Shown piece after piece: positions 1 through 64,000 of a stretch of 64,000 nucleotides of DNA (positions are counted from its first letter, which is position 1; every line of letters starts with the position of its first letter). Source of the stretch: Halichondria panicea (lineage: Eukaryota; Porifera; Demospongiae; Suberitida; Halichondriidae); NCBI RefSeq assembly GCF_963675165.1, contig NC_087382.1, positions 5,720,315-5,784,314 of the forward strand, in the 5' to 3' direction. The notes under the pieces were generated by a model that saw nothing but the letters and a program-made list of their open reading frames with translations, did not search any database and was not told where the DNA came from. Made by a program: the position numbers and the translations under genes.

Positions 1-500
1 TAATTGTGTTGGACAAAATGATAGCAACGTAAAATACACAGAGTATACATTACCCTACCCAACACAACTCTAGAATGGGGTTCATGTAATAGAGGTTTAC
101 TAAAATGAGGGTTCATTCTCTGTATAAACTTCACATGTCTCTATTCAAGTTAAAAATGTGATTAATGAGTTTGTGGTTAACTCATACAAAACAAGAGCTG
201 TTTAGTTAACTCTCTCAGTAATTGCTCAGTATGTACAATGTTCTCATCAAGACTAGATTTTAGAATAAATAAGGCAGCTAGGATTCTCAGTTAATACATG
301 TACATGACTGTAGTAGTGCACAGTGAAGCCATGTGTGATTCTTGCATGGGTTGATGTGCTCCCAAAGATTGACTATACCCACAACATTTCCACAATGTGT
401 GACTTCTTGGGTTGATGTGTTTCCAAGGATATGACTAGCCACAACATTGCCACAGGTTACCATAGAGACAGCCACAAACACAGATGCACACACCTAGAGA
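1..500. other. No gene recognised
   Basis: AT-rich sequence before the GT microsatellite. A near-repeat of a TTGATGTG-containing phrase occurs around 350-425. Short open frames on both strands have no recognisable composition or splice context. The 5' exons of the CUB-domain gene must lie here or upstream of the window, but I could not identify one. Confidence 0.4.
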
Positions 501-619
<119 letters not shown>

Positions 620-682
620 TGGATGGGCATTTGTTACAGCTAATTTAACATATTTTTTTATTAAACACACGGCATCAGTCAG

Positions 683-3600
683 TTTGCTTGCTATCGAACG
701 AGGACACGATCAGTGGGACCATTCCAAACGTGTGATGCTACACTCGTGAGAGAGACTCTGATTCCTATGCTGTTTGGGAATGAAAACTTCACACAGTTCT
801 ATATTCAGACTCCAGGCCGCCTCAGGGGCAGAAGCTACAACAATAGGTGAGAAGTTATGACAGCAGCTGTTAAATTCACCAGCATATTAATTAAGTGTAA
901 AAAGAACACTTCAAAGGAAAGAAGACCATCAAGTGCTAGGAAAAGAATGAATTTTTAACCCTAACCCTAACCTCAACCCTAACCAACAATCATTATGATA
1001 GGTATATAGAGGGTGACATGTTTCATTTTACACACTTGGGGCCATCACTATATAATTGATCTCTTTGGTCAACAGCTGTACGATACATAGATACATAATA
1101 CATGCAGGTGCACAGTTTCAAGAAAGTAAGCAAACAGAAAGGAGTCATGCTTGAAGGTGAATCCAAGCGACGGCAGAAACACAGAAGCTGCTCTCCAACA
1201 AGATGGCTAAGCCTCCATCAGGCATGGGCTCATGGGCATGGTTTACATGCATTTAAAAAGAGGACGTAGAATGCACAACGCTTGGACCTATAGGAATTAA
1301 GCTCCTGAGCATCAGTATCATTATTCTGTATAATATATAGGAGACGACTTTTTGCTTAACTATAGCTCTTTGACGCTGAAAAATCCGGCATAGCTTTTAT
1401 TCTAGCTATATGCATTGTGATGCACTGAATCGTTGCTAGGGGGAGGTTCTTTTATCGTGCTGCGGTCACGTGGTATTTAAGTCAGATCATAGATAGAGTA
1501 GAGAGGGATTGGAAACGGAAGTACCCTCGAAGTACCATCTGTGCATCTCCGCGGTTTAATCGAGGCTTATTTTTTAACACGAGGGCTAAACATGAATAAT
1601 TCATGAGAATTGTTTTGCTCTCTGTAAGAAGTCCACGAGCAGTTCTGCTGCTAAACATCAACTTTCATCTCATACTCAAGGCCATTTGAGACACAGGACA
1701 CTATTTAGTTCAGCCTTAGCTATATCAAAGGTACTATAGGAACACAAGCATGAAAAGCGCTCTGTGTACCTCTAGCTACTTCACGACAATCGAGATTATA
1801 TTTTCTTCGTTTCCAATTGATACCTATACTATCATCAGGGGGCATGTGATTCAGTAATGGGGGTAGCTCTGAGATGTATGCATTGGACACAATAAGTTTC
1901 CCGGGCTTTTGTGGGAGTTATGAAGAGATACACGGATGGTCCCAGAGCCACTACGTAGACTTCATTGTAAAACAATCACGTGAATCACTTCCGTTTCCAA
2001 TCCCTCTCTACTCTATCTATGGTCAGATATACCTCACCTAATCTATACTCGGAGGATATGCACTCCGTATATCCTCCGCCAAGAGTAGTACTCCTATCTA
2101 CTCTTGCCTCCGCGTATAGGTGTAGTAGTATATCCTATACAGGGCATGAAACAAGTTAATTAGATAAAGCATTACACGTACATGTATAATTATTATGCTC
2201 TATATTACATAGGCTGCTGTGTAGATGGAATGTGGAGTGCAGGAATGACCAGCTTCTCTACCTGGACGTCACAGAGCACAATATTGAACCAAAGCAGCAG
2301 TCATCTTTATTCAGGGTGAGACTCACTACTGATTGAAAAGCTAAACTGTTTGGGGGGGACACTGCATGCATGAAGTGTTTACGGGAGACGCTTTGCATAG
2401 TCTAGCATGCCTATTTTTGGGTCTGGCTTCTGCGAGACTACCCTGTACAGAAAATAGAATCCCTTGCTAATTAAATAATTAGCAGAATCAATGTGTTGAT
2501 CTTGACTATACACTGTTTTAATACAGAGAGAAGTGTGTGCGGATTACCTGGAATTGATCCGAGATTTTGGAAGAGAGAACTCCTGTGGATTCAGAAACCC
2601 ATACACAGAGGTGGAGCCACACAGAATCAGAATGGAGTTCAGATCTAATACAAAGTAAGACATCAAACATGCCTTATTATAATGATGACCTTTTACCAGA
2701 CGTGCCAAAGTTTAGGTAAGGATCATCACTATTATAAGCAGCAGTCAGTCAAATTACCTTAGATAGTCAAAAGTCTTCTTTGAGCGCCACAAATGCTGGG
2801 GTGTTTTAGAGTAGTATACACAACACATTACTGTAACATAATTATAATTCTAGTTGTTAGACGTAAAGAGGCATTTAAAAAAGAAAAACACGTTCAGCAG
2901 CAACAGAAGATCTTTGCATTTGCACCTAAGTGTTAGTCACCTATTATGCCCCAAATATGCCAGTACCTATTATGCCATAAAAAATATGCCAGCATAATGG
3001 CCTAATGGTCACATACTATAGCCTCGGTCCCAGGCAGATTTTTTTCTAATAGACAGGAAAGAAAAACACTCTTTTGACCTAGCGTTCAATTAGAGAAAAG
3101 TTGGGCCAGGAACGAGGCTATAGTCACATAATTATACACACCATAGAATTCTGAATGAGACTTGCCTGTATAAATATTCCTATTCCATATAGATTGAGAT
3201 TCCCTGGTTTCAGAATGAGAATTGCCTGTTTCAATCCGGAGCTACAAGATCTGGAAGGATGCTCACCGACTGACGATATTGCACTGGAACAACTAGAGAG
3301 CCTGAGGAAGAAAAGATATGTGCATGAGGTTAGTAGATATACGCCAAAAAATATGGAAGAAGAGTCGCTATATTGCCGGGATAACGCAATTATGAAAATT
3401 GTGGGAAGGGGGGGCTGAACTGTAAACAATGCAAACAGTGTGCTGTTACTATTGTGGTAGGAAGATGTAAATTAAATGCACGGATTACATACAGGAGAAT
3501 GAAGATTCACTCAACAAAGAAAATGAAACAAGGAAAATTCCATTCCATTCCAGATACTTGCAATACTTCGATAAGGTTTGTGTATGAAACAATGCCGTAC

Positions 3601-4338
3601 ATACAGTACTTAATGATACACACACATTGTCTGTATAATTATGCATGTCTAGTGGAAACGTAGGTTTGTGTCTAATAATAATCTTGTTGCCAAGAGAAAA
3701 TACAAATTTGTCATAAATGCATGCGTGTATACTCCTAGTCTAGACTACACATTAACTCCCCCGACTTTGGTGGGAACAATAGCCACACATCAACACACAC
3801 AACACTTGCTTGTCCATATGGATTTCCTGGGGCTAATGTCTAAATGCAATTATAGACATGCATGAAAGAAGTAATACAACAGGGCGTAAATAGCAGACTT
3901 CACCTGAAAAGAGAGGCTACCAGTTAAAAAGTACACCTCTGAGCACAATGATGTGTCATATGCATGCACACAGGTGTCCCCAATACTAGGAAACACAAGA
4001 GAGAGAAGGAAAAGGTCACTTTCAGAGCAAATGGTTATTGACAAAACTGCCACACTCTATTTTAGGGACAACCTCTTACTGGTACATGCAATGAACTTAT
4101 ACTCACCCTATATAATAATTATAGCCAGATTAATGTGACCCAAAGTGGTCTCTATAATATAGCATGCATGTGTTTGGACCTGTCACAGTGTGTTAACACA
4201 CCGCCCCCTCATTATGCACAGTTAGCAAGCAGACCAATAGGTCACGCATACCTTTCTTATTATTTTATTGTAGACACACTTTTTATAAGATGTAGTCATA
4301 ATAGTGAATGCAAATACTATTGGTTACCATGACCCCCT

Positions 4339-4386
<48 letters not shown>

Positions 4387-6071
4387 CACTTTCTCTGTCA
4401 CAGGTGTCTGTAAACAAGACGTTTGTCAAGTACAGTTTTCAAAATATTGACGTAGTACACACTTACAATGTTTACCATGGCATTGAGAGTTTCCATAGCT
4501 ACCCAGACACCCTACAAGCTTTTAGAGGAAGAGGTAACACACGTATCTTATTAATTAAACTAAGAAACGTGCTTTTAACACATAATGTATTAAAAATGTT
4601 CTAAACTAGACAATTCTTGTTCAATATGGGATATAGTAATGTACTATTGCTATGGTCTTTTGGAGCCGGACACTTAATGTCGCATATTTATCTTTATACA
4701 GGAGTACTGACTGTTATAAACAACGCAGCTTTCTATGTTACCTACGGACTGGACCTTGAAAGGGTAATCCCCAAATTTTTAAGTACTGTTATTTATACCT
4801 ATACAGCCGGTCATGTAGATGATGCAAACAGTGTATACTCAGATGCCGAGAGTTGTGTTTTATCCAAACGTTCTTTCCACTTTCAGTTTCAACCTAGTGA
4901 GAATGAGAGGATTGTAATCAGAGTATTAATGGAAGTAGAGGAAAGAATGCTCAATCTGCCGCCACAAGACTTTGTTATTGAGGATAAAGGTATATATATA
5001 TAAAGGAAAATGACAGTGGTGCAACGGTAAAAGCCATGAGTATTCCAATATGGTAGTAGGTCCAGGTCGCGCTTTAGAAAAAAACGTCTGCATGGTCAAG
5101 TTCCTATGTCAAACTCGTGTAGAAGTCTAGGAATTTTCTGGACCGGTAATTAACCGCACCGGACGTGCACGTCCACAATCAATCATGAAATAATTATGAA
5201 TCGCCATTGTATTCATAGTTGATCGTGGGCGTGCACGTCCGAATTTCCTATTTTTGCACGGGTTTCACATGGGACTTGACAAGACGTTTTTCCTAAAGCA
5301 CTGCCTGCACCCGAATTAAAGGCTATGGGTATAGTAATGGTCCTGTAGAAGGTTGTATATACTAATAACTAGCTGGTACAAATTGAATGCAGGGAAAACG
5401 ACATGCAGTGATAAACAGATTGCAGTAGTATACAGTATAATTATCCTAGCACAGAATTACTTTAGTGGTCTCTGTACAGGGTTTGAAGCATCAACTGACT
5501 TAATTAATAAATAATGGTCCATCGGTATAGATGCCGGAATTTGACATGTTACACATGTTACACCACACACACTCAAACACAGATCACTATTACTATGGCA
5601 CTGACTCCCCACCACCAGGACTCGGTGCTGGCAATGTTCGAGGTGAGAGCAACCATTACTCTGTGTATGCATTATTAAGTTAGTTGCAACGTATAGGTCT
5701 CATATGAGTCATATACCTACAAAAGCAACATACACTATAGGGCTTCTGTTTGTGCGTACATACACAATAGGCAATTTTCGAGCATGTTTGGCACAAATCA
5801 CATCCATTACTGAGCCCTCACTTAAAGCAACCCTCAGGAATGTGCAATTGGTTGGCAAATTTGTGTGTTTATTTGTGATGAGGATTGAAAATATTCACTG
5901 ATTTTTACGCATTATTAACACACGTATACTGATGCATGTAATATATTCTCAGAAAAGCGTCAACTGAGTGCTATTGAGCCAGAGGTCATCGAGGCAGCAA
6001 GAAGAGGAGTAAATTCTTGCAATGCTGTGTTGAGAGGCGTTGCACAGTCCGTACTAGAGCTCATTAACTGA
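683..6071 (+). CDS. CUB-domain protein with uncharacterised C-terminal region (5' end not found)
   Basis: Spliced model: 683-846, 2213-2315, 2527-2654, 3193-3328, 4404-4533, 4702-4989, 5583-5642, 5953-6071 (stop TGA). All junctions are GT..AG and all phases agree, giving 375 codons plus stop in the window. The first four exons form a CUB domain: an early Cys (QTCDATL), then LCRWNVEC, VCADYLELIRDFG, SCGF, RMEFRSNT and a PGFR motif, matching the family order C..W, C..DYLE, CG, F.SN and GF. CUB domains are extracellular binding modules of about 110 residues. The remaining roughly 240 residues, including KRSFHFQFQPSENERI and a PPPGLG turn, match no family I know. The start codon and signal peptide must be upstream. 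A possible 43-nt intron at 4764-4806 is rejected because removing it breaks the frame. The introns hold transposons and a CA repeat next to the exon-4404 acceptor. Confidence 0.72.
958..985. repeat. Short interstitial telomere-like tract (CCCTAA)
   Basis: AACCCTAACCCTAACCTCAACCCTAACC, four units with one variant, of the animal-type TTAGGG repeat on the minus strand. It lies in the first visible intron of the CUB gene. Confidence 0.7.
1488..2021. mobile_element. MITE, family A, with exact 7-bp target duplication
   Basis: Terminal inverted repeats of about 34 bp run from 1488 (CATAGATAGAGTAGAGAGGG, then ATTGGAAACGGAAG) to their complement ending at 2021. The identical 7-mer GTCAGAT flanks both ends (1481-1487 and 2022-2028). 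There is no transposase; the element is 534 bp. It sits in the CUB-gene intron 847-2212. Confidence 0.88.
2073..2113. mobile_element. 27-bp minimal hairpin element with exact 7-bp target duplication
   Basis: 2080-2106 begins CAAGAGTAG and ends CTACTCTTG, and is little more than two facing terminal repeats. Both sides carry CCTCCGC (2073-2079, 2107-2113). The terminus matches the larger element at 58263-58562. This looks like an internally deleted remnant, or a minimal element, of the same 7-bp-duplication group. Confidence 0.6.
2700..2715 (+). other. Possible alternative last exon of the CUB gene (short)
   Basis: A good acceptor (ttttaccag) precedes ACGTGCC. Joined in phase to the exon ending at 2654, it adds K-R-A-K-V and stops at TAG 2713-2715. 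It would truncate the protein inside the CUB domain. The base after the acceptor is A, as in the other two candidate acceptors, so all three restore the same codon. Transcript support is unknown. Confidence 0.3.
2861..2936 (+). other. Possible alternative last exon of the CUB gene (basic tail)
   Basis: The acceptor ttgttag precedes ACGTAAAGAGG. In phase with the exon ending at 2654 it reads a lysine/glutamine-rich tail (RKEAFKKEKHVQQQQK...) ending in KC and TAG 2934-2936. Use of this exon would drop the last CUB strand (PGFRMRIAC) and all downstream exons. It is a plausible splice alternative but could be chance. Confidence 0.35.
3008..3130. mobile_element. Hairpin element, AGCCTCG family, 8-bp target duplication
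   Basis: The body at 3016-3122 starts CTATAGCCTCGGTCCCAGGC and ends with an imperfect complement (GCCAGGAACGAGGCTATA). GTCACATA is repeated exactly at 3008-3015 and 3123-3130. It lies in the CUB-gene intron just upstream of exon 3193. Confidence 0.75.
4339..4385. repeat. (CA)n microsatellite beside a splice acceptor
   Basis: About 23 CA units end roughly 20 nt before the acceptor of exon 4404-4533 (tttctctgtcacag). Length variation here could affect the distance from branch point to acceptor. Confidence 0.9.
5055..5335. repeat. Imperfect palindrome in CUB-gene intron
   Basis: Two nested inverted repeats. GGTCGCGCTTTAGAAAAA near 5064 pairs with TTTTTCCTAAAGCACTGCC near 5285. GGACGTGCACGTCC near 5160 pairs with GTGGGCGTGCACGTCC near 5226. 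It looks like a non-autonomous foldback element; no clear target duplication was found. Confidence 0.5.
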
Positions 6072-6680
6072 TCAAAACTTTCAGAGTAGACATCATTTAG
6101 TTTGTTTTAACCCAACCCTCCTCCATTAAATGGCAGGATAATGTTTTACTACTGCTGGTCAGTACATTTTATGTAGAATTTTCAAAACTAATCTGATTAT
6201 TGTATATATTAAATGCTAACGTTCAACACTGACCACTCAATCAAGTAAAACGTTAGTTAAAGTGGTCCTAGACAAACCAAGTCATGCATGCACCCAAGCA
6301 GCATCAGGTGTGAATAGATGCTGGGATGATAATTATTATATGTACATGTACTGAGCTAGCTATCATAGTACATGTAACACATAGATCGACCTAAAATGTA
6401 AAATAATAATGTCTGTGAAATAACATTTGAGGGTGGTGTGAATAGTACGTCCCAGTATGAGAGCCAAAAACGCACATTATTATCGGTAATTTAATTACGA
6501 TGCCTGCTAGTGTTGGTTTGTGCTTTACCATGCAATATACATGCACCTATTATAGCCATTAGCCAGAATATGTGGAAAATGATCCTACCTTTGTATTGTT
6601 TACACGAACTTTGCTGACACAAACTGAGAGCTATAGGCTGATTGAGCCTATATACATGTAACAGCTTACAATGGTAAGGA
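6072..6680. other. Intergenic, no gene recognised
   Basis: 3' flank of the CUB gene. It has AT-rich sequence with scattered TGTACATG-type words and no coding exon that I can support. Confidence 0.4.
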
Positions 6681-6689
6681 CACAAAGAG

Positions 6690-7246
6690 TGTTCTCACTC
6701 TCAGAAATATCCCTCCTCCCGAAGTAGATGTGTTGTTTTTCAGCATAATTATACTGTCAGAGATGGACACAGTACTGCCAAGGTCACCATACATGAATTG
6801 TTCCACCATTCCCGTCAGCACTGTTGTTTCTTAGTGTACTGTCAGATATGGACACACGGCCTGAATAAACACCAATAGCTCCACCACTCAGCATTGTTAT
6901 TTTTAAGTGTGCTTTTGAAAATGGACACACCAACGTACTGAGTAAGTATATGAATTGCTCCACTATTCTCGTCCGCATGCATAGTTGTTTTTCAGTGTGT
7001 TGTCAGAGATAGATACACTACCTGAGTTAACATTATATTAATCGCTTTACCTAATTGAGCACTGTTGTTTGTCAGTGTACTTTCGGAGATGGTCACATTG
7101 CCTAATTGAACACCATGCAATAGCTCCACCACTCTTGTTGTTTGTCAGCGTACTGTCGGAGATGGTCACATTGCCTAATCACTCCACTAATCTTATTAGC
7201 ACTGTTGTTTGTCAGTGTGTTGTCGGAATCTTATGCAGATGAAGAG
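6690..7246 (-). pseudogene. Decayed beta-helix (Pmp-like) repeat protein fragment
   Basis: On the minus strand, degenerate units read VTISDSTLTNN, VSISDSTLRNNSA followed by GGAI/GGTI, and SDNTLTNNSA. This is the periodic pattern of right-handed parallel beta-helix proteins related to chlamydial Pmp repeats and common in sponge and other invertebrate genomes. At least five units of about 70-80 bp are visible, but frames shift between units and no single exon spans them. The best open stretch is near 6784-6978. I call it a pseudogene or scattered exon remnants. Its plus-strand neighbour at 7247 is an unrelated pseudo-exon. Confidence 0.55.
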
Positions 7247-7375
7247 TTGGTGTTGTTCGCACTTCTAATCATGAGAGTATAGTCTCTGTGAAATTCCAGA
7301 GTTTAACATGTCTAGCACGAGGAGATACTCACTAACAATATTAAATTCCAGGACATAATATTAAATGTGAGTTGA
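7247..7375 (+). pseudogene. Decayed first coding exon of a cysteine-rich gene
   Basis: Aligns by eye with the signal-peptide exon 18549-18674, sharing GTGTTGTT, TTAACATGTCTAGCA and the donor TTAAATGTGAGTTG. The frame is lost. Together with 9564-9726 and 16454-16590 it outlines a dismantled copy of the intact gene at 18.5 kb. Confidence 0.7.
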
Positions 7376-7580
7376 ATCAGATCACACCTAGCTAACACCT
7401 TTCGTGGGGCAAAAAATTTCACAACACCAATTTCCCTTCTCTCTATATATACTGTCCGTTTAAAGGAGAGAGCTTCTCCTGTGAGATAATTATTTAAGCC
7501 ATTGACTCAGAGTGTATATACCGTGTAACATGCAGACCATCAAAGAATGCACAAGTAGCTATATATCCACTATACATAAT

Positions 7581-7971
7581 CAGGGCCGTAGATAGCTTAG
7601 GTTTGCAGGGGTGGAAAAATAACAGCTGAAAATTTTTACTAGGTCAACTGTTTTTCATATCCTCTGAGTATGGCAACTTGTAACTTGCTGTGGCACCAAC
7701 TTAGATATTCATGAAGCAACTAAAACAAGGTAGCTTGTACCATCCTATGCTTGTACTAAGAAGATGCTCCTGCTTCCCAGAGGCGTAGTAGAGCTCAGAA
7801 TTTTACCGTCACTTTTCTCTGCAGTAAGCATGCACATCAGATAGCCCTGCCCACATTTGCATTGGGCATGTGCAGATCAATGTTTCACCGAAATTCTTGC
7901 AGAGATCTAGAATGCCAGGGGGGGGGGCAACAGCCCCCCCTGCCCCCCCCCCCCCGCTGTCTACGGCCCTG
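7581..7971. mobile_element. Short hAT-like non-autonomous element
   Basis: Begins CAGGGCCGTAGATAGC and ends CTGTCTACGGCCCTG, an imperfect inverted repeat with a C-rich subterminal stretch (poly-G/poly-C at 7918-7955). CAGGG...CCCTG ends are typical of hAT-related MITEs. No exact 8-bp target duplication was found. Confidence 0.6.
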
Positions 7972-8917
7972 ATTAATAATTATACCAGTCGGTACCATTC
8001 TGGAAGGCCACACTATAACGCTATATACAATACTGTAACACAATTGTATGGTATTAGTAAAACCAGTAGGTTTTACATAGGATTGGCAGTGGGTTTGCCC
8101 GTGTTTAGCAATATTTCAATTATTTTGACTCATGTTCAAACTGTTCTATCTCTGCAGGGAAAGGCCACATCAAGAAACTGGCTGAACAGATAGTTTATTT
8201 AGCCTTTTCTCTCTTTGTATCTCTCATTTCATAATCCATAAACATTTTAATGAATGAATATTTTCATTTTAAAAATTGCACTATTTCGACGTTTCACCGC
8301 TCTTTGTCTGACTGACTAAGTAAGTAAGTAAGTAAGTAAGTGAGTAAGTAAGTAAGTTTCTTGCCCAGCATTTACTCCAAGTACAGCCATCTCCAGGACA
8401 TTCTGCACAGGGTTTCCAAACGACTACAACCTGGATTACAAAGCGCTTCTTCAGATTTGCGATTGCTTCCACGAGGCAGATGACCTCTCAGTCTCTATTT
8501 CTCTTACCTAGACAATTCCGCCATCTTTAATGACTCAGCAATTGCGTTGTGGCCAATAATAATAGATAGGCGTGGCTAATCAATAAACCGTGCGCCTAAA
8601 ATCAGTGCAGCAGTGCTTTTCCAGAGCCTGAGGTGTTCCTTTTCTTCACACTGTTCAGCTCTAGCTCCCTTTCTCTGACAGGCATGCTATATGCACTGGC
8701 TAGATATCATGCTCTTAAAATGGCTGTCATTTAATAATGATTCGCAAATTCAACATAATTATCAAGCAATAAATTATTACTCATTAAACTATAATTATTA
8801 GTCCAGAGATATTCGAGAAGATATCTGATTAGTCCTGTCTTCTCTTCTTGTACTGCCTCTTGACGTTCCACTTATGCATGTCATGATACGTAAACTGTAC
8901 TGAAAAAGAAAGGGAAT
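7972..8917. other. Intergenic, AAGT microsatellite at 8316-8357
   Basis: The only clear feature is about ten units of (TAAG/AAGT)n with one GAGT interruption. Short open frames here lack supporting signals. Confidence 0.5.
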
Positions 8918-9471
8918 CCGACTAGAAAAACATTTGCAATGTGAAAAATTGCTAGGATTGGCCAGGGGAACCACAAAAAAGCGTGGGAACAAGAAATCAG
9001 ACGAGAGCATAACTCCAATCCGTTACAACGTCATGAACATGTACAATACATAGTATATTAAATAATAGACTGTGTTCCAGATCCACCTATCAGCTTCCAT
9101 CCACCACATCATTCCATGCAGTCACCAGTACGGTCCGTGCATGTTACTACGCATGGATGGACTGTGTGTACCTGTGCTCTACACTGCATGTATTAGGAAC
9201 ATCAATTCATCACAAATCATCATGATTATGTGCCCCACATTCTAAAATGGATGTATAATAAATATATATAGGGATTGGTCATCACTCCACCAGTAAAAAT
9301 TGCGTGGCATATTGGCTGGGAAAACATGGGAAAACTACCAGTATATACATGTGATTGACGTTGTAACGGATTGGAGTTATGCTCTCGTCTGATTTCTTGT
9401 TCCCACGCTTTTTTGTGGTTCCCCTGGCCAATCCTAGCAATTTTTCACATTGCAAATGTTTTTCTAGTCGG
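8918..9471. repeat. Inverted repeat, ~120-bp arms, 306-bp spacer
   Basis: Arms 8918-9042 and 9349-9471 are near-perfect complements; for example GGTTCCCCTGGCCAATCC near 9418 mirrors GGATTGGCCAGGGGAACC near 8955. It lies between the pseudo-exons of the decayed cysteine-rich gene. Probably a foldback element; no terminal duplication was resolved. Confidence 0.75.
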
Positions 9472-9563
9472 ATACAATAGAGCATTGGCAGTGCTACTCA
9501 ACTTCCAACTGTATATATATGGTTGCTATGTCAACTGGTTACTATTTATACCATGCAAGAAAC

Positions 9564-9726
9564 TAATCTCGTAGAGTGTTATCTGAGGAGATCACAAGTA
9601 AGATATCCGGCTCACATTACATGCAATCAGAATACTGCCTTGCTGATGACTGCTATACTGTTGAAAATGGCTATATACAACATTTGTGATTTGATACAAT
9701 GCACGCATGTAACCCTCTCAGGCAAG
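9564..9726 (+). pseudogene. Decayed exons 4 (3' end) and 5 of a cysteine-rich gene
   Basis: 9564-9600 matches the end of exon 19350-19465 (GAGTGTTATCTGAGGAGATCACAAGTAAG). 9629-9726 matches exon 19519-19618 (TACTGCCTTGCTGATGACTG, TGTAACCCTCTCAGGCAAGGT). Small indels destroy the frame. The next exon of this copy is now at 16454, beyond a transposon insertion. Confidence 0.75.
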
Positions 9727-10194
9727 GTACGTTTAATAAGCTTCTACCTATGGAGTCATCACTTTTGTTCCTAGAATAATTTAGGACAAACTATCTGGCC
9801 AAGCATGGGATTTGTCACTCTTGAGGCAGTACACTGTTAAAAACGGGGTGTTAATCAACACACTAAATTTTATTGGTGAATGTCAGTGTGTGTTAATGAG
9901 CACCCCAGTGTTCACTAACACACGAAGTGGGTTAACAGAACACACCAACTAAGTAGTGTGTAACGTAACACACACACACTTCACTCAAGTGGTGTAAAGG
10001 AACACACTGATACCCTAGGCCCAACTGTAATTCATACACACTACGCTTTTTACACCACTGTACAGGCAAAACAGCCCAGAGATTATGTCACAATTATAAA
10101 ACTTATAATCGATAACAACAAATATCCACGCAACAAACTTTTATGGATGACCATTAAACAAAAACAGATTATTTTTCAAAACTTTTGAATCCAA

Positions 10195-13100
10195 ATGGAG
10201 CTGATTGGACTCCTTGACACTGTCAGCGAGCTTGAGCACACTGTCAGAGAGCTTGAGGAGGACCAGGAAGTCTGTTATGACCATGACGAGCCCAGTGATG
10301 ACGATTTTGAGACAGATCTGGAGAGTGATTCAGGTTTGTGTCATTGCACCATTAAATAGTGGTTGGGGAGGCAGCATTGTGATGCCCTAACGATATGTGG
10401 CCTCTTTTTGGCGGAGGCGTCATGTGCATGCCTTTTGTGGCTCCTCCTACATTGTGTGAGCCTCTTTTTGGCGTCGCCTTGACTGCAGTACTGTACTGTA
10501 CCCTAACCCCCAGTTGTTAATGATATTCATAGCACCACACGCGTGCATTACGCCCACATATTGATATTCATGGTTGTTGTGGTTTGTTGGGCTCCTCCCA
10601 CGAGCCTTTGATGTGGACGAGCCTTTTCCTCTGCTGTACTGTACCTATGTGCCCTAACCCCCCCCAGTAGTTAATTATATTCATAGCACCACTAGCGTGC
10701 GGTACGCCCACATAATGACATTCATGGTTGTTGTGGTTTGTTGGGCTCCTCCCACGAGCCTTTGATGTGGACGAGCCTTTTCCTCTGCTGTACTGTACCT
10801 ATGTGCCCTAACCCCCCCCCCCCAGTAGTTAATGATATTCATAGCACCACTAGCGTGCGGTACGCCCACATAATGACATTCATGGTTGTTGTGGTTTGTT
10901 GGGCTCCTCCCACGAGCCTTTGATGTGGACGAGCCTTTTCCTCTGCTGTAACTGTACCTATGTGCCCTAACCCCCCCCCCCCCAGTAGTTAATGATATTC
11001 ATAGCACCACTAGCGTGTGGTACACCCACGTAATGACATTCATGGTTGTTGTGGTTTGTTGGGCTCCTCCCACGAGCCTTTGATGTGGACGAGCCTTTTC
11101 CTCTGCTGTACTGTACCTATGTGCCCTAACCCCCCCCCCCAGTAGTTAATGATATTCATAGCACCACTAGCGTGTGGTACGCCCACGTAATGACATTCAT
11201 GGTTGTTGTGGTTTGTTAGGCTCCTCCCACGAGCCTTTGATGTGGACGAGCCTTTTCCTCTGCTGTACTGTACCTATGTGCCCTAACCCCCCCCCCCCCC
11301 CCAGTAGTTAATGATATTCATAGCACCACTAGCGTGTGGTACGCCCACGTAATGACATTCATGGTTGTTGTGGTTTGTTGGGCTCCTCCCACGAGCCTTT
11401 GATGGGGACGAGCCTTTTCCTCTGCTGTACTGTACCTATGTGCCCTAACCCCTCCCCCCCCCCCCCCCCAGTAGTTAATGATATTCATAGCACCACTAGC
11501 GTGTGGTACGCCCACGTAATGACATTCATGGTTGTTGTGGTTTGTTGGGCTCCTCCCACGAGCCTTTGATGGGGACGAGCCTTTTCCTCTGCTGTACTGT
11601 GCCTATGTGCCCTAACCCCCCCCCCCCCAGTAGTTAATGATATTCATAGCACCACTAGCGTGCGGTACGCCCACGTAATGACATTCATGGTTGTTGTGGT
11701 TTGTTGGGCTCCTCCCACGAGCCTTTGATGGGGACGAGCCTTTTCCTCTGCTGTACTGTACCTATGTGCCCTAACCCCCTCCCCCCCAGTAGTTAATGAT
11801 ATTCATAGCACCACTAGCGTGCGGTACGCCCACGTAATGACATTCATGGTTGTTGTGGTTTGTTGGGCTCCTCCCACGAGCCTTTGATGGGGACGAGCCT
11901 TTTCCTCTGCTGTACTGTACCTATGTGCCCTAACCCCCCCAGTAGTTAATGATATTCATAGCACCACTAGCGTGCGGTACGCCCACGTAATGACATTCAT
12001 GGTTGTTGTGGTTTGTTGGGATCCTCCCACGAGCCTTTGATGGGGACGAGCCTTTTCCTCTGCTGTACTGTACCTATGCGCCCTAACCCCCCCCCAGTAG
12101 TTAATGATATTCATAGCACCACTAGCGTGTGGTACGCCCACTAATGACATTCATGGTTGTTGTGGTTTGTTGGGCTCCTCCCACGAGCCTTTGATGTGGA
12201 CGAGCCTTTTCCTCTGCTGTACTGTACCTATGCGCCCTAACCCCCCCCAGTAGTTAATGATATTCATAGCACCACTAGCGTGTGGTACGCCCACATAATG
12301 ACATTCATAGCCTGTCCCCCACCTGCACTGGCGAGCACTCTTGTGGTACTCTAATGATATTCATGCTTTGTTTCCGTGCAGATGCTGCAGTGGAGGATGA
12401 TGACGAAATGGTCGATGGCATGGCTCCGACTCCCAAACGGAGGAAGCTGGCGAGGGACAATGGACTCCAAAAAGCTAAGTCCACAGGAAGATACCCCGTC
12501 TTTGGCGGTGTGGTCGGTCCTGTCGATCAACTTGATCCGTCTGTAACTCCATGCCTAGATTTTGTTAAGTTACTTTGGCCCGATAGTTTGTGTGAGTACA
12601 TAGCCGAACAGACCAACCTGTACGCTAGGCAGTGTGGTGCTAAGGGTTGGTCAGCTACAAACAGTGCCGAATTGTGGGTGTTTTTGGGGATTGTACTAGA
12701 GATGGGCATTCATAGGCTCCCTGAAATTACGGACTACTGGTCCAAGGATCCCCTTTTAGGTGTACAATGTGTGAGCAATGTAATGTCGCTCAAAAGGTTC
12801 CAAAGTTTATGGCGGTATCTGCACTGTGAGGACAATACGTCCATCACTGATGCACGTAAGGTAACTAGCAAGCTAAAAACTGTTTTAGAGACTCTTAAAG
12901 CCAACTACTTCATGAGGTATAATCCCAGTCAGGAGCTTTCCGTTGATGAGATGATGATAAAGTACAAGGGTCGTAAAAGCGGGAAAATTCATATGCCCAA
13001 GAAGCCTGTTAAACTGGGGTTCAAGGTATGGTGCTGCTCATGTTCATGCTGTGGGTATCTCTGTGTGTTTGATGTATACAGTGGTAAGCTCACCGATTCC

Positions 13101-13949
13101 TCTGGGAAAAAGATAGCTGTGAAAGGGCTTGTGAAAAATGTAGTCCATCGTTTACTCACTCCTTTTTATGGTCATCAGCATGTTGTGTACATGGACAACT
13201 TTTACACGTCCGGTCCATTGATAGAAGAGTTGGCTAAGCAAAATGTGTTTACTGTCGGCACAATTTTGAAGAATGCTGCTGGTTTCCCAGCAAGTCTTAA
13301 GGATGTGGTACTCGACAAAGGTGACTATACGTCCATGACTGTTGGTGATATTTCTTACTCTATGTTTAACGACCGTAGAGTTGTGTCCTTTGCAACAAAT
13401 GTGTTCCCTGACCATATGCCCCACACTGTAATGCGAATGCACAAAGACGGTACCCTACGCTCTCAGAGTGTCCCCCCCTGTCTCCCTGCATATAACATGT
13501 ACATGGGAGGAGTTGACAATACAGGGCGTATGAGGAAAACCTATGGGTACGATAGAAAGTGTCGGCGGTATTGGTTCAGGATTTTCTTTCAATTCCTTGA
13601 CGTTAGTGTGAATAATGCATACATTCTATACAGGCACAACTGTGTCAGGGTGGGTTCAAAGGCCATGCCTTTGAAAGGGTTTCGATTGGAACTAATTCAT
13701 AGTCTATTGGGTGTGCCACGTACTCGTAGCAGTGCCTCAGGTCTGGCCAGTCTAAATATCGTTTTCCCCCCATCACAGGGCGCACGTGTGAGTGCAAATA
13801 GTGTCGGAGTGTCTCGTGGGCGCTGTCAAGTGTGTGTTCGGGAGAAGATCCCTAGCAGAGAGCAGCAACACACTGCAATGGCATGTCCCCACTGTCGCAT
13901 AAGAATATGCAAAGGACACTCTGTTATCGGACACACATGTGCTAGCTAA
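10195..13949 (+). CDS. PiggyBac-type transposase, two exons, apparently intact
   Basis: Exon 1 is 10195-10333 (MELIGLLDTVSELEHTVREL..., acidic) and exon 2 is 12382-13949. The junction (TCA G / AT GCT) is in phase and the spliced product is 568 aa. An acidic N-terminus (residues ~20-58) precedes a DDE_Tnp_1_7-type core. The three catalytic aspartates of the piggyBac family are recognisable: D235 in LSVDEMM, D318 in VYMDNFYTSG and D425 in MGGVDNTGRM. A C-terminal cysteine/histidine-rich zinc-binding domain starts at about residue 528 (CQVC...CPHC...CKGHS...HTC). PiggyBac transposases cut and paste DNA at TTAA in the nucleus. Length and motif order fit an active-type enzyme. Reading exon 2 without splicing gives a false upstream start at 12282 inside the intron. 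Confidence 0.9.
10334..12381 (+). other. Intron of the transposase gene, filled by a tandem array
   Basis: Donor CAGgtttgt and acceptor tttccgtgcagAT. Most of this 2-kb intron is the ~157-bp tandem array described separately. Splicing is required to attach the acidic N-terminus to the catalytic core. Confidence 0.8.
10540..12310. repeat. Tandem array, ~11 units of 152-167 bp with variable poly-C
   Basis: GCTCCTCCCACGAGCC recurs at about 10591, 10745, 10903, 11063, 11220, 11382, 11549, 11708, 11868, 12020 (variant ATCCTCC) and 12174. Each unit contains CCCTAACCC followed by a C-run of about 7 to 17, then AGTAGTTAATGATATTCATA. Period changes follow the C-run length. Degenerate units flank the array (10393-10540). 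Open frames in it on both strands are repeat artefacts. Confidence 0.95.
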
Positions 13950-14039
13950 TGTGCTGTGTGACTGATTTTTGTTAGATGGTACTCTCCTGGTCTAAATTGG
14001 CCTTGGAGAGGGGAGGAAAGGGGTATTATTTCAATGATT

Positions 14040-14335
14040 AATAAAATTGTGATAAAGAATTCAGTTGTATATGAGAGGCCCTAACCCACTCTGTTGTAAA
14101 TTCTGTTGTAATTATCTCTTTCCTTGGCAATCTGTTGTAGAAATTACAACAATGGGTAAGGAATCGTTATGATGAATTAGATGAAGTTGTATGTGAGCTC
14201 CTCCCTGACAAACAAACTGTAGTCTAGGTAACCGCCTTATCAGTCAAGTAGGCTAAAAATCTGTGTCCTTTGATGTAAGCTTTGATGTCTCTTTGTGCAT
14301 ATGTAGTTATAAAAAAAAAAAAAAAAAAAAAAAGA
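14040..14335 (+). promoter_or_regulatory. Possible 3' end of the transposase transcript
   Basis: AATAAA occurs at 14040-14045, 90 bp after the stop. A 22-bp genomic A-run lies at about 14311-14332. The A-run could be an internal simple repeat. Confidence 0.35.
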
Positions 14336-15579
14336 AACCTTTGACTAGCTAGGAAGAGTAGCAGCAGTAGGCAGCAGTAGTAGTAGCAGTGCAAGCAGGA
14401 CTAGACTAGATTAAAAAGTTGGTGGAAAGAATAACTGACCGTTTGGACGTCACCTGGCTGCCAGACTTTCATCTGGACTCTTCCCCCTGAGTAGCTGGCC
14501 TTTCTCTAAGCCACAAAACTGAGCAAGAAGCTGAAGAAGCAGCTAGACAGAGACATGTACCTAGCCTTGAGAATTGGGAGGCGTGGCTCAACTAGTTAGC
14601 CCAGCCCAGAGGAATTGTTACCGTGGGTACTGAACAACCGTAGAAGTAGGGCTACCCCTGGCTTTACTGAATTAACTAGCTGTGTCTGCTGTCTAGTTGG
14701 ACCAGATTTAGCTAGATAATGGGGTAGAGAATAGTTGAGCGGTGCTGTGTGTAGCTTGAACTGTACTGGCTGGCAAGAATCTAGTAAGCACCCTATGCAC
14801 TGATAACTCGTCAGAATGGAGGGTATGTTCTAGGGATCTGGACAGCTGTACATCCAAAGGAGCCAGGGAGTGCCAATCATCTTCTCCCAGTCTCTGACAC
14901 GCTAAACAAAAGGAGCTAGAACTGGGAGTCCCAGCTAGAATTGCTAGCCGGATCTAGACTAATAGAATGACTTGGAGGCGTGGTGAGGCCGGATCCACAC
15001 TAATTGATCGACCTAAAGACGCTCCTGTTCCAGATTTCACGAATGGCAAGGAAAGGGTTAAAGGTTTCAAGTTACTATAGCAGTTAATCTTGTGAGTAAA
15101 CCACAGCCAGCTGCACCTGCACAGAGAATTATATGAGTATGAGCACAGTGGTGTAATAATACTACATTTCAATGCTGCTATAACAAATGGGAGCAGCTAA
15201 GAGAAAATCAGTTCATATAATATTATATATAGCTTGGTCCAGTTTATAAAATTGACAATGGGGACTTGAAAGAATTTGCATACTGTAGATCAACTTCTTA
15301 ACTTATCTTTAGTATACCCTGCTGTTCTCTTGGCTCTCAGAGCAGCCTCCTGGAAAGACTACTGCTGCATTCTCTGTCTCATCTTGTGCCATGTGGCCAC
15401 TGGCTCTGGATCACATGATCAGTTTTCCTGCTATCTAATTATAGAACATAATTATAGACTAATTATAGAATGCGCATGCGCAGCAGTGTAGTTGCCGTAG
15501 CAATCTTCAAAGCAGCTGCTTTTCTATTATTTCTTGTCCACGTACCAAGTCTAGTCCTGATCCTTTGAGAAGTCTTTAG

Positions 15580-16090
15580 ACCTGTACTGTTCTATGCATT
15601 CAGAGCTCAAGGGGAAGAGAAGTTTTCAAGTCATAAACTAAAAGTAAGAGTGAACTTATTAATTGCGTAAATAACTGTGCTGTTTTATGCATGTAGAAAC
15701 AAACTTCAAAACGTTGGGCATTAAGTTGAAGGTCAATTTCCAGCCACTCTAAAGCTGTTGTGATGCTACAATTTAGGTGAGTTTTTAAATTGTAAAGAGC
15801 TATTCTTAATCTTCTATAGATAATAATCATGAGGTTTTTGTCAAGTTAAGTCCCTTCACACCGTGCTGTTCTTTACATTTAGAGCTCTAAAGGAGAGCAG
15901 AAGTATCAAGTCATCAGCACAAAAGGTAAGAATGAACTAGTGATTAATTAATTACAGCCATGTCTTGTTTTATGTACATAGAAAAAAGGTCCGTCATAAA
16001 GTTGGTCAATCACTCTGAAGCTGATTGTAACGCTGCTGTTTAGGTGAGAAATTGATTGATTCTGTTATTCAGGAATAATAATTTTCTATT
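15580..16090. repeat. Imperfect direct duplication inside the 6.6-kb element
   Basis: Two ~260-bp segments (from ~15590 and ~15865) share CAGAGCTC, GAGAAG/GAGCAGAAG, AAGTCAT and a TTTAGGTGAG phrase; a shorter third echo starts near 16095. AG/GT-flanked short blocks give an exon-like look, but no conserved frame was seen. 14336-15580 holds nothing I recognise. Confidence 0.45.
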
Positions 16091-16453
16091 ATAGGTGGAG
16101 TGCTGTTAATGTTGTCAAATCTTTGCGAGGGAGCAGAAATCAAACATGCAGAGGGTACCAAACGATGTAACTATTTTGTACACTTTCTTAGATAGATTAG
16201 TCATAGGATGTTTTACTTAGTTCACTGTTAATCATTTAATTTGAAGTATGCTGTATCAATGCAATGTCTCTTGTTGCTATGACAATGTGATGTACTTGTA
16301 ACACTTATATGCATGTCATGTGAGCACACTACCACCAGTGTTGATTAACACACTCAAGAGTGTGTGTTGATCAACACCTCTCAGTGTGTTAAACTTAAAC
16401 AGTGCAACGAGCACACTAAAAGTGTGTTAATTAACGCACCATTTTTAACAGTG

Positions 16454-16590
16454 TACAGCCTGTAATGCCCACTTCATGCATGAGAACTCTACATGAAATG
16501 CAACAGTTCAGTGAAGGCTGGTCCAATATTCCTGATTGCAATGATGATGGTCATGATCATTATCTGCTCTTTCGAGTACAAATGAACTGA
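16454..16590 (+). pseudogene. Decayed last exon of a cysteine-rich gene
   Basis: Directly after the 6.6-kb element, CAGCCTGTAATGCCCACTTC and GGCTGGTCCAATATTCCTGA match the terminal exon 19731-19846. Frameshifts are present. The transposon end lies 1-2 bp from the original acceptor AG. Confidence 0.8.
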
Positions 16591-16599
16591 AGATGTTGA

Positions 16600-17960
16600 A
16601 ACCTTGTTGTTTACATAACAATTAAGTGTACACAGAAGCCAATAAGTATATACAGCTAAGCAACCCAATACAGTAATAAAAAAGATAGCAGAATGTGGGT
16701 AGTAGCGAGGGCGTACATGACATCAAAAGGCAATAAGTGCACTTTGCCAATTTGTCTATTGGTGCCCACACTCACTAATGCTTCGTTGTTATTTCAATAT
16801 GGAGGTATTTGTGTTGTATGTATCAAAACATACTCGGAATACTATATACATGCATCAGTTTCTTTGGGCTTTTAAATCTCATACACACTGTACAGTATAG
16901 TACATGCCATAATTACGGCACACACATGCAAGTTAAGAACACTGCTATGAGGTTAAATGCATGCGTACGTATATACCGGCCGTAGCGGGTAATTCCGTGA
17001 GGTTAAAAAATTCTTTCAGAAAACGGTGAGTAAAATTTCGTTCCATTTTATTTCTTGCACTGCTTGCATGCATTCCGATAAGCCACGCCTACATTTTCGT
17101 GGGGGAAAAGTTCGTAGATGTCAGCTTGCCCACGAAAAGAATGAATATTTTACCCCACGAAAATTAGTATTAGTTATTGCCCAGCCAGAGTGCAACATGC
17201 CATATATTGCATGAGGACGCCTGCAATAACTAACTTGTTGCCCAATGACGTTAAACTCGTCTGATTGGTCATATAAGTCGTAATAAAAGACATGTGTTTT
17301 AAAGGAATTTTAGTGTATTCATTAGTTTTGCTGTATTCCATAGTAAATCTTTAGGTTTTCTTCCCACTTCTAGTGCTAAAAGTAGTAGCCTATATAAAAG
17401 GGACCAAATGAGTTATTGGGTGGGGATGGTGGGGTATAAGTCCCAAATGGATATCTCTTACAGTGCAAGTGCATATAATCCAGTGCATAATGCAGTGCAA
17501 TATATGCTTGCTATATAGTAGTGTGAAAGACTATGTTTCTTAGTTGGTTATTGTTTGTGCTTTTTATGTTTCTTAGTTGGTTATTGTTTGTGCTTTTGTT
17601 CGTTATTGTATAGGGTTACTGTTCATGTATGCCAGGCAAGGATTCTTGCCTTAGCTTGATTATAGCTGTTATAGTGTTAAATAGACTACATTTACTTATT
17701 TGGTATGTTGTGCAATAGTATACGACTGTACACCCAAGGTGTTAATCCCTCTCTCCTGCCCTGTAAGATCCCGTCAAACCAGTTTTAGAACCTGACAAAC
17801 AGGAAGTGTTCAGGAGTGTATAAAAGGACAGTGTGTTAGATTTTGAGTTTTAGTTGTTTTTGTGATGTTAAAGTTTATGCGATGTTGTGGAATTGATGTT
17901 GTTAAATGAAGATTGTTGAATTGAATTGTGAGAACTTAATAGTCTAGAAGTGGATCTTTT
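16600..17960. other. Repeat-rich intergenic, no gene
   Basis: 16977-17165 is a MITE-like copy with GTAGCGGGTAATTCCGTG at one end and CCCCACGAAAATTA at the other, shared with 61640-61835. 17210-17370 resembles part of the repeat at 21569-21903. A direct duplication of ATGTTTCTTAGTTGGTTATTG lies at about 17532-17600. No supported exon. Confidence 0.5.
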
Positions 17961-17964
17961 ACAA

Positions 17965-18251
17965 GTAGCGATGCATCATGCCATGCATATACTGAGCACT
18001 GGATTGCTTTGATCTGCCCACTCACTGGGCAACAACATACTATACGGTAATAATTATGAAACTGACATTTTGTGATATATATGCATGCATGCAAAACTAT
18101 CATCTATAATTATAGTCATTACTTTCAAGAATGATTATAATCATAAAATTAATGTCAGTTTAATAATTATTACCGTATAGCATGGTGTTGCCCAGTGAGT
18201 GGGCAGATCAAAGCAATCCAGTGCTCAGTATATGGCATGATGCATCGCTAC
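17965..18251. mobile_element. Long-TIR palindromic MITE
   Basis: GTAGCGATGCATCATGCCAT at 17965 is mirrored at 18251. The arms continue through CAGTGCTC, CAAAGCAATCC, GCCCACTCACTGGGCAACA and TACGGTAATAATTA, about 90 bp each. A related half is at 25255-25335. It lies just upstream of the promoter of the 18.5-kb gene. Confidence 0.8.
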
Positions 18252-18393
18252 CATAGCAACCATATATTGCACTGCATTATTTATTGGAATGTGGGACTCA
18301 GTGGGAGGTAGTGTGTATATAATGGTCCCCACAACATGTCATACACACGTCTATATATAGTAATGTTAGGTGTATATTTATAGCTACACTTTG

Positions 18394-18404
18394 AGTATAA
18401 ATAC
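18394..18404 (+). promoter_or_regulatory. Candidate TATA box of the cysteine-rich gene
   Basis: GAGTATAAATACGG lies about 100 bp upstream of the ATG at 18496, allowing a transcription start near 18425. Inferred from position and sequence only. Confidence 0.35.
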
Positions 18405-18495
18405 GGAACAACAAAGCCTAATCCAATACATTGAGAGATTTGCAAGCAGGATTGACTATATACCACAACAGTTTGATTCACAGAACTATATAACC

Positions 18496-19846
18496 ATGGT
18501 AAGAAACTACTATTTTTCTTGCGCTATAAATGAATATCAATGTTTTAGATACCGTTGGTGTTGTTAGTGCTGATGGGAGCACTTTCTGTGAATTGCCAGA
18601 GCTTAACATGTCTAGCAGAGGAAATACCTGCAGGGAGTGATGAATTCCAACGTTGTCTCCGCATAATACTAAATGTGAGTTGCCTACAAAATATCAGGAA
18701 TTCTTGCTCTGCATGCATATAGCTATATATAGCTTAAAAAGTGCAGTATTATGTGGGCATCTATAAGTTTTTTCTACTGCACTATAAATGTATGGTATAA
18801 TGTGTCCACATGCATCCATGCAGACAATGTATACACACCGAGAAATTTTAAGTGCCATTTGATTACTAGAATTATAGAACACATACATGTTTATACCCCT
18901 AGCCTCGATTCTAGGTCGCTGGAATCGAGGCTAGTTTATACCATAATTATACCGATAATTATAAGCCCTTTTTTATTCTCATCTACGTACATGCACATGC
19001 AGGCAACAATCGGAGGAAGTGATGCTTTTTGCAGTGATTCAGATTGCAAAACATTCTTTTCTGATGCATATAACAACTGTGGACTCTGTAATCCGATTGA
19101 GTTGGGTATGACATACACATGCATGCACATACACATGCCATGGTATACATGCATGATCACGCAGTCAAGCTATATATATACATAAGGAATGTTGGAGCGC
19201 AGTATATCAAGAGCCAGAGGCCAGAGGGGGTGCATGCTGGAGCGTCCTCTGTACCTCTCTGCTAGCGTACAGTCAGAGGCTCTGACTACACCCCTGAGCC
19301 AAGCATGCATGCGCTTTCCCTGACAACATGCAATTAATATTTTTCGCAGGTTGCAGCACGAGTCTAAATCTGACTGATAATAACGGTGCCCCTGCTCTGT
19401 CTTGCTTGTTTAACGATGTGGCAGCACATCCAAATCTCCAAGAGTGTCAAAGGAGAAGATCACAAGTAAACAATTTACTGCATGCATGGCAAAAATATAT
19501 TATTACATTATAATTCAGAACCTGACAGATTACTGCCTTGCTGACGATTGTTACTTCATAGAAAATGGCTACAACACCTGTGGATTCGATATACACAAAT
19601 GTAACCCTGTCAGGCAAGGTATAATGTTATCAAAACTAACTTCGTGTACTATAGGATATAATTATAAGACATGTATAGTAAAAACGTGCATGATTCTTGA
19701 TTCCTGAATGGTTTATCTATATATATGCAGCCTGTAATGCTCACTTCATGGGAGCTCTACAAGAATGCAACAGTGCAGTAACGGCTGGTCCAACATTCCT
19801 GACTGCAATCATGGTCATGTTCTACTATTTTCTCCAAGACTTTTGA
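18496..19846 (+). CDS. Two-module cysteine-rich secreted protein, probably GPI-anchored (187 aa)
   Basis: Exons 18496-18498 (ATG only), 18549-18674, 19003-19105, 19350-19465, 19519-19618 and 19731-19846; all GT..AG and in phase. A hydrophobic signal peptide (MIPLVLLVLMGALS, to about residue 18) is followed by two related cysteine modules. Module 1: C-x14-C-x15-C-x4-C-x10-C-x2-C-NP-x4-C. Module 2: C-x13-C-x11-C-x4-C-x9-C-x6-C-NP-x4-C, with CYFIENGYNTCGF. NLT and NAT glycosylation sequons are present. The C-terminal ~20 residues are hydrophobic (TFLTAIMVMFYYFL) and end almost at once, like a GPI signal or short anchor. I recognise no named family. Phase-1 introns bound the second module. An intact paralog lies at 57.0 kb. 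Confidence 0.85.
18890..18942. mobile_element. 37-bp hairpin of the AGCCTCGA family in an intron
   Basis: CCTAGCCTCGATTC...GAATCGAGGCTAG at 18898-18934, flanked by exact TTTATACC (18890-18897 and 18935-18942). It sits in intron 2 of the intact cysteine-rich gene. Confidence 0.75.
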
Positions 19847-20138
19847 GTATATATACATGCATGCACTGATCGAAACCTATAATGACTGCAGTTTACAACA
19901 TAATATATAGATGAAAATAGCATGGTTGAGCAACCTTAATCTTCTTAGACTACATAATTTGGGAGACCGATATCAATTTTTTATTGTGGAATAATATGTA
20001 TTAAAATACTGTTACACTGCAAAAAATGAAGTGCGGTGAGCCATGCATTAATTCGGTATATATAGTGAGCACACTCAGAAACTATAGAGTATGAATATAT
20101 ACACAGATCAGTACCTAACTCAGGCTACTCTACACTAT

Positions 20139-20686
20139 AGGGGTTGGTAGATTATGCTAGCATAATTTTGAGCATAATAGACGCACATAGTATAATAGGG
20201 GTCTAAAGAATAATTGCATCGGAAATAGGTATCAATGTCCATTTTTGGTAAAGATCATTACATTAAGTTTTGCATAAAGACGTTTTCATGGCAAAAAATG
20301 CTGAAGGTGGATCAGTTCTGAGATCATGATTATATTAATTATGTCTTGTGGCAGTAGGTTAATTGTGTGCTGTGCTATATATACGTCTCAATTTCGTCTA
20401 TAATTATTGTGTTACATTTTTGGGGAATAATCAGATTTTTATGAGAATAATCGGTGAGAATAATAGGCACACTTTTCAATAGTTTAAGAATAGAATAATG
20501 GGTAGAAAAAAGCATAAATGATAATATAGTGAGTCTATATAATTATATGTTGTGCATGCTTTGGAAGAATAATGTCGGAATCAATAATAGGCGATTTGAA
20601 AAGAATAATAGGCCGTTTGAATAAGCTGTTTTAACTTGAGCATAAAAATAGGTAATAATAACCTCGAGCATAATCTACCAACCCCT
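20139..20686. mobile_element. MITE with AGGGGTTGGTAGATTATGCT ends
   Basis: The 20-bp terminus at 20139 is perfectly mirrored at 20686. The interior is rich in GAATAATAG/CATAATA words. No transposase. It is inserted next to pseudo-exons of a cysteine-rich gene copy. Confidence 0.85.
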
Positions 20687-20689
20687 ATA

Positions 20690-20920
20690 CTATAACTTGA
20701 TTTGGAATGCTTTTGTGCATATAAAAGCCGTTGGTCTGACAGAAGAGGACGTACTATACAATTTTGAATAACTATATATATACTGAGGTCAATGCATATA
20801 ATAGGAGGAATTAAGATATCTCAGAGTAACATAACATTATACTGTCCGGATTAGAACTGTATTTTGTTGAGAAAGAGTCTACGATAAGTATTATTATGCA
20901 GTAATCTTGTTCGAGAGAGT
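20690..20920 (+). pseudogene. Decayed exons 4-5 of a cysteine-rich gene
   Basis: ACTTGATTTGGAATGCTTTTGTG, then ATAGGAGGAATTAAG, TACTGTCCGGATTAGAACTG, TTTTGTTGAGAAAGAGTCTACGATAAGT and CTTGTTCGAGAGAGTA match 24287-24520, and thus the 57.95-58.2 kb exons. Stops and indels are frequent. No transcript is expected. Confidence 0.7.
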
Positions 20921-21329
20921 ATTATATAGGTGCATGAAAAACATTTTGGTCTCATATAGCTATATATAGCTTGCACTCATTCGGTGGATTGTTTCGTTTA
21001 GCGTGATGTACGCTAACAGAACAATCCACCAGGACAAAAAGTACAGGTTGTGCATTTAGCTGTACTTTTGGACACAGTATATATAATTATACTATAATTA
21101 TACTGGGTATATAAGTATACTACCTGTAATCTATGCAAGTGTTTCTGTTTAGCGTGAGCTCATGTTAACCAGAAACCACCATAAAATAAAATAAAATAGA
21201 GGCTGTTTGTTGCTTGAACGTGAGACTAATAATTGACAGACATGCACTCTGCATGGTGTGGGACTCAACCTTCACTAATTAGTTAATTGGCAAGTCTTTG
21301 CGTAAAGGAATTATCTGTTGGCATTGACG

Positions 21330-21560
21330 CCATGTATATACCTAAATTAGTCCGATAATGCAGGTCACTGGCCACATAGCCATTATAGACAGTCAGAGTT
21401 AATTGACCCCACCTTGATACTGTTTACATGCAGAGATAAACGTTTCTGCATCTTAAACCATGCATGCAGCCCAAACAACAGATTAAAGGACATTGGACAA
21501 GTACGGCTGTTGTGAAAATTATTGTCTTATAGCGTTGTGCATCAAGCTTGCAATTGTATA
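21330..21560 (+). pseudogene. Deletion remnant: promoter and exon 1 joined to 3' flank
   Basis: 21330-21520 matches the upstream region and exon 1 of the 57.0-kb gene (CCACATAGCCATTATA, GACCCCACCTTGATACTG, ACATTGGACAAGTA, GGCTGTTGTGAA), with the ATG changed to ACG. It then passes directly into CTTATAGCGTTGTGCATCAAG, which matches the sequence just after that gene's stop (58747-58766). All coding exons in between are missing. Confidence 0.65.
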
Positions 21561-21568
21561 CTTGTTGT

Positions 21569-21903
21569 CCAAGGAGTTGCACTATAGTTGTGCATGGGAA
21601 GAAAACCTAAGAATGTACTAGAATTCAGCAAAAGTAATGAATTCACTAAAATTCACTCAAAACACGTCTTTTGTTACGGGAAAAACTTGACCAATCAGAA
21701 GAGTTTGACGTCATTGGGCAACAAGTTATTGCAGGCTCCTTCGTGCAACATGCCCTGCATGGATGACATATGCCTGAGGGCATTATGTTGCTCCAGTACA
21801 ATAATTATAATATGGCATGTTGCACTTGTGCTGTGCAACTAATACATTATACACAATTTAGGCACGTGGCATACATATTTGCATAATTATTTGTAAAGGT
21901 ATA
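21569..21903. repeat. Dispersed repeat, second copy inverted at 55993-56322
   Basis: GGGAAGAAAACCTAAGAATG...TTGACGTCATTGGGCAACAA...GGCACGTGGCATACATATTTGC is found nearly unchanged on the opposite strand at 55993-56322 and partially at 17210-17370. Both full copies keep an 82- to 84-codon open frame, but the third does not. I treat it as a repeat and not a gene. Confidence 0.7.
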
Positions 21904-21905
21904 AT

Positions 21906-22068
21906 AATGAAAGCACCGCAGGTGCTGATGCCTCGGTGGAGATGCCAAAGCTACATAACATAAAGCTACTAATAGCTGATGAACATTTTTGCAATAATTA
22001 TTTTGCTGCATGCAAACTCAAAGAATGGGTAATGATCGACCATGATTGTTGTTAAAAACGATCGATGC
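21906..22068. repeat. Dispersed repeat, second copy at 51915-52068
   Basis: AATGAAAGCACCGCAGGTGC...CATGATTGTTGTTAAAAACGATCGATG is shared by both sites with one short internal deletion. At the second site it splits a sushi exon. Confidence 0.75.
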
Positions 22069-22219
22069 CAAAAGTTCAATTCTAAAAATTAATGGCTGCC
22101 ATCAGCAGAGCCTTGCAGCTCTCATCCTCACTCTTGCAGCTACCAATAGCTAGCGTTCTAGTACAGAGCTAACTACTAAGTAGAGTAGTAACACTCGGTA
22201 AACAAGTTTGGCTACGTGC

Positions 22220-22490
22220 TCTTCTGAAAAGGCTGCAATGGCATTCCAAGTAAGCAAAACTAGGCATAACTCGAGAACGAAGCATTATTTTGCAAATCCA
22301 CGAATTAAAATCCAAGTAAACATGACTAGAAGCCTATAGAAACTCTTACTTGCACTTGATTCATCCTTGAGCAGTTGTAGCGGTCTACACACACACACAC
22401 ACACACACACAGACACACAGATACACAGACACACAAACACACTACCGTATACCTCGCTTGCGCATGCGCACCGAGGCATAATTATTATGC
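22220..22490. repeat. Divergent relative of the 35.6/41.8/47-kb dispersed element
   Basis: Shares GCATAACTCGAGAA, CCACGAATtAAAATCCAAG, AGAAGCCTATAGAA, TTGAGCAGTTGTAG, a CA-type microsatellite (22389-22440) and a terminal GAGGCATAATTATTA. About 22500-23200 contains a poly-G run (22663-22680) and no gene. Confidence 0.55.
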
Positions 22491-23199
22491 GAGTGAAAAA
22501 CCCAGAGGAAGGAAGGTTGGACGCGCGTCATCCACCGTCAGGTTTTATCTGCCAGATATCTGTAGAATATAATTATAGCTGTTTAATAACTGACTATAAT
22601 ATAATTATGCCTCAACTTTTATGCACTACGCCATGTCTGTGTTCATCCTGCCAAATTCTAGAGGGGGGGGGGGGGGGGGGCGAATTACCCCCCTCACCCC
22701 CTTCAATGCAGCTCTGCTGGTTCAGTGAGAATAAAATTGTATCTGAAAGCCAGAGTGTCTGAAAATCAACCCTTAAACTATATAATTATCGCTGACAAAT
22801 TGAAAACACTTACTATTAGTATTTGCCACCATGTATGTTGCAAATACTGATCAAGGTGTTGTCCTTTTGACATAATATCATAATCATTATAATAGACAAC
22901 GAGTGTTCAAATACAGAGGCGTTGTCCTTTTGACATAAAAATTATAAATTATAATTATCATAACCGAACAACGAGTGTTCGATCTCTTTACACAAAGCGT
23001 TTGCTGTATATTATACGGCTCTTGGTAGTTTGACATGACTACTAGGATTTATAGTCACGAGCAAAAAATAATTATTATAAATATTGGTTGAAAATGTACC
23101 GATGGAAAACTGATATACTCAACTGTTGGCTCAATTGGGCTTCTGCATGAACATGCATAGTTGTGTATGCATACCAATAATCTTTGTCGTGAGCTCTTG

Positions 23200-23760
23200 C
23201 GTATAATTATACATATATACCAGCTAATGCATGTATTAGATTGTAAGCCGCTTATTAAAAATTGTAAGTAATATCATACATACACATTTTGGACCATGTG
23301 TAACTTAGAATTCTTATATTCAACTCAACACGTGTAACACATCACGTGTTACACCCACACACACAACCTGACATCACTACTGCTAAGGTAACACATCACG
23401 TGTTACACCCATACACACAGTCTGACATCACTACTGCTAAGGTAATACTAGTAAGTTAGTTTCTAGTCCAGTTACACATGCATGGACAGTACATATAACC
23501 CTGGCACTATTCTATCGCACATATACTCCTTACATTCTATCGCTGACAAAATACTTAGTATATTTGCCACCATGTATTTATGTTGCAAATGAATGTGGTT
23601 TACATAATTATACAGTGCGTTGTCCTTTTGACATTACCATTATAGACAATGAGTAGTATAGGAGTTGGCCCCACCTCACATATGCAGAGATAAAATAGTT
23701 CAGGTTTCTGCATTAATATAGTCCCAAGACACCAAATAGTTAGAAACTGTAAAAGTACGT
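23200..23760. promoter_or_regulatory. Conserved 5' flank of cysteine-rich gene copies
   Basis: CAGCTAATGCATGTATTAGATTGTAAGCCG (23220) also occurs near 56370. GGCCCCACCTCACATATGCAGAGA with GTTTCTGCA (23660-23715) matches blocks at 21405-21450 and 56885-56955. The shared order before exon 1 of three copies indicates a duplicated promoter region. The tandem TTACACATCACGTG phrase (23335-23405) may be a simple duplication. Confidence 0.5.
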
Positions 23761-24660
23761 ATGATGGCAGCTGTGAATGTGGTAAGAAAAATTAGCTTAT
23801 AAATGCATGCGGTATGTCATTGCATGCCTATATAGATCTAATTATTGTACAGATCAAGCTGACGTTGATTCTTCTCACTGTATTGATAGTACAACCATGC
23901 ATGCAATAAGTGTCAACTGCATGTGCTGTTGAAGAAGATGGCCTTACATGTCTGACTAGAATGATACCAATCAGTAATGATACATTCAGGAGATGTGGAA
24001 CTCTCACATTAGTATGCGTACAATTATTGCATGCAAGAACATGCATTTACCGGATTTTATTACTTGATTGTGCACATTATTTTTATAGGATTCAAATCAA
24101 ACAACTTTCTGCCACAATGATACATGTCGAGACTATTTCTCACAAGCCTACGAAACGTGTGTGGCCTATATGCAATCCAGTTCAGTTGGATAAGTTGCTA
24201 ACCATGCATGCATGAATAATTATGACGCCCTCATACTATTTGTACAGCTTGCAAAGAATCCGCAATTGAAAACAAAAACTACAGCACCACACTTGATTTA
24301 GAATGTTTGTTTGTGGAAGCTGCTGGAGTGGGTTTGGGGGCATGTCAGTCTAAATTAATAGTGAGTTGCTATATACTTCACACGATTTGAATAACTAAGA
24401 CATTCATAGGAGGAAGGTCTTACAGCGTACTGTCTGGATGAGAACTGCTCTTTTGTTGAGGAAGCCTACAATAAGTGCGGATTTGATTGGCATAGCTGTA
24501 ATCCTGTTCGAGAAAGTAAGTGAAAAAATAATGAAATTTATAAGTTACATTTTATGCTTAACATGCAGCTTGCAATAAGCATTTCAGATCTGTGCTGCCA
24601 GAAATGCAACAGTGGAGGAAAACCAACTTCATCAATGGCTAGTATTATATGATTCTGATA
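23761..24660 (+). pseudogene. Two-module cysteine-rich gene, disrupted paralog of the 57.0-kb gene
   Basis: All six exons can be matched to the intact 57.0-kb gene: 23761-23781, 23853-24011, ~24092-24190, ~24249-24360, ~24412-24515 and ~24569-24655. Lesions: TAA at 23907-23909 in the signal peptide; a net +4-nt change in exon 3 around the CGLCNP segment; loss of that exon's GT donor (GGATAAG for GGGTAAGC); and a 1-nt insertion in the last exon (CCAGAAATGC for CCTCAATGC), which removes the hydrophobic C-terminus. Exons 4 and 5 remain open, including CLDENCSFVEEAYNKCGF. Decay therefore looks fairly recent. Confidence 0.8.
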
Positions 24661-24849
24661 ATGGGTTCTGTGCTCATGATTATTTGAGTAACACATGCTC
24701 AAACTTTGAAGGATCAGTCGTCACACTATTCAACTTGTGTATCATGTGTTTTTGTAGAATGAGAATAGAACTTGAATGTCTTTCTACATTATACAAACAA
24801 CCACCATGCATGTTGGTTTACTTGTGAACTGTGAATAATAATTTTGTCA

Positions 24850-25440
24850 GGATGGTTGGGCGATCTCCCTGCATCAACAATCAAGACTATAGTGTTTATA
24901 GGGGTGCACAGACTTATAAACAAGGGGATAGAACAATAACTGCACATGTTTCATTCATTCATTAACACACAAAGCCAAAAAACGCTTAAATCACTGAGCC
25001 AAAATAATTACTTATTGCCCAGCACGAGTGCAACATGACAAATATTGCACTGGAGTAATGCATTATTTTCCCGGCTGTACGAGGGCGCCTGCAATATGGG
25101 TTGGTGGCATAATTGTAGACACGTTTTTTTTGGAGAATTATGTTGGCATGCATGTGAACCTTTATAACAATTATATATGAGGCAGGTTTTGAAAGTATAT
25201 ATACAGGTCAGTATATGGATTAAATGGTGTGTATATAGGCCTCAGGCTGATGGTCGTGACGAAAGTACTGGTGATGCAACATGCCATATACAGAGCACTG
25301 CATGGATTGCTTTGATCTGCCCACTCACTGAGCAACAAGCCGATATGCAGGACACACACCTATATACATACGTCCATGCATGCATATATATAGGAAGCGG
25401 AATTAATTTATACTGTTTGTGTTGCTTGAGTGTGCATAAG
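24850..25440. other. Repeat remnants, no gene
   Basis: 25015-25100 is a fragment of the repeat containing GCACGAGTGCAACATG (also at 56060). 25255-25335 is half of the palindromic MITE at 17965-18251. TCATTCATTCATTAACACA... at 24950 recurs at 26478. Confidence 0.5.
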
Positions 25441-25443
25441 TTA

Positions 25444-25582
25444 TAGTTAAACAATGGCCTCGAGTGGTATATTTGATTTACACGCGAGAGTAATCTGATA
25501 AACCACGAGGCGCAGCCGAGTTGGTTTATCTGATTACTCGAGCGTGTAAAGCAAATATACCACGAGAGGCCATAGTTTAACT
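25444..25582. repeat. Palindrome with ~60-bp arms
   Basis: AGTTAAACAATGGCCTCGAG near 25444 mirrors the sequence ending AGTTTAACT near 25582. The inner part TCTGATAAACCA pairs with TGGTTTATCTGATTA. A foldback MITE-like element. Confidence 0.75.
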
Positions 25583-26266
25583 GGCTTGTACTATGTTTAG
25601 AACTGTACTACTATGTTTAGCTACTTCCTGTCATGCTTCTTCAATGAATATGCTTATAACTACTGTTTGACGTCACTGTTGCTATAGCTATGCAATGAAT
25701 TTGCTATCTTTTTAAAAAGCGATGGCTGATTCAAGCAAGCGTCTATGATTCAAGCAAGCAATTGTGAAGGCTGTGTTTCTGCATCTTTATAGAAGGCACT
25801 TCAAGAAAGTACACTGGTGCTACTTGTCTACAAAGAGTGCAAATGTACCCGAAAATATCATTCCACAAGCCTACTGTACTGGCCCAGTGCAGTGCAGTCT
25901 CTTTAGTCTGAGAAACACTTGGCAATCTGGACCCATGCTCCTGGTCCCATGCAGCAATGTAATAAGCAGGTTGTGACAACCAATGTTGAAAGTTGAAAAA
26001 AAGCAACACAAACAAACCAGTATCGTTCGGTTCACGGAGTTCTTCCAAATTTGCCTCCTTTTTGGAACTATTCATCGCTCGAACTCGGCTCTTTTTATGT
26101 TGACTAAAATCATTAGTAGTCTGTTTTGTATTGGAGTCTCTCTATATAGCTCTAATATTGCTAATATTGATTGAATTGAGTAGTGTGTCATTGTTTTAAT
26201 TGAAACAGTGTGTCAATTTTGTTGCAAAGGTGGGATACTGTATTCAGTTCTAGCTGTACATGTAGT

Positions 26267-26338
26267 TTGACCACAAGCCACGGTATATGGCTGTTATACA
26301 CTAGGGTATAACAGCCATATACCATGGCTGTGGTCAGA
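26267..26338. repeat. Short perfect-like hairpin
   Basis: TGACCACAAGCCACGGTATATGG...CCATATACCATGGCTGTGGTCA, with a TAACAGCC/GGCTGTTA inner stem. Arms are about 33 bp. Confidence 0.75.
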
Positions 26339-27489
26339 CAGGTTGTATAAGTAGTATAAACTACAACTGAAGCCTTTGATCTTTGGTGCAACCATAGTAC
26401 AATAATATATATATGTATATAGGATTAATGACGGCTGATCATGTGACGAGGGGATAGAACAATAACTGTACATGTTTCATTCATTCATTAACACAAAGCC
26501 AAAAAACGCTTGGCATCCATCAAATCTAGTCGTGTGCATGCATGACTGCATGTATATAGTTTAAAATGACTTATAATTATTACACAGTTAAAGTGTGCAA
26601 TAGTATAGTTGTTATTTCACTTTTTCTATCCACGACAAACTATACTAACTGCAACTGTTAATAATTGGTTGTTTTGGTAACAACCAATTTGTTTTGGTAA
26701 CAACCTATCATTATTGCAATTTTTATGGGTTGTTGTCAAAACATTCAGATGTGTAAATGTAACTATCATTGTTGTTAGCATACCAAACAACCCACCATTG
26801 TAAAGCTAACAACCCATGCACCCATTGTAAAGCTACCAAGAGCCCAGAGCGAAGGGAGTGGTTTCCAGTCTAGGTATATATTACAACACCTGAAAAGAAT
26901 ATACGACCAAAACTTGCTCTCCTAGCTAGCACTCCACAGTAGTTGCAGTAATGCCTACCTATCTGTGCCATTAGAAAGTGAATAGCCTTGTCATAGTCAA
27001 GGTAAAGAGACACTAAAGAAACTTACAATGTAAGTGTTTGTTGCGCTTTCTTTGGCTCCTGTCTTAATAATAGCACCTATATATATATAGTAGACTTCTA
27101 GGTGATGGTTCTTATTTCTACTAAGATTGATACATAGACTAGCTAGCAGGAGACTCTCCAAGAAAGAATAAAAATAGTGCTGACGGTGCATAACATATCT
27201 GCTGAGTCAACATCTATACTGATATTCATGCTTTTAGTGATGTAGAATGACGCGCGGACAATCTCCTCGGGTTGTTAGCTTTATAATGGGTGGGACAACT
27301 TGAACTATTACAATAATGATCTTTACCCTTCAAATTTTAGCTTCTCACACATGCAACTCAAGAGTATTTTTACGTTTGAGCTGCTCTATCATATCCAGAG
27401 GCAGGCCAACGCCGAGCAGACGCTCCAAATGAATCTGATGAGCGTGTCAAGAGTGACAGTTTCTTGGGCTTGCAGATCCAGCATAACTG

Positions 27490-27618
27490 CACTGTAAAAA
27501 ATGATTGAAAAAAAGTGCGGTGGACACACTAAAACCGTCGCATATAGCACGCTTTTTTGAAAAAGTGTGCTATATGCGACGGTTTTAGTGTGCTCACCGC
27601 ACTTTTTTTTTTACAGTG
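27490..27618. mobile_element. 129-bp near-perfect hairpin MITE with CACTGTAAAAAA ends
   Basis: CACTGTAAAAAATG at 27490 pairs with TTTTTTTACAGTG at 27618. The inner stem includes AGTGCGGTG and ACACTAAAACCGTCGCATAT with its complement. The termini resemble those of the 6.6-kb piggyBac-bearing element (CACTGTTAAAAA). Confidence 0.8.
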
Positions 27619-27990
27619 TGTACGTGTATGCACACACTGCATGCCTATCAGTCTCTACATACCTGCCTTTCTACTCGTTGCATGCTCGGAACGCCCCAAT
27701 AATTACTGTGCTATTCAGCTTTGGGACTCATGACCCTTTACCTGTTTGTGTCTTTAACTGAATTTTGACTACTCTCTTTCTAACCCTCACAGATGTATGG
27801 TGTGGAGGAGACTCTCTGTGGGGCCACTCCAGAGGCAAGCCGGCCAACGCCGAGCATGAATCTGGTGAGATATTTTTAGTCTGACAGTTTGTTGGGCTTA
27901 GCGGTTTATATAGCGGGTCGCGGGTACTCGGATGCTTATCATTATAGCACAACTACATCTGTCTCTACACACCTGCCTCCCAATAGTTAC

Positions 27991-28030
27991 GTGTGTGTGT
28001 GTGTGTGTATGTGTGTGTGTGTGTGTGTGT
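27991..28030. repeat. (GT)n microsatellite
   Basis: About 20 GT units interrupted once by AT. Confidence 0.9.
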
Positions 28031-28379
28031 GCTATATGTCAGAAATTTGCTTTTGGGACTCGTGATCCTTTACCTGGTGCCTCTCCCTATGCGTATCTGG
28101 CTTACACACATTATTACATACATGTACTGTTCAGTACCCTCGTCATAGCTAGAGCGCTACATGCAGAATGCATTATTTCCCTTTAATTGAAGTGACTAAT
28201 TGTGATGAATGATTCTCCATTAAACTATCACCCTCATAGATGTGTCGATGTGGAGGAGATACAACGCTCTCTGTTGGGCCACTTCTTTGAGCTGATCCAT
28301 CCAGAGTCAGGCCAACGCCGAGCAGATGAATATGGTTAGTTTGTCGAGAGTGATGGGCTTGCGTTTTAAATAGCAAGTA

Positions 28380-28546
28380 CAGTGGAACCAACCCCTCTAT
28401 AGCGGCCACCCTTGGGGAATAACATTTTGTTATAGGGGTGGCCTTTATTGAGGGGTTGTTTTGTACACAAACTGTTCATTTGGGACCTGGGTGCCTAGCC
28501 ATTTATCGCAGTTGGCCTTTTTATTCAGGGGTGGCCGGTTCCATTG
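28380..28546. mobile_element. 167-bp MITE, TA target, CAGTGGAACC ends
   Basis: Starts CAGTGGAACCAACCCC and ends GGCCGGTTCCATTG, flanked by TA on both sides (28378-28379, 28547-28548). Internal GGCCACCC and GGGTGGCC stems. TA targets fit the Tc1/mariner/pogo group. Confidence 0.75.
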
Positions 28547-28958
28547 TACTCGGATGCTTATTCTCGTAGCATAACTGTACGTGTATCACTTATTACACTG
28601 CATGCCTATCGGTCTCTACATACTTACCTGTTACTCCCCCTAATAATTACGTGTATAATCAAGGGCGTATAAAGACCCTCTTGCAACTCGCAATGTATAC
28701 TGTGTGTCATAAATTTCAGGGGCGGATCCAGGGGTGATTTTGAGGGGCTGAAGCCCCCCCCTTTTGAAAAACTACCTATGTATTGCTAGTCTGAGGTTAC
28801 AACAATTTTGCCACCAACCTTGTTACTTATGCATCTGCATGTAGACTCACTGACTTAAGATATGCTAGACAATAGCCAAGTCTAGCTTCTAAGAGTATAA
28901 AGGACGTAGGCTAGCTAGCTGGACATGCATACTATACTAGCTAGTAGCTAGCTAGAAC

Positions 28959-29734
28959 CAGAGATACAAAAGAAAGGGGATTGGAAACGACCGCCCACGC
29001 CCTATGTAAAAGGACTGACATCCGGTGAAGCACTCCGTGTAATTATTACGCTCGCAAATAATTACATGGAGGACTGCGTTAGGGTTTTGTATCCCTGGTT
29101 TCTAGCTCTCCTATCCACTAGAGATCACTCAGGGCCTGGGAGATACTTGAGAGAAGTAAGCTTATACCACTGACAAGCTCTAAGTCCGTTGTCTTTACTC
29201 TGTTTCCAATTTTTTTGAGTTTAGCTTGAATTACTCTATGTCAACTTTTCTCTGTCCCTCCTGTAAAGTCAAAACAGCAAAGGACATTGCTTGACTTGGT
29301 TATTATGTATCTAAGTGCTACATAGAATGGCTTCATGCTATAAATAAGCTGTACTGTTCATAAACGTTTGCAGTATAGTCCTTCAAACTGCTTTAGTATA
29401 CTTTTAGACACACCATGGGCCTGTCCCTCCTACGACTTCATAGTAAAGGCTATTTCTTCTTGCATAGCATTTATTTGTCTAGTAATAGTGGCTGCATGGC
29501 TTAGTCGACTTTTTAGAGCTAAATTCTCTTTACTTTTTAGAAAAATCAACATTAAAAATGATCAATTTCACTGTTTCTATGTACAGCACATTGTAGAGCA
29601 GTCAAGACAGGTAATGAGCATGCTGACTATAAATATAATCCTTTGTAGTTTTAGCCACGCCCTATAACGCGGAATGCTTCACGCAAAAATTTCGTAAAAA
29701 TTTCGTTTCCAATCCCCTTTCTTTTGTATCTCTG
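28959..29734. mobile_element. Family A element nested in the hAT-like element
   Basis: CAGAGATACAAAAGAAAGGG, then GATTGGAAACG, at 28959 is mirrored at 29734. The subterminal GGGATTGGAAACG is shared with the element at 1488. Its 7-bp target duplication CTAGAAC is intact on the left (28952-28958). On the right it is split by the next element (C-TA at 29735-29737 and GAAC at 30980-30983). Confidence 0.85.
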
Positions 29735-29737
29735 CTA

Positions 29738-30977
29738 CAGTGCAACAACCAAAGAGAGTAGATTTTTTTTTTGGTACACATTTTTTACATTTTGTGGCAT
29801 ATCTTCTAAAGTAAAAGTGATATGATCTATTTGAGTGCAGGTACTGAAAGTTCAACTATTGGCGCTTCTATTGGATCACCACCTGTTACATCACATGACA
29901 TCATCAGTATAAAATGGCTGTCTGAAGATGTGTACTTCCGAAAATATGTTAGGAATAGAAGTAGCTTATTTGTTTGAGTTAAGATCTGAAATTTGTTGTG
30001 CATGTACCTGAGTATATTGCTCATCTTTTGAGCTTCAACGGAAGTCTGGGCTACTAGTAAGTTCTGAGAAATACTGCATTTTGTTGTTTTTTGGTGGCAA
30101 ATATGTTAGGAATACAACTTTAGATTTTATATTAGTTAAGGTCTGATTTTTGAGCAGCATGTACTACAATAGTGTACTTTTCATCTGTACTAACTTACAG
30201 GAGTTAGGCTAGCCTCTTCTTTGCTAGAGCGGCCCATCTTGTCAAAAACGGTGCTTTTTATGACTTTTGGGGCGATTTGGCTACGTAGTAATCTCAATTG
30301 CCACGCCCGTGTGACACAGAATGACCAATACCAACTGTGTAGTTGCAGGTAGACATCACATGACCTTTGGATGTAGCAAATAACAACAAGATGATTTGTG
30401 ATGTCACAAATCAATGAATATCATTGCATACGTCAGCAAAAGTAGCAAAACGGAGCAAAATCACCATTTTTGACAAGAAGGGCCGCTCTAGCAAAGAAGA
30501 GACTTGTTTAGCTCCTGTAAGTTAGTTCAAATGAATTTTACACTATTGTAGTACATCCTTCTCAAAAATCAGACCTTAACTAGCATAAAATCGAAAGTTG
30601 TATTCCTAACATATTTGCCACCAAAAAACAGCAAATTGCAGTATTTCTCAGAACTTACTAGTAGCCCAGACTTCCGTTGAAGCTCAAAAGATGAGCAATA
30701 TACTCAGGTACATACACAACAAATTTCAGATCTTAACTCAAACAAATAAGCTACTTCTATTCCTAACATATTTTCGGAGGTACACATCTTTAGACAGCCA
30801 TTTCATAGTGATGATGTCATATGATGTAACAGGTGGTGGTCCAATGGAAGCGCCAATAGTTGAACTTTCAGTACCTACACTCAAATAGATCATATCACTT
30901 TTACTTTAGAAGATATGCCACAAAATGTAAAAAAAAATAATATAAAAAAAAATCTACTCTCTTTGGTTGTTGCACTG
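29738..30977. mobile_element. 1.24-kb foldback element, ~500-bp arms, TA target
   Basis: Starts CAGTGCAACAACCAAAGAGA and ends with its complement. The arms remain complementary through GTACTGAAAGTTC/GAACTTTCAGTAC, CTAACATATTTGCCACC and CTAGAGCGGCCC/GGGCCGCTCTAG, meeting near 30350. TA flanks both ends. Removing it restores the 7-bp duplication of the neighbouring element. Open frames are mirror images in the two arms and not credible genes. Confidence 0.9.
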
Positions 30978-32258
30978 TAGAACTAGCTAGCTATAGAACT
31001 AATAAAGTGCATAGGTCAACTATTGCTGTTGCTGAGTCAGCTCCTTGTGCAATGTTTTCTCGATCATATCCCAGGCCTCTTTTCCTATGTTTTGTGAAGG
31101 AGCTATTGTGCATGCATGCTGTTGAGCTACAACATGGATGGAGCAGATCTCAGACTTTTTCAGCTAGTTGCAAGGAAGCAGCCTTATCTCCTCTAACTCT
31201 CAGTGCAGTCTGGGTAGGCATTGTGATTCTTTGAGTTTCATGTAGTACCAAGAGTGCATGAATGTAGATGTAACATCTACAGTATACATCCTTTTGTTGA
31301 TTAGAACGAGTTTTTTGTATTAACTTTTTCATATATATTCAGTATTCATATGACAGTAAAAGTGTGAGCAAATTGTAAAAAGCAAAAAATTTCGCCTCCG
31401 GCGAGGCGGGAGGGGGATGCTCCCCCTCCCATACCCACCCCCTGGGTGGCTCCGCCCCTGATAATTACTGATGAATCAGCAGGATATGCTATATGCAATT
31501 ACTGATACGCGATTAATCGCTGTGCGAATCCCAGTGAATAATAGGACATTGTACGATTTGAGAAAAAAAAAAACGGCCTGGGACTGAGGCTATAGTCTCT
31601 GAGCATCTGGTGCATAAGTGCACGTGCTCTAGACATACGCCCCCGTCCATTTGTAATAGAAAATATTGTAGTTACATGCCCTCTTCTATTTATACGCCCT
31701 TTGTATGATTATGTGCTATGTCAGAAATGTGCTTTTGGGACTCGTGACCCTTTACCTGTTTGTGCCTTTAACTGAATTTTGACTAATTGTGATTAACGAT
31801 TCTCTCTTTCTAACCCTCACAGATGTATCGGTGTGGAGGAGACTCTCTGTGGGGCCACTCCAGAGGCAGGCCGGCCAACGCCGAGCATGAATCTGGTGAG
31901 TCTGACAGTTTGTTGGGCTTAGCGGTTTTTAGTGTTCAGGCCCCTCCCTGTGCGTATCTGGCTGCTGTCTCATACACACATGTAGATCCTGTTACGTTAC
32001 ATACATGCATGTATGAACCTCTCTAAAGTGCTACAGAATGTATCTTTTGTCATTGGTTCTCCATTAAACTATCATGTCTAACCCTCACAGATTAGACTCT
32101 CTCCATGGTGGACCATCTGCAGAGGCAGGCCAGCATGGAATCTTTGGACAATTAATGAACAATGTTGGCAATTGCCATATTATGTTTAATTATGTAATTA
32201 TTGATAAATTGTTCATTTGTAGTATATATTGAGTATAGGTTGAGATACACAAACATGA

Positions 32259-32490
32259 TGAGTAGCAGTAACAACCTTCAATATGTAAGATTGGCAAGGA
32301 TATAGTTGTGGTAACAACCTTCAATGTTAGTAATTATAATATGAATGATATACATGTAGGTATAGTGATAACAACCTTCAATGTTAGTAATATGTCAGAT
32401 TGGCAATGATATAGGTAGTGATAACAACCTTCAATGTTAGTAATATGAATGATATTGGTAGTGGTAACAACCTTCAATGTTGAGCTTAAC
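32259..32490. repeat. Minisatellite, ~5 units with AACAACCTTCAATGTTAG
   Basis: GTAACAACCTTCAAT or GATAACAACCTTCAATG occurs about every 45-57 bp from 32266 to 32470, with GATATA-GGTAGTG between units. Confidence 0.85.
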
Positions 32491-32589
32491 AACCATAACA
32501 TTGTAGGAGTAGCAATGATGATGTAGCTATAACTATGGGGTGCCGTTTGTGTCAAAATATTGATGACAAAAACACAAGGTTTTGGTGGT

Positions 32590-32790
32590 ATTTACTAAAC
32601 ATTTGAGGGTATTTAGCAAACAACTGAGGGTATTTAGCAAAGGACTGAGGGTATTTAGCAAAGGACTGAGGGTATTTACTAAACAACTGAGGGTATTTAG
32701 CAAAGGACTGAGGGTATTTACTAAACAACTGAGGGTATTTATAGCAAAGGACTGAGGGTATTTAGCAAAGGACTGAGGGTATTTACTGTG
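32590..32790. repeat. Minisatellite of 21-24 bp, ~9 units
   Basis: GGGTATTTAGCAAAGGACTGA alternates with GGGTATTTACTAAACAACTGA, producing a repeated Leu-Asn-Thr-Leu frame on the minus strand that is an artefact. Confidence 0.93.
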
Positions 32791-33213
32791 GCTACGTACA
32801 GGCTGGATCACATTGATTTTTGCATGTAGTTTTGTGGGTGAGGCTCTCTATAGTATTATCATACTGAGCATACTAAGATGGGATCATGAAAAAGCGTGTA
32901 TTGGAGGCTGCATTCTCAAAAGAGTTGTTTAAAATAAATGGTCACAGGTAACGCCGGTACACAATATGACAGTAACTATGGCAACGATGTTGTCCTTTAA
33001 TTCTACATATAAGATAATACTTCAAGAGCAAAAAGATGCATTTGATGATGCCATTTCACATTGACAAGGCACTTCATTAATTGACATATATTATTATAAT
33101 TATATTTATGGCACTCATCCTATATCATACTAAATACATCATGCCTTAATTAACCACCCTGAGTATATGGCTCAAACAGCTCAGTGTCCAACTGACACAT
33201 GCACACACCAATC

Positions 33214-34329
33214 CAGAGGCGGATCCAGGGGGAGATCTAAGGGAGCAAAGGAACCCCCCTTTTGCTCAAAATATTAAAATTGATTTTTAGCAATCTACAG
33301 TCATTTACAGTCATGTTTTACTTATTCTACTTATGTAGTAATGTCAATACCTGCATGTAGTCCACTCTAGAAGGAACAGAACTTAGCTAAAAGCAGTGGC
33401 AGGTTCTTTACTCTTTTTCAACTGATCGCGTTGCAAAAACTGCATAGTAAGCAGTAATTAATTGGATACAAGATGGGCCACATCCATGTGTCCAGTGGTC
33501 ATGCAGCTTTGATTGTGGTAATTATGTTCAACCAGACTTACTTATTATACAACAATGAGTAACAGGAAGAGACCAAGTCAAGTGCCAATTTCAACATTCT
33601 TCAAAAAGAGTAAAGCAAGTACGGTTTCACAATAAATAAAAATCCAAATCATATAAATAAGGAGCTGCCTTGAGAGAGTGCCATGTGATGACATATCCAA
33701 ATGTGAATCTTCTGTTGACATTGGCTCTGACACTTCCTATTACATCTTGTGAGAGCGAGAGGAGTTTCAGCCAACTAAAAACTTATTAAGACAGCCCGAC
33801 GTGCTACCATGTCGGAAATCGAGATTGGGTTCACTTGCTTTAATGAATATCAATCGTGACCGATGCAACCAGCTTTTGTCTGCAGAAAATATGAAAAAAC
33901 TAGTAGTATCATACAGCCAGCTACACCCAAGGAGAATGAAACTCCCTTTTATGCTACCTGCTGATGATTGAATGTCTTATAATTATGTGTTTTTTACAAT
34001 TAATTATTAAATACTCTAAGCTCTTGTATAAAAATTACTCATTTACTCACTCACACACTTACTTAACTTCTTGATCTTACTATCACTGCACTGGAGCCAT
34101 AGCTATAGCTAGACATAATCTTACATCTACTAAGGTACTATAATAGACCTCCCTAGCCCTTGGCCTAGCACTCAGGTGACAGGAAACGACACCGGAAATG
34201 GGCGGGTTTACAACGGAAATGGGCGTGGTCAATTTTTTCGCGCTGCGCGCGGCTTAATACTCGCCCTTTGGGGTCGTTATCCTTTTGCTTTTAGGAACCA
34301 CCCTTTTCTAATGTCTAGATCCGCCTCTG
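33214..34329 (+). mobile_element. 1116-bp hAT deletion derivative (copy 1)
   Basis: Ends are CAGAGGCGGATCCAGG at 33214 and TCTAGATCCGCCTCTG at 34329. Internal remains of a ZMYM/hAT-type transposase: an N-terminal MSNRKRPSQVPISTFFKK (from 33555, followed by a donor-like gtacgg), and a C-terminal dimerisation-type segment near 33740-33968 (SERSFSQLKTY, frameshift, then RKSRLGSLALMNINRD and LPFMLPADD, stop). The catalytic core is absent, so it cannot move itself. Copy 2, inverted and the same length, is at 40632-41747. No clear 8-bp duplication. Confidence 0.8.
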
Positions 34330-34535
34330 ACTACTGAGCCAATATATCCCATGTAGCACTGTGCATGTGTCACAACTTTGAAATGTAACGACATAATACC
34401 TGCATGTTTTAGTGTCTTATCTTGTCTCCGCGAGAGCATCGTATGTTACTACATTTTGTTGTCTCCACTTCTATGTTAAGAATATGTTAGAGCTGCAATT
34501 TTTGTTGCCTTTGTTTTCTAGATCCGAGTGAATGA

Positions 34536-34781
34536 TTGCTGGGTTCAATGGAAACAGCAAATGATGGGAAGTATCAACTCATATACATGAATGTGTGCTG
34601 GACAGCCCACTTTGTGTGTACGCGTGTATCTTGGAGACGTGTTCGACTAGATGTTGAAGTAAAGTACCGTGCTGACCAAACTACTGACATGGCACCGCAA
34701 TGCTGTTTTCGAATGCTCGAAACAATAATGGGATGCTATCGAACATTATTTAATTGCCTTGAATGGTTACCTACAAATTAA
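34536..34781 (+). other. Weak 81-codon open frame, status uncertain
   Basis: Ends LETIMGCYRTLFNCLEWLPTN. A good acceptor-like ttttctag lies just upstream (34521), but the frame following it differs. No family is recognised and no exon partners were found. Could be chance. Confidence 0.15.
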
Positions 34782-34949
34782 TCATGTTCAATATTAATTA
34801 ATTTCAATGTTATTTTGGTAACAATGGGTGATCTGTTTTCGTCGTCCACCTGCACCTGTTCTATAGTTGGAGTCCTGGTACCAATGTACTCATAATTATA
34901 GTAGTCTACTTAGTAAAGTAGAGCTGAAAGCCTCCTAGAGCTGTACTAT

Positions 34950-35184
34950 CATCCACTACTCCTATGAATCAGTGTTGTGCCCCCCTGAAGCTATTATGTG
35001 AAGAATTCGAGGGGTGTGCATAACATGGTTGTGGTTAAATAATTTCCGTTCCTGACATCGAGTGAACAAAGGAGATTGGCTTTGTTCACTCGATGTCAGG
35101 AACGGAAGTTATTTAACCACAACCACACCCCTCGAATTTTCCACATAATAGCTTCAGGGCACAACATTCATGGAGTAGTGGATG
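34950..35184. repeat. Long palindrome, ~105-bp arms, short loop
   Basis: CATCCACTACTCC at 34950 mirrors GGAGTAGTGGATG at 35184. The inner arms GAGGGGTGTG, GTGGTTAAATAA and TTCCGTTCCTGACATCGAGT are followed by a loop of about 15 nt near 35070. Inserted copies of nothing else; probably a foldback MITE. Confidence 0.85.
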
Positions 35185-35590
35185 ATGCTGAAAGCGTACT
35201 CTATCTATGCTGAAAGTGTAAGCGTTCCAATTATAGAACCATGCAGCCTCGGTTAGGACGCCCTCTTTTATAACGCCCATATACCACCATATAAAAATCA
35301 TTTTTTTGGGTACATTGTTTCTAGAAAAATAATTATTTTTTACTGGTTCTATAATTAGAACATTTACGGGGAATCATGTGACAGTTTATTGCATTCTTGC
35401 AATCTGATTGATGTCAATTTTTGACATCTGAACCCAAGAAAGTGACTCTAAATGCCAGACCCTCTCCTTGGCACATGTCAGATCACGTGCAAGGGAGTGA
35501 TCTGGGGCCAGACTGGATATCACCCATTCCTCAAAGTTTAATATTGCGATATGAGACTGTCTGTACCAGTATAGGAAACTATAGCTATAA

Positions 35591-36442
35591 TTATGCCTCG
35601 AGGCGTAGCCGCACGAGGGATACGGTAAAGCTGACTGTGTGTGTGTGTGTGTGTGTGTGTGTCTGTGTGTCTGTGTGTCTGTGTGTCTGTGTGTCTGTTC
35701 CAGCTGTAACTGCTCAACGGTTGCAATGCGACGAAAACTAACAGCTTCTATAGGCTTCTAGCCACGTTCTCTTGGATTTTGATTCGTGGATTAGCAAACT
35801 AAAGCTTCTTTCTCGAGTTATGGCTAGTTTGACTCACATTGAAGGCTGTTGCAGTCTCTTCAGAATCTTTCATAGCATCATCTGTCCGCACATACTTTCT
35901 ATTCAACATATGAGTTAGCCTTGCACTAAAGCGCTAGCTTTTTGTTAGCTACAAGACTCAGAAAATATCTGTTAAAACAGCTAGCTAGCAGTAGCCATTG
36001 ATCTGTTTGGACACACCCTTTATTATTCCTGTGGATGTAATGCGCATGCGCGCTCATTCCCCATGTGTGAGAAACCAAGATCCAGATCCAGATCCTCCTG
36101 GCAGAATCATCTTTGTCTTGAGGGCCTGGTAAGCCACAAAACACTACCATATAACAATATAGATAACAATATGCATGTACACAGGTCTGATATTATATAC
36201 ACTGAACTACAGATCCTGGAAGAATCAATTTTCGTCTTTCTTGAGGTCCTGGTAAGCCACATAATACAATAAATAACAACAATAGACGCATGTAAATAAG
36301 TCTTTTCTTCTCAGTGACTTTATATAGGTAAGCTAACTTTAATATAAAATTCATTATAGAAACTAATATAACACTCTAATACTTTTGAGCGAAAGCAAAA
36401 ACATGGCGAGAGGCATTAGCACAGCGCCAGCTTGAACACTAG
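35591..36442. mobile_element. Dispersed element E (copy 1)
   Basis: Runs from TTATGCCTCGAGGCGTAGCC to CAGCTTGAACACTAGT and contains a GT/GTCT microsatellite (35633-35695), ATGCGCATGCGCGCTCATTC and repeated GATCCAGATCCA. The same unit is inverted at 41804-42645 and at 46951-49308. No transposase motif. The ends are not simple inverted repeats, so the class is unknown. Confidence 0.7.
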
Positions 36443-36654
36443 TTATAATATAGTTATTACAATTTGACAATTGCATGCACATCATCACAAAATCGTCTCT
36501 GACGATCTATATAATTATATACACGACATTGTACATGCATGTGCATGTCACTCTATCTATTTATATATAGCACTATACACAGTTGTGTCCAAATCTAAGC
36601 ACATGCATGCATGTACGTATAAAGTCTCTTGCATGGGGGCTGTTTAAAGACTGT

Positions 36655-37835
36655 TCAAAATATTGTGGCCAAAGTCACCAGTATTCCAGTGATCACCATC
36701 ATTGGAACGGCAACAATAGACGCAGCACCACCGCAAACTGTGAGATATAATTTATAGATACAGAAATCGATAAATAATATAGGTGTGATAATTATTCAGC
36801 AGCTAATAATTATTGATAGCTCTTCAATATACAGTAGACTCTCGCTATTCCGGCTCTCTGAAATGCGGCCACCTCGATATACCGGCCATTCGGTTTGGCA
36901 CGGAATGCTAGCTATATGTTTTCTACACAAAACTCAACCTAAAGTACGGCCACTCGCTATTCCGTTTACCGGCCAGTGCTGGCTGTCCCAAATAACGTTT
37001 TCAATGTAATTTTATATGTGTATTACGGCTGGATATGATGTTTTGGGTGTGGTTTAGTAAATAAAATTGGATTACACTTAAATAGAGAGCAGAATGATTC
37101 CTTATCTTTCATTATCCTCGAGACAAGAACTGCAATCAGTGATTAGATTCGAGGTAAGGTCTTTTTTAAGCCGCGGCTAATTATCTGAAGTACGGCCACC
37201 TCGCTATTCCGGCCAAGCTGCATGGTCCCAAGGGTGGCCGGATTAACGAGAGTCTACTGTAGTTCTATGGATTGTTGTATCTCGAAAGCATTTTGTATGT
37301 TAGTCTTGCATGAGAATTGGTTAATTGACTAGTAAATAGCTATCCCATGCATAGGCCACCACGGCACACGGATACAGAAACGTATAATTCATGCATGGCA
37401 GGAGTCATTATATAATTATGCATGCTGCGATTAAGCACCATATACATGCAGCCTATATAATAACTATAGAAGCTATATATACAATTATGCATAAAATTAT
37501 ATAGACTACCCGTATTTGCTATTACATAAATGTTGACTTACGCTGAGTTACGGGGTTCGGTGAAAAATTACATGTGTCGTAAATTGCTGCAAAATCGTCG
37601 ATGCAGGCCAGTCCACATAGTTCTTGAGGACTCTCGAAGGACTGCATGTATATATATATAGTTACATGAGAAAAAGGGGGATTCAAACTTGGGGTTAACT
37701 CACACCAAACATGGTAACGCAGGATCCTAGGGCTGGATTTTGTTGTGCTTCTCGAAATGCACAATTAAGTTGAGTAGAACTTTGACAATTGACTATTGCA
37801 AAGCAAGCCAACAGTACGAAAAGCACAATCTTCAT
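36655..37835 (-). CDS. One-module cysteine-rich secreted protein, probably GPI-anchored (104 aa)
   Basis: Minus-strand exons 37835-37704, 37641-37542 and 36737-36655; GT..AG junctions with phases 0 and 1. Signal peptide MKIVLFVLLACFAIVNCQ, then one module C-x13-C-x13-C-x3-C-x10-C-x10-C containing NPVTQLC, and a hydrophobic C-terminus (VPMMVITGILVTLATIF) that runs to the stop, as in a GPI-attachment signal. It is a clear paralog of the 60.15-kb gene (shared AAS.VAVPMMVI), with the same exon plan as one module of the 187-residue proteins. The second intron contains the pogo-like MITE. The function is unknown; a small extracellular or cell-surface protein is inferred. Confidence 0.85.
36832..37259. 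mobile_element. Pogo/Tigger-like MITE with TA target
   Basis: Starts CAGTAGACTCTCGCTATTCC and ends in the complement of CAGTAGACTCTCGTTAATCC, flanked by TA (36830-36831, 37260-37261). The repeated 'gctattccggccac' motif inside is typical of this widespread family. It lies in intron 2 of the minus-strand cysteine-rich gene. Confidence 0.85.
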
Positions 37836-37849
37836 TGTCTGCAAAAGAA

Positions 37850-40630
37850 CTGAATCACTTGCATGCATGCACATTGTTACATGCAGTGCACATTATTATT
37901 ATAATATAGAATTGCCATACGTATGACATAGTCTCATGCACGCCATGCGTATACTTTGAAGACAGTATAGTGTCAAAATCAGATCAAAGTATGCATGGCT
38001 ATAACATTGTATAATTATATGATTACAGTTATAGTAATTATGTTATAGCGGACAGCATGCATAATTTCTTTTACCATGCTGAACCGTTCGATTTGGTATG
38101 GGCGATTTCTTCTTGACTGATTACTCTCTTGCTGATATTGATGTTGGAGTTATGCATGGCTTGTGATTTGCCAGCCATATCAGCTCATTTTATACACAAC
38201 TCTCATTTTGGAAATTGGAATCTGGAATTTTGAAAAAGGTTTCTGTTTCTGATACCTAAAATATATTCATTGATGAAATTGGCAATAAATACTTGTCACA
38301 TGATCTCCAGCCAATCAGCTTTTAAAAGTAGTCAGGTGACCATATGCTTCAAATGCAGCCATGCAGGTACAAAACTGGTTTAACAGGTCAAGCTATAATA
38401 TACAAATAGGAGAATATATATAGAGATCACATGACAGACTAAATCAGAACACACCTATCCAAAATCACTTGTTTTTTAATGCTGGCCGGTGCACGCAGAT
38501 TAAAACATTTAACCTTCGATTATATATAAGTGTGAATCAAGAGAGTGTTGTATTTGAATTTGACTTGAAGACTGGATTCTACAAAGTATGTGTATACAGT
38601 GTATGATACCAAGAGTGATTATTAATAGTATATACATGCAACTTTTTGTGAATTTTTAATTAAAGAAGTATAATAATAGTGATGATACCATTATGGATGT
38701 GAATGATTGTGATTAATCAGCCAGTATCATTAAAGTGGTGCCAATCTTCGGTTTATAATGCCATCTGCATGGGCATAACATTTTATTAGGGCTTATTGCC
38801 TGCATGCATGACCACTGAAAATTAAGATCAAAGCATTCCATTACCTAAAAACACTATATAGCTTAACTATGCATGGCAACCTATATATTTCAGTGCATCA
38901 TTATAAAAATATGCACTGTGTATCAAATACAATAAGGTTCTAATTTTGCCATTGATACAATATTGTATGGGGCCCATGCATGCACATGTAATATAATTAG
39001 ACCATGCAGTAAGCCAGTGTAATGCTGAACTATATATAGGGTGTCCTTTGATCCAAGCCAAGCTAATGATCTGGCCATTTGTACCTATAATCTGGAGGTG
39101 TGTTTTTTAACTATCAGAGAAGATATCATTAATTGTTTGGGGAGTAAGTAAGGGTTCTCCCCAGACTTTTAGATTTTCAGAATGCAATTTGAATGCTATT
39201 ATTATAGATGGCAAATGACCTTTAATTTAAGTACAGTGGAGAGGGGGAAGCTATAGACTTCCCGCTGATTTGTGAATAGAACTCTGATATCTCCTGCCAA
39301 AAACAGCTAGACTAAGTCCATATATTCCATAAAACTATAATTCTGTACATGCAGGTATTATATATAGTTATATGGAAATGAGTGCCACAAAAGCACAAGT
39401 ATAGTTATAGTTATTAGTGATTACATGCAAGGAACTATATTAGATTCGCAAGCCGTCACTGTTGCACGGCGAAAAGTAGACTATATATATAGCTGGTCAA
39501 ACTCCGTTATTTGTGGCAACTTAAGACCACATGCGGTTACCATAAGATCATTGATAGTGACATAGCACTAAGTGTAATTATTACATGCAGTTTAATTATA
39601 CTGACGTCTTAGAATCTTATGTATCTGATATGTTGACTGTGCAACCGTGACAGCTTGCGAGTCTATATACACCTATATTATATAGCTATAGGCCCTGTAA
39701 AACAGACCACAGTGCATGTATAGGCCTAAACATTTTCCTTATATATATATGAAGCATAACTCAACACTTTTACTGATGTGACAGTGTAAGTTGCAAATAT
39801 TCTACAAACCCCATGCAACTAGTACTACAGTGCCCTAAAACTGATATACTGAATGGCATTCTGAATCAGGCAACAATATACATGCACTGGTGTGCAGATC
39901 AACTATACCACCATGTTATCAGTAATTAAGATTCCATTATTGCTATGATTGTATTTGTGGTTTTCAAGTTATGGGCCCACCCATCTATATATACAATGTA
40001 GAGTGTGTTGTTGTTTTGTGGCTCAGAGGAAGTCCGACAACCGTGTGCCTAACCATTAATGTTTGCTGAATCAGCATTTTCATAAAAGTCTATTTGCTCA
40101 ACCCCGGAAGTTATGTGGTCAATTATGGCTTCATTTATGCTTTATGTGGTGGACAAGTAGCCTGGGATGCTAACTTTTAGCTGGTTGGAGCTTACCAGCT
40201 CTACAGCATATATAGATAGAAGCGCTTTTTAACAAGGAATCCAATGGAATATGAAACTTTGAATTTCAATAAAGTATGAATGAAGGTCAAACTCAACACA
40301 TTAATTTTAGTCAAAGAGACTTTTAACTCCAGTACGTACTGCTGGCAGTACCCTATTTTTATCTGGCATTCTGGATTCAGGCAACAACACTGACTGACTC
40401 TATATATATGCATGTTAGTGTAAAGTGTATAGGATTTGAGTTATCACTAATTAAGATTCCATGCTATAATTGCATTTGTGGTTTTCAAGTCATGGGCCCA
40501 CTCAGGGCTATCTACCATGTGTTGTTGCTGTTGTGGCTTAATGCATGCACTCAGGTATATGAATTCCCTGGGCTGCACCTGATGTGTAATTCCCTTCTGG
40601 CCAGCAGCACGCACCAGGGGTAGAGTGATT
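37850..40630. other. No gene recognised; a ~130-bp direct duplication
   Basis: The largest gene-free block. 39850-40030 and 40360-40545 share GGCATTCTG..TCAGGCAACAA, TAATTAAGATTCCAT, GTGGTTTTCAAGT and ATGGGCCCAC, a partial tandem duplication about 520 bp apart. Other open frames are short and isolated. Confidence 0.5.
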
Positions 40631-40631
40631 G

Positions 40632-41747
40632 CAGAGGCGGATCTAGACATTAGAAAAGGGTGGTTCCTAAAAGCAAAAGGATAACGACCCCAAAGGGCGA
40701 GTATTAAGCCGCGCGCAGCGCGAAAAAATTGACCACGCTCATTTCCGTTGTAAACCCGCCCATTTCCGGTGTCGTTTCCTGTCACCTGAGTGCTAGGCCA
40801 AGGGCTAGGGAGGTCTATTATAGTACCTTAGTAGATGTAAGATTATGTCTAGCTATAGCTATGGCTCCAGTGCAGTGATAGTAAGATCAAGAAGTTAGGT
40901 AAGTGTGTGAGTGAGTAAATGAGTAATTTTTATACAAAAGCTTAGAGTATTTAATAATTAATTGTAAAAAACACATAATTATAAGACATTCAATCATCAG
41001 CAGGTAGCATAAAAGGGAGTTTCATTCTCCTTGGGTGTAGCTGGCTGTATGATACTACTAGTTTTTTCATATTTTCTGCAGACAAAAGCTGGTTGCATCG
41101 GTCACGATTGATATTCATTAAAGCAAGTGAACCCAATCTCGATTTCCGACATGGTAGCACGTCGGGCTGTCTTAATAAGTTTTTAGTTGGCTGAAACTCC
41201 TCTCGCTCTCACAAGATGTAATAGGAAGTGTCAGAGCCAATGTCAACAGAAGATTCACATTTGGATATGTCATCACATGGCACTCTCTCAAGGCAGCTCC
41301 TTATTTATATGATTTGGATTTTTATTTATTGTGAAACTGTACTTGCTTTACTCTTTTTGAAGAATGTTGAAATTGGCACTTGACTTGGTCTCTTCCTGTT
41401 ACTCATTGTTGTATAATAAGTAAGTCTGGTTGAACATAATTACCACAATCAAAGCTGCATGACCACTGGACACATGGATGTGGCCCATCTTGTATCCAAT
41501 TAATTACTGCTTACTATGCAGTTTTTGCAACGCGATCAGTTGAAAAAGAGTAAAGAACCTGCCACTGCTTTTAGCTAAGTTCTGTTCCTTCTAGAGTGGA
41601 CTACATGCAGGTATTGACATTACTACATAAGTAGAATAAGTAAAACATGACTGTAAATGACTGTAGATTGCTAAAAATCAATTTTAATATTTTGAGCAAA
41701 AGGGGGGTTCCTTTGCTCCCTTAGATCTCCCCCTGGATCCGCCTCTG
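40632..41747 (-). mobile_element. 1116-bp hAT deletion derivative (copy 2, inverted)
   Basis: Same length and ends as 33214-34329 in opposite orientation, with only rare substitutions visible (for example ACGCTCATTT against ACGCCCATTT near 40737). The N- and C-terminal transposase remnants and the frameshift are shared, so both derive from one defective master. Confidence 0.85.
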
Positions 41748-41803
41748 GTAGTGACTTAGGCCGGAGGGCCGCAGGCCTCGAGGGCAAGTGCACTACTGAG
41801 CCA

Positions 41804-42547
41804 ACTAGTGTTCAAGCTGGCGCTGTGCTAATGCCTCTCGCCATGTTTTTGCTTTCGCTTAAAAGTATTAGAGTGTTATATTAGTATTAAAGTTAGCTTA
41901 TCTATATAAAGTCACTGAGAAGAAAAGACTTATTTACATGCGTCTATTGTTGTATTATGTGGCTTACCAGGATCTTAAGAAAGAAGAAAATTGATTCTTC
42001 CAGGATCTGTAGTTCAGTGTATATAATATCTAAGAAGAAAAGACCTGTGTACATGCATATTTTTATCTATATTGTTGTTTTGTGGCTTATATACCAGGCC
42101 CTCAAGACAAAGATGATTCTGCCAGGAGGATCTTGGGATATTATTTTCTCACACGTGGGGAATGAGCGCGCATGCGCATTACATCCACAGGAAAATTAAA
42201 GGGTGTGTCCAAAGAGATCAATTTCACAAATGGCTATACTGCTAGCTAGCTAGCTGTTTTAACAGATATTTTCTGAGTATTGTAGCTAACAAAAAGCTAG
42301 CGCTTTAGTGCAAGGCTAACTCATATGTTGAATAGAAAGTTTGTGCGGACAGATGATGCTATGAAAGATTCTGAAGAGACTGCAACAGCCTTCAATGTGA
42401 GTCAAACTAGCCATAACTCGAGAAAGAAGCTTTAGTTTGCTAATCCACGAATCAAAATCCAAGAGAATGTGGCTAGAAGCCTATAGAAGCTGTTAGTTTT
42501 CGTTACATTGCAACCGTTGAGCAGTTATAGCTGGAATACACACACAC

Positions 42548-42590
<43 letters not shown>

Positions 42591-42645
42591 CACACACAGT
42601 CAGCTTTACCGTATCCCTCGTGCGGCTACGCCTCGAGGCATAAAA
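41804..42645. mobile_element. Dispersed element E (copy 2, inverted)
   Basis: ACTAGTGTTCAAGCTGGCGC through CGGCTACGCCTCGAGGCATA. Contains CACACA(GACA)n at 42540-42600 in the position where copy 1 has GT/GTCT. This copy is uninterrupted at the site (CCACAGGAAAATTAAAGG) where copy 3 carries an insertion. Confidence 0.75.
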
Positions 42646-42867
42646 ATTATATCCAATGTGCGCACAAGTGAGCTGTGTAACAACTGCATTCCTTGCGCAT
42701 TCCTTGCGCATTCCTTTCCGTGTACACGTTACTCCTTTTATAGGACAACTAGTTTCAACTAGATCTACTTGTGGTGGCTGTGGAATCATACTATCTATGG
42801 TGGAATGCACCAGACGCATGAAAAACGTTTTCTGCTTACCACTGAATCTGTTTAATTAACTTCAGCC

Positions 42868-43105
42868 ATACTATGCCAGTATCTAGATAGTGGCACAGTT
42901 CAAGGCTTGACCTGTGCCATTTGGCAGATGCCAGTATCTAGATAGTGGCACAGTTCAAGGCTTGACCTGTGCCATATGGCGGATGCCAGTATCTAGATAG
43001 TAGTGGCACAGTTCAAGGCTTGACCTGCATGTGCCATATGGCAGATGCCAGTATCTAGATAGTGGCACAGTTCAAGGCTTGACCTGTGCCATATGGCAGA
43101 TATTG
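42868..43105. repeat. Minisatellite, ~4 units of 56-62 bp
   Basis: GATGCCAGTATCTAGATAGT, then GGCACAGTTCAAGGCTTGAC and CTGTGCCATATGGC, repeated four times with small length changes. Confidence 0.92.
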
Positions 43106-43109
43106 GCAC

Positions 43110-43870
43110 AGTGTTTCCTTTGATCTGCCCACTCAAAATGCAACAATACTTGATACATGCATTCTTTGATACATTTTGTATTATTATTACCATTTTATTG
43201 GTGAAGGTCACTGGCAGTTCTTGTTAGCAACATACCAGGTTCACCAATTTACTAGTTCACATTCACCATTGTGGTTTGTACATTTGCTCGTAGCTGTACA
43301 TTTGCTCGTAGCTGTACATAATTTTAAGATTCTAATCTAATAATAATTTAATACCCCTAGCCTAGCCCTGTACTGTACACCTGTACATGCATGTCTATCT
43401 AGTCTATAATTATTTTATGTATAATAATTATTATACTATTATATTGCTGTATCCTATAGCTACAGGGGTGCACAATGACGAACCAAAGAAGTTGTCAAGA
43501 TTAGAAGTTGTCAAGATATTAATGGAATGCATGCATGTATACTTAGTACATTTCGTACAAACAAAGTCGATCTGTTCTTAAATACATGTACAATAGAAAA
43601 TGTAACGTACGTACGTACATATGTGTTATAATTATGTCCATGATTATGTCCAATAACAACTTGTTCATCAAAAATTAGCAGTATCGATCTGACAAGTGTA
43701 GATTGAGCATTCACTGACAACTCTCACAGCCTCCTGCCCTTCAACAGGGGATTGTGAGCGTTAGCCAATAGCAATAGGTCATCTTCTAAGTAGAGTCCTT
43801 TAGTACTTACTTCAAGTCAGTCCGACGTACACCACTGAAAATGTAAGAGATGCACAATATGCTACAAATT
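43110..43870. other. No gene recognised
   Basis: AT-rich, with a duplicated GTACATTTGCTCGTAGCT near 43278-43315. 43110-43150 is a fragment of the MITE with TTTGATCTGCCCACTCA. Confidence 0.4.
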
Positions 43871-43874
43871 AGTA

Positions 43875-45590
43875 CAGTACTCAAATTTGTGAAAATGCCT
43901 TGACAACGACCATTATAAAGAACCAGACAGCCCAAACAAAGTTTATAGCAGTTGAAGGATGGTTAAGAGGGCCTACATGTAGAATAATAGCATACAAATC
44001 CAATGTGTGTATGTGTTGTGGCAAAAAATGCGGTAAAATTAATGAAATTAATGTAGCTACAAATTAAATTGATAGGAAACGTACCCAAGTACACATTGGT
44101 GTGACAGGGTCCGGTATAAAGAATCAGACAGCTCACTTGAGGGTGGTTAGGATCGAAGGCCTACCTGCAGAATATTAACTCACAAAATTTGTGACCAAAA
44201 ATATGCTACAAATTAGTACAGTACTCAAATTTGTGTAAATGCCTTGACAACGACCATTATAAAGAACCAGACAGCCCAAACAAAGTTTATAGCAGTTGAA
44301 GGATGGTTAAGAGGGCCTACATGTAGAATAATAGCATACAAATCCAATGTGTGTATGTGTTGTGGCAAAAAATGCGGTAAAATTAATGAAATTAATGTAG
44401 CTACAAATTAAATTGATAGGAAACGTACCCAAGTACACATTGGTGTGACAGGGTCCGGTATAAAGAATCAGACAGCTCACTTGAGGGTGGTTAGGATCGA
44501 AGGCCTACCTGCAGAATATTAACTCACAAAATTTGTGACCAAAAATATGCTACAAATTAGTACAGTACTCAAATTTGTGTAAATGCCTTGACAACGACCA
44601 TTATAAAGAACCAGACAGCCCAAACAAAGTTTATAGCAGTTGAAGGATGGTAAAGAGGGCCTACATGTAGAATAATAGCATACAAATCCAATGTGTGTAT
44701 GTGTTGTGGCAAAAAATGCGGTAAAATTAATGTAACTACAAATTAAATTGATAGGAAACGTACCCAAGTACACATTGGTGTGACAGGGTCCTGTATAAAG
44801 AATCAGACAGCTCACTTGGAGGGTGGTTAGGATAGAAGGCCTACCTGCAGAATATTAACTCACAAAATTTGTGACCAAAAATATGCTATAACTTAGTACA
44901 GTACTCAAATTTGTGAAAATGCCTTGACAACGACCATTATAAAGAACCAGACAGGCCAAACAAAGTTTATAGCAGTTGAAGGATGGTTAAGAGGGTCTAC
45001 ATGTAGAATAATAGCATACAAATCCAATGTGTGTATGTGTTGTGGCAAAAAATGTGGTAAAATTAATGAAATTAATGTAGCTACAAATTAAATTGATAGG
45101 AAACGTACCCAAGTACACATTGGTGTGACAGGGTCCGGTATAAAGAATCAGACAGCTCACTTGGAGGGTGGTTAGGATAGAAGGTCTACCTGCAGAATAT
45201 TAACTCACAAAATTTGTGACCAAAAATACATGATGCTAGTACAGTACTCAAATTTGTGTAAATGCCCTGACAACGACCATTATAAAGAACCAGACAGCCC
45301 AAACAAAGTTTATAGCAGTTGAAGGATGGTTAAGAGGGTCTACATGTAGAATAATAGCATACAAATCCAATGTGTGTATGTGTTGTGGCAAAAAATGCGG
45401 TAAAATTAATGAAATTAATGTAGCTACAAATTAAATTGATAGGAAACGTACCCAAGTACACATTGGTGTGACAGGGTCCGGTATAAAGAATCAGACAGCT
45501 CACTTGGAGGGTGGTTAGGATCGAAGGCCTACCTGCAGAATATTAACTCACAAAATTTGGGACCAAAATATGCTACAAAAAATGCCTTTA
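43875..45590. repeat. Satellite-like array, five ~343-bp dimeric units
   Basis: CAGTACTCAAATTTGTG recurs at 43875, 44219, 44563, 44899 and 45242 (periods 344, 344, 336, 343). Each unit has two related halves of about 170 bp: one with TATAAAGAACCAGACAGCCC and GGATGGTTAAGAGGGCCTAC, the other with TATAAAGAATCAGACAGCTC and GGGTGGTTAGGATCGAAGGC. The array ends degenerately at about 45590. Two more units lie at 49311-49960. Confidence 0.95.
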
Positions 45591-45599
45591 CAACGAATC

Positions 45600-46950
45600 A
45601 GGACTGCAAAAAAAGAGTGAGAGCACTTGGTGGATGGTTAGGAGGACCCATGTGGGCATTCAATCAAGGAAGTGTTTCCTGCAACCCAAGCAGTGTAGAA
45701 TTATCATTATAAGTATAATACTATATAGGGATTCACTACATGCAGATAATTGCTACACAATTTTGCCAGGACCTTAATATCTACTAATAATCGTTGAAAT
45801 ATATACTTAGCTACACACACTTAATTAATTAACTATAACTAAACTAGCTCCACAACAACCATCACCATTTTCCGGGCACACACCCATGCATCAGCTGGAT
45901 TGCACCAAAATCATATTGAGCCAAAAAAGCAGGCCCTTACTCAAATCAAGTTAACTAGATTGCACCAATGAGCAAAGGTCTAGTAGATTCATATATACCT
46001 TCTCAAGCAGCTTTTGTCGTAAATGAAGCTACTCCTACAGCCCAAACTGAGTACTTGTATAGATAGAGATTTGGCCAAGTTGTGGTTTAGCTGTAAACTG
46101 TTACACATTTACCTCAAGTGGTTTTTTGCATTTTACAGTAATACTGTTTGCCAAAACTTCACGTGAGCTTATGTGAGCTACAACAAATAGCGTGAAAAAC
46201 TACAACAACAACAAAACACAAAGATCTGGTCTATTCCAAAATTTAAACTTGGTCCCTTGCTCTATAGTATGTGGTTTACTTATGTAAACTGTTACACTTA
46301 TCTCAAGTGGTTTTTTGCTTGCCCTAAACTTCCCAAAGGGCATAGTTGTATATCATTATGGTGTTGGTAAAATTGTTTAGCAATTATCTGCATTCATGAA
46401 TCCCTATACATACATGGCCCTGGTTCATACTGGTTTTATACAGGAAACACTTCCTTGATTCAATCAGGAAGTGTTCATTGTGTTCATTGTGGAATGCACC
46501 AGTTCCAAATCCCACAAGGGCTACCAAGTCACTTTTATGTCGTTGGTTATAAAGGAAACACTTCCTTGATTCAATCAGGAAGTGTTCATTGTGGAATGCA
46601 CCAGTTCCAATCCCATGCACAAGGGCTACCAGGTTACTTTTATGTCGTGGGTACAAAATTCTGCGGTTTGAATACTCCTCATATTTCTAATAATTGTGGA
46701 ATAAAAACACCCACCTTTAATTATTCAGACTTTGTACCCATCAAGCACACTCATAAGTTTACATGTCACAATAATAATTATTGTATAATCATTGTACCAG
46801 GGTGTCAATTGACATACAGTACACAGGGGAGTATCTGTACAATGTATGCACAGCTATTGCACATGCGGGAGAGTACCACTAATTTTATTCATTGCTTTTT
46901 CTTATCAGCATTGTTATTATTATGTATAACAATGCTGATGAGAATAAGAA
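45600..46950. other. No gene; direct repeat at 46437-46650
   Basis: GGAAACACTTCCTTGATTCA, then ATCAGGAAGTGTTC (itself a hairpin) occurs at 46442 and 46554, with GGAATGCACCAGTTCCAA and AAGGGCTACCA.GT.ACTTTTATGTCG after each. A divergent echo is at 45655. Open frames here are short. Confidence 0.55.
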
Positions 46951-49308
46951 ACTAGTGTTCAAGCTGGCGCTGTGCTAATGCCTCTCGCCATGTTTTTGCT
47001 TTCGCTCAAAAGTATTAGAGTGTTATCTATAATGAATTTTATATTAAAGTTAGCTTATCTATATAAAGTCACTGAGAAGAAAAGACTTATTTACATGCAT
47101 CTATTGTAAGTTGTTATTTATTGTATTATGTGGCTTACCAGGACATCAAGAAAAAAGAAAATTGATTCTTCCAGGATCTGTAGTTCAGTGTATATAATAT
47201 CTAAGAAGAAAAGACCTGTGTACATGCATATTGTTATCTATATTGTTATATGGTAGTGTTTTGTGGCTTACCAGGCCCTCAAGACAAGATGATTCTGCCA
47301 GGAGGATCTGGATCTGGATCTTGGATATTATTTTCTCACACATGGGGAATGAGCGCGCATGCGCATTACATCCACAGGAATAACTAGAGCACTAAAGTGC
47401 AAACCCTCGGCTGGTGACATGAAACCAAAAGACTGATATAGCATAATTATAGTGATGTTGTTATCATCATCATGCATGACTTGCACAGCAACTCAGGAGC
47501 AATAAAACTAAACCAGACTGGAGGCATGCTGAAACATTTGAGAACAAGTCTAGTACTATAGATAATATGCACTGTGGATTAGGATCACAGCAAAGAAGCC
47601 TGGAGTCTCAGAGAAGTATGGCTCCAGGTCCTGCATGGATCCCAGTCAGCTAAAGCAAGCTTTCTACTTCAGTGACCCTGTTCCATTGTTCCTGGTATAT
47701 ACAGCTTTCTACTTTAGTGACCCTGTTCCATTGTTTCTGGACCTGGTACAGGATCACTTCAGTTATAAGTAACGCATGTGCAAGTTCTGTTCAAGCTACA
47801 TTTTGCTTGCTTTTATTAGACAAAGAAGCTTTAACACCGAAAGCTGCCACTATTAGAAGTACTGACTTGTTATGTGGAGGCTACCCATGCTGTAAACGCA
47901 GTGCTAGAGCATCCAGGTAAGCAGACCCAGTCACAAGCTTGTTCAAGCTTCTTAGCTTTTGCTCGACAAAGAAGCTTTAACATCACAATCTGTCACTATT
48001 TAAACCAAGATATTGTTGTGTGAAGGCTATCCATGCTGTAAACGCAGTGCTGTGGCATCCAGGTGAGTAGATATACTCGTGACAAACAGACAAACAAACA
48101 AACTAGAGCACTAAAGTGCAAACCCTCGGCTGGTGACATGATTATAAAGAAACCAGAAGACTGATATAATGCAGTGCATATAGTGATGTTGTTATCATCA
48201 TCATGCATGACTTGCACAGCAACTCAGGAGCAATAAAACTAAACCAGACTGGAGGCATGCTGAAACATTTGAGAACAGGTAGTAGTACTATAAATATATG
48301 CACTGTGGATTAGGATCACAGCAAAGAAGCATGGAGTCTCAGAGAAGTATGGCTCCAGGTCCTGCATGGATCCCAGTCAGCTAAAGCAAGCTTTCTGCTT
48401 TAGTGACCCTGTTCCAATATTGTTCCTGGTATATACAGCTTTCTACTTTAGTGACCCTGTTCCATTGTTTCTGGACCTGGTACAGGATCACTTCAGTTAT
48501 AAGTAACGCATGTGCAAGTTCTGTTCAAGCTACATTTTGCTCGCTTTTATTAGACAACGAAGCTTTAACACCGAAAGCTGCCACTATTAGAAGTACTGAC
48601 TTGTTGTGTGGAGGCTACCCATGCTGTAAACGCAGTGCTAGAGCATCCAGGTAAGCAGACCCAGTCACAAGCTTCTTAGCTTTTGCTCGTTTTTATTTGA
48701 CAACGAAGGTTTAACATGAAATTCTGCCACTATTAAAATTAATAACTTGTTGTATGAAGGCTATCCATGCTGTAAACGCAGTGCTGTGGCATCCAGGTGA
48801 GTAGATTCACCTGTCACAAACAAACAAACAAACAAACAAACAAACAAACCAAACGACTACTATAACCCGTGGCCGCCCACGCGCCTCGGGTTAATTAAAG
48901 GGTGTGTCCAAAGAGATCAATTTCACAAATGGCTACTGCTAGCTAGCTGTGTTAACAGATATTTTCTGAGTATTGTAGCTAACAAAAAGCTAGCGCTTTA
49001 GTGCAAGGCTAACTCATATGTTGAATAGAAAGTTTGTGCGGACAGATGATGCTATGAAAGATTCTGAAGAGACTGCAACAGCCTTCAATGTGAGTCAAAC
49101 TAGCCATAACTCGAGAAAGAAGCTTTAGTTTGCTAATCCACGAATCAAAATCCAAGAGAACGTGGCTAGAAGCCTATAGAAGCTGTTAGTTTTCGTCGCA
49201 TTGTAACCGTTGAGCAGTTATAGCTGGAATACACACACACACAGACAGACAGACACACACACAGTCAGCTTTACCGTATCCCTCGTGCGGCTACGCCTCG
49301 AGGCATAA
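46951..49308. mobile_element. Dispersed element E (copy 3), interrupted by a 1.5-kb insertion
   Basis: 46951-47381 and 48894-49308 match the two parts of the uninterrupted copy 2. Between them, about 47382-48893 is foreign. The right end abuts satellite units at 49311. Confidence 0.75.
47382..48893. mobile_element. 1.5-kb insertion made of two ~720-bp direct repeats
   Basis: CTAGAGCACTAAAGTGCAAA opens each half (47384 and 48103). The right end holds a small stem, TAACCCG...CGGGTTA. Each half contains two exon-like blocks ending in GCATCCAG|GTAAGC or GCATCCAG|GTGAGT (four in total at ~47870, 48013, 48598 and 48745) that read CGGYPCCKRSARASR where open. No transposase seen. Confidence 0.65.
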
Positions 49309-49310
49309 TT

Positions 49311-49960
49311 AGTACAGTACTCAAATTTGTGAAAATGCCTTGACAACGACCATTATAAAGAACCAGACAGCCCAAACAAAGTTTATAGCAGTTGAAGGAT
49401 GGTTAAGAGGGCCTACATGTAGAATAATAGCATACAAATCCAATGTGTGTATGTGTTGTGGCAAAAAATGCGGTAAAATTAATGTAACTACAAATTAAAT
49501 TGATAGGAAACGTACCCAAGTACACATTGGTGTGACAGGGTCCTGTATAAAGAATCAGACAGCTCACTTGGAGGGTGGTTAGGATCGAAGGCCTACCTGC
49601 AGAATATTAACTCACAAAATTTGTGACCAAAAATATGCTACAAATTAGTACAGTACTCAAATTTGTGAAAATGCCTTGACAACGACCATTATAAAGAACC
49701 AGACAGCCCAAACAAAATTTATAGCAGTTGAAGGATGGTTAAGAGGGTCTACATGTAGAATAATAGCATACAAATCCAATGTGTGTATGTGTTGTGGCAA
49801 AAAATGCGGTAAAATTAATGAAATTAATGTAGCTACAAATTAAATTGATAGGAAACGTACCCAAGTACACATTGGTGTGACAGGGTCTGGTAAAAGACAG
49901 CTTATACTTGGAGGGTGGTTAGGATTCATGCAAGGCTACAGAATATTAAATCACAACATT
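49311..49960. repeat. Second block of the 343-bp dimeric satellite (~1.9 units)
   Basis: Starts exactly at the end of element E copy 3 (AATT/AGTACAGTACTC). Period 336 (49315 to 49651). The last half-unit degenerates near 49960. Confidence 0.9.
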
Positions 49961-50171
49961 TGTGACCAACTGATGCTACACATAATTATTATTCAAATTA
50001 ATTGTGTATATAAATGCCTCGACAACAATTAATGCAGCCAAAAGTTGATTGTGCCCCACAACGACCTATGTATATAAACAGCAGTGGTATAATAGTTACG
50101 TACGTTATTATAATTATAGTAGATAAGACAACATTTAATATTTATAATTAATTTATGTAACAAAAAATAGG

Positions 50172-51149
50172 TCAATGAGTAATGGTGTCAGAGGGAAGTA
50201 GGCGATACTTTACACAAACAAAGGTGTAACTGCTTCCGGCTACATAGCAGGTAGAAAGCGGGTGATAATCATGAAGATCTGTGTGTTTTACAACATCAAC
50301 ATCATTTGTTTGCGAGACTTGGTAAGCATGGTGATGTTTACTATATTCCACAGTAACGAGCGAGTGGCAAACAAACAATATCTCAGAAAGTGGGGTTACG
50401 AGAAATTCCACAATGATAGCAAAGTGTGGAACCTCGTCTTCGTCCACATTGACGACAACAATATGACCTTTTGCATAGCTGACATTTCTAATAGTCACAG
50501 TATGGACTCTGCAGGAAAAATTAATCAATACATGGACCTACATGTACATGCATGTACCTTTGCAACGGTGTATCGTCTTTTAAGGATGGTTCTGCATCTT
50601 TGATATTACATATGTAGCTCAGAGAAGCTAGAGTGCAGCATTTTCCTGATATGGCAAGATGTGTGAAAATTTACTTTGGTAACGTTCTTGTACTTACCTT
50701 TTGGGTAAACTGTAGGATTCTTTAGGTATCGAGTAGGTTCACACATTTGATAACACATGTAATGTTGGTGTCGCTCACTCATGGTCTTAGTAATGTTCTT
50801 AAAGTTACCGATAACGTTAGACCAATGTTTGAAAAAACTATGTTTGGCTTCGTACCGCATACACCACAACCGAGAAAGTGGACCACACCTACACATGTAA
50901 TTATGATGACGATCAAAGCACAATGAAATAGCTAACAAACAGACACTTACATTTTCATCCAAGATGGCAGGTGTATCATATAGTGCATCTTGGGTGTCAG
51001 TGGTCGGTCTGGGTACAGCTCCTTGAACTCAGCCAAAAAATCTTGGGTCAGACTAGCGACTAGATTAGCATCCGCAACAGTGGTGTACAGGGCGAGCACA
51101 AAATCAAGAATGGTAAGTAGTGTCGTGAAATTTTCCCAATGCATTGACT
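50172..51149 (-). CDS. C-terminal part of a transposon-type protein (four exons)
   Basis: Minus-strand exons 51149-50951, 50888-50698, 50645-50558 and 50508-50172 (stop), all GT..AG and in phase. The product contains LYPDRPLTPKMHYMIHLP, then CGPLSRLWCMRYEAKHSFFK, NFKNITKTMSERHQ, a middle linker, and a final ~110-residue region (VSYAKGHIVVVN...PHFAIIVEFLV...HHHAYQV...HPLS). From memory this order resembles a protein family repeated in many invertebrate and fish genomes that I associate with DNA transposons, but I cannot name it securely. No upstream exon was found: sushi exons of the other strand begin at 51155. It is open throughout, so it may be a recent or conserved fragment. Confidence 0.6.
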
Positions 51150-51154
51150 CTTAG

Positions 51155-51349
51155 AAATATTTTGCTTGGAGCCTCCCACACCAGTCAATGGAGATGTGGT
51201 ATTGAATAGTCAAGAGATGAGTGTGGGCACCATGGCTACCTACTCCTGTGACTCTGGGTACGTTCTTGTTGGCCTGGTAACCAGGACTTGTGAGGATGTT
51301 AGAGGAGAGATAATTGGAACTTGGAGTGGAACTACGCCAGCATGTGAAG
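51155..51349 (+). pseudogene. Sushi/CCP module exon
   Basis: IFCLEPPTPVNGDVV...GTMATYSCDSGYVLVG...TRTC...GTWSGTTPACEG shows the four-Cys CCP pattern with the closing Trp. It starts after cttag and ends at a GT donor with phase 1 on both sides, the standard for CCP exons. The exon itself is open. CCP modules are extracellular binding domains. No start, signal or anchor exon is visible. Confidence 0.7.
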
Positions 51350-51482
51350 GTATACACAATAAACAGTGAATAGCTGGAGTATTGTAAACAAAACTCATTG
51401 CCTGTGATTGTATTAACTTCTCACTTAGTTTTTTGTTTACTTTCCAATCATGCTTACATACCATTGCATAGTGATTATTAGA

Positions 51483-51678
51483 TGTCAGCAGTTGACTCAT
51501 CTGACTAACGGAGAAGTCAGTGTTTCTACTGGCACACACGGAGTGAACCTTGGTGTGGGAGCTGTAGCTACCTACTCCTGCAACAATGGCTATGGACTAG
51601 TGGGACAAGCTACCAGGACTTGTGTTAGTGATGGAGGGAGCTCAGGAATATGGAGTGAGAGTGCACCAACGTGTGAAG
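51483..51678 (+). pseudogene. Second sushi/CCP module exon
   Basis: CQQLTHLTNGEVSV...VATYSCNNGYGLVG...TRTCVSDGG...GIWSESAPTCEG. The donor is phase 1, but the nearest acceptor (ttattag) leaves one base before the first Cys codon instead of two. Splicing from the first module would shift frame, unless another acceptor is used. Array integrity is therefore doubtful. Confidence 0.65.
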
Positions 51679-51914
51679 GTTTGTATTATATACAAGGAGG
51701 CCTCAAATAATGGAGTCTGAATGTGTCGGCATGTAGACTGTGTGCATATGCTAATAATTATATTATGGGCTATAACAATAGTCTTTTTTAACGTCTAAGG
51801 TGACTATCATGCATGCTACATGTTCCTGAAAGCTTGGTCTAACATCACCCTCTCTTTAGTTATTCATAAACATCACTGCAAGGAATTCGAAAATAAGAAC
51901 TGAAATATGTAAAC

Positions 51915-52068
51915 AATGAAAGCACCGCAGGTGCTGATGCCTCGGTGGAGATGTCAAAGCTACATAACATAAAGCTGCTACTAATAGCAAAACAATTAAA
52001 TTTTGCTGCATGCAAAAACTCAGAGAGTGGGTAATGATCGACCATGATTGTTGTTAAAACGATCGATG
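51915..52068. repeat. Dispersed repeat interrupting a sushi exon
   Basis: Second copy of 21906-22068. Immediately after it, YEDTNGG...GTWSGAQPSCNG resumes mid-module. Confidence 0.7.
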
Positions 52069-52138
52069 ACTTATGAGGACACTAATGGAGGGACAGTCAC
52101 TATGGGAACTTGGAGTGGTGCACAACCATCTTGTAATG
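52069..52138 (+). pseudogene. 3' half of a sushi/CCP exon
   Basis: Only the second half of a module remains (GTWSGAQPSCNG followed by a GT donor). The first half is missing, replaced by the repeat ending at 52068. Confidence 0.7.
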
Positions 52139-52255
52139 GTGAGACATACTGAATATATATAATTGTATACCTCAGACGAGCACAAAGTCGTTCATGTTCA
52201 GTTTGCATGTCCTTCCTTCACAAACAATTACCATCTTTCTTTATGCTTTCATTAG

Positions 52256-52347
52256 AAATATTTTGCTTGGAGCCTCCCACACCAGTCAATGGAGATGTGG
52301 TATTGAATTGAATAGTCAAGAGATGAGTGTGGGCACCATGGCTACCT
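52256..52347 (+). pseudogene. 5' half of a sushi/CCP exon, truncated copy
   Basis: Near-identical to 51155-51243, with a 5-bp duplication (GAATTGAATAG) that shifts frame. It ends abruptly at ATGGCTACCT, after which unrelated sequence begins. Confidence 0.8.
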
Positions 52348-52355
52348 AAGTTGAT

Positions 52356-52559
52356 CTGGTGATTGAAAAAGAAAAAATTGCAACAATACCTGCAAAGAAA
52401 GCACTTTTGGTCCTCTTGAGCACCTTCTACGCCTTCAATATGGAGTACACTGAAGGGTGTTCTAACTTTTACACCGCACTGGAGATCATTTTTCTTGGCT
52501 CAAAGAGAGATCCATCGAAGATTAAAGTAAATAGGCTTTTGGTAGCACTTGGTGTTTAA
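52356..52559 (+). pseudogene. Fragment of a transposon-associated protein
   Basis: Reads KEKIATIPAKKALLVLLSTF, then FNMEYTEGCSNFYTALEIIFLG, and stops. The 'F.Y.FN.EYP.G..NFY..LE..FL' pattern is one I recall from repeated, uncharacterised invertebrate and fish proteins. It is a single exon-sized piece joined to the truncated sushi copy. Confidence 0.35.
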
Positions 52560-53390
52560 CTAAAACTCTTGAACGCTTTAATTTACTAGCATTAACTAAA
52601 ACTCTACCAACTTAAACAACTAACTAGATCTATAGCTATAATTATTGCAATTATTTTACCATGTGCTCTTGTTCCTGCTTCATCAGCATTAAGTGTTATG
52701 ATGTCATCATGCTTATTTGTAATTTACATACTGCATGGCCCCAAGGCACAATTGTAGTGAACCTCACCTAAAAATTTCACCAGTAAATAATGGTGAATAA
52801 AAAAATGGTGACGGTCACTACAGCCAAAATGGTGAGCCATGGGACAAGGGTTTCACCAGCAATTGTTGGTGAACATCACCAGTTTTGTTTTTACAGTGTA
52901 GCTACAGAAAGAGTCATATAACACAGATAGGACCAAGAGGAAGAGTACGCTACTCCAATAGACTGTACACAGGAGGCAAACTCACTATTGCATGTAACCA
53001 CAGCCATGCACTTGAGATGCAACAATAACAATAACAATGCTGATAAGAAAATTTAAAGCAGTTAGTGGTAATCATCACTAACATTTATTCATCCATTCAT
53101 CGCAGATTAATTTTAAGATTTTATACAGTTTATACAACAGCATGCATGTGATTGTGATGTAGGTTAGACAGAATGCTTACTACGGTTAGTGGGAGTTGCA
53201 TACTCTTCCTAATGAACTCTTATTATAGTCGTTTTACGCACAATTAAGTTTGCGAGACTATAATAATGCAATTGAGTTCTTGTTATGCTATTATAGAGCA
53301 GGATCTATATTCGGGCCCATCAATTATCTCGTATATAGAGAGCAGATTGCTGATAATCAGAACTGTTAGCTGAATAGGAACAGCTATCAG
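52560..53390. other. No gene; MITE-like GGTGA/TCACC sequence at 52750-52905
   Basis: Multiple TCACC/GGTGA words and a terminal TTTTTACAGTG next to TA suggest a decayed MITE. The remainder is AT-rich. Confidence 0.4.
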
Positions 53391-53397
53391 GGGCGTT

Positions 53398-54212
53398 TCT
53401 AGAGATTGAAGCAGGAGGGTGCTCAAAAGTACAGAAAAAAAATGGAGCCGCGCGCATAGCGCGCGCGATTTTACGCCCCCGCATTTATTGCAGCGTATCT
53501 TTCATACATCCAGCTCCTCCCCCATGCAGCCTTGCCGCAAAAAAGTACAGCACACTGCCCAAGAAAAGAGCGGCTCCTACTATTCTCCTCTAGAGCTTCT
53601 CTCTTCCATTCTAGTTCTGTTACTATGTTACTAGACAAAGCATCTAGCTACAATAATTTTTCTGTGTATCTTCTTGTAAATGACAATATAATAATGTTGT
53701 AGTTTGTAGCCCAGAGTAATCTATAGTACCGGTACTATAGCTCATAGTTCCCTGCCAAATACACTCAAATGGGATCTAATGCATGCATAGCGTGTCAGAT
53801 AATAAGACATAATTATGAGTCAGTCATCTTGTAGGATCTCCATGCACTATTCTTCTGGGGTACATCCTAGCAAACTGGTCAATCACAATGGGGATGTCCA
53901 GTCATTCTAGTGTTAGTCATTGCTTCTCAGTGTCTCTCAGTGGAGCAAGAGGTGACTCACTGGGATAGTGCAGAGGATCTATTATGCATGCAATTAGCAT
54001 TACATAACAACATTGGAATGATTGCACATGCTCAATTGGGCGTGGTCATGACTTGTAATCGTTGTGTCAAATCACACTACTATCTATGGTCAAATGAGAT
54101 AGAGCTGCACAGTTAGCTAGCTAGCTACTGAGTGATACGATTAGTTTCATGGTTGTCTGGGAGGACAGGGGGGTGCTCAAGCCCCCAAAGCCCCCCATTG
54201 TACACGCCACTG
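53398..54212. mobile_element. hAT-like non-autonomous element
   Basis: Starts CAGGGGCGTTTCTAGAG and ends TGTACACGCCACTG, with GGGTGCTCAA near both ends (53418 direct, 54171). About 815 bp, no transposase. Flanks share only GCTAT. Confidence 0.5.
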
Positions 54213-54651
54213 GCTATACAGCTGCAAGGCCGGCAGAGACAATATGCTACAGTATAGATTTGCATTAATTAGGAGGGTGTGGCAATCGAAAATCGTTTTG
54301 TGCACAAGGAAATTTGGGATTTCCGTAGCAGCAATTTTTAACTTGCAAAGTGGTAAATATAAAGTCCCTGTTCTGTTTATACGTAGTAAGTGCATAATAC
54401 ACTGATACAGCGCAAATTAAACACTAAAAAGGACGCTCAAGATAAGAGCTTTTTTCTGTTGTTAAATTTACTTTGGCCACCCATGCATGCAGCTATTATT
54501 ATATAATCACGACATTTTGCAGCTTGCTATAGCTTTGCTACATGTAAGTTAGCTATAGCAGTTATGCTAAGTAGTGTAGTGAATGGTGCGTTCTATTTCT
54601 TGTTAGATCTATGTAGAACTATAGGCTAAGCATAATTTAGCTGGATATAAC

Positions 54652-54690
54652 CATAGATAGAAGAGTAAGAGGGATTGGTAACGGAAGCAG
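54652..54690. mobile_element. One end of a family A element
   Basis: CATAGATAGAAGAGTAAGAG, then GGATTGGTAACGGAAG, matches the terminus at 1488. No facing end was found nearby, so the partner end may be lost to the retrotransposon downstream. Confidence 0.55.
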
Positions 54691-55012
54691 TTCACGTGAT
54701 CATTTTACATTGAATCTGCAGTAAAACCTCGAAAACTATCCGCATTACGCCCTATAAACGAGGCTATTTTTCCGGGTAACTTGCTCAAAATAAGAAAGTT
54801 GTGTTTTCTCGAGACATAATCTTTTTCAGCAATTTATAACACACCCAGTCTGTGAGCCATGTGTTGTACTTGCTAATGACTGACCACACCCAGTAAAAAG
54901 GGATATTCCAGTAAAGTTTTAGGCGAACAGCTGCTATTTAGGTTGGCCATGGGTCCCACCCACACCAGACTGTCTTACTACATTACGTACACACTTACAG
55001 CTATCTTTAATG

Positions 55013-55975
55013 TATGCACGATGGATGATGAAGTAATCCTGGAAAGAGTGGAAGAATGTATTCATGACCACTATGAGAAATTGTATTCCCACAGCAGAAA
55101 TCGCAACCAGAAAGAATCTTCCTTGGCTAACGAAAAAGGAGATATCAAAAAGAGAAGCTATTACTACAGACTTGCCAGAAAATACAACAAATTAACCCTC
55201 TGATTTTGCAACCTACAAACAGATTAGAAATAAGGTTGTGACCACTCTCAGACAGAGTAAGCAAGATTTCTTTAGCACCCTCAAACCTCAGTCAAAAAAA
55301 TGTTAGACAGCTCTGAAATACTTAATAGCTCTATCCCATGTCTTATAGTAAATGGCCGCAAAATCGAACAGGATGAAGAAAAGGCCCATGCAGGTCCTTA
55401 ACAAACAGTTTTATGCAAATTTCAACCATTCACTTCCTCCTCTGACCTCTATACAAGTACCTTGGCATGTGGATCTCTCTCATGACCTCTCATGGTCAAA
55501 AACACATAGAAGGAATGTGCAGAAATGCCTGCAAGCAGGTTGTCTATGGCCACTCGTCACTAGAATGTTTAAGACAACTCTACATCCCACTTGTGAGATC
55601 AAAACTGGAATATATGCTGCCCCTGTTTGGGATCCACACCAAAAAACAAATTCTCACAAAATAGAAAAAGTACAAAAGTTTGCCCTTAAAATCTGCACAA
55701 AACTTTGGAATAGGGACTACGATTCCCTATTAGATACTGTGGACCTACCGTCCCTTTCCACAAGAAGATTGTACCTGAAACTATCATACCTTTACCAGGT
55801 AATAAATGGTATAACTTTAAATTCCCTGATCCACCACTGGAAAGAAGAGTAAGCCCTCTCAATCTAAAAAGCACAAAAAATATACAGTTTGAAAGACCAA
55901 TTTGCAGGATAAATGCATATATATGCGAACTCTTTTTTCCCAAAAGCAATATCTATATGGAATGAACTACTATAA
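55013..55975 (+). pseudogene. 5'-truncated, frameshifted non-LTR retrotransposon
   Basis: In alternating frames: a leader with YYYRLARKYNK, then GMWISLMTSHGQKHIEGMC, ACKQVVYGHSS, LRQLYIPLVRSKLEYMLPLF, followed in the next frame by APVWDPHQK, KIEKVQKFALKICTKLWNRD, LPSLSTRRLYLKLSYLYQV. This is the characteristic C-terminal region of LINE reverse transcriptases (CR1/L2/Jockey-type). The catalytic YADD region is absent and at least two frameshifts separate the blocks. The 3' boundary is about 55975. Confidence 0.8.
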
Positions 55976-56339
55976 TGTTCCACTTTAGCATTATATACCT
56001 TTACAAATATGCAAATATGTATACCACGTGCCTAAATTGTGTATAATGTATTAGTTGCACAGCACGAGTGCAACATGCCATATTATAATTATTGTACTAG
56101 AGCAACATAATGCCCTCAGGCATATGTCATCCATGCAGGGCATGTTGCACGAAGGAGCCTGCAATAACTTGTTGCCCAATGACGTCAAACTCTTCTGATT
56201 GGTCAAGTTTTTCCTGTAACAAAAGACGTGTTTTGAGTGAATTTTAGTGAATTCATTAGTTTTACTGAATTCTAGTACATTCTTAGGTTTTCTTCCCACA
56301 ACTAGTGCAACTCCTTGGGGAAATCTCTGCGTGTAAATA

Positions 56340-57003
56340 AGTGACCTGCATTATCAGACTAATTTTACATACCAGCTAGTGCATGTATCAGATTGTAAGC
56401 CGTTTAGTCATACATGGAGATGTTTTGGACCATGGGCAGTACAGTACGTATAACTATTTATACGCTGGCACTATTCTATAAAATTATCACACATATTCCG
56501 ATTATAATCGAGAAAAAAATCGCTACTTTATAGTCTTGTATTGCTAAAACGTGTAAGCGTGCTGCATGGTTATAACTGCTAAAATAGGCATAGACCTTTA
56601 AATATAAGTGAGTTGCACAGACTGAGCATATATGCTTGTGGTATAATATTATTATACACTGTGTGTAGAAATAATGAGTGCAGCTTGTACATAACATGCA
56701 ATGATGTACATAGAATCCATAAAGTAGCGATTTTTTTCTCTAAGTACGTATAGTTGGCAAATATTTACGTAAGTAAATTATCTATTGGCATGGACGCCAT
56801 GTACTTTAATGCATTTTATTTGTAGTTTACCAATAAATGAAGGCGCCACTGGCCACATAGCCATTATATATAGTCTGAGTGAGTGACCCCACCTTAATAC
56901 TTGATACTGTTTATACACGCACGTGCATGGCATGCAGAGACAGTTTCTGCACTTAACTAGCCCAAACGAAAGATTGGAGGACACTATTAAACATTGGACA
57001 AGT
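56340..57003 (+). promoter_or_regulatory. 5' region of the 57.0-kb cysteine-rich gene
   Basis: Shares CCAGCTAGTGCATGTATCAG, GACGCCATGTA, CACTGGCCACATAGCCATTAT, GACCCCACCTTAATACT, TGCAGAGACAGTTTCTGCA and GGACACTATTAAACATTGGACAAG with the 21.3- and/or 23.2-23.7-kb copies. Conservation is strongest in the 120 bp before the ATG, which suggests promoter and 5' UTR. A clear TATA box was not identified. Confidence 0.5.
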
Positions 57004-58692
57004 ATGGCTGTTGTGAATACCGTGAGCAAGTATAGCTTATATGCATGCATGTGTATTAAGACCTGTCTCTGTATTTCTGTTAGTACGTACTATAATAACT
57101 GTATCCATGCACAGGCTATCAAGCTGACATTGATTCTTTTGATTATACAACCATTTGTTTACTGTGTCAATGAACAAGACGGCCTTACCTGTTTGGCTGA
57201 AAGGTTACCAAGCAGTGACAAAACATTTCAGGAGTGCAGAACTCTCACATTAGTATGTTGACAGAGATATCACAATAGTTACACAGACACTACAGAATTT
57301 AAGCTAATTGACCATACTTAATAGGTGTGAAATAATTTATAGTAAGATTCACTGGTATATCTGTTACCACAAGAGTAACTGTTTTTGTAGACAGGAGAAG
57401 GACTGTCTATAAGACGTAGCCAATTAATGTAAATTGCAATGGTGTCTTGTAATACCTCGATACCCTGTTCCAAATCAATGTGAAATAATGTATAGTAAGA
57501 TTCACTGGTATCTGTAACCACAAGAGTAACTGTTTTTGTAGACATGCAGGAGAAGGACTATATACCAGACGTAGCCAATTGCAATGGTGTCTTGTAATAC
57601 CTTCCCTGTTCCAAATCAATGCAAGCACTAAAATCTGCAAAGCCTATTGACTGTCGTTGTTAGTGAAAGGGACTACTTATGAATTATTATAACCAAAACA
57701 GGGGGATCCAACATCAGATGTTGATGTCTCATAGTAGCCCTTGTCCTTAATTGTTGTCCACGCATGCTTTCTATTATAATTATATAGGAGACAAATCAAA
57801 CAACATTCTGCACTAATGACACTTGTCGAAACCACTACACATCAGCCTTCAATTACTGTGGCCTATGCAATCCATTTCAGTTGGGTAAGCATATTTAACA
57901 CTGCATGCGTGATACAATTAATTTGTCATGTATATATATTTTTATATAGCTTGCGAGGAATCAACAACAAATTATAGCAGCTTGACATGCTTGTTTGTGG
58001 AAGCTACTGGAGATGGCTTGGGGGAGTGCCAAAGAAAAAGATCTGTAAGTTACGTATAATAGTGCTGTGTTTGAATACAGTTAACACACTTCCTATAGGA
58101 GGAAGGTCTCACAGCGTACTGTCTGGATGAGAGCTGCTATTTTATTGAGGAAGCCTTTAACAAATGTGGGTTTGCTTGGCATGGCTGTAATCCTGTTCGA
58201 GAAAGTAAGTGAAAAAAAAATATAATGACATACATTTAATTACTTGTTTATATGCTAAACACCAAGAGTAGATAAGAGTAAGAGTGTTGAACTGCTAGTA
58301 ACAGCTGCAATTTCCTGCTCCTGCGTCATCACTCGATATAGTATAATCAGTACTGATTAGTTATATGTTAGCAACACTTCCCAGAAACCGCACATGCTTT
58401 GATTGCGCAGTTCAGTGCTACAAACCACAGACCACAGTTTACTTAACAGCATGCATGCACTCATTAATTGAATAGTGACGACAGTGATGACGCATGTCAA
58501 GGCAAATGCGGTTCCACGATTATACTATAGCAGTTCAACACTCTTACTCTTATCTACTCTTGTAAACACATGCATGCAGCTTGCGATAAGCATTTCAGAT
58601 CTGTGCTGCCTCAATGCAACAGTGGAGGAAAGCCAGCCACTACAATAACAGCTATTATGATTCTGATGATGTGTTCCATTCTCATGATTTGA
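57004..58692 (+). CDS. Two-module cysteine-rich secreted protein, probably GPI-anchored (188 aa)
   Basis: Exons 57004-57021, 57115-57252, 57788-57884, 57950-58044, 58099-58204 and 58580-58692; GT..AG throughout, phases 0,0,1,0,1. The signal peptide (IKLTLILLIIQPFVYC) spans exons 1-2. Module 1: C-x14-C-x12-C-x4-C-x10-C-x2-C-NP-x4-C. Module 2: C-x12-C-x12-C-x4-C-x9-C-x6-C-NP-x4-C, with CYFIEEAFNKCGF. The tail TITAIMILMMCSILMI is hydrophobic to the stop. Sequons NQT, NDT and NYS suggest secretion. It is the same plan as the 18.5-kb gene but clearly diverged. The pseudogene at 23.8 kb is its closest relative here. The role is unknown; a cell-surface or secreted ligand, receptor or defence-type protein is speculation. 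Confidence 0.87.
57318..57640. repeat. Intronic direct duplication (~148-bp unit)
   Basis: GTGAAATAATTTATAGTAAG...GGTGTCTTGTAATACCT occurs twice (from ~57328 and ~57479) in intron 2, with TTCCAAATCAATG after each. It is open on the minus strand in part, but not gene-like. Confidence 0.8.
58256..58569. mobile_element. 300-bp MITE with exact 7-bp target duplication in intron 5
   Basis: The body at 58263-58562 has ~34-bp inverted ends beginning CAAGAGTAGATAAGAGTAAG. TAAACAC flanks both ends exactly (58256-58262 and 58563-58569). The right end lies only ~17 bp from the acceptor of the last exon, and the gene still has intact splice sites. Confidence 0.88.
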
Positions 58693-59024
58693 GTAATCGT
58701 GCCCAAAACTTTGAAAGACCAGTTCAAAATTACTGCAACACTGTATCTTAGCGTTGTGCATCAAGAACTATATATAATTATATATAGCATTTATATTAGC
58801 TTGCAATTATGGCTTGTGTATAATTATACATGTTACGTACAATGCATGTGGCATGATTATTTGCATATTTGTATTTATATCTGAACGTGGAACATTAATT
58901 CCTTAGACTTCAGACCTGAAGTATATAACTACATAATAATTATATTGATGAACTTGTAAGCATCAAAACCAGTATAATTATGGATGAACTAACTTGAATA
59001 ATGTTTTACACCCAAAATGTCATG

Positions 59025-59140
59025 TACCATGCTAGCCTCGACCCTAGGCCGATCTGTCTCCAATTGAACGCTATATATAGGTCGACTCCTAGCAGCATTC
59101 AATTGGAGACGGATCGGCCTAGGGTCGAGGCTAGTACCAT
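59025..59140. mobile_element. Hairpin element, AGCCTCGA family
   Basis: GCTAGCCTCGACCCTAGGCC...GGCCTAGGGTCGAGGCTAG at 59031-59134, with an inner stem GTCTCCAATTGAA. TACCAT is duplicated at 59025-59030 and 59135-59140. A solo half (GGCCTGGTCTCGAGGCTAG) is at ~59309. Confidence 0.8.
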
Positions 59141-59915
59141 ACATACATGTGTGCACTGATATGTAATGGTGTTCAGAGAAACAAGGTCACCCATCATGAC
59201 GAATGGTTTAATTTTGCTCAAGAGACTATATATAATGTACACAAGCCAGCTCTTGCTAGCGTTGAGACCATGAGCGGCTTGGTATCAAGGTAAGTGCAAG
59301 TGTAATGGCCTGGTCTCGAGGCTAGCGCAAGACTGACCTGTATCTCTGCATGTATGTGCTTCTCAGCAAAATTGGTGGAAATAATCATTTGACCACCCCT
59401 GAAAAACAAAACAAATTTAAAGTCTAAATGAGTTGAATTGGGCCCTTCAGAATGGTGTCATAACACTGTCATAGTTCGCTAAATTTGATTTTTCATTATA
59501 TACCTTTGGGTTAAAAAGCACTTCTATAATCTATATACTCTATAGTTGTAGAGCTGATAAACTTGCAATTAATGTACCCCACCCACACACATCTATACAG
59601 CATTATAAAATTCTAAACAGGACACATTTCCCCAAACAAATCGATATTCTGCTGCAAGGTCAACTCTACGCATGTACATGGCTGATCCTATATAAGGAAA
59701 CACATCCTTAGGCTTTATACAAATTATAGAGGAAGCAGACAATTAAGATCTACGTTATTATTTATTTCCATGTAGGAAAGGTATACAAGCAGGCAACCAC
59801 CCACGATGGCTATAGAGAGAATAATTAAGGAAAGAGGAAATGAACTCCATTATGATCCCAACGATCAGCCATCTTGGCTTGTACATGCATGCAACTTCAT
59901 AATGTATGGTCACTT
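59135..59915. other. Intergenic, no gene supported
   Basis: An isolated 43-codon frame from ATG 59806 (MAIERIIKERGNELHYDPND...) precedes the 60.15-kb gene but has no splice partner or family. Otherwise nothing recognisable. Confidence 0.35.
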
Positions 59916-59917
59916 AG

Positions 59918-59928
59918 TATATAAGGAG
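59918..59928 (+). promoter_or_regulatory. Candidate TATA box of the one-module gene
   Basis: AGTATATAAGGAG lies ~235 bp upstream of the ATG at 60154. A spliced 5' UTR is implied by the acceptor gtctttgcag just before the start exon. Confidence 0.3.
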
Positions 59929-60153
59929 ATTATTTAAGGGCACTTACACTACCGTATATATTGTCTAGTACATCACTCAAGACAACCTGATCAAAGAATC
60001 AATCAATCTTACTCCAACTGTCAAGCCCAAGTCAAAACAGTACGAACCTCACTTCAATATATAGTCATCGACTATAAATCTATAGTATATATAATTACGC
60101 ACCACTATTAAACACATGCATGCACACACATAATAATCGTGTCTTTGCAGGGA

Positions 60154-60821
60154 ATGAAGACTGCATTCTTTCTCCTCCTAGCCTGTGTTGTGGTGGCCTA
60201 CAGTCAATTTCCTGAACCTACAGTGGAGCAAGCACGGTGCTTGGTAGATGGAACAAGAAACAACTCTACCTTACAACAATGTCAAACAATGATTTTATCT
60301 ATGGTACGTCAAGTTATAAATATTGCTAATTAATTAGCTAATTTATAGTGTCCTATTATTCTTCAATTTTGCTAGTTCCTATAGAAGTCTCCAAAAAAGA
60401 TGCTAGCATAATTTGCCAAGCCCTATTGTCGGTCCCTATTTGATAACACATTATACGTACACCTAAAGCTAATTAAGTCGTTGCTCGAAATTTTTTCACA
60501 TCATTATAGATGGGTGACCGGGAAATTTGTAGCCTCTCGTGCATCGGCGATTATTCGATGTTGATCGATGACTGTCAAATCACACCAAACCCAGTGACAG
60601 CTAGTAAGTTATAAGTATACTTTACATGCTGGTTTCTGTACACATGCACTGACATGAGATTATTAACCAACCAAAATCCCTAACTGCATGCATGTACCGC
60701 GCCATGCATGCATGTCACTCTTTCATCTTACTTTCCAGCTTGCAGTGATGCTGCATCTACAGTTGCTGTCCCAATGATGGTGATTATTGGAATAGTCGTG
60801 GCTACGGCCTCACTGTTTTAA
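60154..60821 (+). CDS. One-module cysteine-rich secreted protein, probably GPI-anchored (108 aa)
   Basis: Coding exons 60154-60303, 60510-60603 and 60739-60821, with an acceptor (tttgcag) 3 bp before the ATG implying an upstream non-coding exon. Signal peptide MKTAFFLLLACVVVAYSQ. One module: C-x13-C-x13-C-x3-C-x10-C-x10-C, with NPVTATC. Hydrophobic tail VPMMVIIGIVVATASLF. Intron phases 0 and 1 match the minus-strand paralog at 36.65 kb, and match each module of the two-module genes. The start is chosen at the first ATG after the acceptor because it opens the signal peptide. Function unknown. Confidence 0.87.
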
Positions 60822-61129
60822 GCACCAAGGAGACTATAACTATACTTAGATTAAGATTCTGAGTAAGCTAGTGCATGTTATGGCAACTTTATGTACAATG
60901 TCAAGTATAATACATTAGGATGAATTATTGGTTATTAATGTTGCGATTTGAATAATGAATGCCAAACTAATGTCCAGTACTGTTGCTTAAAATCTATGGC
61001 ACTCCATTTGTTTCCTTATAGTAAATTATATATATATATATATATAGTATAGTAGTATATTTAAAGATCTACATGGGAAGTACATGAGAAAAGTGTAAAC
61101 TGTCAAAAGAGAAGGGTGCATGCATACAT

Positions 61130-61460
61130 CATCATATGGCTAACCACCCTCCTATATATACCGCTCAAAGCCCATGGCTAAATTCACTCCATATAAACAA
61201 GCCTTTAGAGATGCCCTATATCTCTGCGCTATATGGTTGGACCCTATTCCCTCGAAATGTGCCTGTGGTTCAATTGCTAGTATATACAATAGCGACAAAA
61301 GAGTGTCACTATCCAGTACCATTGCTCACCTGGTCGAGTCATTTGATTCTCAGGTATATGGATGCACCCAGAAACGCCTGCCCACTCGAGGAAATCTGAT
61401 GAGACCGACATTTGTAGTCTCGCGGACCCATATATCGGCTGATCCACGAGACTAAGACTT
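61130..61460 (+). pseudogene. Retroelement-type fragment, broken
   Basis: The frame from 61174 reads YKQAFRDALYLCAIWLDPIP, then SKCACGS; a second frame overlaps. The 'FRDAL.L...W.P.P..C.CG' phrase resembles the C-terminal zinc-knuckle-like part of retroelement polyproteins found in many invertebrates. No polymerase core nearby; truncated and frameshifted. Confidence 0.35.
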
Positions 61461-61486
61461 TTGGCGGTGCAGAAGTTGATGACTTC

Positions 61487-61545
61487 CTGGTATGAACTAT
61501 CAAAAACATGTCTTTGATAGTTCATGCATACCAGGAAGCATCGAA
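61487..61545. repeat. Hairpin
   Basis: CTTCCTGGTATGAACTATCA pairs with TGATAGTTCATGCATACCAG across a short loop. Confidence 0.7.
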
Positions 61546-61639
61546 GGCTTCACCGTTTTGCTGCACACGCTTGCAAAAGTTCTCGATGCATGGCCTCAAT
61601 AACGTTAGTGTTGTTGAATGTTCTGCCCTAATCCCGGAC

Positions 61640-61840
61640 ATACCGTATTTCGGGGGACAAAATATTCATGGTTCAGCAATATTGAGACATTTCGTGGATA
61701 ATATTTTCGTGGTTGCTGCTTGGATTGTAGGTAAAGGTAGGCAAGGTCGCTTCATTCGTGGGTAAAATATTCGTGGTCAGACCTCCAACCACGAAAACCA
61801 CGAATATTTTGCCCCACGAAAATTACCCGCTATACGGTAG
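61640..61840. mobile_element. MITE-like repeat with TTCGTGG words and CCGTATAGCGGG end
   Basis: Ends CCCCACGAAAATTACCCGCTATACGG; inner complementary CACGAATATT/AATATTCGTG words. A related copy is at 16977-17165. Similar sequences are common in marine invertebrate genomes (recollection, unverified). Confidence 0.5.
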
Positions 61841-61862
61841 TTAGCAAAGCGTAAGGTTTGTA

Positions 61863-61995
61863 CTAGCCTCGAATCCAGGCCGATAAATTAATTGGCCTGG
61901 ATTTGAGGCTGTTACCCATAGATACTATCAGGAGCCCATAAATAATCTTATTTATGGGCTCCTGATACTATAAATTACAGTAATTTATAGTATCT
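61863..61995. repeat. Two adjacent hairpins, one of the AGCCTCGA family
   Basis: CTAGCCTCGAATCCAGGCCG...GGCCTGGATTTGAGGCT at 61864-61911. Then ATAGATACTATCAGGAGCCC ... and an AGTATCTAT end at 61917-61997, with an inner CCATAAATAA/TTATTTATGG stem. Confidence 0.7.
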
Positions 61996-62510
61996 ATGTG
62001 TTACCTGTTTCCGTCATCGAGCCCAGACAGACTGAAGTGTATATGAGCCTCCCAGGCCTGATCCATGGGCAAAACACTACTAAGTTGAGTAGCAGCACTC
62101 TATGGACAAGTTTTTCTTCTTCTGAAAGCCGGGCTGCAATGGCATTCCAAATAAACAAAATTAGGCATAACTCGATGATCGGATCAGTGGACCAAAGTGG
62201 CCAACTTGAATTTAGCACTGTGACCACAGAATCTGAAATTAGCTTTTGGCTATCAGCTTAGCTTTCACCTATCAGCTATCAGCTTTCAGTCAGTGTACAG
62301 TGGACCTAAGTGGCCAAGTTGAATTTAGCACTGTGACCACAGAATCTAATGCATATGAAATTAGATTTTGACTATCAGCTCAGCATTCAGCTTTTGGCTT
62401 ATCAGCTATCAGTGAACCAGATCAGATCATCACGCTGAATTTTGCATAGAAATAAACTTTTCGCAAGCAGCAAATTAAATCAGCTAAGGCTGTAGCTAGC
62501 TATCAGCTAT

Positions 62511-62636
62511 CTAGCTATCCAAAGGAGGTACGACATCCGCGTGTCTTTAACACACACATTCCGAACTTTGACCTAAGAAATGTGTGTCTAAAACGTTTCC
62601 TTTGACACGCGGATGTCGTACCTCCTCTGCTAGCTA
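62511..62636. mobile_element. 108-bp MITE with exact 9-bp target duplication
   Basis: The body at 62520-62627 starts CAAAGGAGGTACGACATCCG and ends in the complement of CAGAGGAGGTACGACATCCG. CTAGCTATC is repeated at 62511-62519 and 62628-62636. The other arm of the large palindrome lacks the element and so acts as the empty site. Confidence 0.88.
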
Positions 62637-63803
62637 TCGGCTCTCTGCACGGCCAGTCCCACATCTAGTCTGGCCACGCCCCCCAATTAAATTAAAATGA
62701 GGCTGCTAACATTACTACTAGGATTTTAATCTAAGTTAACCATGTGACTTTCAATTTTTTATGCATCCATGACATATCAAAAATCAATCCATAACTCGAT
62801 AAAGTATTACCAAGTATCGTAATCTAGGGCGATAGGTTCTTAGTGAATCTGGATAAAGTTAAGTATGGCATCTTGAAAGGATATTGTCACACATCAGTTT
62901 GGTGTATACAGATATCTTCCAACATAATGATTAATACTCAACCTGCAACTGTTCAATGTTTGTTGTTTGTTTGACCACCTTAAGGTTGTTCCTGGGAAAT
63001 AAGGGCGTGTACAGGGTGAATTTGCTCCACCACACTGCACGTCACAGTCTCAATCAAGCAATACTCGACAGTGGGGACAGGATGAGCCTAAATCAAACCA
63101 CCTATGGATTATATTATGTGTGACCTGCGCCGGGCGATAGGTGATTTGATTTAAGCTCCTCATGTCCCCATGTCGAGTATTGTTTGATTGAGACTGGAAC
63201 GTGCAGTGTGGTGAAGCAAATTCACCCTTTACACGCCCTTATTTCCAAGGAACAACCTTAAGTGATCAAACAAACAAACATTTGCAGGTTGAACTAGCTG
63301 AGTATTAATCATTATGTTGGAAGTACACCAAACTGATGTGTGACAATAAGCATTCCCTTCAAGATGCCATACTTGACTTTCTCCAGATTCACTAAGAACC
63401 TGTCTGCCGTAGAGATTACGATACTTGGTAATTACTAATTAATTAATAAGTTATGGATTGATTTTTTAATTATTATGTCATGGATGCATAAAAAAATTTG
63501 AAAATCCTAGCAGTAATGTTAGTAGCCTCATTAATTTGGGAGGGCGTGGTCAAACTAGGCCAGCGAGATATATATAGCCATACAGAGAGCTGATAGCTAG
63601 CTAGCTACAGCCTTAGCTGATTTAATTTGCTACTTGCAAAAAGTTAATTTCTATGCAAATTCAGCGTGATGATCTGATCTGGTTCACTGATAGCTGATAA
63701 GCCAAAAGCTGAAAGCTGAGCTGATATATATAATTTTATAGTAATTTCATACGCATTAGATTCTGTGGTCACAGTGCTAAATTCAACTTGGCCACTTAGG
63801 TCC

Positions 63804-63879
63804 ACTGTATACTAGCCTCGAGACCAGGCCGATTAAAATACGTATTTTAATAGGCCTGGTCTCGAGGCTACTGTATACT
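63804..63879. mobile_element. AGCCTCGA hairpin with exact 10-bp flanking repeat
   Basis: AGCCTCGAGACCAGGCCGAT...GGCCTGGTCTCGAGGCT at 63814-63869, flanked by ACTGTATACT on both sides (63804-63813, 63870-63879). The left arm of the big palindrome (62293-62305) has the unoccupied, slightly diverged site. Confidence 0.88.
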
Positions 63880-64000
63880 GACTGAAAGCTGATAGCTGAT
63901 ACATAGGTGAAAGCTGAGCTGATAAGCCAAAAGCTGAAAGCTAAGCTGATACCCAAAAGCTAATTTCAGATTCTGAGGTCACAGTGCTAAATTCAAGTTG

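Follow-up and report, generated by a model that had tools for sequence, protein, structure and literature searches.

What are the small cysteine-rich genes that recur along this stretch of the Halichondria panicea genome, do they belong to a named family, and what might their products do? In the 64,000 nucleotides analysed here (hereafter the window), the original prediction had recognized four intact genes of one multigene family of no known name. The encoded proteins were described as a signal peptide, one or two copies of a cysteine module spread over two exons, and a GPI-type hydrophobic C-terminus.

Gene models and the two-exon module

All four genes (g1-g4, Table 1) were modelled with a frame open throughout and GT-AG at every intron, splicing being derived from the sequence and from paralogs. 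The g2 ATG is at 37835, and the exon carrying it can begin at 37838. Exon-level matches connect g1 with the g3 locus (E 1.6e-18) and g2 with the g4 locus (E 2.7e-10) inside the window. In addition, the exon set and phases of g1-g4 were found again in six further modelled genes. Because of these matches and this repetition, the likeness of the four genes is not due to chance. Both the four intact genes and the multigene family are real.

Type I genes (g2, g4) encode one six-cysteine module and type II genes (g1, g3) two seven-cysteine modules. Counted on the spliced proteins, the gaps in C-x-C-x-C-x-C-x-C are 14/15/4/10 and 13/11/4/9 for the first (m1) and second (m2) modules of g1, 14/12/4/10 and 12/12/4/9 for those of g3, and 13/13/3/10 for both g2 and g4. 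All six modules are thus inside the predicted ranges (12-14, 11-15, 3-4 and 9-10), and NP-x4-C closes each of them. In both modules of g1 and of g3, the seventh cysteine stands directly before NP; it is absent from g2 and g4. The last cysteine of a module is followed by G, S, P, T, D, E or N, the N being confined to certain type II modules. The intron phase is 0 within the module and 1 at its end in 6/6 cases, as had been read from the window. The second modules of g1 and g3 are indeed bounded by phase-1 introns; the first modules of these genes have no phase-1 intron at their upstream border.

Table 1 Family genes, exons and remnants in the window
Feature	Position	Strand	Description
g1, type II	18496..19846	+	187 aa; signal, two seven-cysteine modules, hydrophobic tail
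g1 exons	18496-18498, 18549-18674, 19003-19105, 19350-19465, 19519-19618, 19731-19846	+	open frame, GT-AG, phases 0,0,1,0,1
g2, type I	36655..37835	-	104 aa; signal, one six-cysteine module, hydrophobic tail
g2 exons	37704-37835, 37542-37641, 36655-36737	-	open frame, GT-AG, phases 0,1
g3, type II	57004..58692	+	188 aa; two seven-cysteine modules
g3 exons	57004-57021, 57115-57252, 57788-57884, 57950-58044, 58099-58204, 58580-58692	+	spliced model
g4, type I	60154..60821	+	108 aa; one six-cysteine module
g4 exons	60154-60303, 60510-60603, 60739-60821	+	spliced model
Broken type II copy	23853..24681	+	stop in signal exon, frame break in second exon of first module, broken last exon
Remnant, second exon of a module	9627..9725	+	nearest to g1 (61% identity); contains stop
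Remnant, g1-like last exon	16458..16552	+	frame broken

Family history and divergence of ends and core

Broken copies stand beside the intact genes in the window, and the two short remnants may belong to one dead copy, a link that we infer. Beyond the window, the same genome contains 10 further copies whose frame is open from module to tail, and 7 loci yielded partial genes only. Family members lie at several places, making this a scattered gene family. The genes on contig C12 have irregular extra exons (read in L039 and L040). Four other candidate loci (L044-L047; L044-L048 lie on C1, C3, C4 and, for two of them, C10) appeared unrelated by eye in translated frames. Pattern matches in prokaryote and viral contigs numbered 76 and 19, and none of these was confirmed as a relative. 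In the 10 modelled genes, signal, cysteine frame, splice sites and tail all remain in register apart from small deviations such as one shortened cysteine gap in paralog L037, and for this reason the genes are not simply decaying.

Types I and II are related beyond their cysteines (E 1.3e-6); their score of 34.5 compares with a maximum of 21.8 over 60 cysteine-fixed column shuffles, 0/60 of which reach it. On this comparison, the one- and two-module types are of common descent. The module tree places m1 and m2 in clades of their own (support 0.73 and 0.87), which fits a single ancestral internal duplication. The in-frame module duplication foreseen from the intron phases seems to have taken place once only, before the type II genes spread.

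The N-termini of the modelled genes are signal-like by eye; no signal was made out in L039-L041, and that of g4 is divergent (5-8 of 17-18 residues identical to other signals). A hydrophobic C-terminus at or near the stop is present in most copies measured. In g2, g3, g4, L028, L039, L040 and L041, the maximum 15-residue hydrophobicity is 2.42-3.18, with at most one charged residue among the last 20. By eye and by hydropathy, both ends thus agree with what had been described. A GPI-type tail is plausible for g2, g3 and g4, whose hydrophobic stretch runs to the stop without a charged tail; it is weaker in g1 (1.71, ending FLQDF) and doubtful in L037, where the tail is short and has two lysines. 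Overall, the encoded proteins are probably GPI-anchored on the outer cell surface.

Among type I copies, the core is much more variable than the signal and the tail. Across 8 genes, identity is 75% in the signal, 37% in the core without cysteine columns and 74% in the tail, with dN of 0.17, 0.68 and 0.23, respectively. Core dN/dS is 0.69 (bootstrap 0.46-0.97), or 0.83 (0.48-1.30) in the 6 genes left without g4 and L037. Tail dS is low (0.31 in 8 genes, 0.25 in 6), and signal dS is 0.28 in the 6-gene set and 1.00 with g4 and L037 included. Because of this low dS of the ends, part of the contrast may reflect exchange of end exons between copies. For type II, 15 gene pairs were considered, of which 5 with g1 were saturated and 1 had no synonymous change. 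In the 9 pairs left, dN/dS outside the cysteines is 0.49-1.08 in the first module and 0.37-0.88 in the second, and 0.36-0.63 in the tail. Module ratios of g1 against the other type II genes are 0.15-0.30, with dS saturated and capped at 3; in the g1 tail, divergence is as great as in the modules, with 3-5 of 22 residues identical. No dN/dS clearly above 1 was found in either the type I or the type II comparisons, and on these estimates loose constraint accounts for the numbers as well as adaptive change does. A core that diverges more than the ends hints at a recognition or defence role.

Relation to known domain families

The original prediction had placed these proteins in no named family, taking a significant profile match to a known domain as the evidence that would speak against it. 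Searches of Pfam, NCBIfam and PDB gave weak, unrepeated matches and no named domain family. Pfam matches were listed to E 10, 1 and 10 in the respective scans, with scanner filters that drop most weak matches. The best, VGLL4 (E 0.011 in 1/8 sequences, 16.2 bits with the cut-off at 27), was taken as chance, as were Diedel (PF13164, E 0.019) and Stig1 (PF04885, E 0.12), each in 1/17 module rows. Both of the latter were absent when 8 modules were scanned singly against Pfam; on full proteins, Stig1 appeared in 2/4 at E 1.4-2.4 (9.1 and 9.9 bits, cut-off 24.1). MGSA and NhaD (NCBIfam), weak and in one or two sequences each, were also attributed to chance. The same holds for the PDB matches: antibody chains with g3 in phmmer (E 0.42 and 0.63), the ubiquitin ligase RLIM and a transferrin-receptor-binding cystine-dense peptide with profile A7 (E 0.1-0.66), and a Rab-related GTPase and SLX1 with profile A8 (E 0.19-9). 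Profile A4 had no PDB match. No description of the family was found in the literature searched, which covered part of published work.

The gene plan recalls that of Ly6/uPAR. LU domains are small secreted or GPI-anchored cysteine-rich modules, one or several per protein, that adopt a three-finger fold and have 10 standard cysteines, the tenth followed by Asn; each is encoded by an exon pair generally flanked by phase-1 introns, and small gene clusters are frequent (PMC6600238). The sponge genes have in common the exon pair per module, phase-1 module borders (second modules of g1 and g3) and small cysteine-rich modules, one or more per protein, with a probable surface anchor. In contrast, their modules have 6 cysteines in type I and 7 in type II, at other spacings, as compared to 10 in LU, a pattern in which losses of single bonds occur. 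NP precedes the last cysteine, and the rule of an Asn right after it does not hold. In addition, the first half-module is fused to the signal exon. Pfam scans of the family proteins and modules listed no UPAR_LY6 match; a UPAR_LY6 search of the genome gave one, on C2 (E 1.4), outside the family loci, with a control positive in 0/14 genomes. The best reading is a family built like Ly6/uPAR genes but not belonging to them.

Possible roles of the proteins

Our leading explanation, which we hold at about even chances, is that these are small secreted, probably GPI-anchored proteins displaying disulphide-held modules that would bind something extracellular. It is doubtful, though possible, that they instead form a weakly constrained lineage-specific structural or matrix family, in which little beyond the cysteines matters and copies are free to drift, duplicate and be lost with no arms race involved. 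A core dN/dS near, not above, 1 fits this account, as do the broken copies in the window and the partial-gene loci elsewhere, but the 10 modelled genes held in register argue against it. The proteins could also be secreted peptides serving defence or symbiosis: their C-terminal stretch would be removed or hold them only briefly, and the free module would act on microbes. Many secreted defence peptide families combine a conserved signal and fixed cysteines with a fast core, as here; most full copies, however, have the hydrophobic tail, and the type I tail evolves more slowly than the core, so that we regard this as distinctly unlikely. A parallel comes from aphids, in which novel secreted proteins linked to symbiosis have been described (PMC3574423).

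An unlikely reading, overlapping the others, is that the modules are a far-diverged offshoot of a domain family already known, for instance the GDNF-receptor/GAS1 type or some other small helical domain with cysteines, too distant for sequence searches to reach. With gaps of C-x3/4-C-x9/10-C and a further C, the module would, we assume, be compatible with a small helical disulphide domain, and a single-sequence structure model shows helices at useless confidence (pLDDT 34.5). Against it stand the sub-threshold VGLL4 score as the best Pfam match, PDB profile matches none better than E 0.1, and Pfam scans listing no GDNF profile match; a GDNF search of the genome gave zero matches, as did its control, making that search uninformative.

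In the leading explanation, that of displayed binding modules, signal and tail would deliver and anchor the protein, and a GPI anchor would leave it on the outer cell surface, presenting one or two compact disulphide-held modules. The cysteine frame would tolerate surface change, so that copies could take on different ligands, candidates being microbes, neighbouring cells or matrix, and birth-and-death turnover would supply new variants. A bolder and rather improbable version is a lineage-specific family, turning over by birth and death, of GPI-anchored recognition proteins whose disulphide fold is undescribed and whose conserved end exons would deliver a fast-diversifying core. Such a family would be a candidate system for self/non-self or microbe recognition in an early-branching animal.

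Many families of early-branching animals have no counterpart in domain catalogues, and this is one of them. Its genes show a Ly6/uPAR-style plan, with an exon pair per module, phase-1 borders and a probable surface anchor, but the cysteines are arranged differently. Since the module is defined, gene models and a set of paralogs exist and the difference between ends and core is measurable, a role in recognition or defence is testable.

Gene models and their surroundings in the window

The four intact genes of the original prediction (g1 to g4) were reconstructed from the raw sequence at the same coordinates, and each has an open frame from ATG to stop with only GT-AG introns in its model. In g2, the exon with the start codon can begin 3 nt before it. 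All six modules, the cysteine-rich two-exon units of these genes, show the anticipated spacing C-x12-14-C-x11-15-C-x3-4-C-x9-10-C with a terminal NP-x4-C, as well as the anticipated intron phases, 0 within the module and 1 at its end. Modules of the single-module genes g2 and g4 (type I) contain six cysteines; the four modules of g1 and g3 (type II, two modules each) contain seven, the extra one immediately before NP.

Of the remains of further copies, we infer that two separate pieces derive from a single dead gene; between them lie a transposase frame, which we take to be piggyBac-type, and a minisatellite adjoining it. Elsewhere in the window, the units of two tandem arrays look related, and a 166-codon open frame, without a match in a Pfam scan at E 0.01, presumably resembles the terminal part of a protein encoded by a non-LTR retrotransposon.

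Family genes, their remains and neighboring features in the window
Feature	Position	Strand	Details
g1	18496-19846	+	type II
g2	36655-37835	-	type I
g3	57004-58692	+	type II
g4	60154-60821	+	type I
Broken copy	23853-24681		stop in signal exon and frame break
Broken piece	9627-9725
Broken piece	16458-16552
Transposase frame	12279-13949	+	556 codons; DDE_Tnp_1_7 domain, E 8.8e-69 (Pfam)
Minisatellite	10507-12308		159-bp units, 11.4 copies, 96% matches
Tandem array	43856-45579		344-bp unit, 5.0 copies
Tandem array	49307-49980		336-bp unit, 2.0 copies
Two sushi (CCP) domain exons	about 51157-51680	+	E 9.9e-12 and 3.4e-10
Truncated near-copy of first sushi exon	near 52255		~1.1 kb downstream
Open frame	55352-55852	+	166 codons

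Copies in the genome and module history

The searched genome comprises 131.5 Mb in 39 contigs, the window lying on contig C6. Seven single-protein queries were matched at exon level, which gives lower-bound counts, and 15 and then six more stretches were retrieved. Six type I genes outside the window were modelled from ATG to stop (L029, L032, L034, L035, L036 and L037), with more than one possible acceptor for the second exon in L029, L032 and L037. A further four copies, of type II, keep an open frame from module 1 as far as the stop. Among these, L028 has a signal-like hydrophobic exon, with a short ATG exon upstream that is not joined to the model, and L039 and L040 have additional upstream exons but no placed signal; L041 was read less far upstream than these two. 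In total, at least 14 copies have an open frame from module to tail (four in the window, ten outside), besides at least two broken copies in the window and at least seven partial loci outside (L030, L031, L033, L038, L042, L043 and, in L032, another last exon), whose absent exons may sit outside the stretches examined. One gene might even account for both L031, a signal exon, and L030, a last exon, which share a strand and are separated by about 15 kb.

By eye, the two types have little in common except cysteines. Profile comparison of eight type I with nine type II modules gave a probability of 90.6, an E-value of 1.3e-6 and a score of 34.5. When the columns of the type II alignment other than cysteine and gap columns were shuffled, none of 60 trials reached this score (maximum 21.8), a margin at which the one wrong junction residue in each of three type II rows is unlikely to have an effect. 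Equivalent intron places and phases point in the same direction. In a FastTree tree of 18 modules, type II separates from type I (support 0.95), and first modules, taken from five type II genes, cluster (0.73), as do the second modules (0.87). These separate clades support the proposed in-frame duplication of the module once; in the simplest history, a single internal duplication would have preceded the spread of type II genes.

The extra exons of L039 and L040 (contig C12, 5.90 and 5.96 Mb) start like a module second exon and end like a first one, with both borders apparently in phase 0. Their irregularity points to further, less tidy events. L041 is one to two residues from L039; one of 62 non-cysteine residues differs in module 1 and one of 68 in module 2, with zero synonymous differences in either, so that some copying is recent.

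Conservation of ends and core

Across the eight type I genes, identity is 75% in the signal, 37% in the core without cysteine columns and 74% in the tail (71%, 43% and 67% when averaged pairwise with cysteines included). The corresponding dN values are 0.17, 0.68 and 0.23, and the dS values 1.00, 1.00 and 0.31. Conservation of the ends does not extend to the g4 signal or the g1 tail. Given the low tail dS in type I, copies may exchange end exons. With cysteines excluded, the core has a dN/dS of 0.69 (0.46-0.97), or 0.83 (0.48-1.30) when g4 and L037 are removed. Among the 15 type II gene pairs, the five involving g1 are saturated, with low module ratios (0.15-0.30), and L039/L041 lacks synonymous change; the other nine give 0.49-1.08 for module 1, 0.37-0.88 for module 2 and 0.36-0.63 for the tail. 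The cysteine frame is thus held and the remainder loosely constrained.

Probable nature of the proteins

All matches from searches of Pfam, NCBIfam and PDB sequences were weak (best E 0.011) and did not recur across the family, in line with the original prediction, which recognised no named family; a hidden known fold is rather improbable. No description of the family was found in the open-access literature searched, and the family may be undescribed or sponge-specific. The nearest parallel in gene plan is Ly6/uPAR, in which, according to a review (PMC6600238), an exon pair encodes each domain, phase-1 introns generally flank it, extra domains retain this exon structure, and the genes often form small clusters whose products are often GPI-anchored. 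The modules differ from LU in cysteine number and spacing, the Asn rule does not hold and a profile match is absent, all of which argues against classing these as LU proteins.

Neither type I nor type II dN/dS demonstrates positive selection, and drift with no arms race is possible, if doubtful. Inspection and hydropathy of the termini are consistent with the GPI-type secreted character proposed originally, with signal-like N-termini and hydrophobic C-termini near or at the stop, except that the tail is weaker in g1 and that of L037, short and with two lysines, is hardly compatible with a GPI anchor. Release as defence peptides, less likely than a hidden fold, is the least probable reading. 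These likelihoods do not add up to certainty, because the hidden-fold reading overlaps the others. From their termini, the products are probably GPI-anchored surface proteins, and we see about an even chance that the family acts in extracellular binding through display at the surface, its core being loosely constrained.
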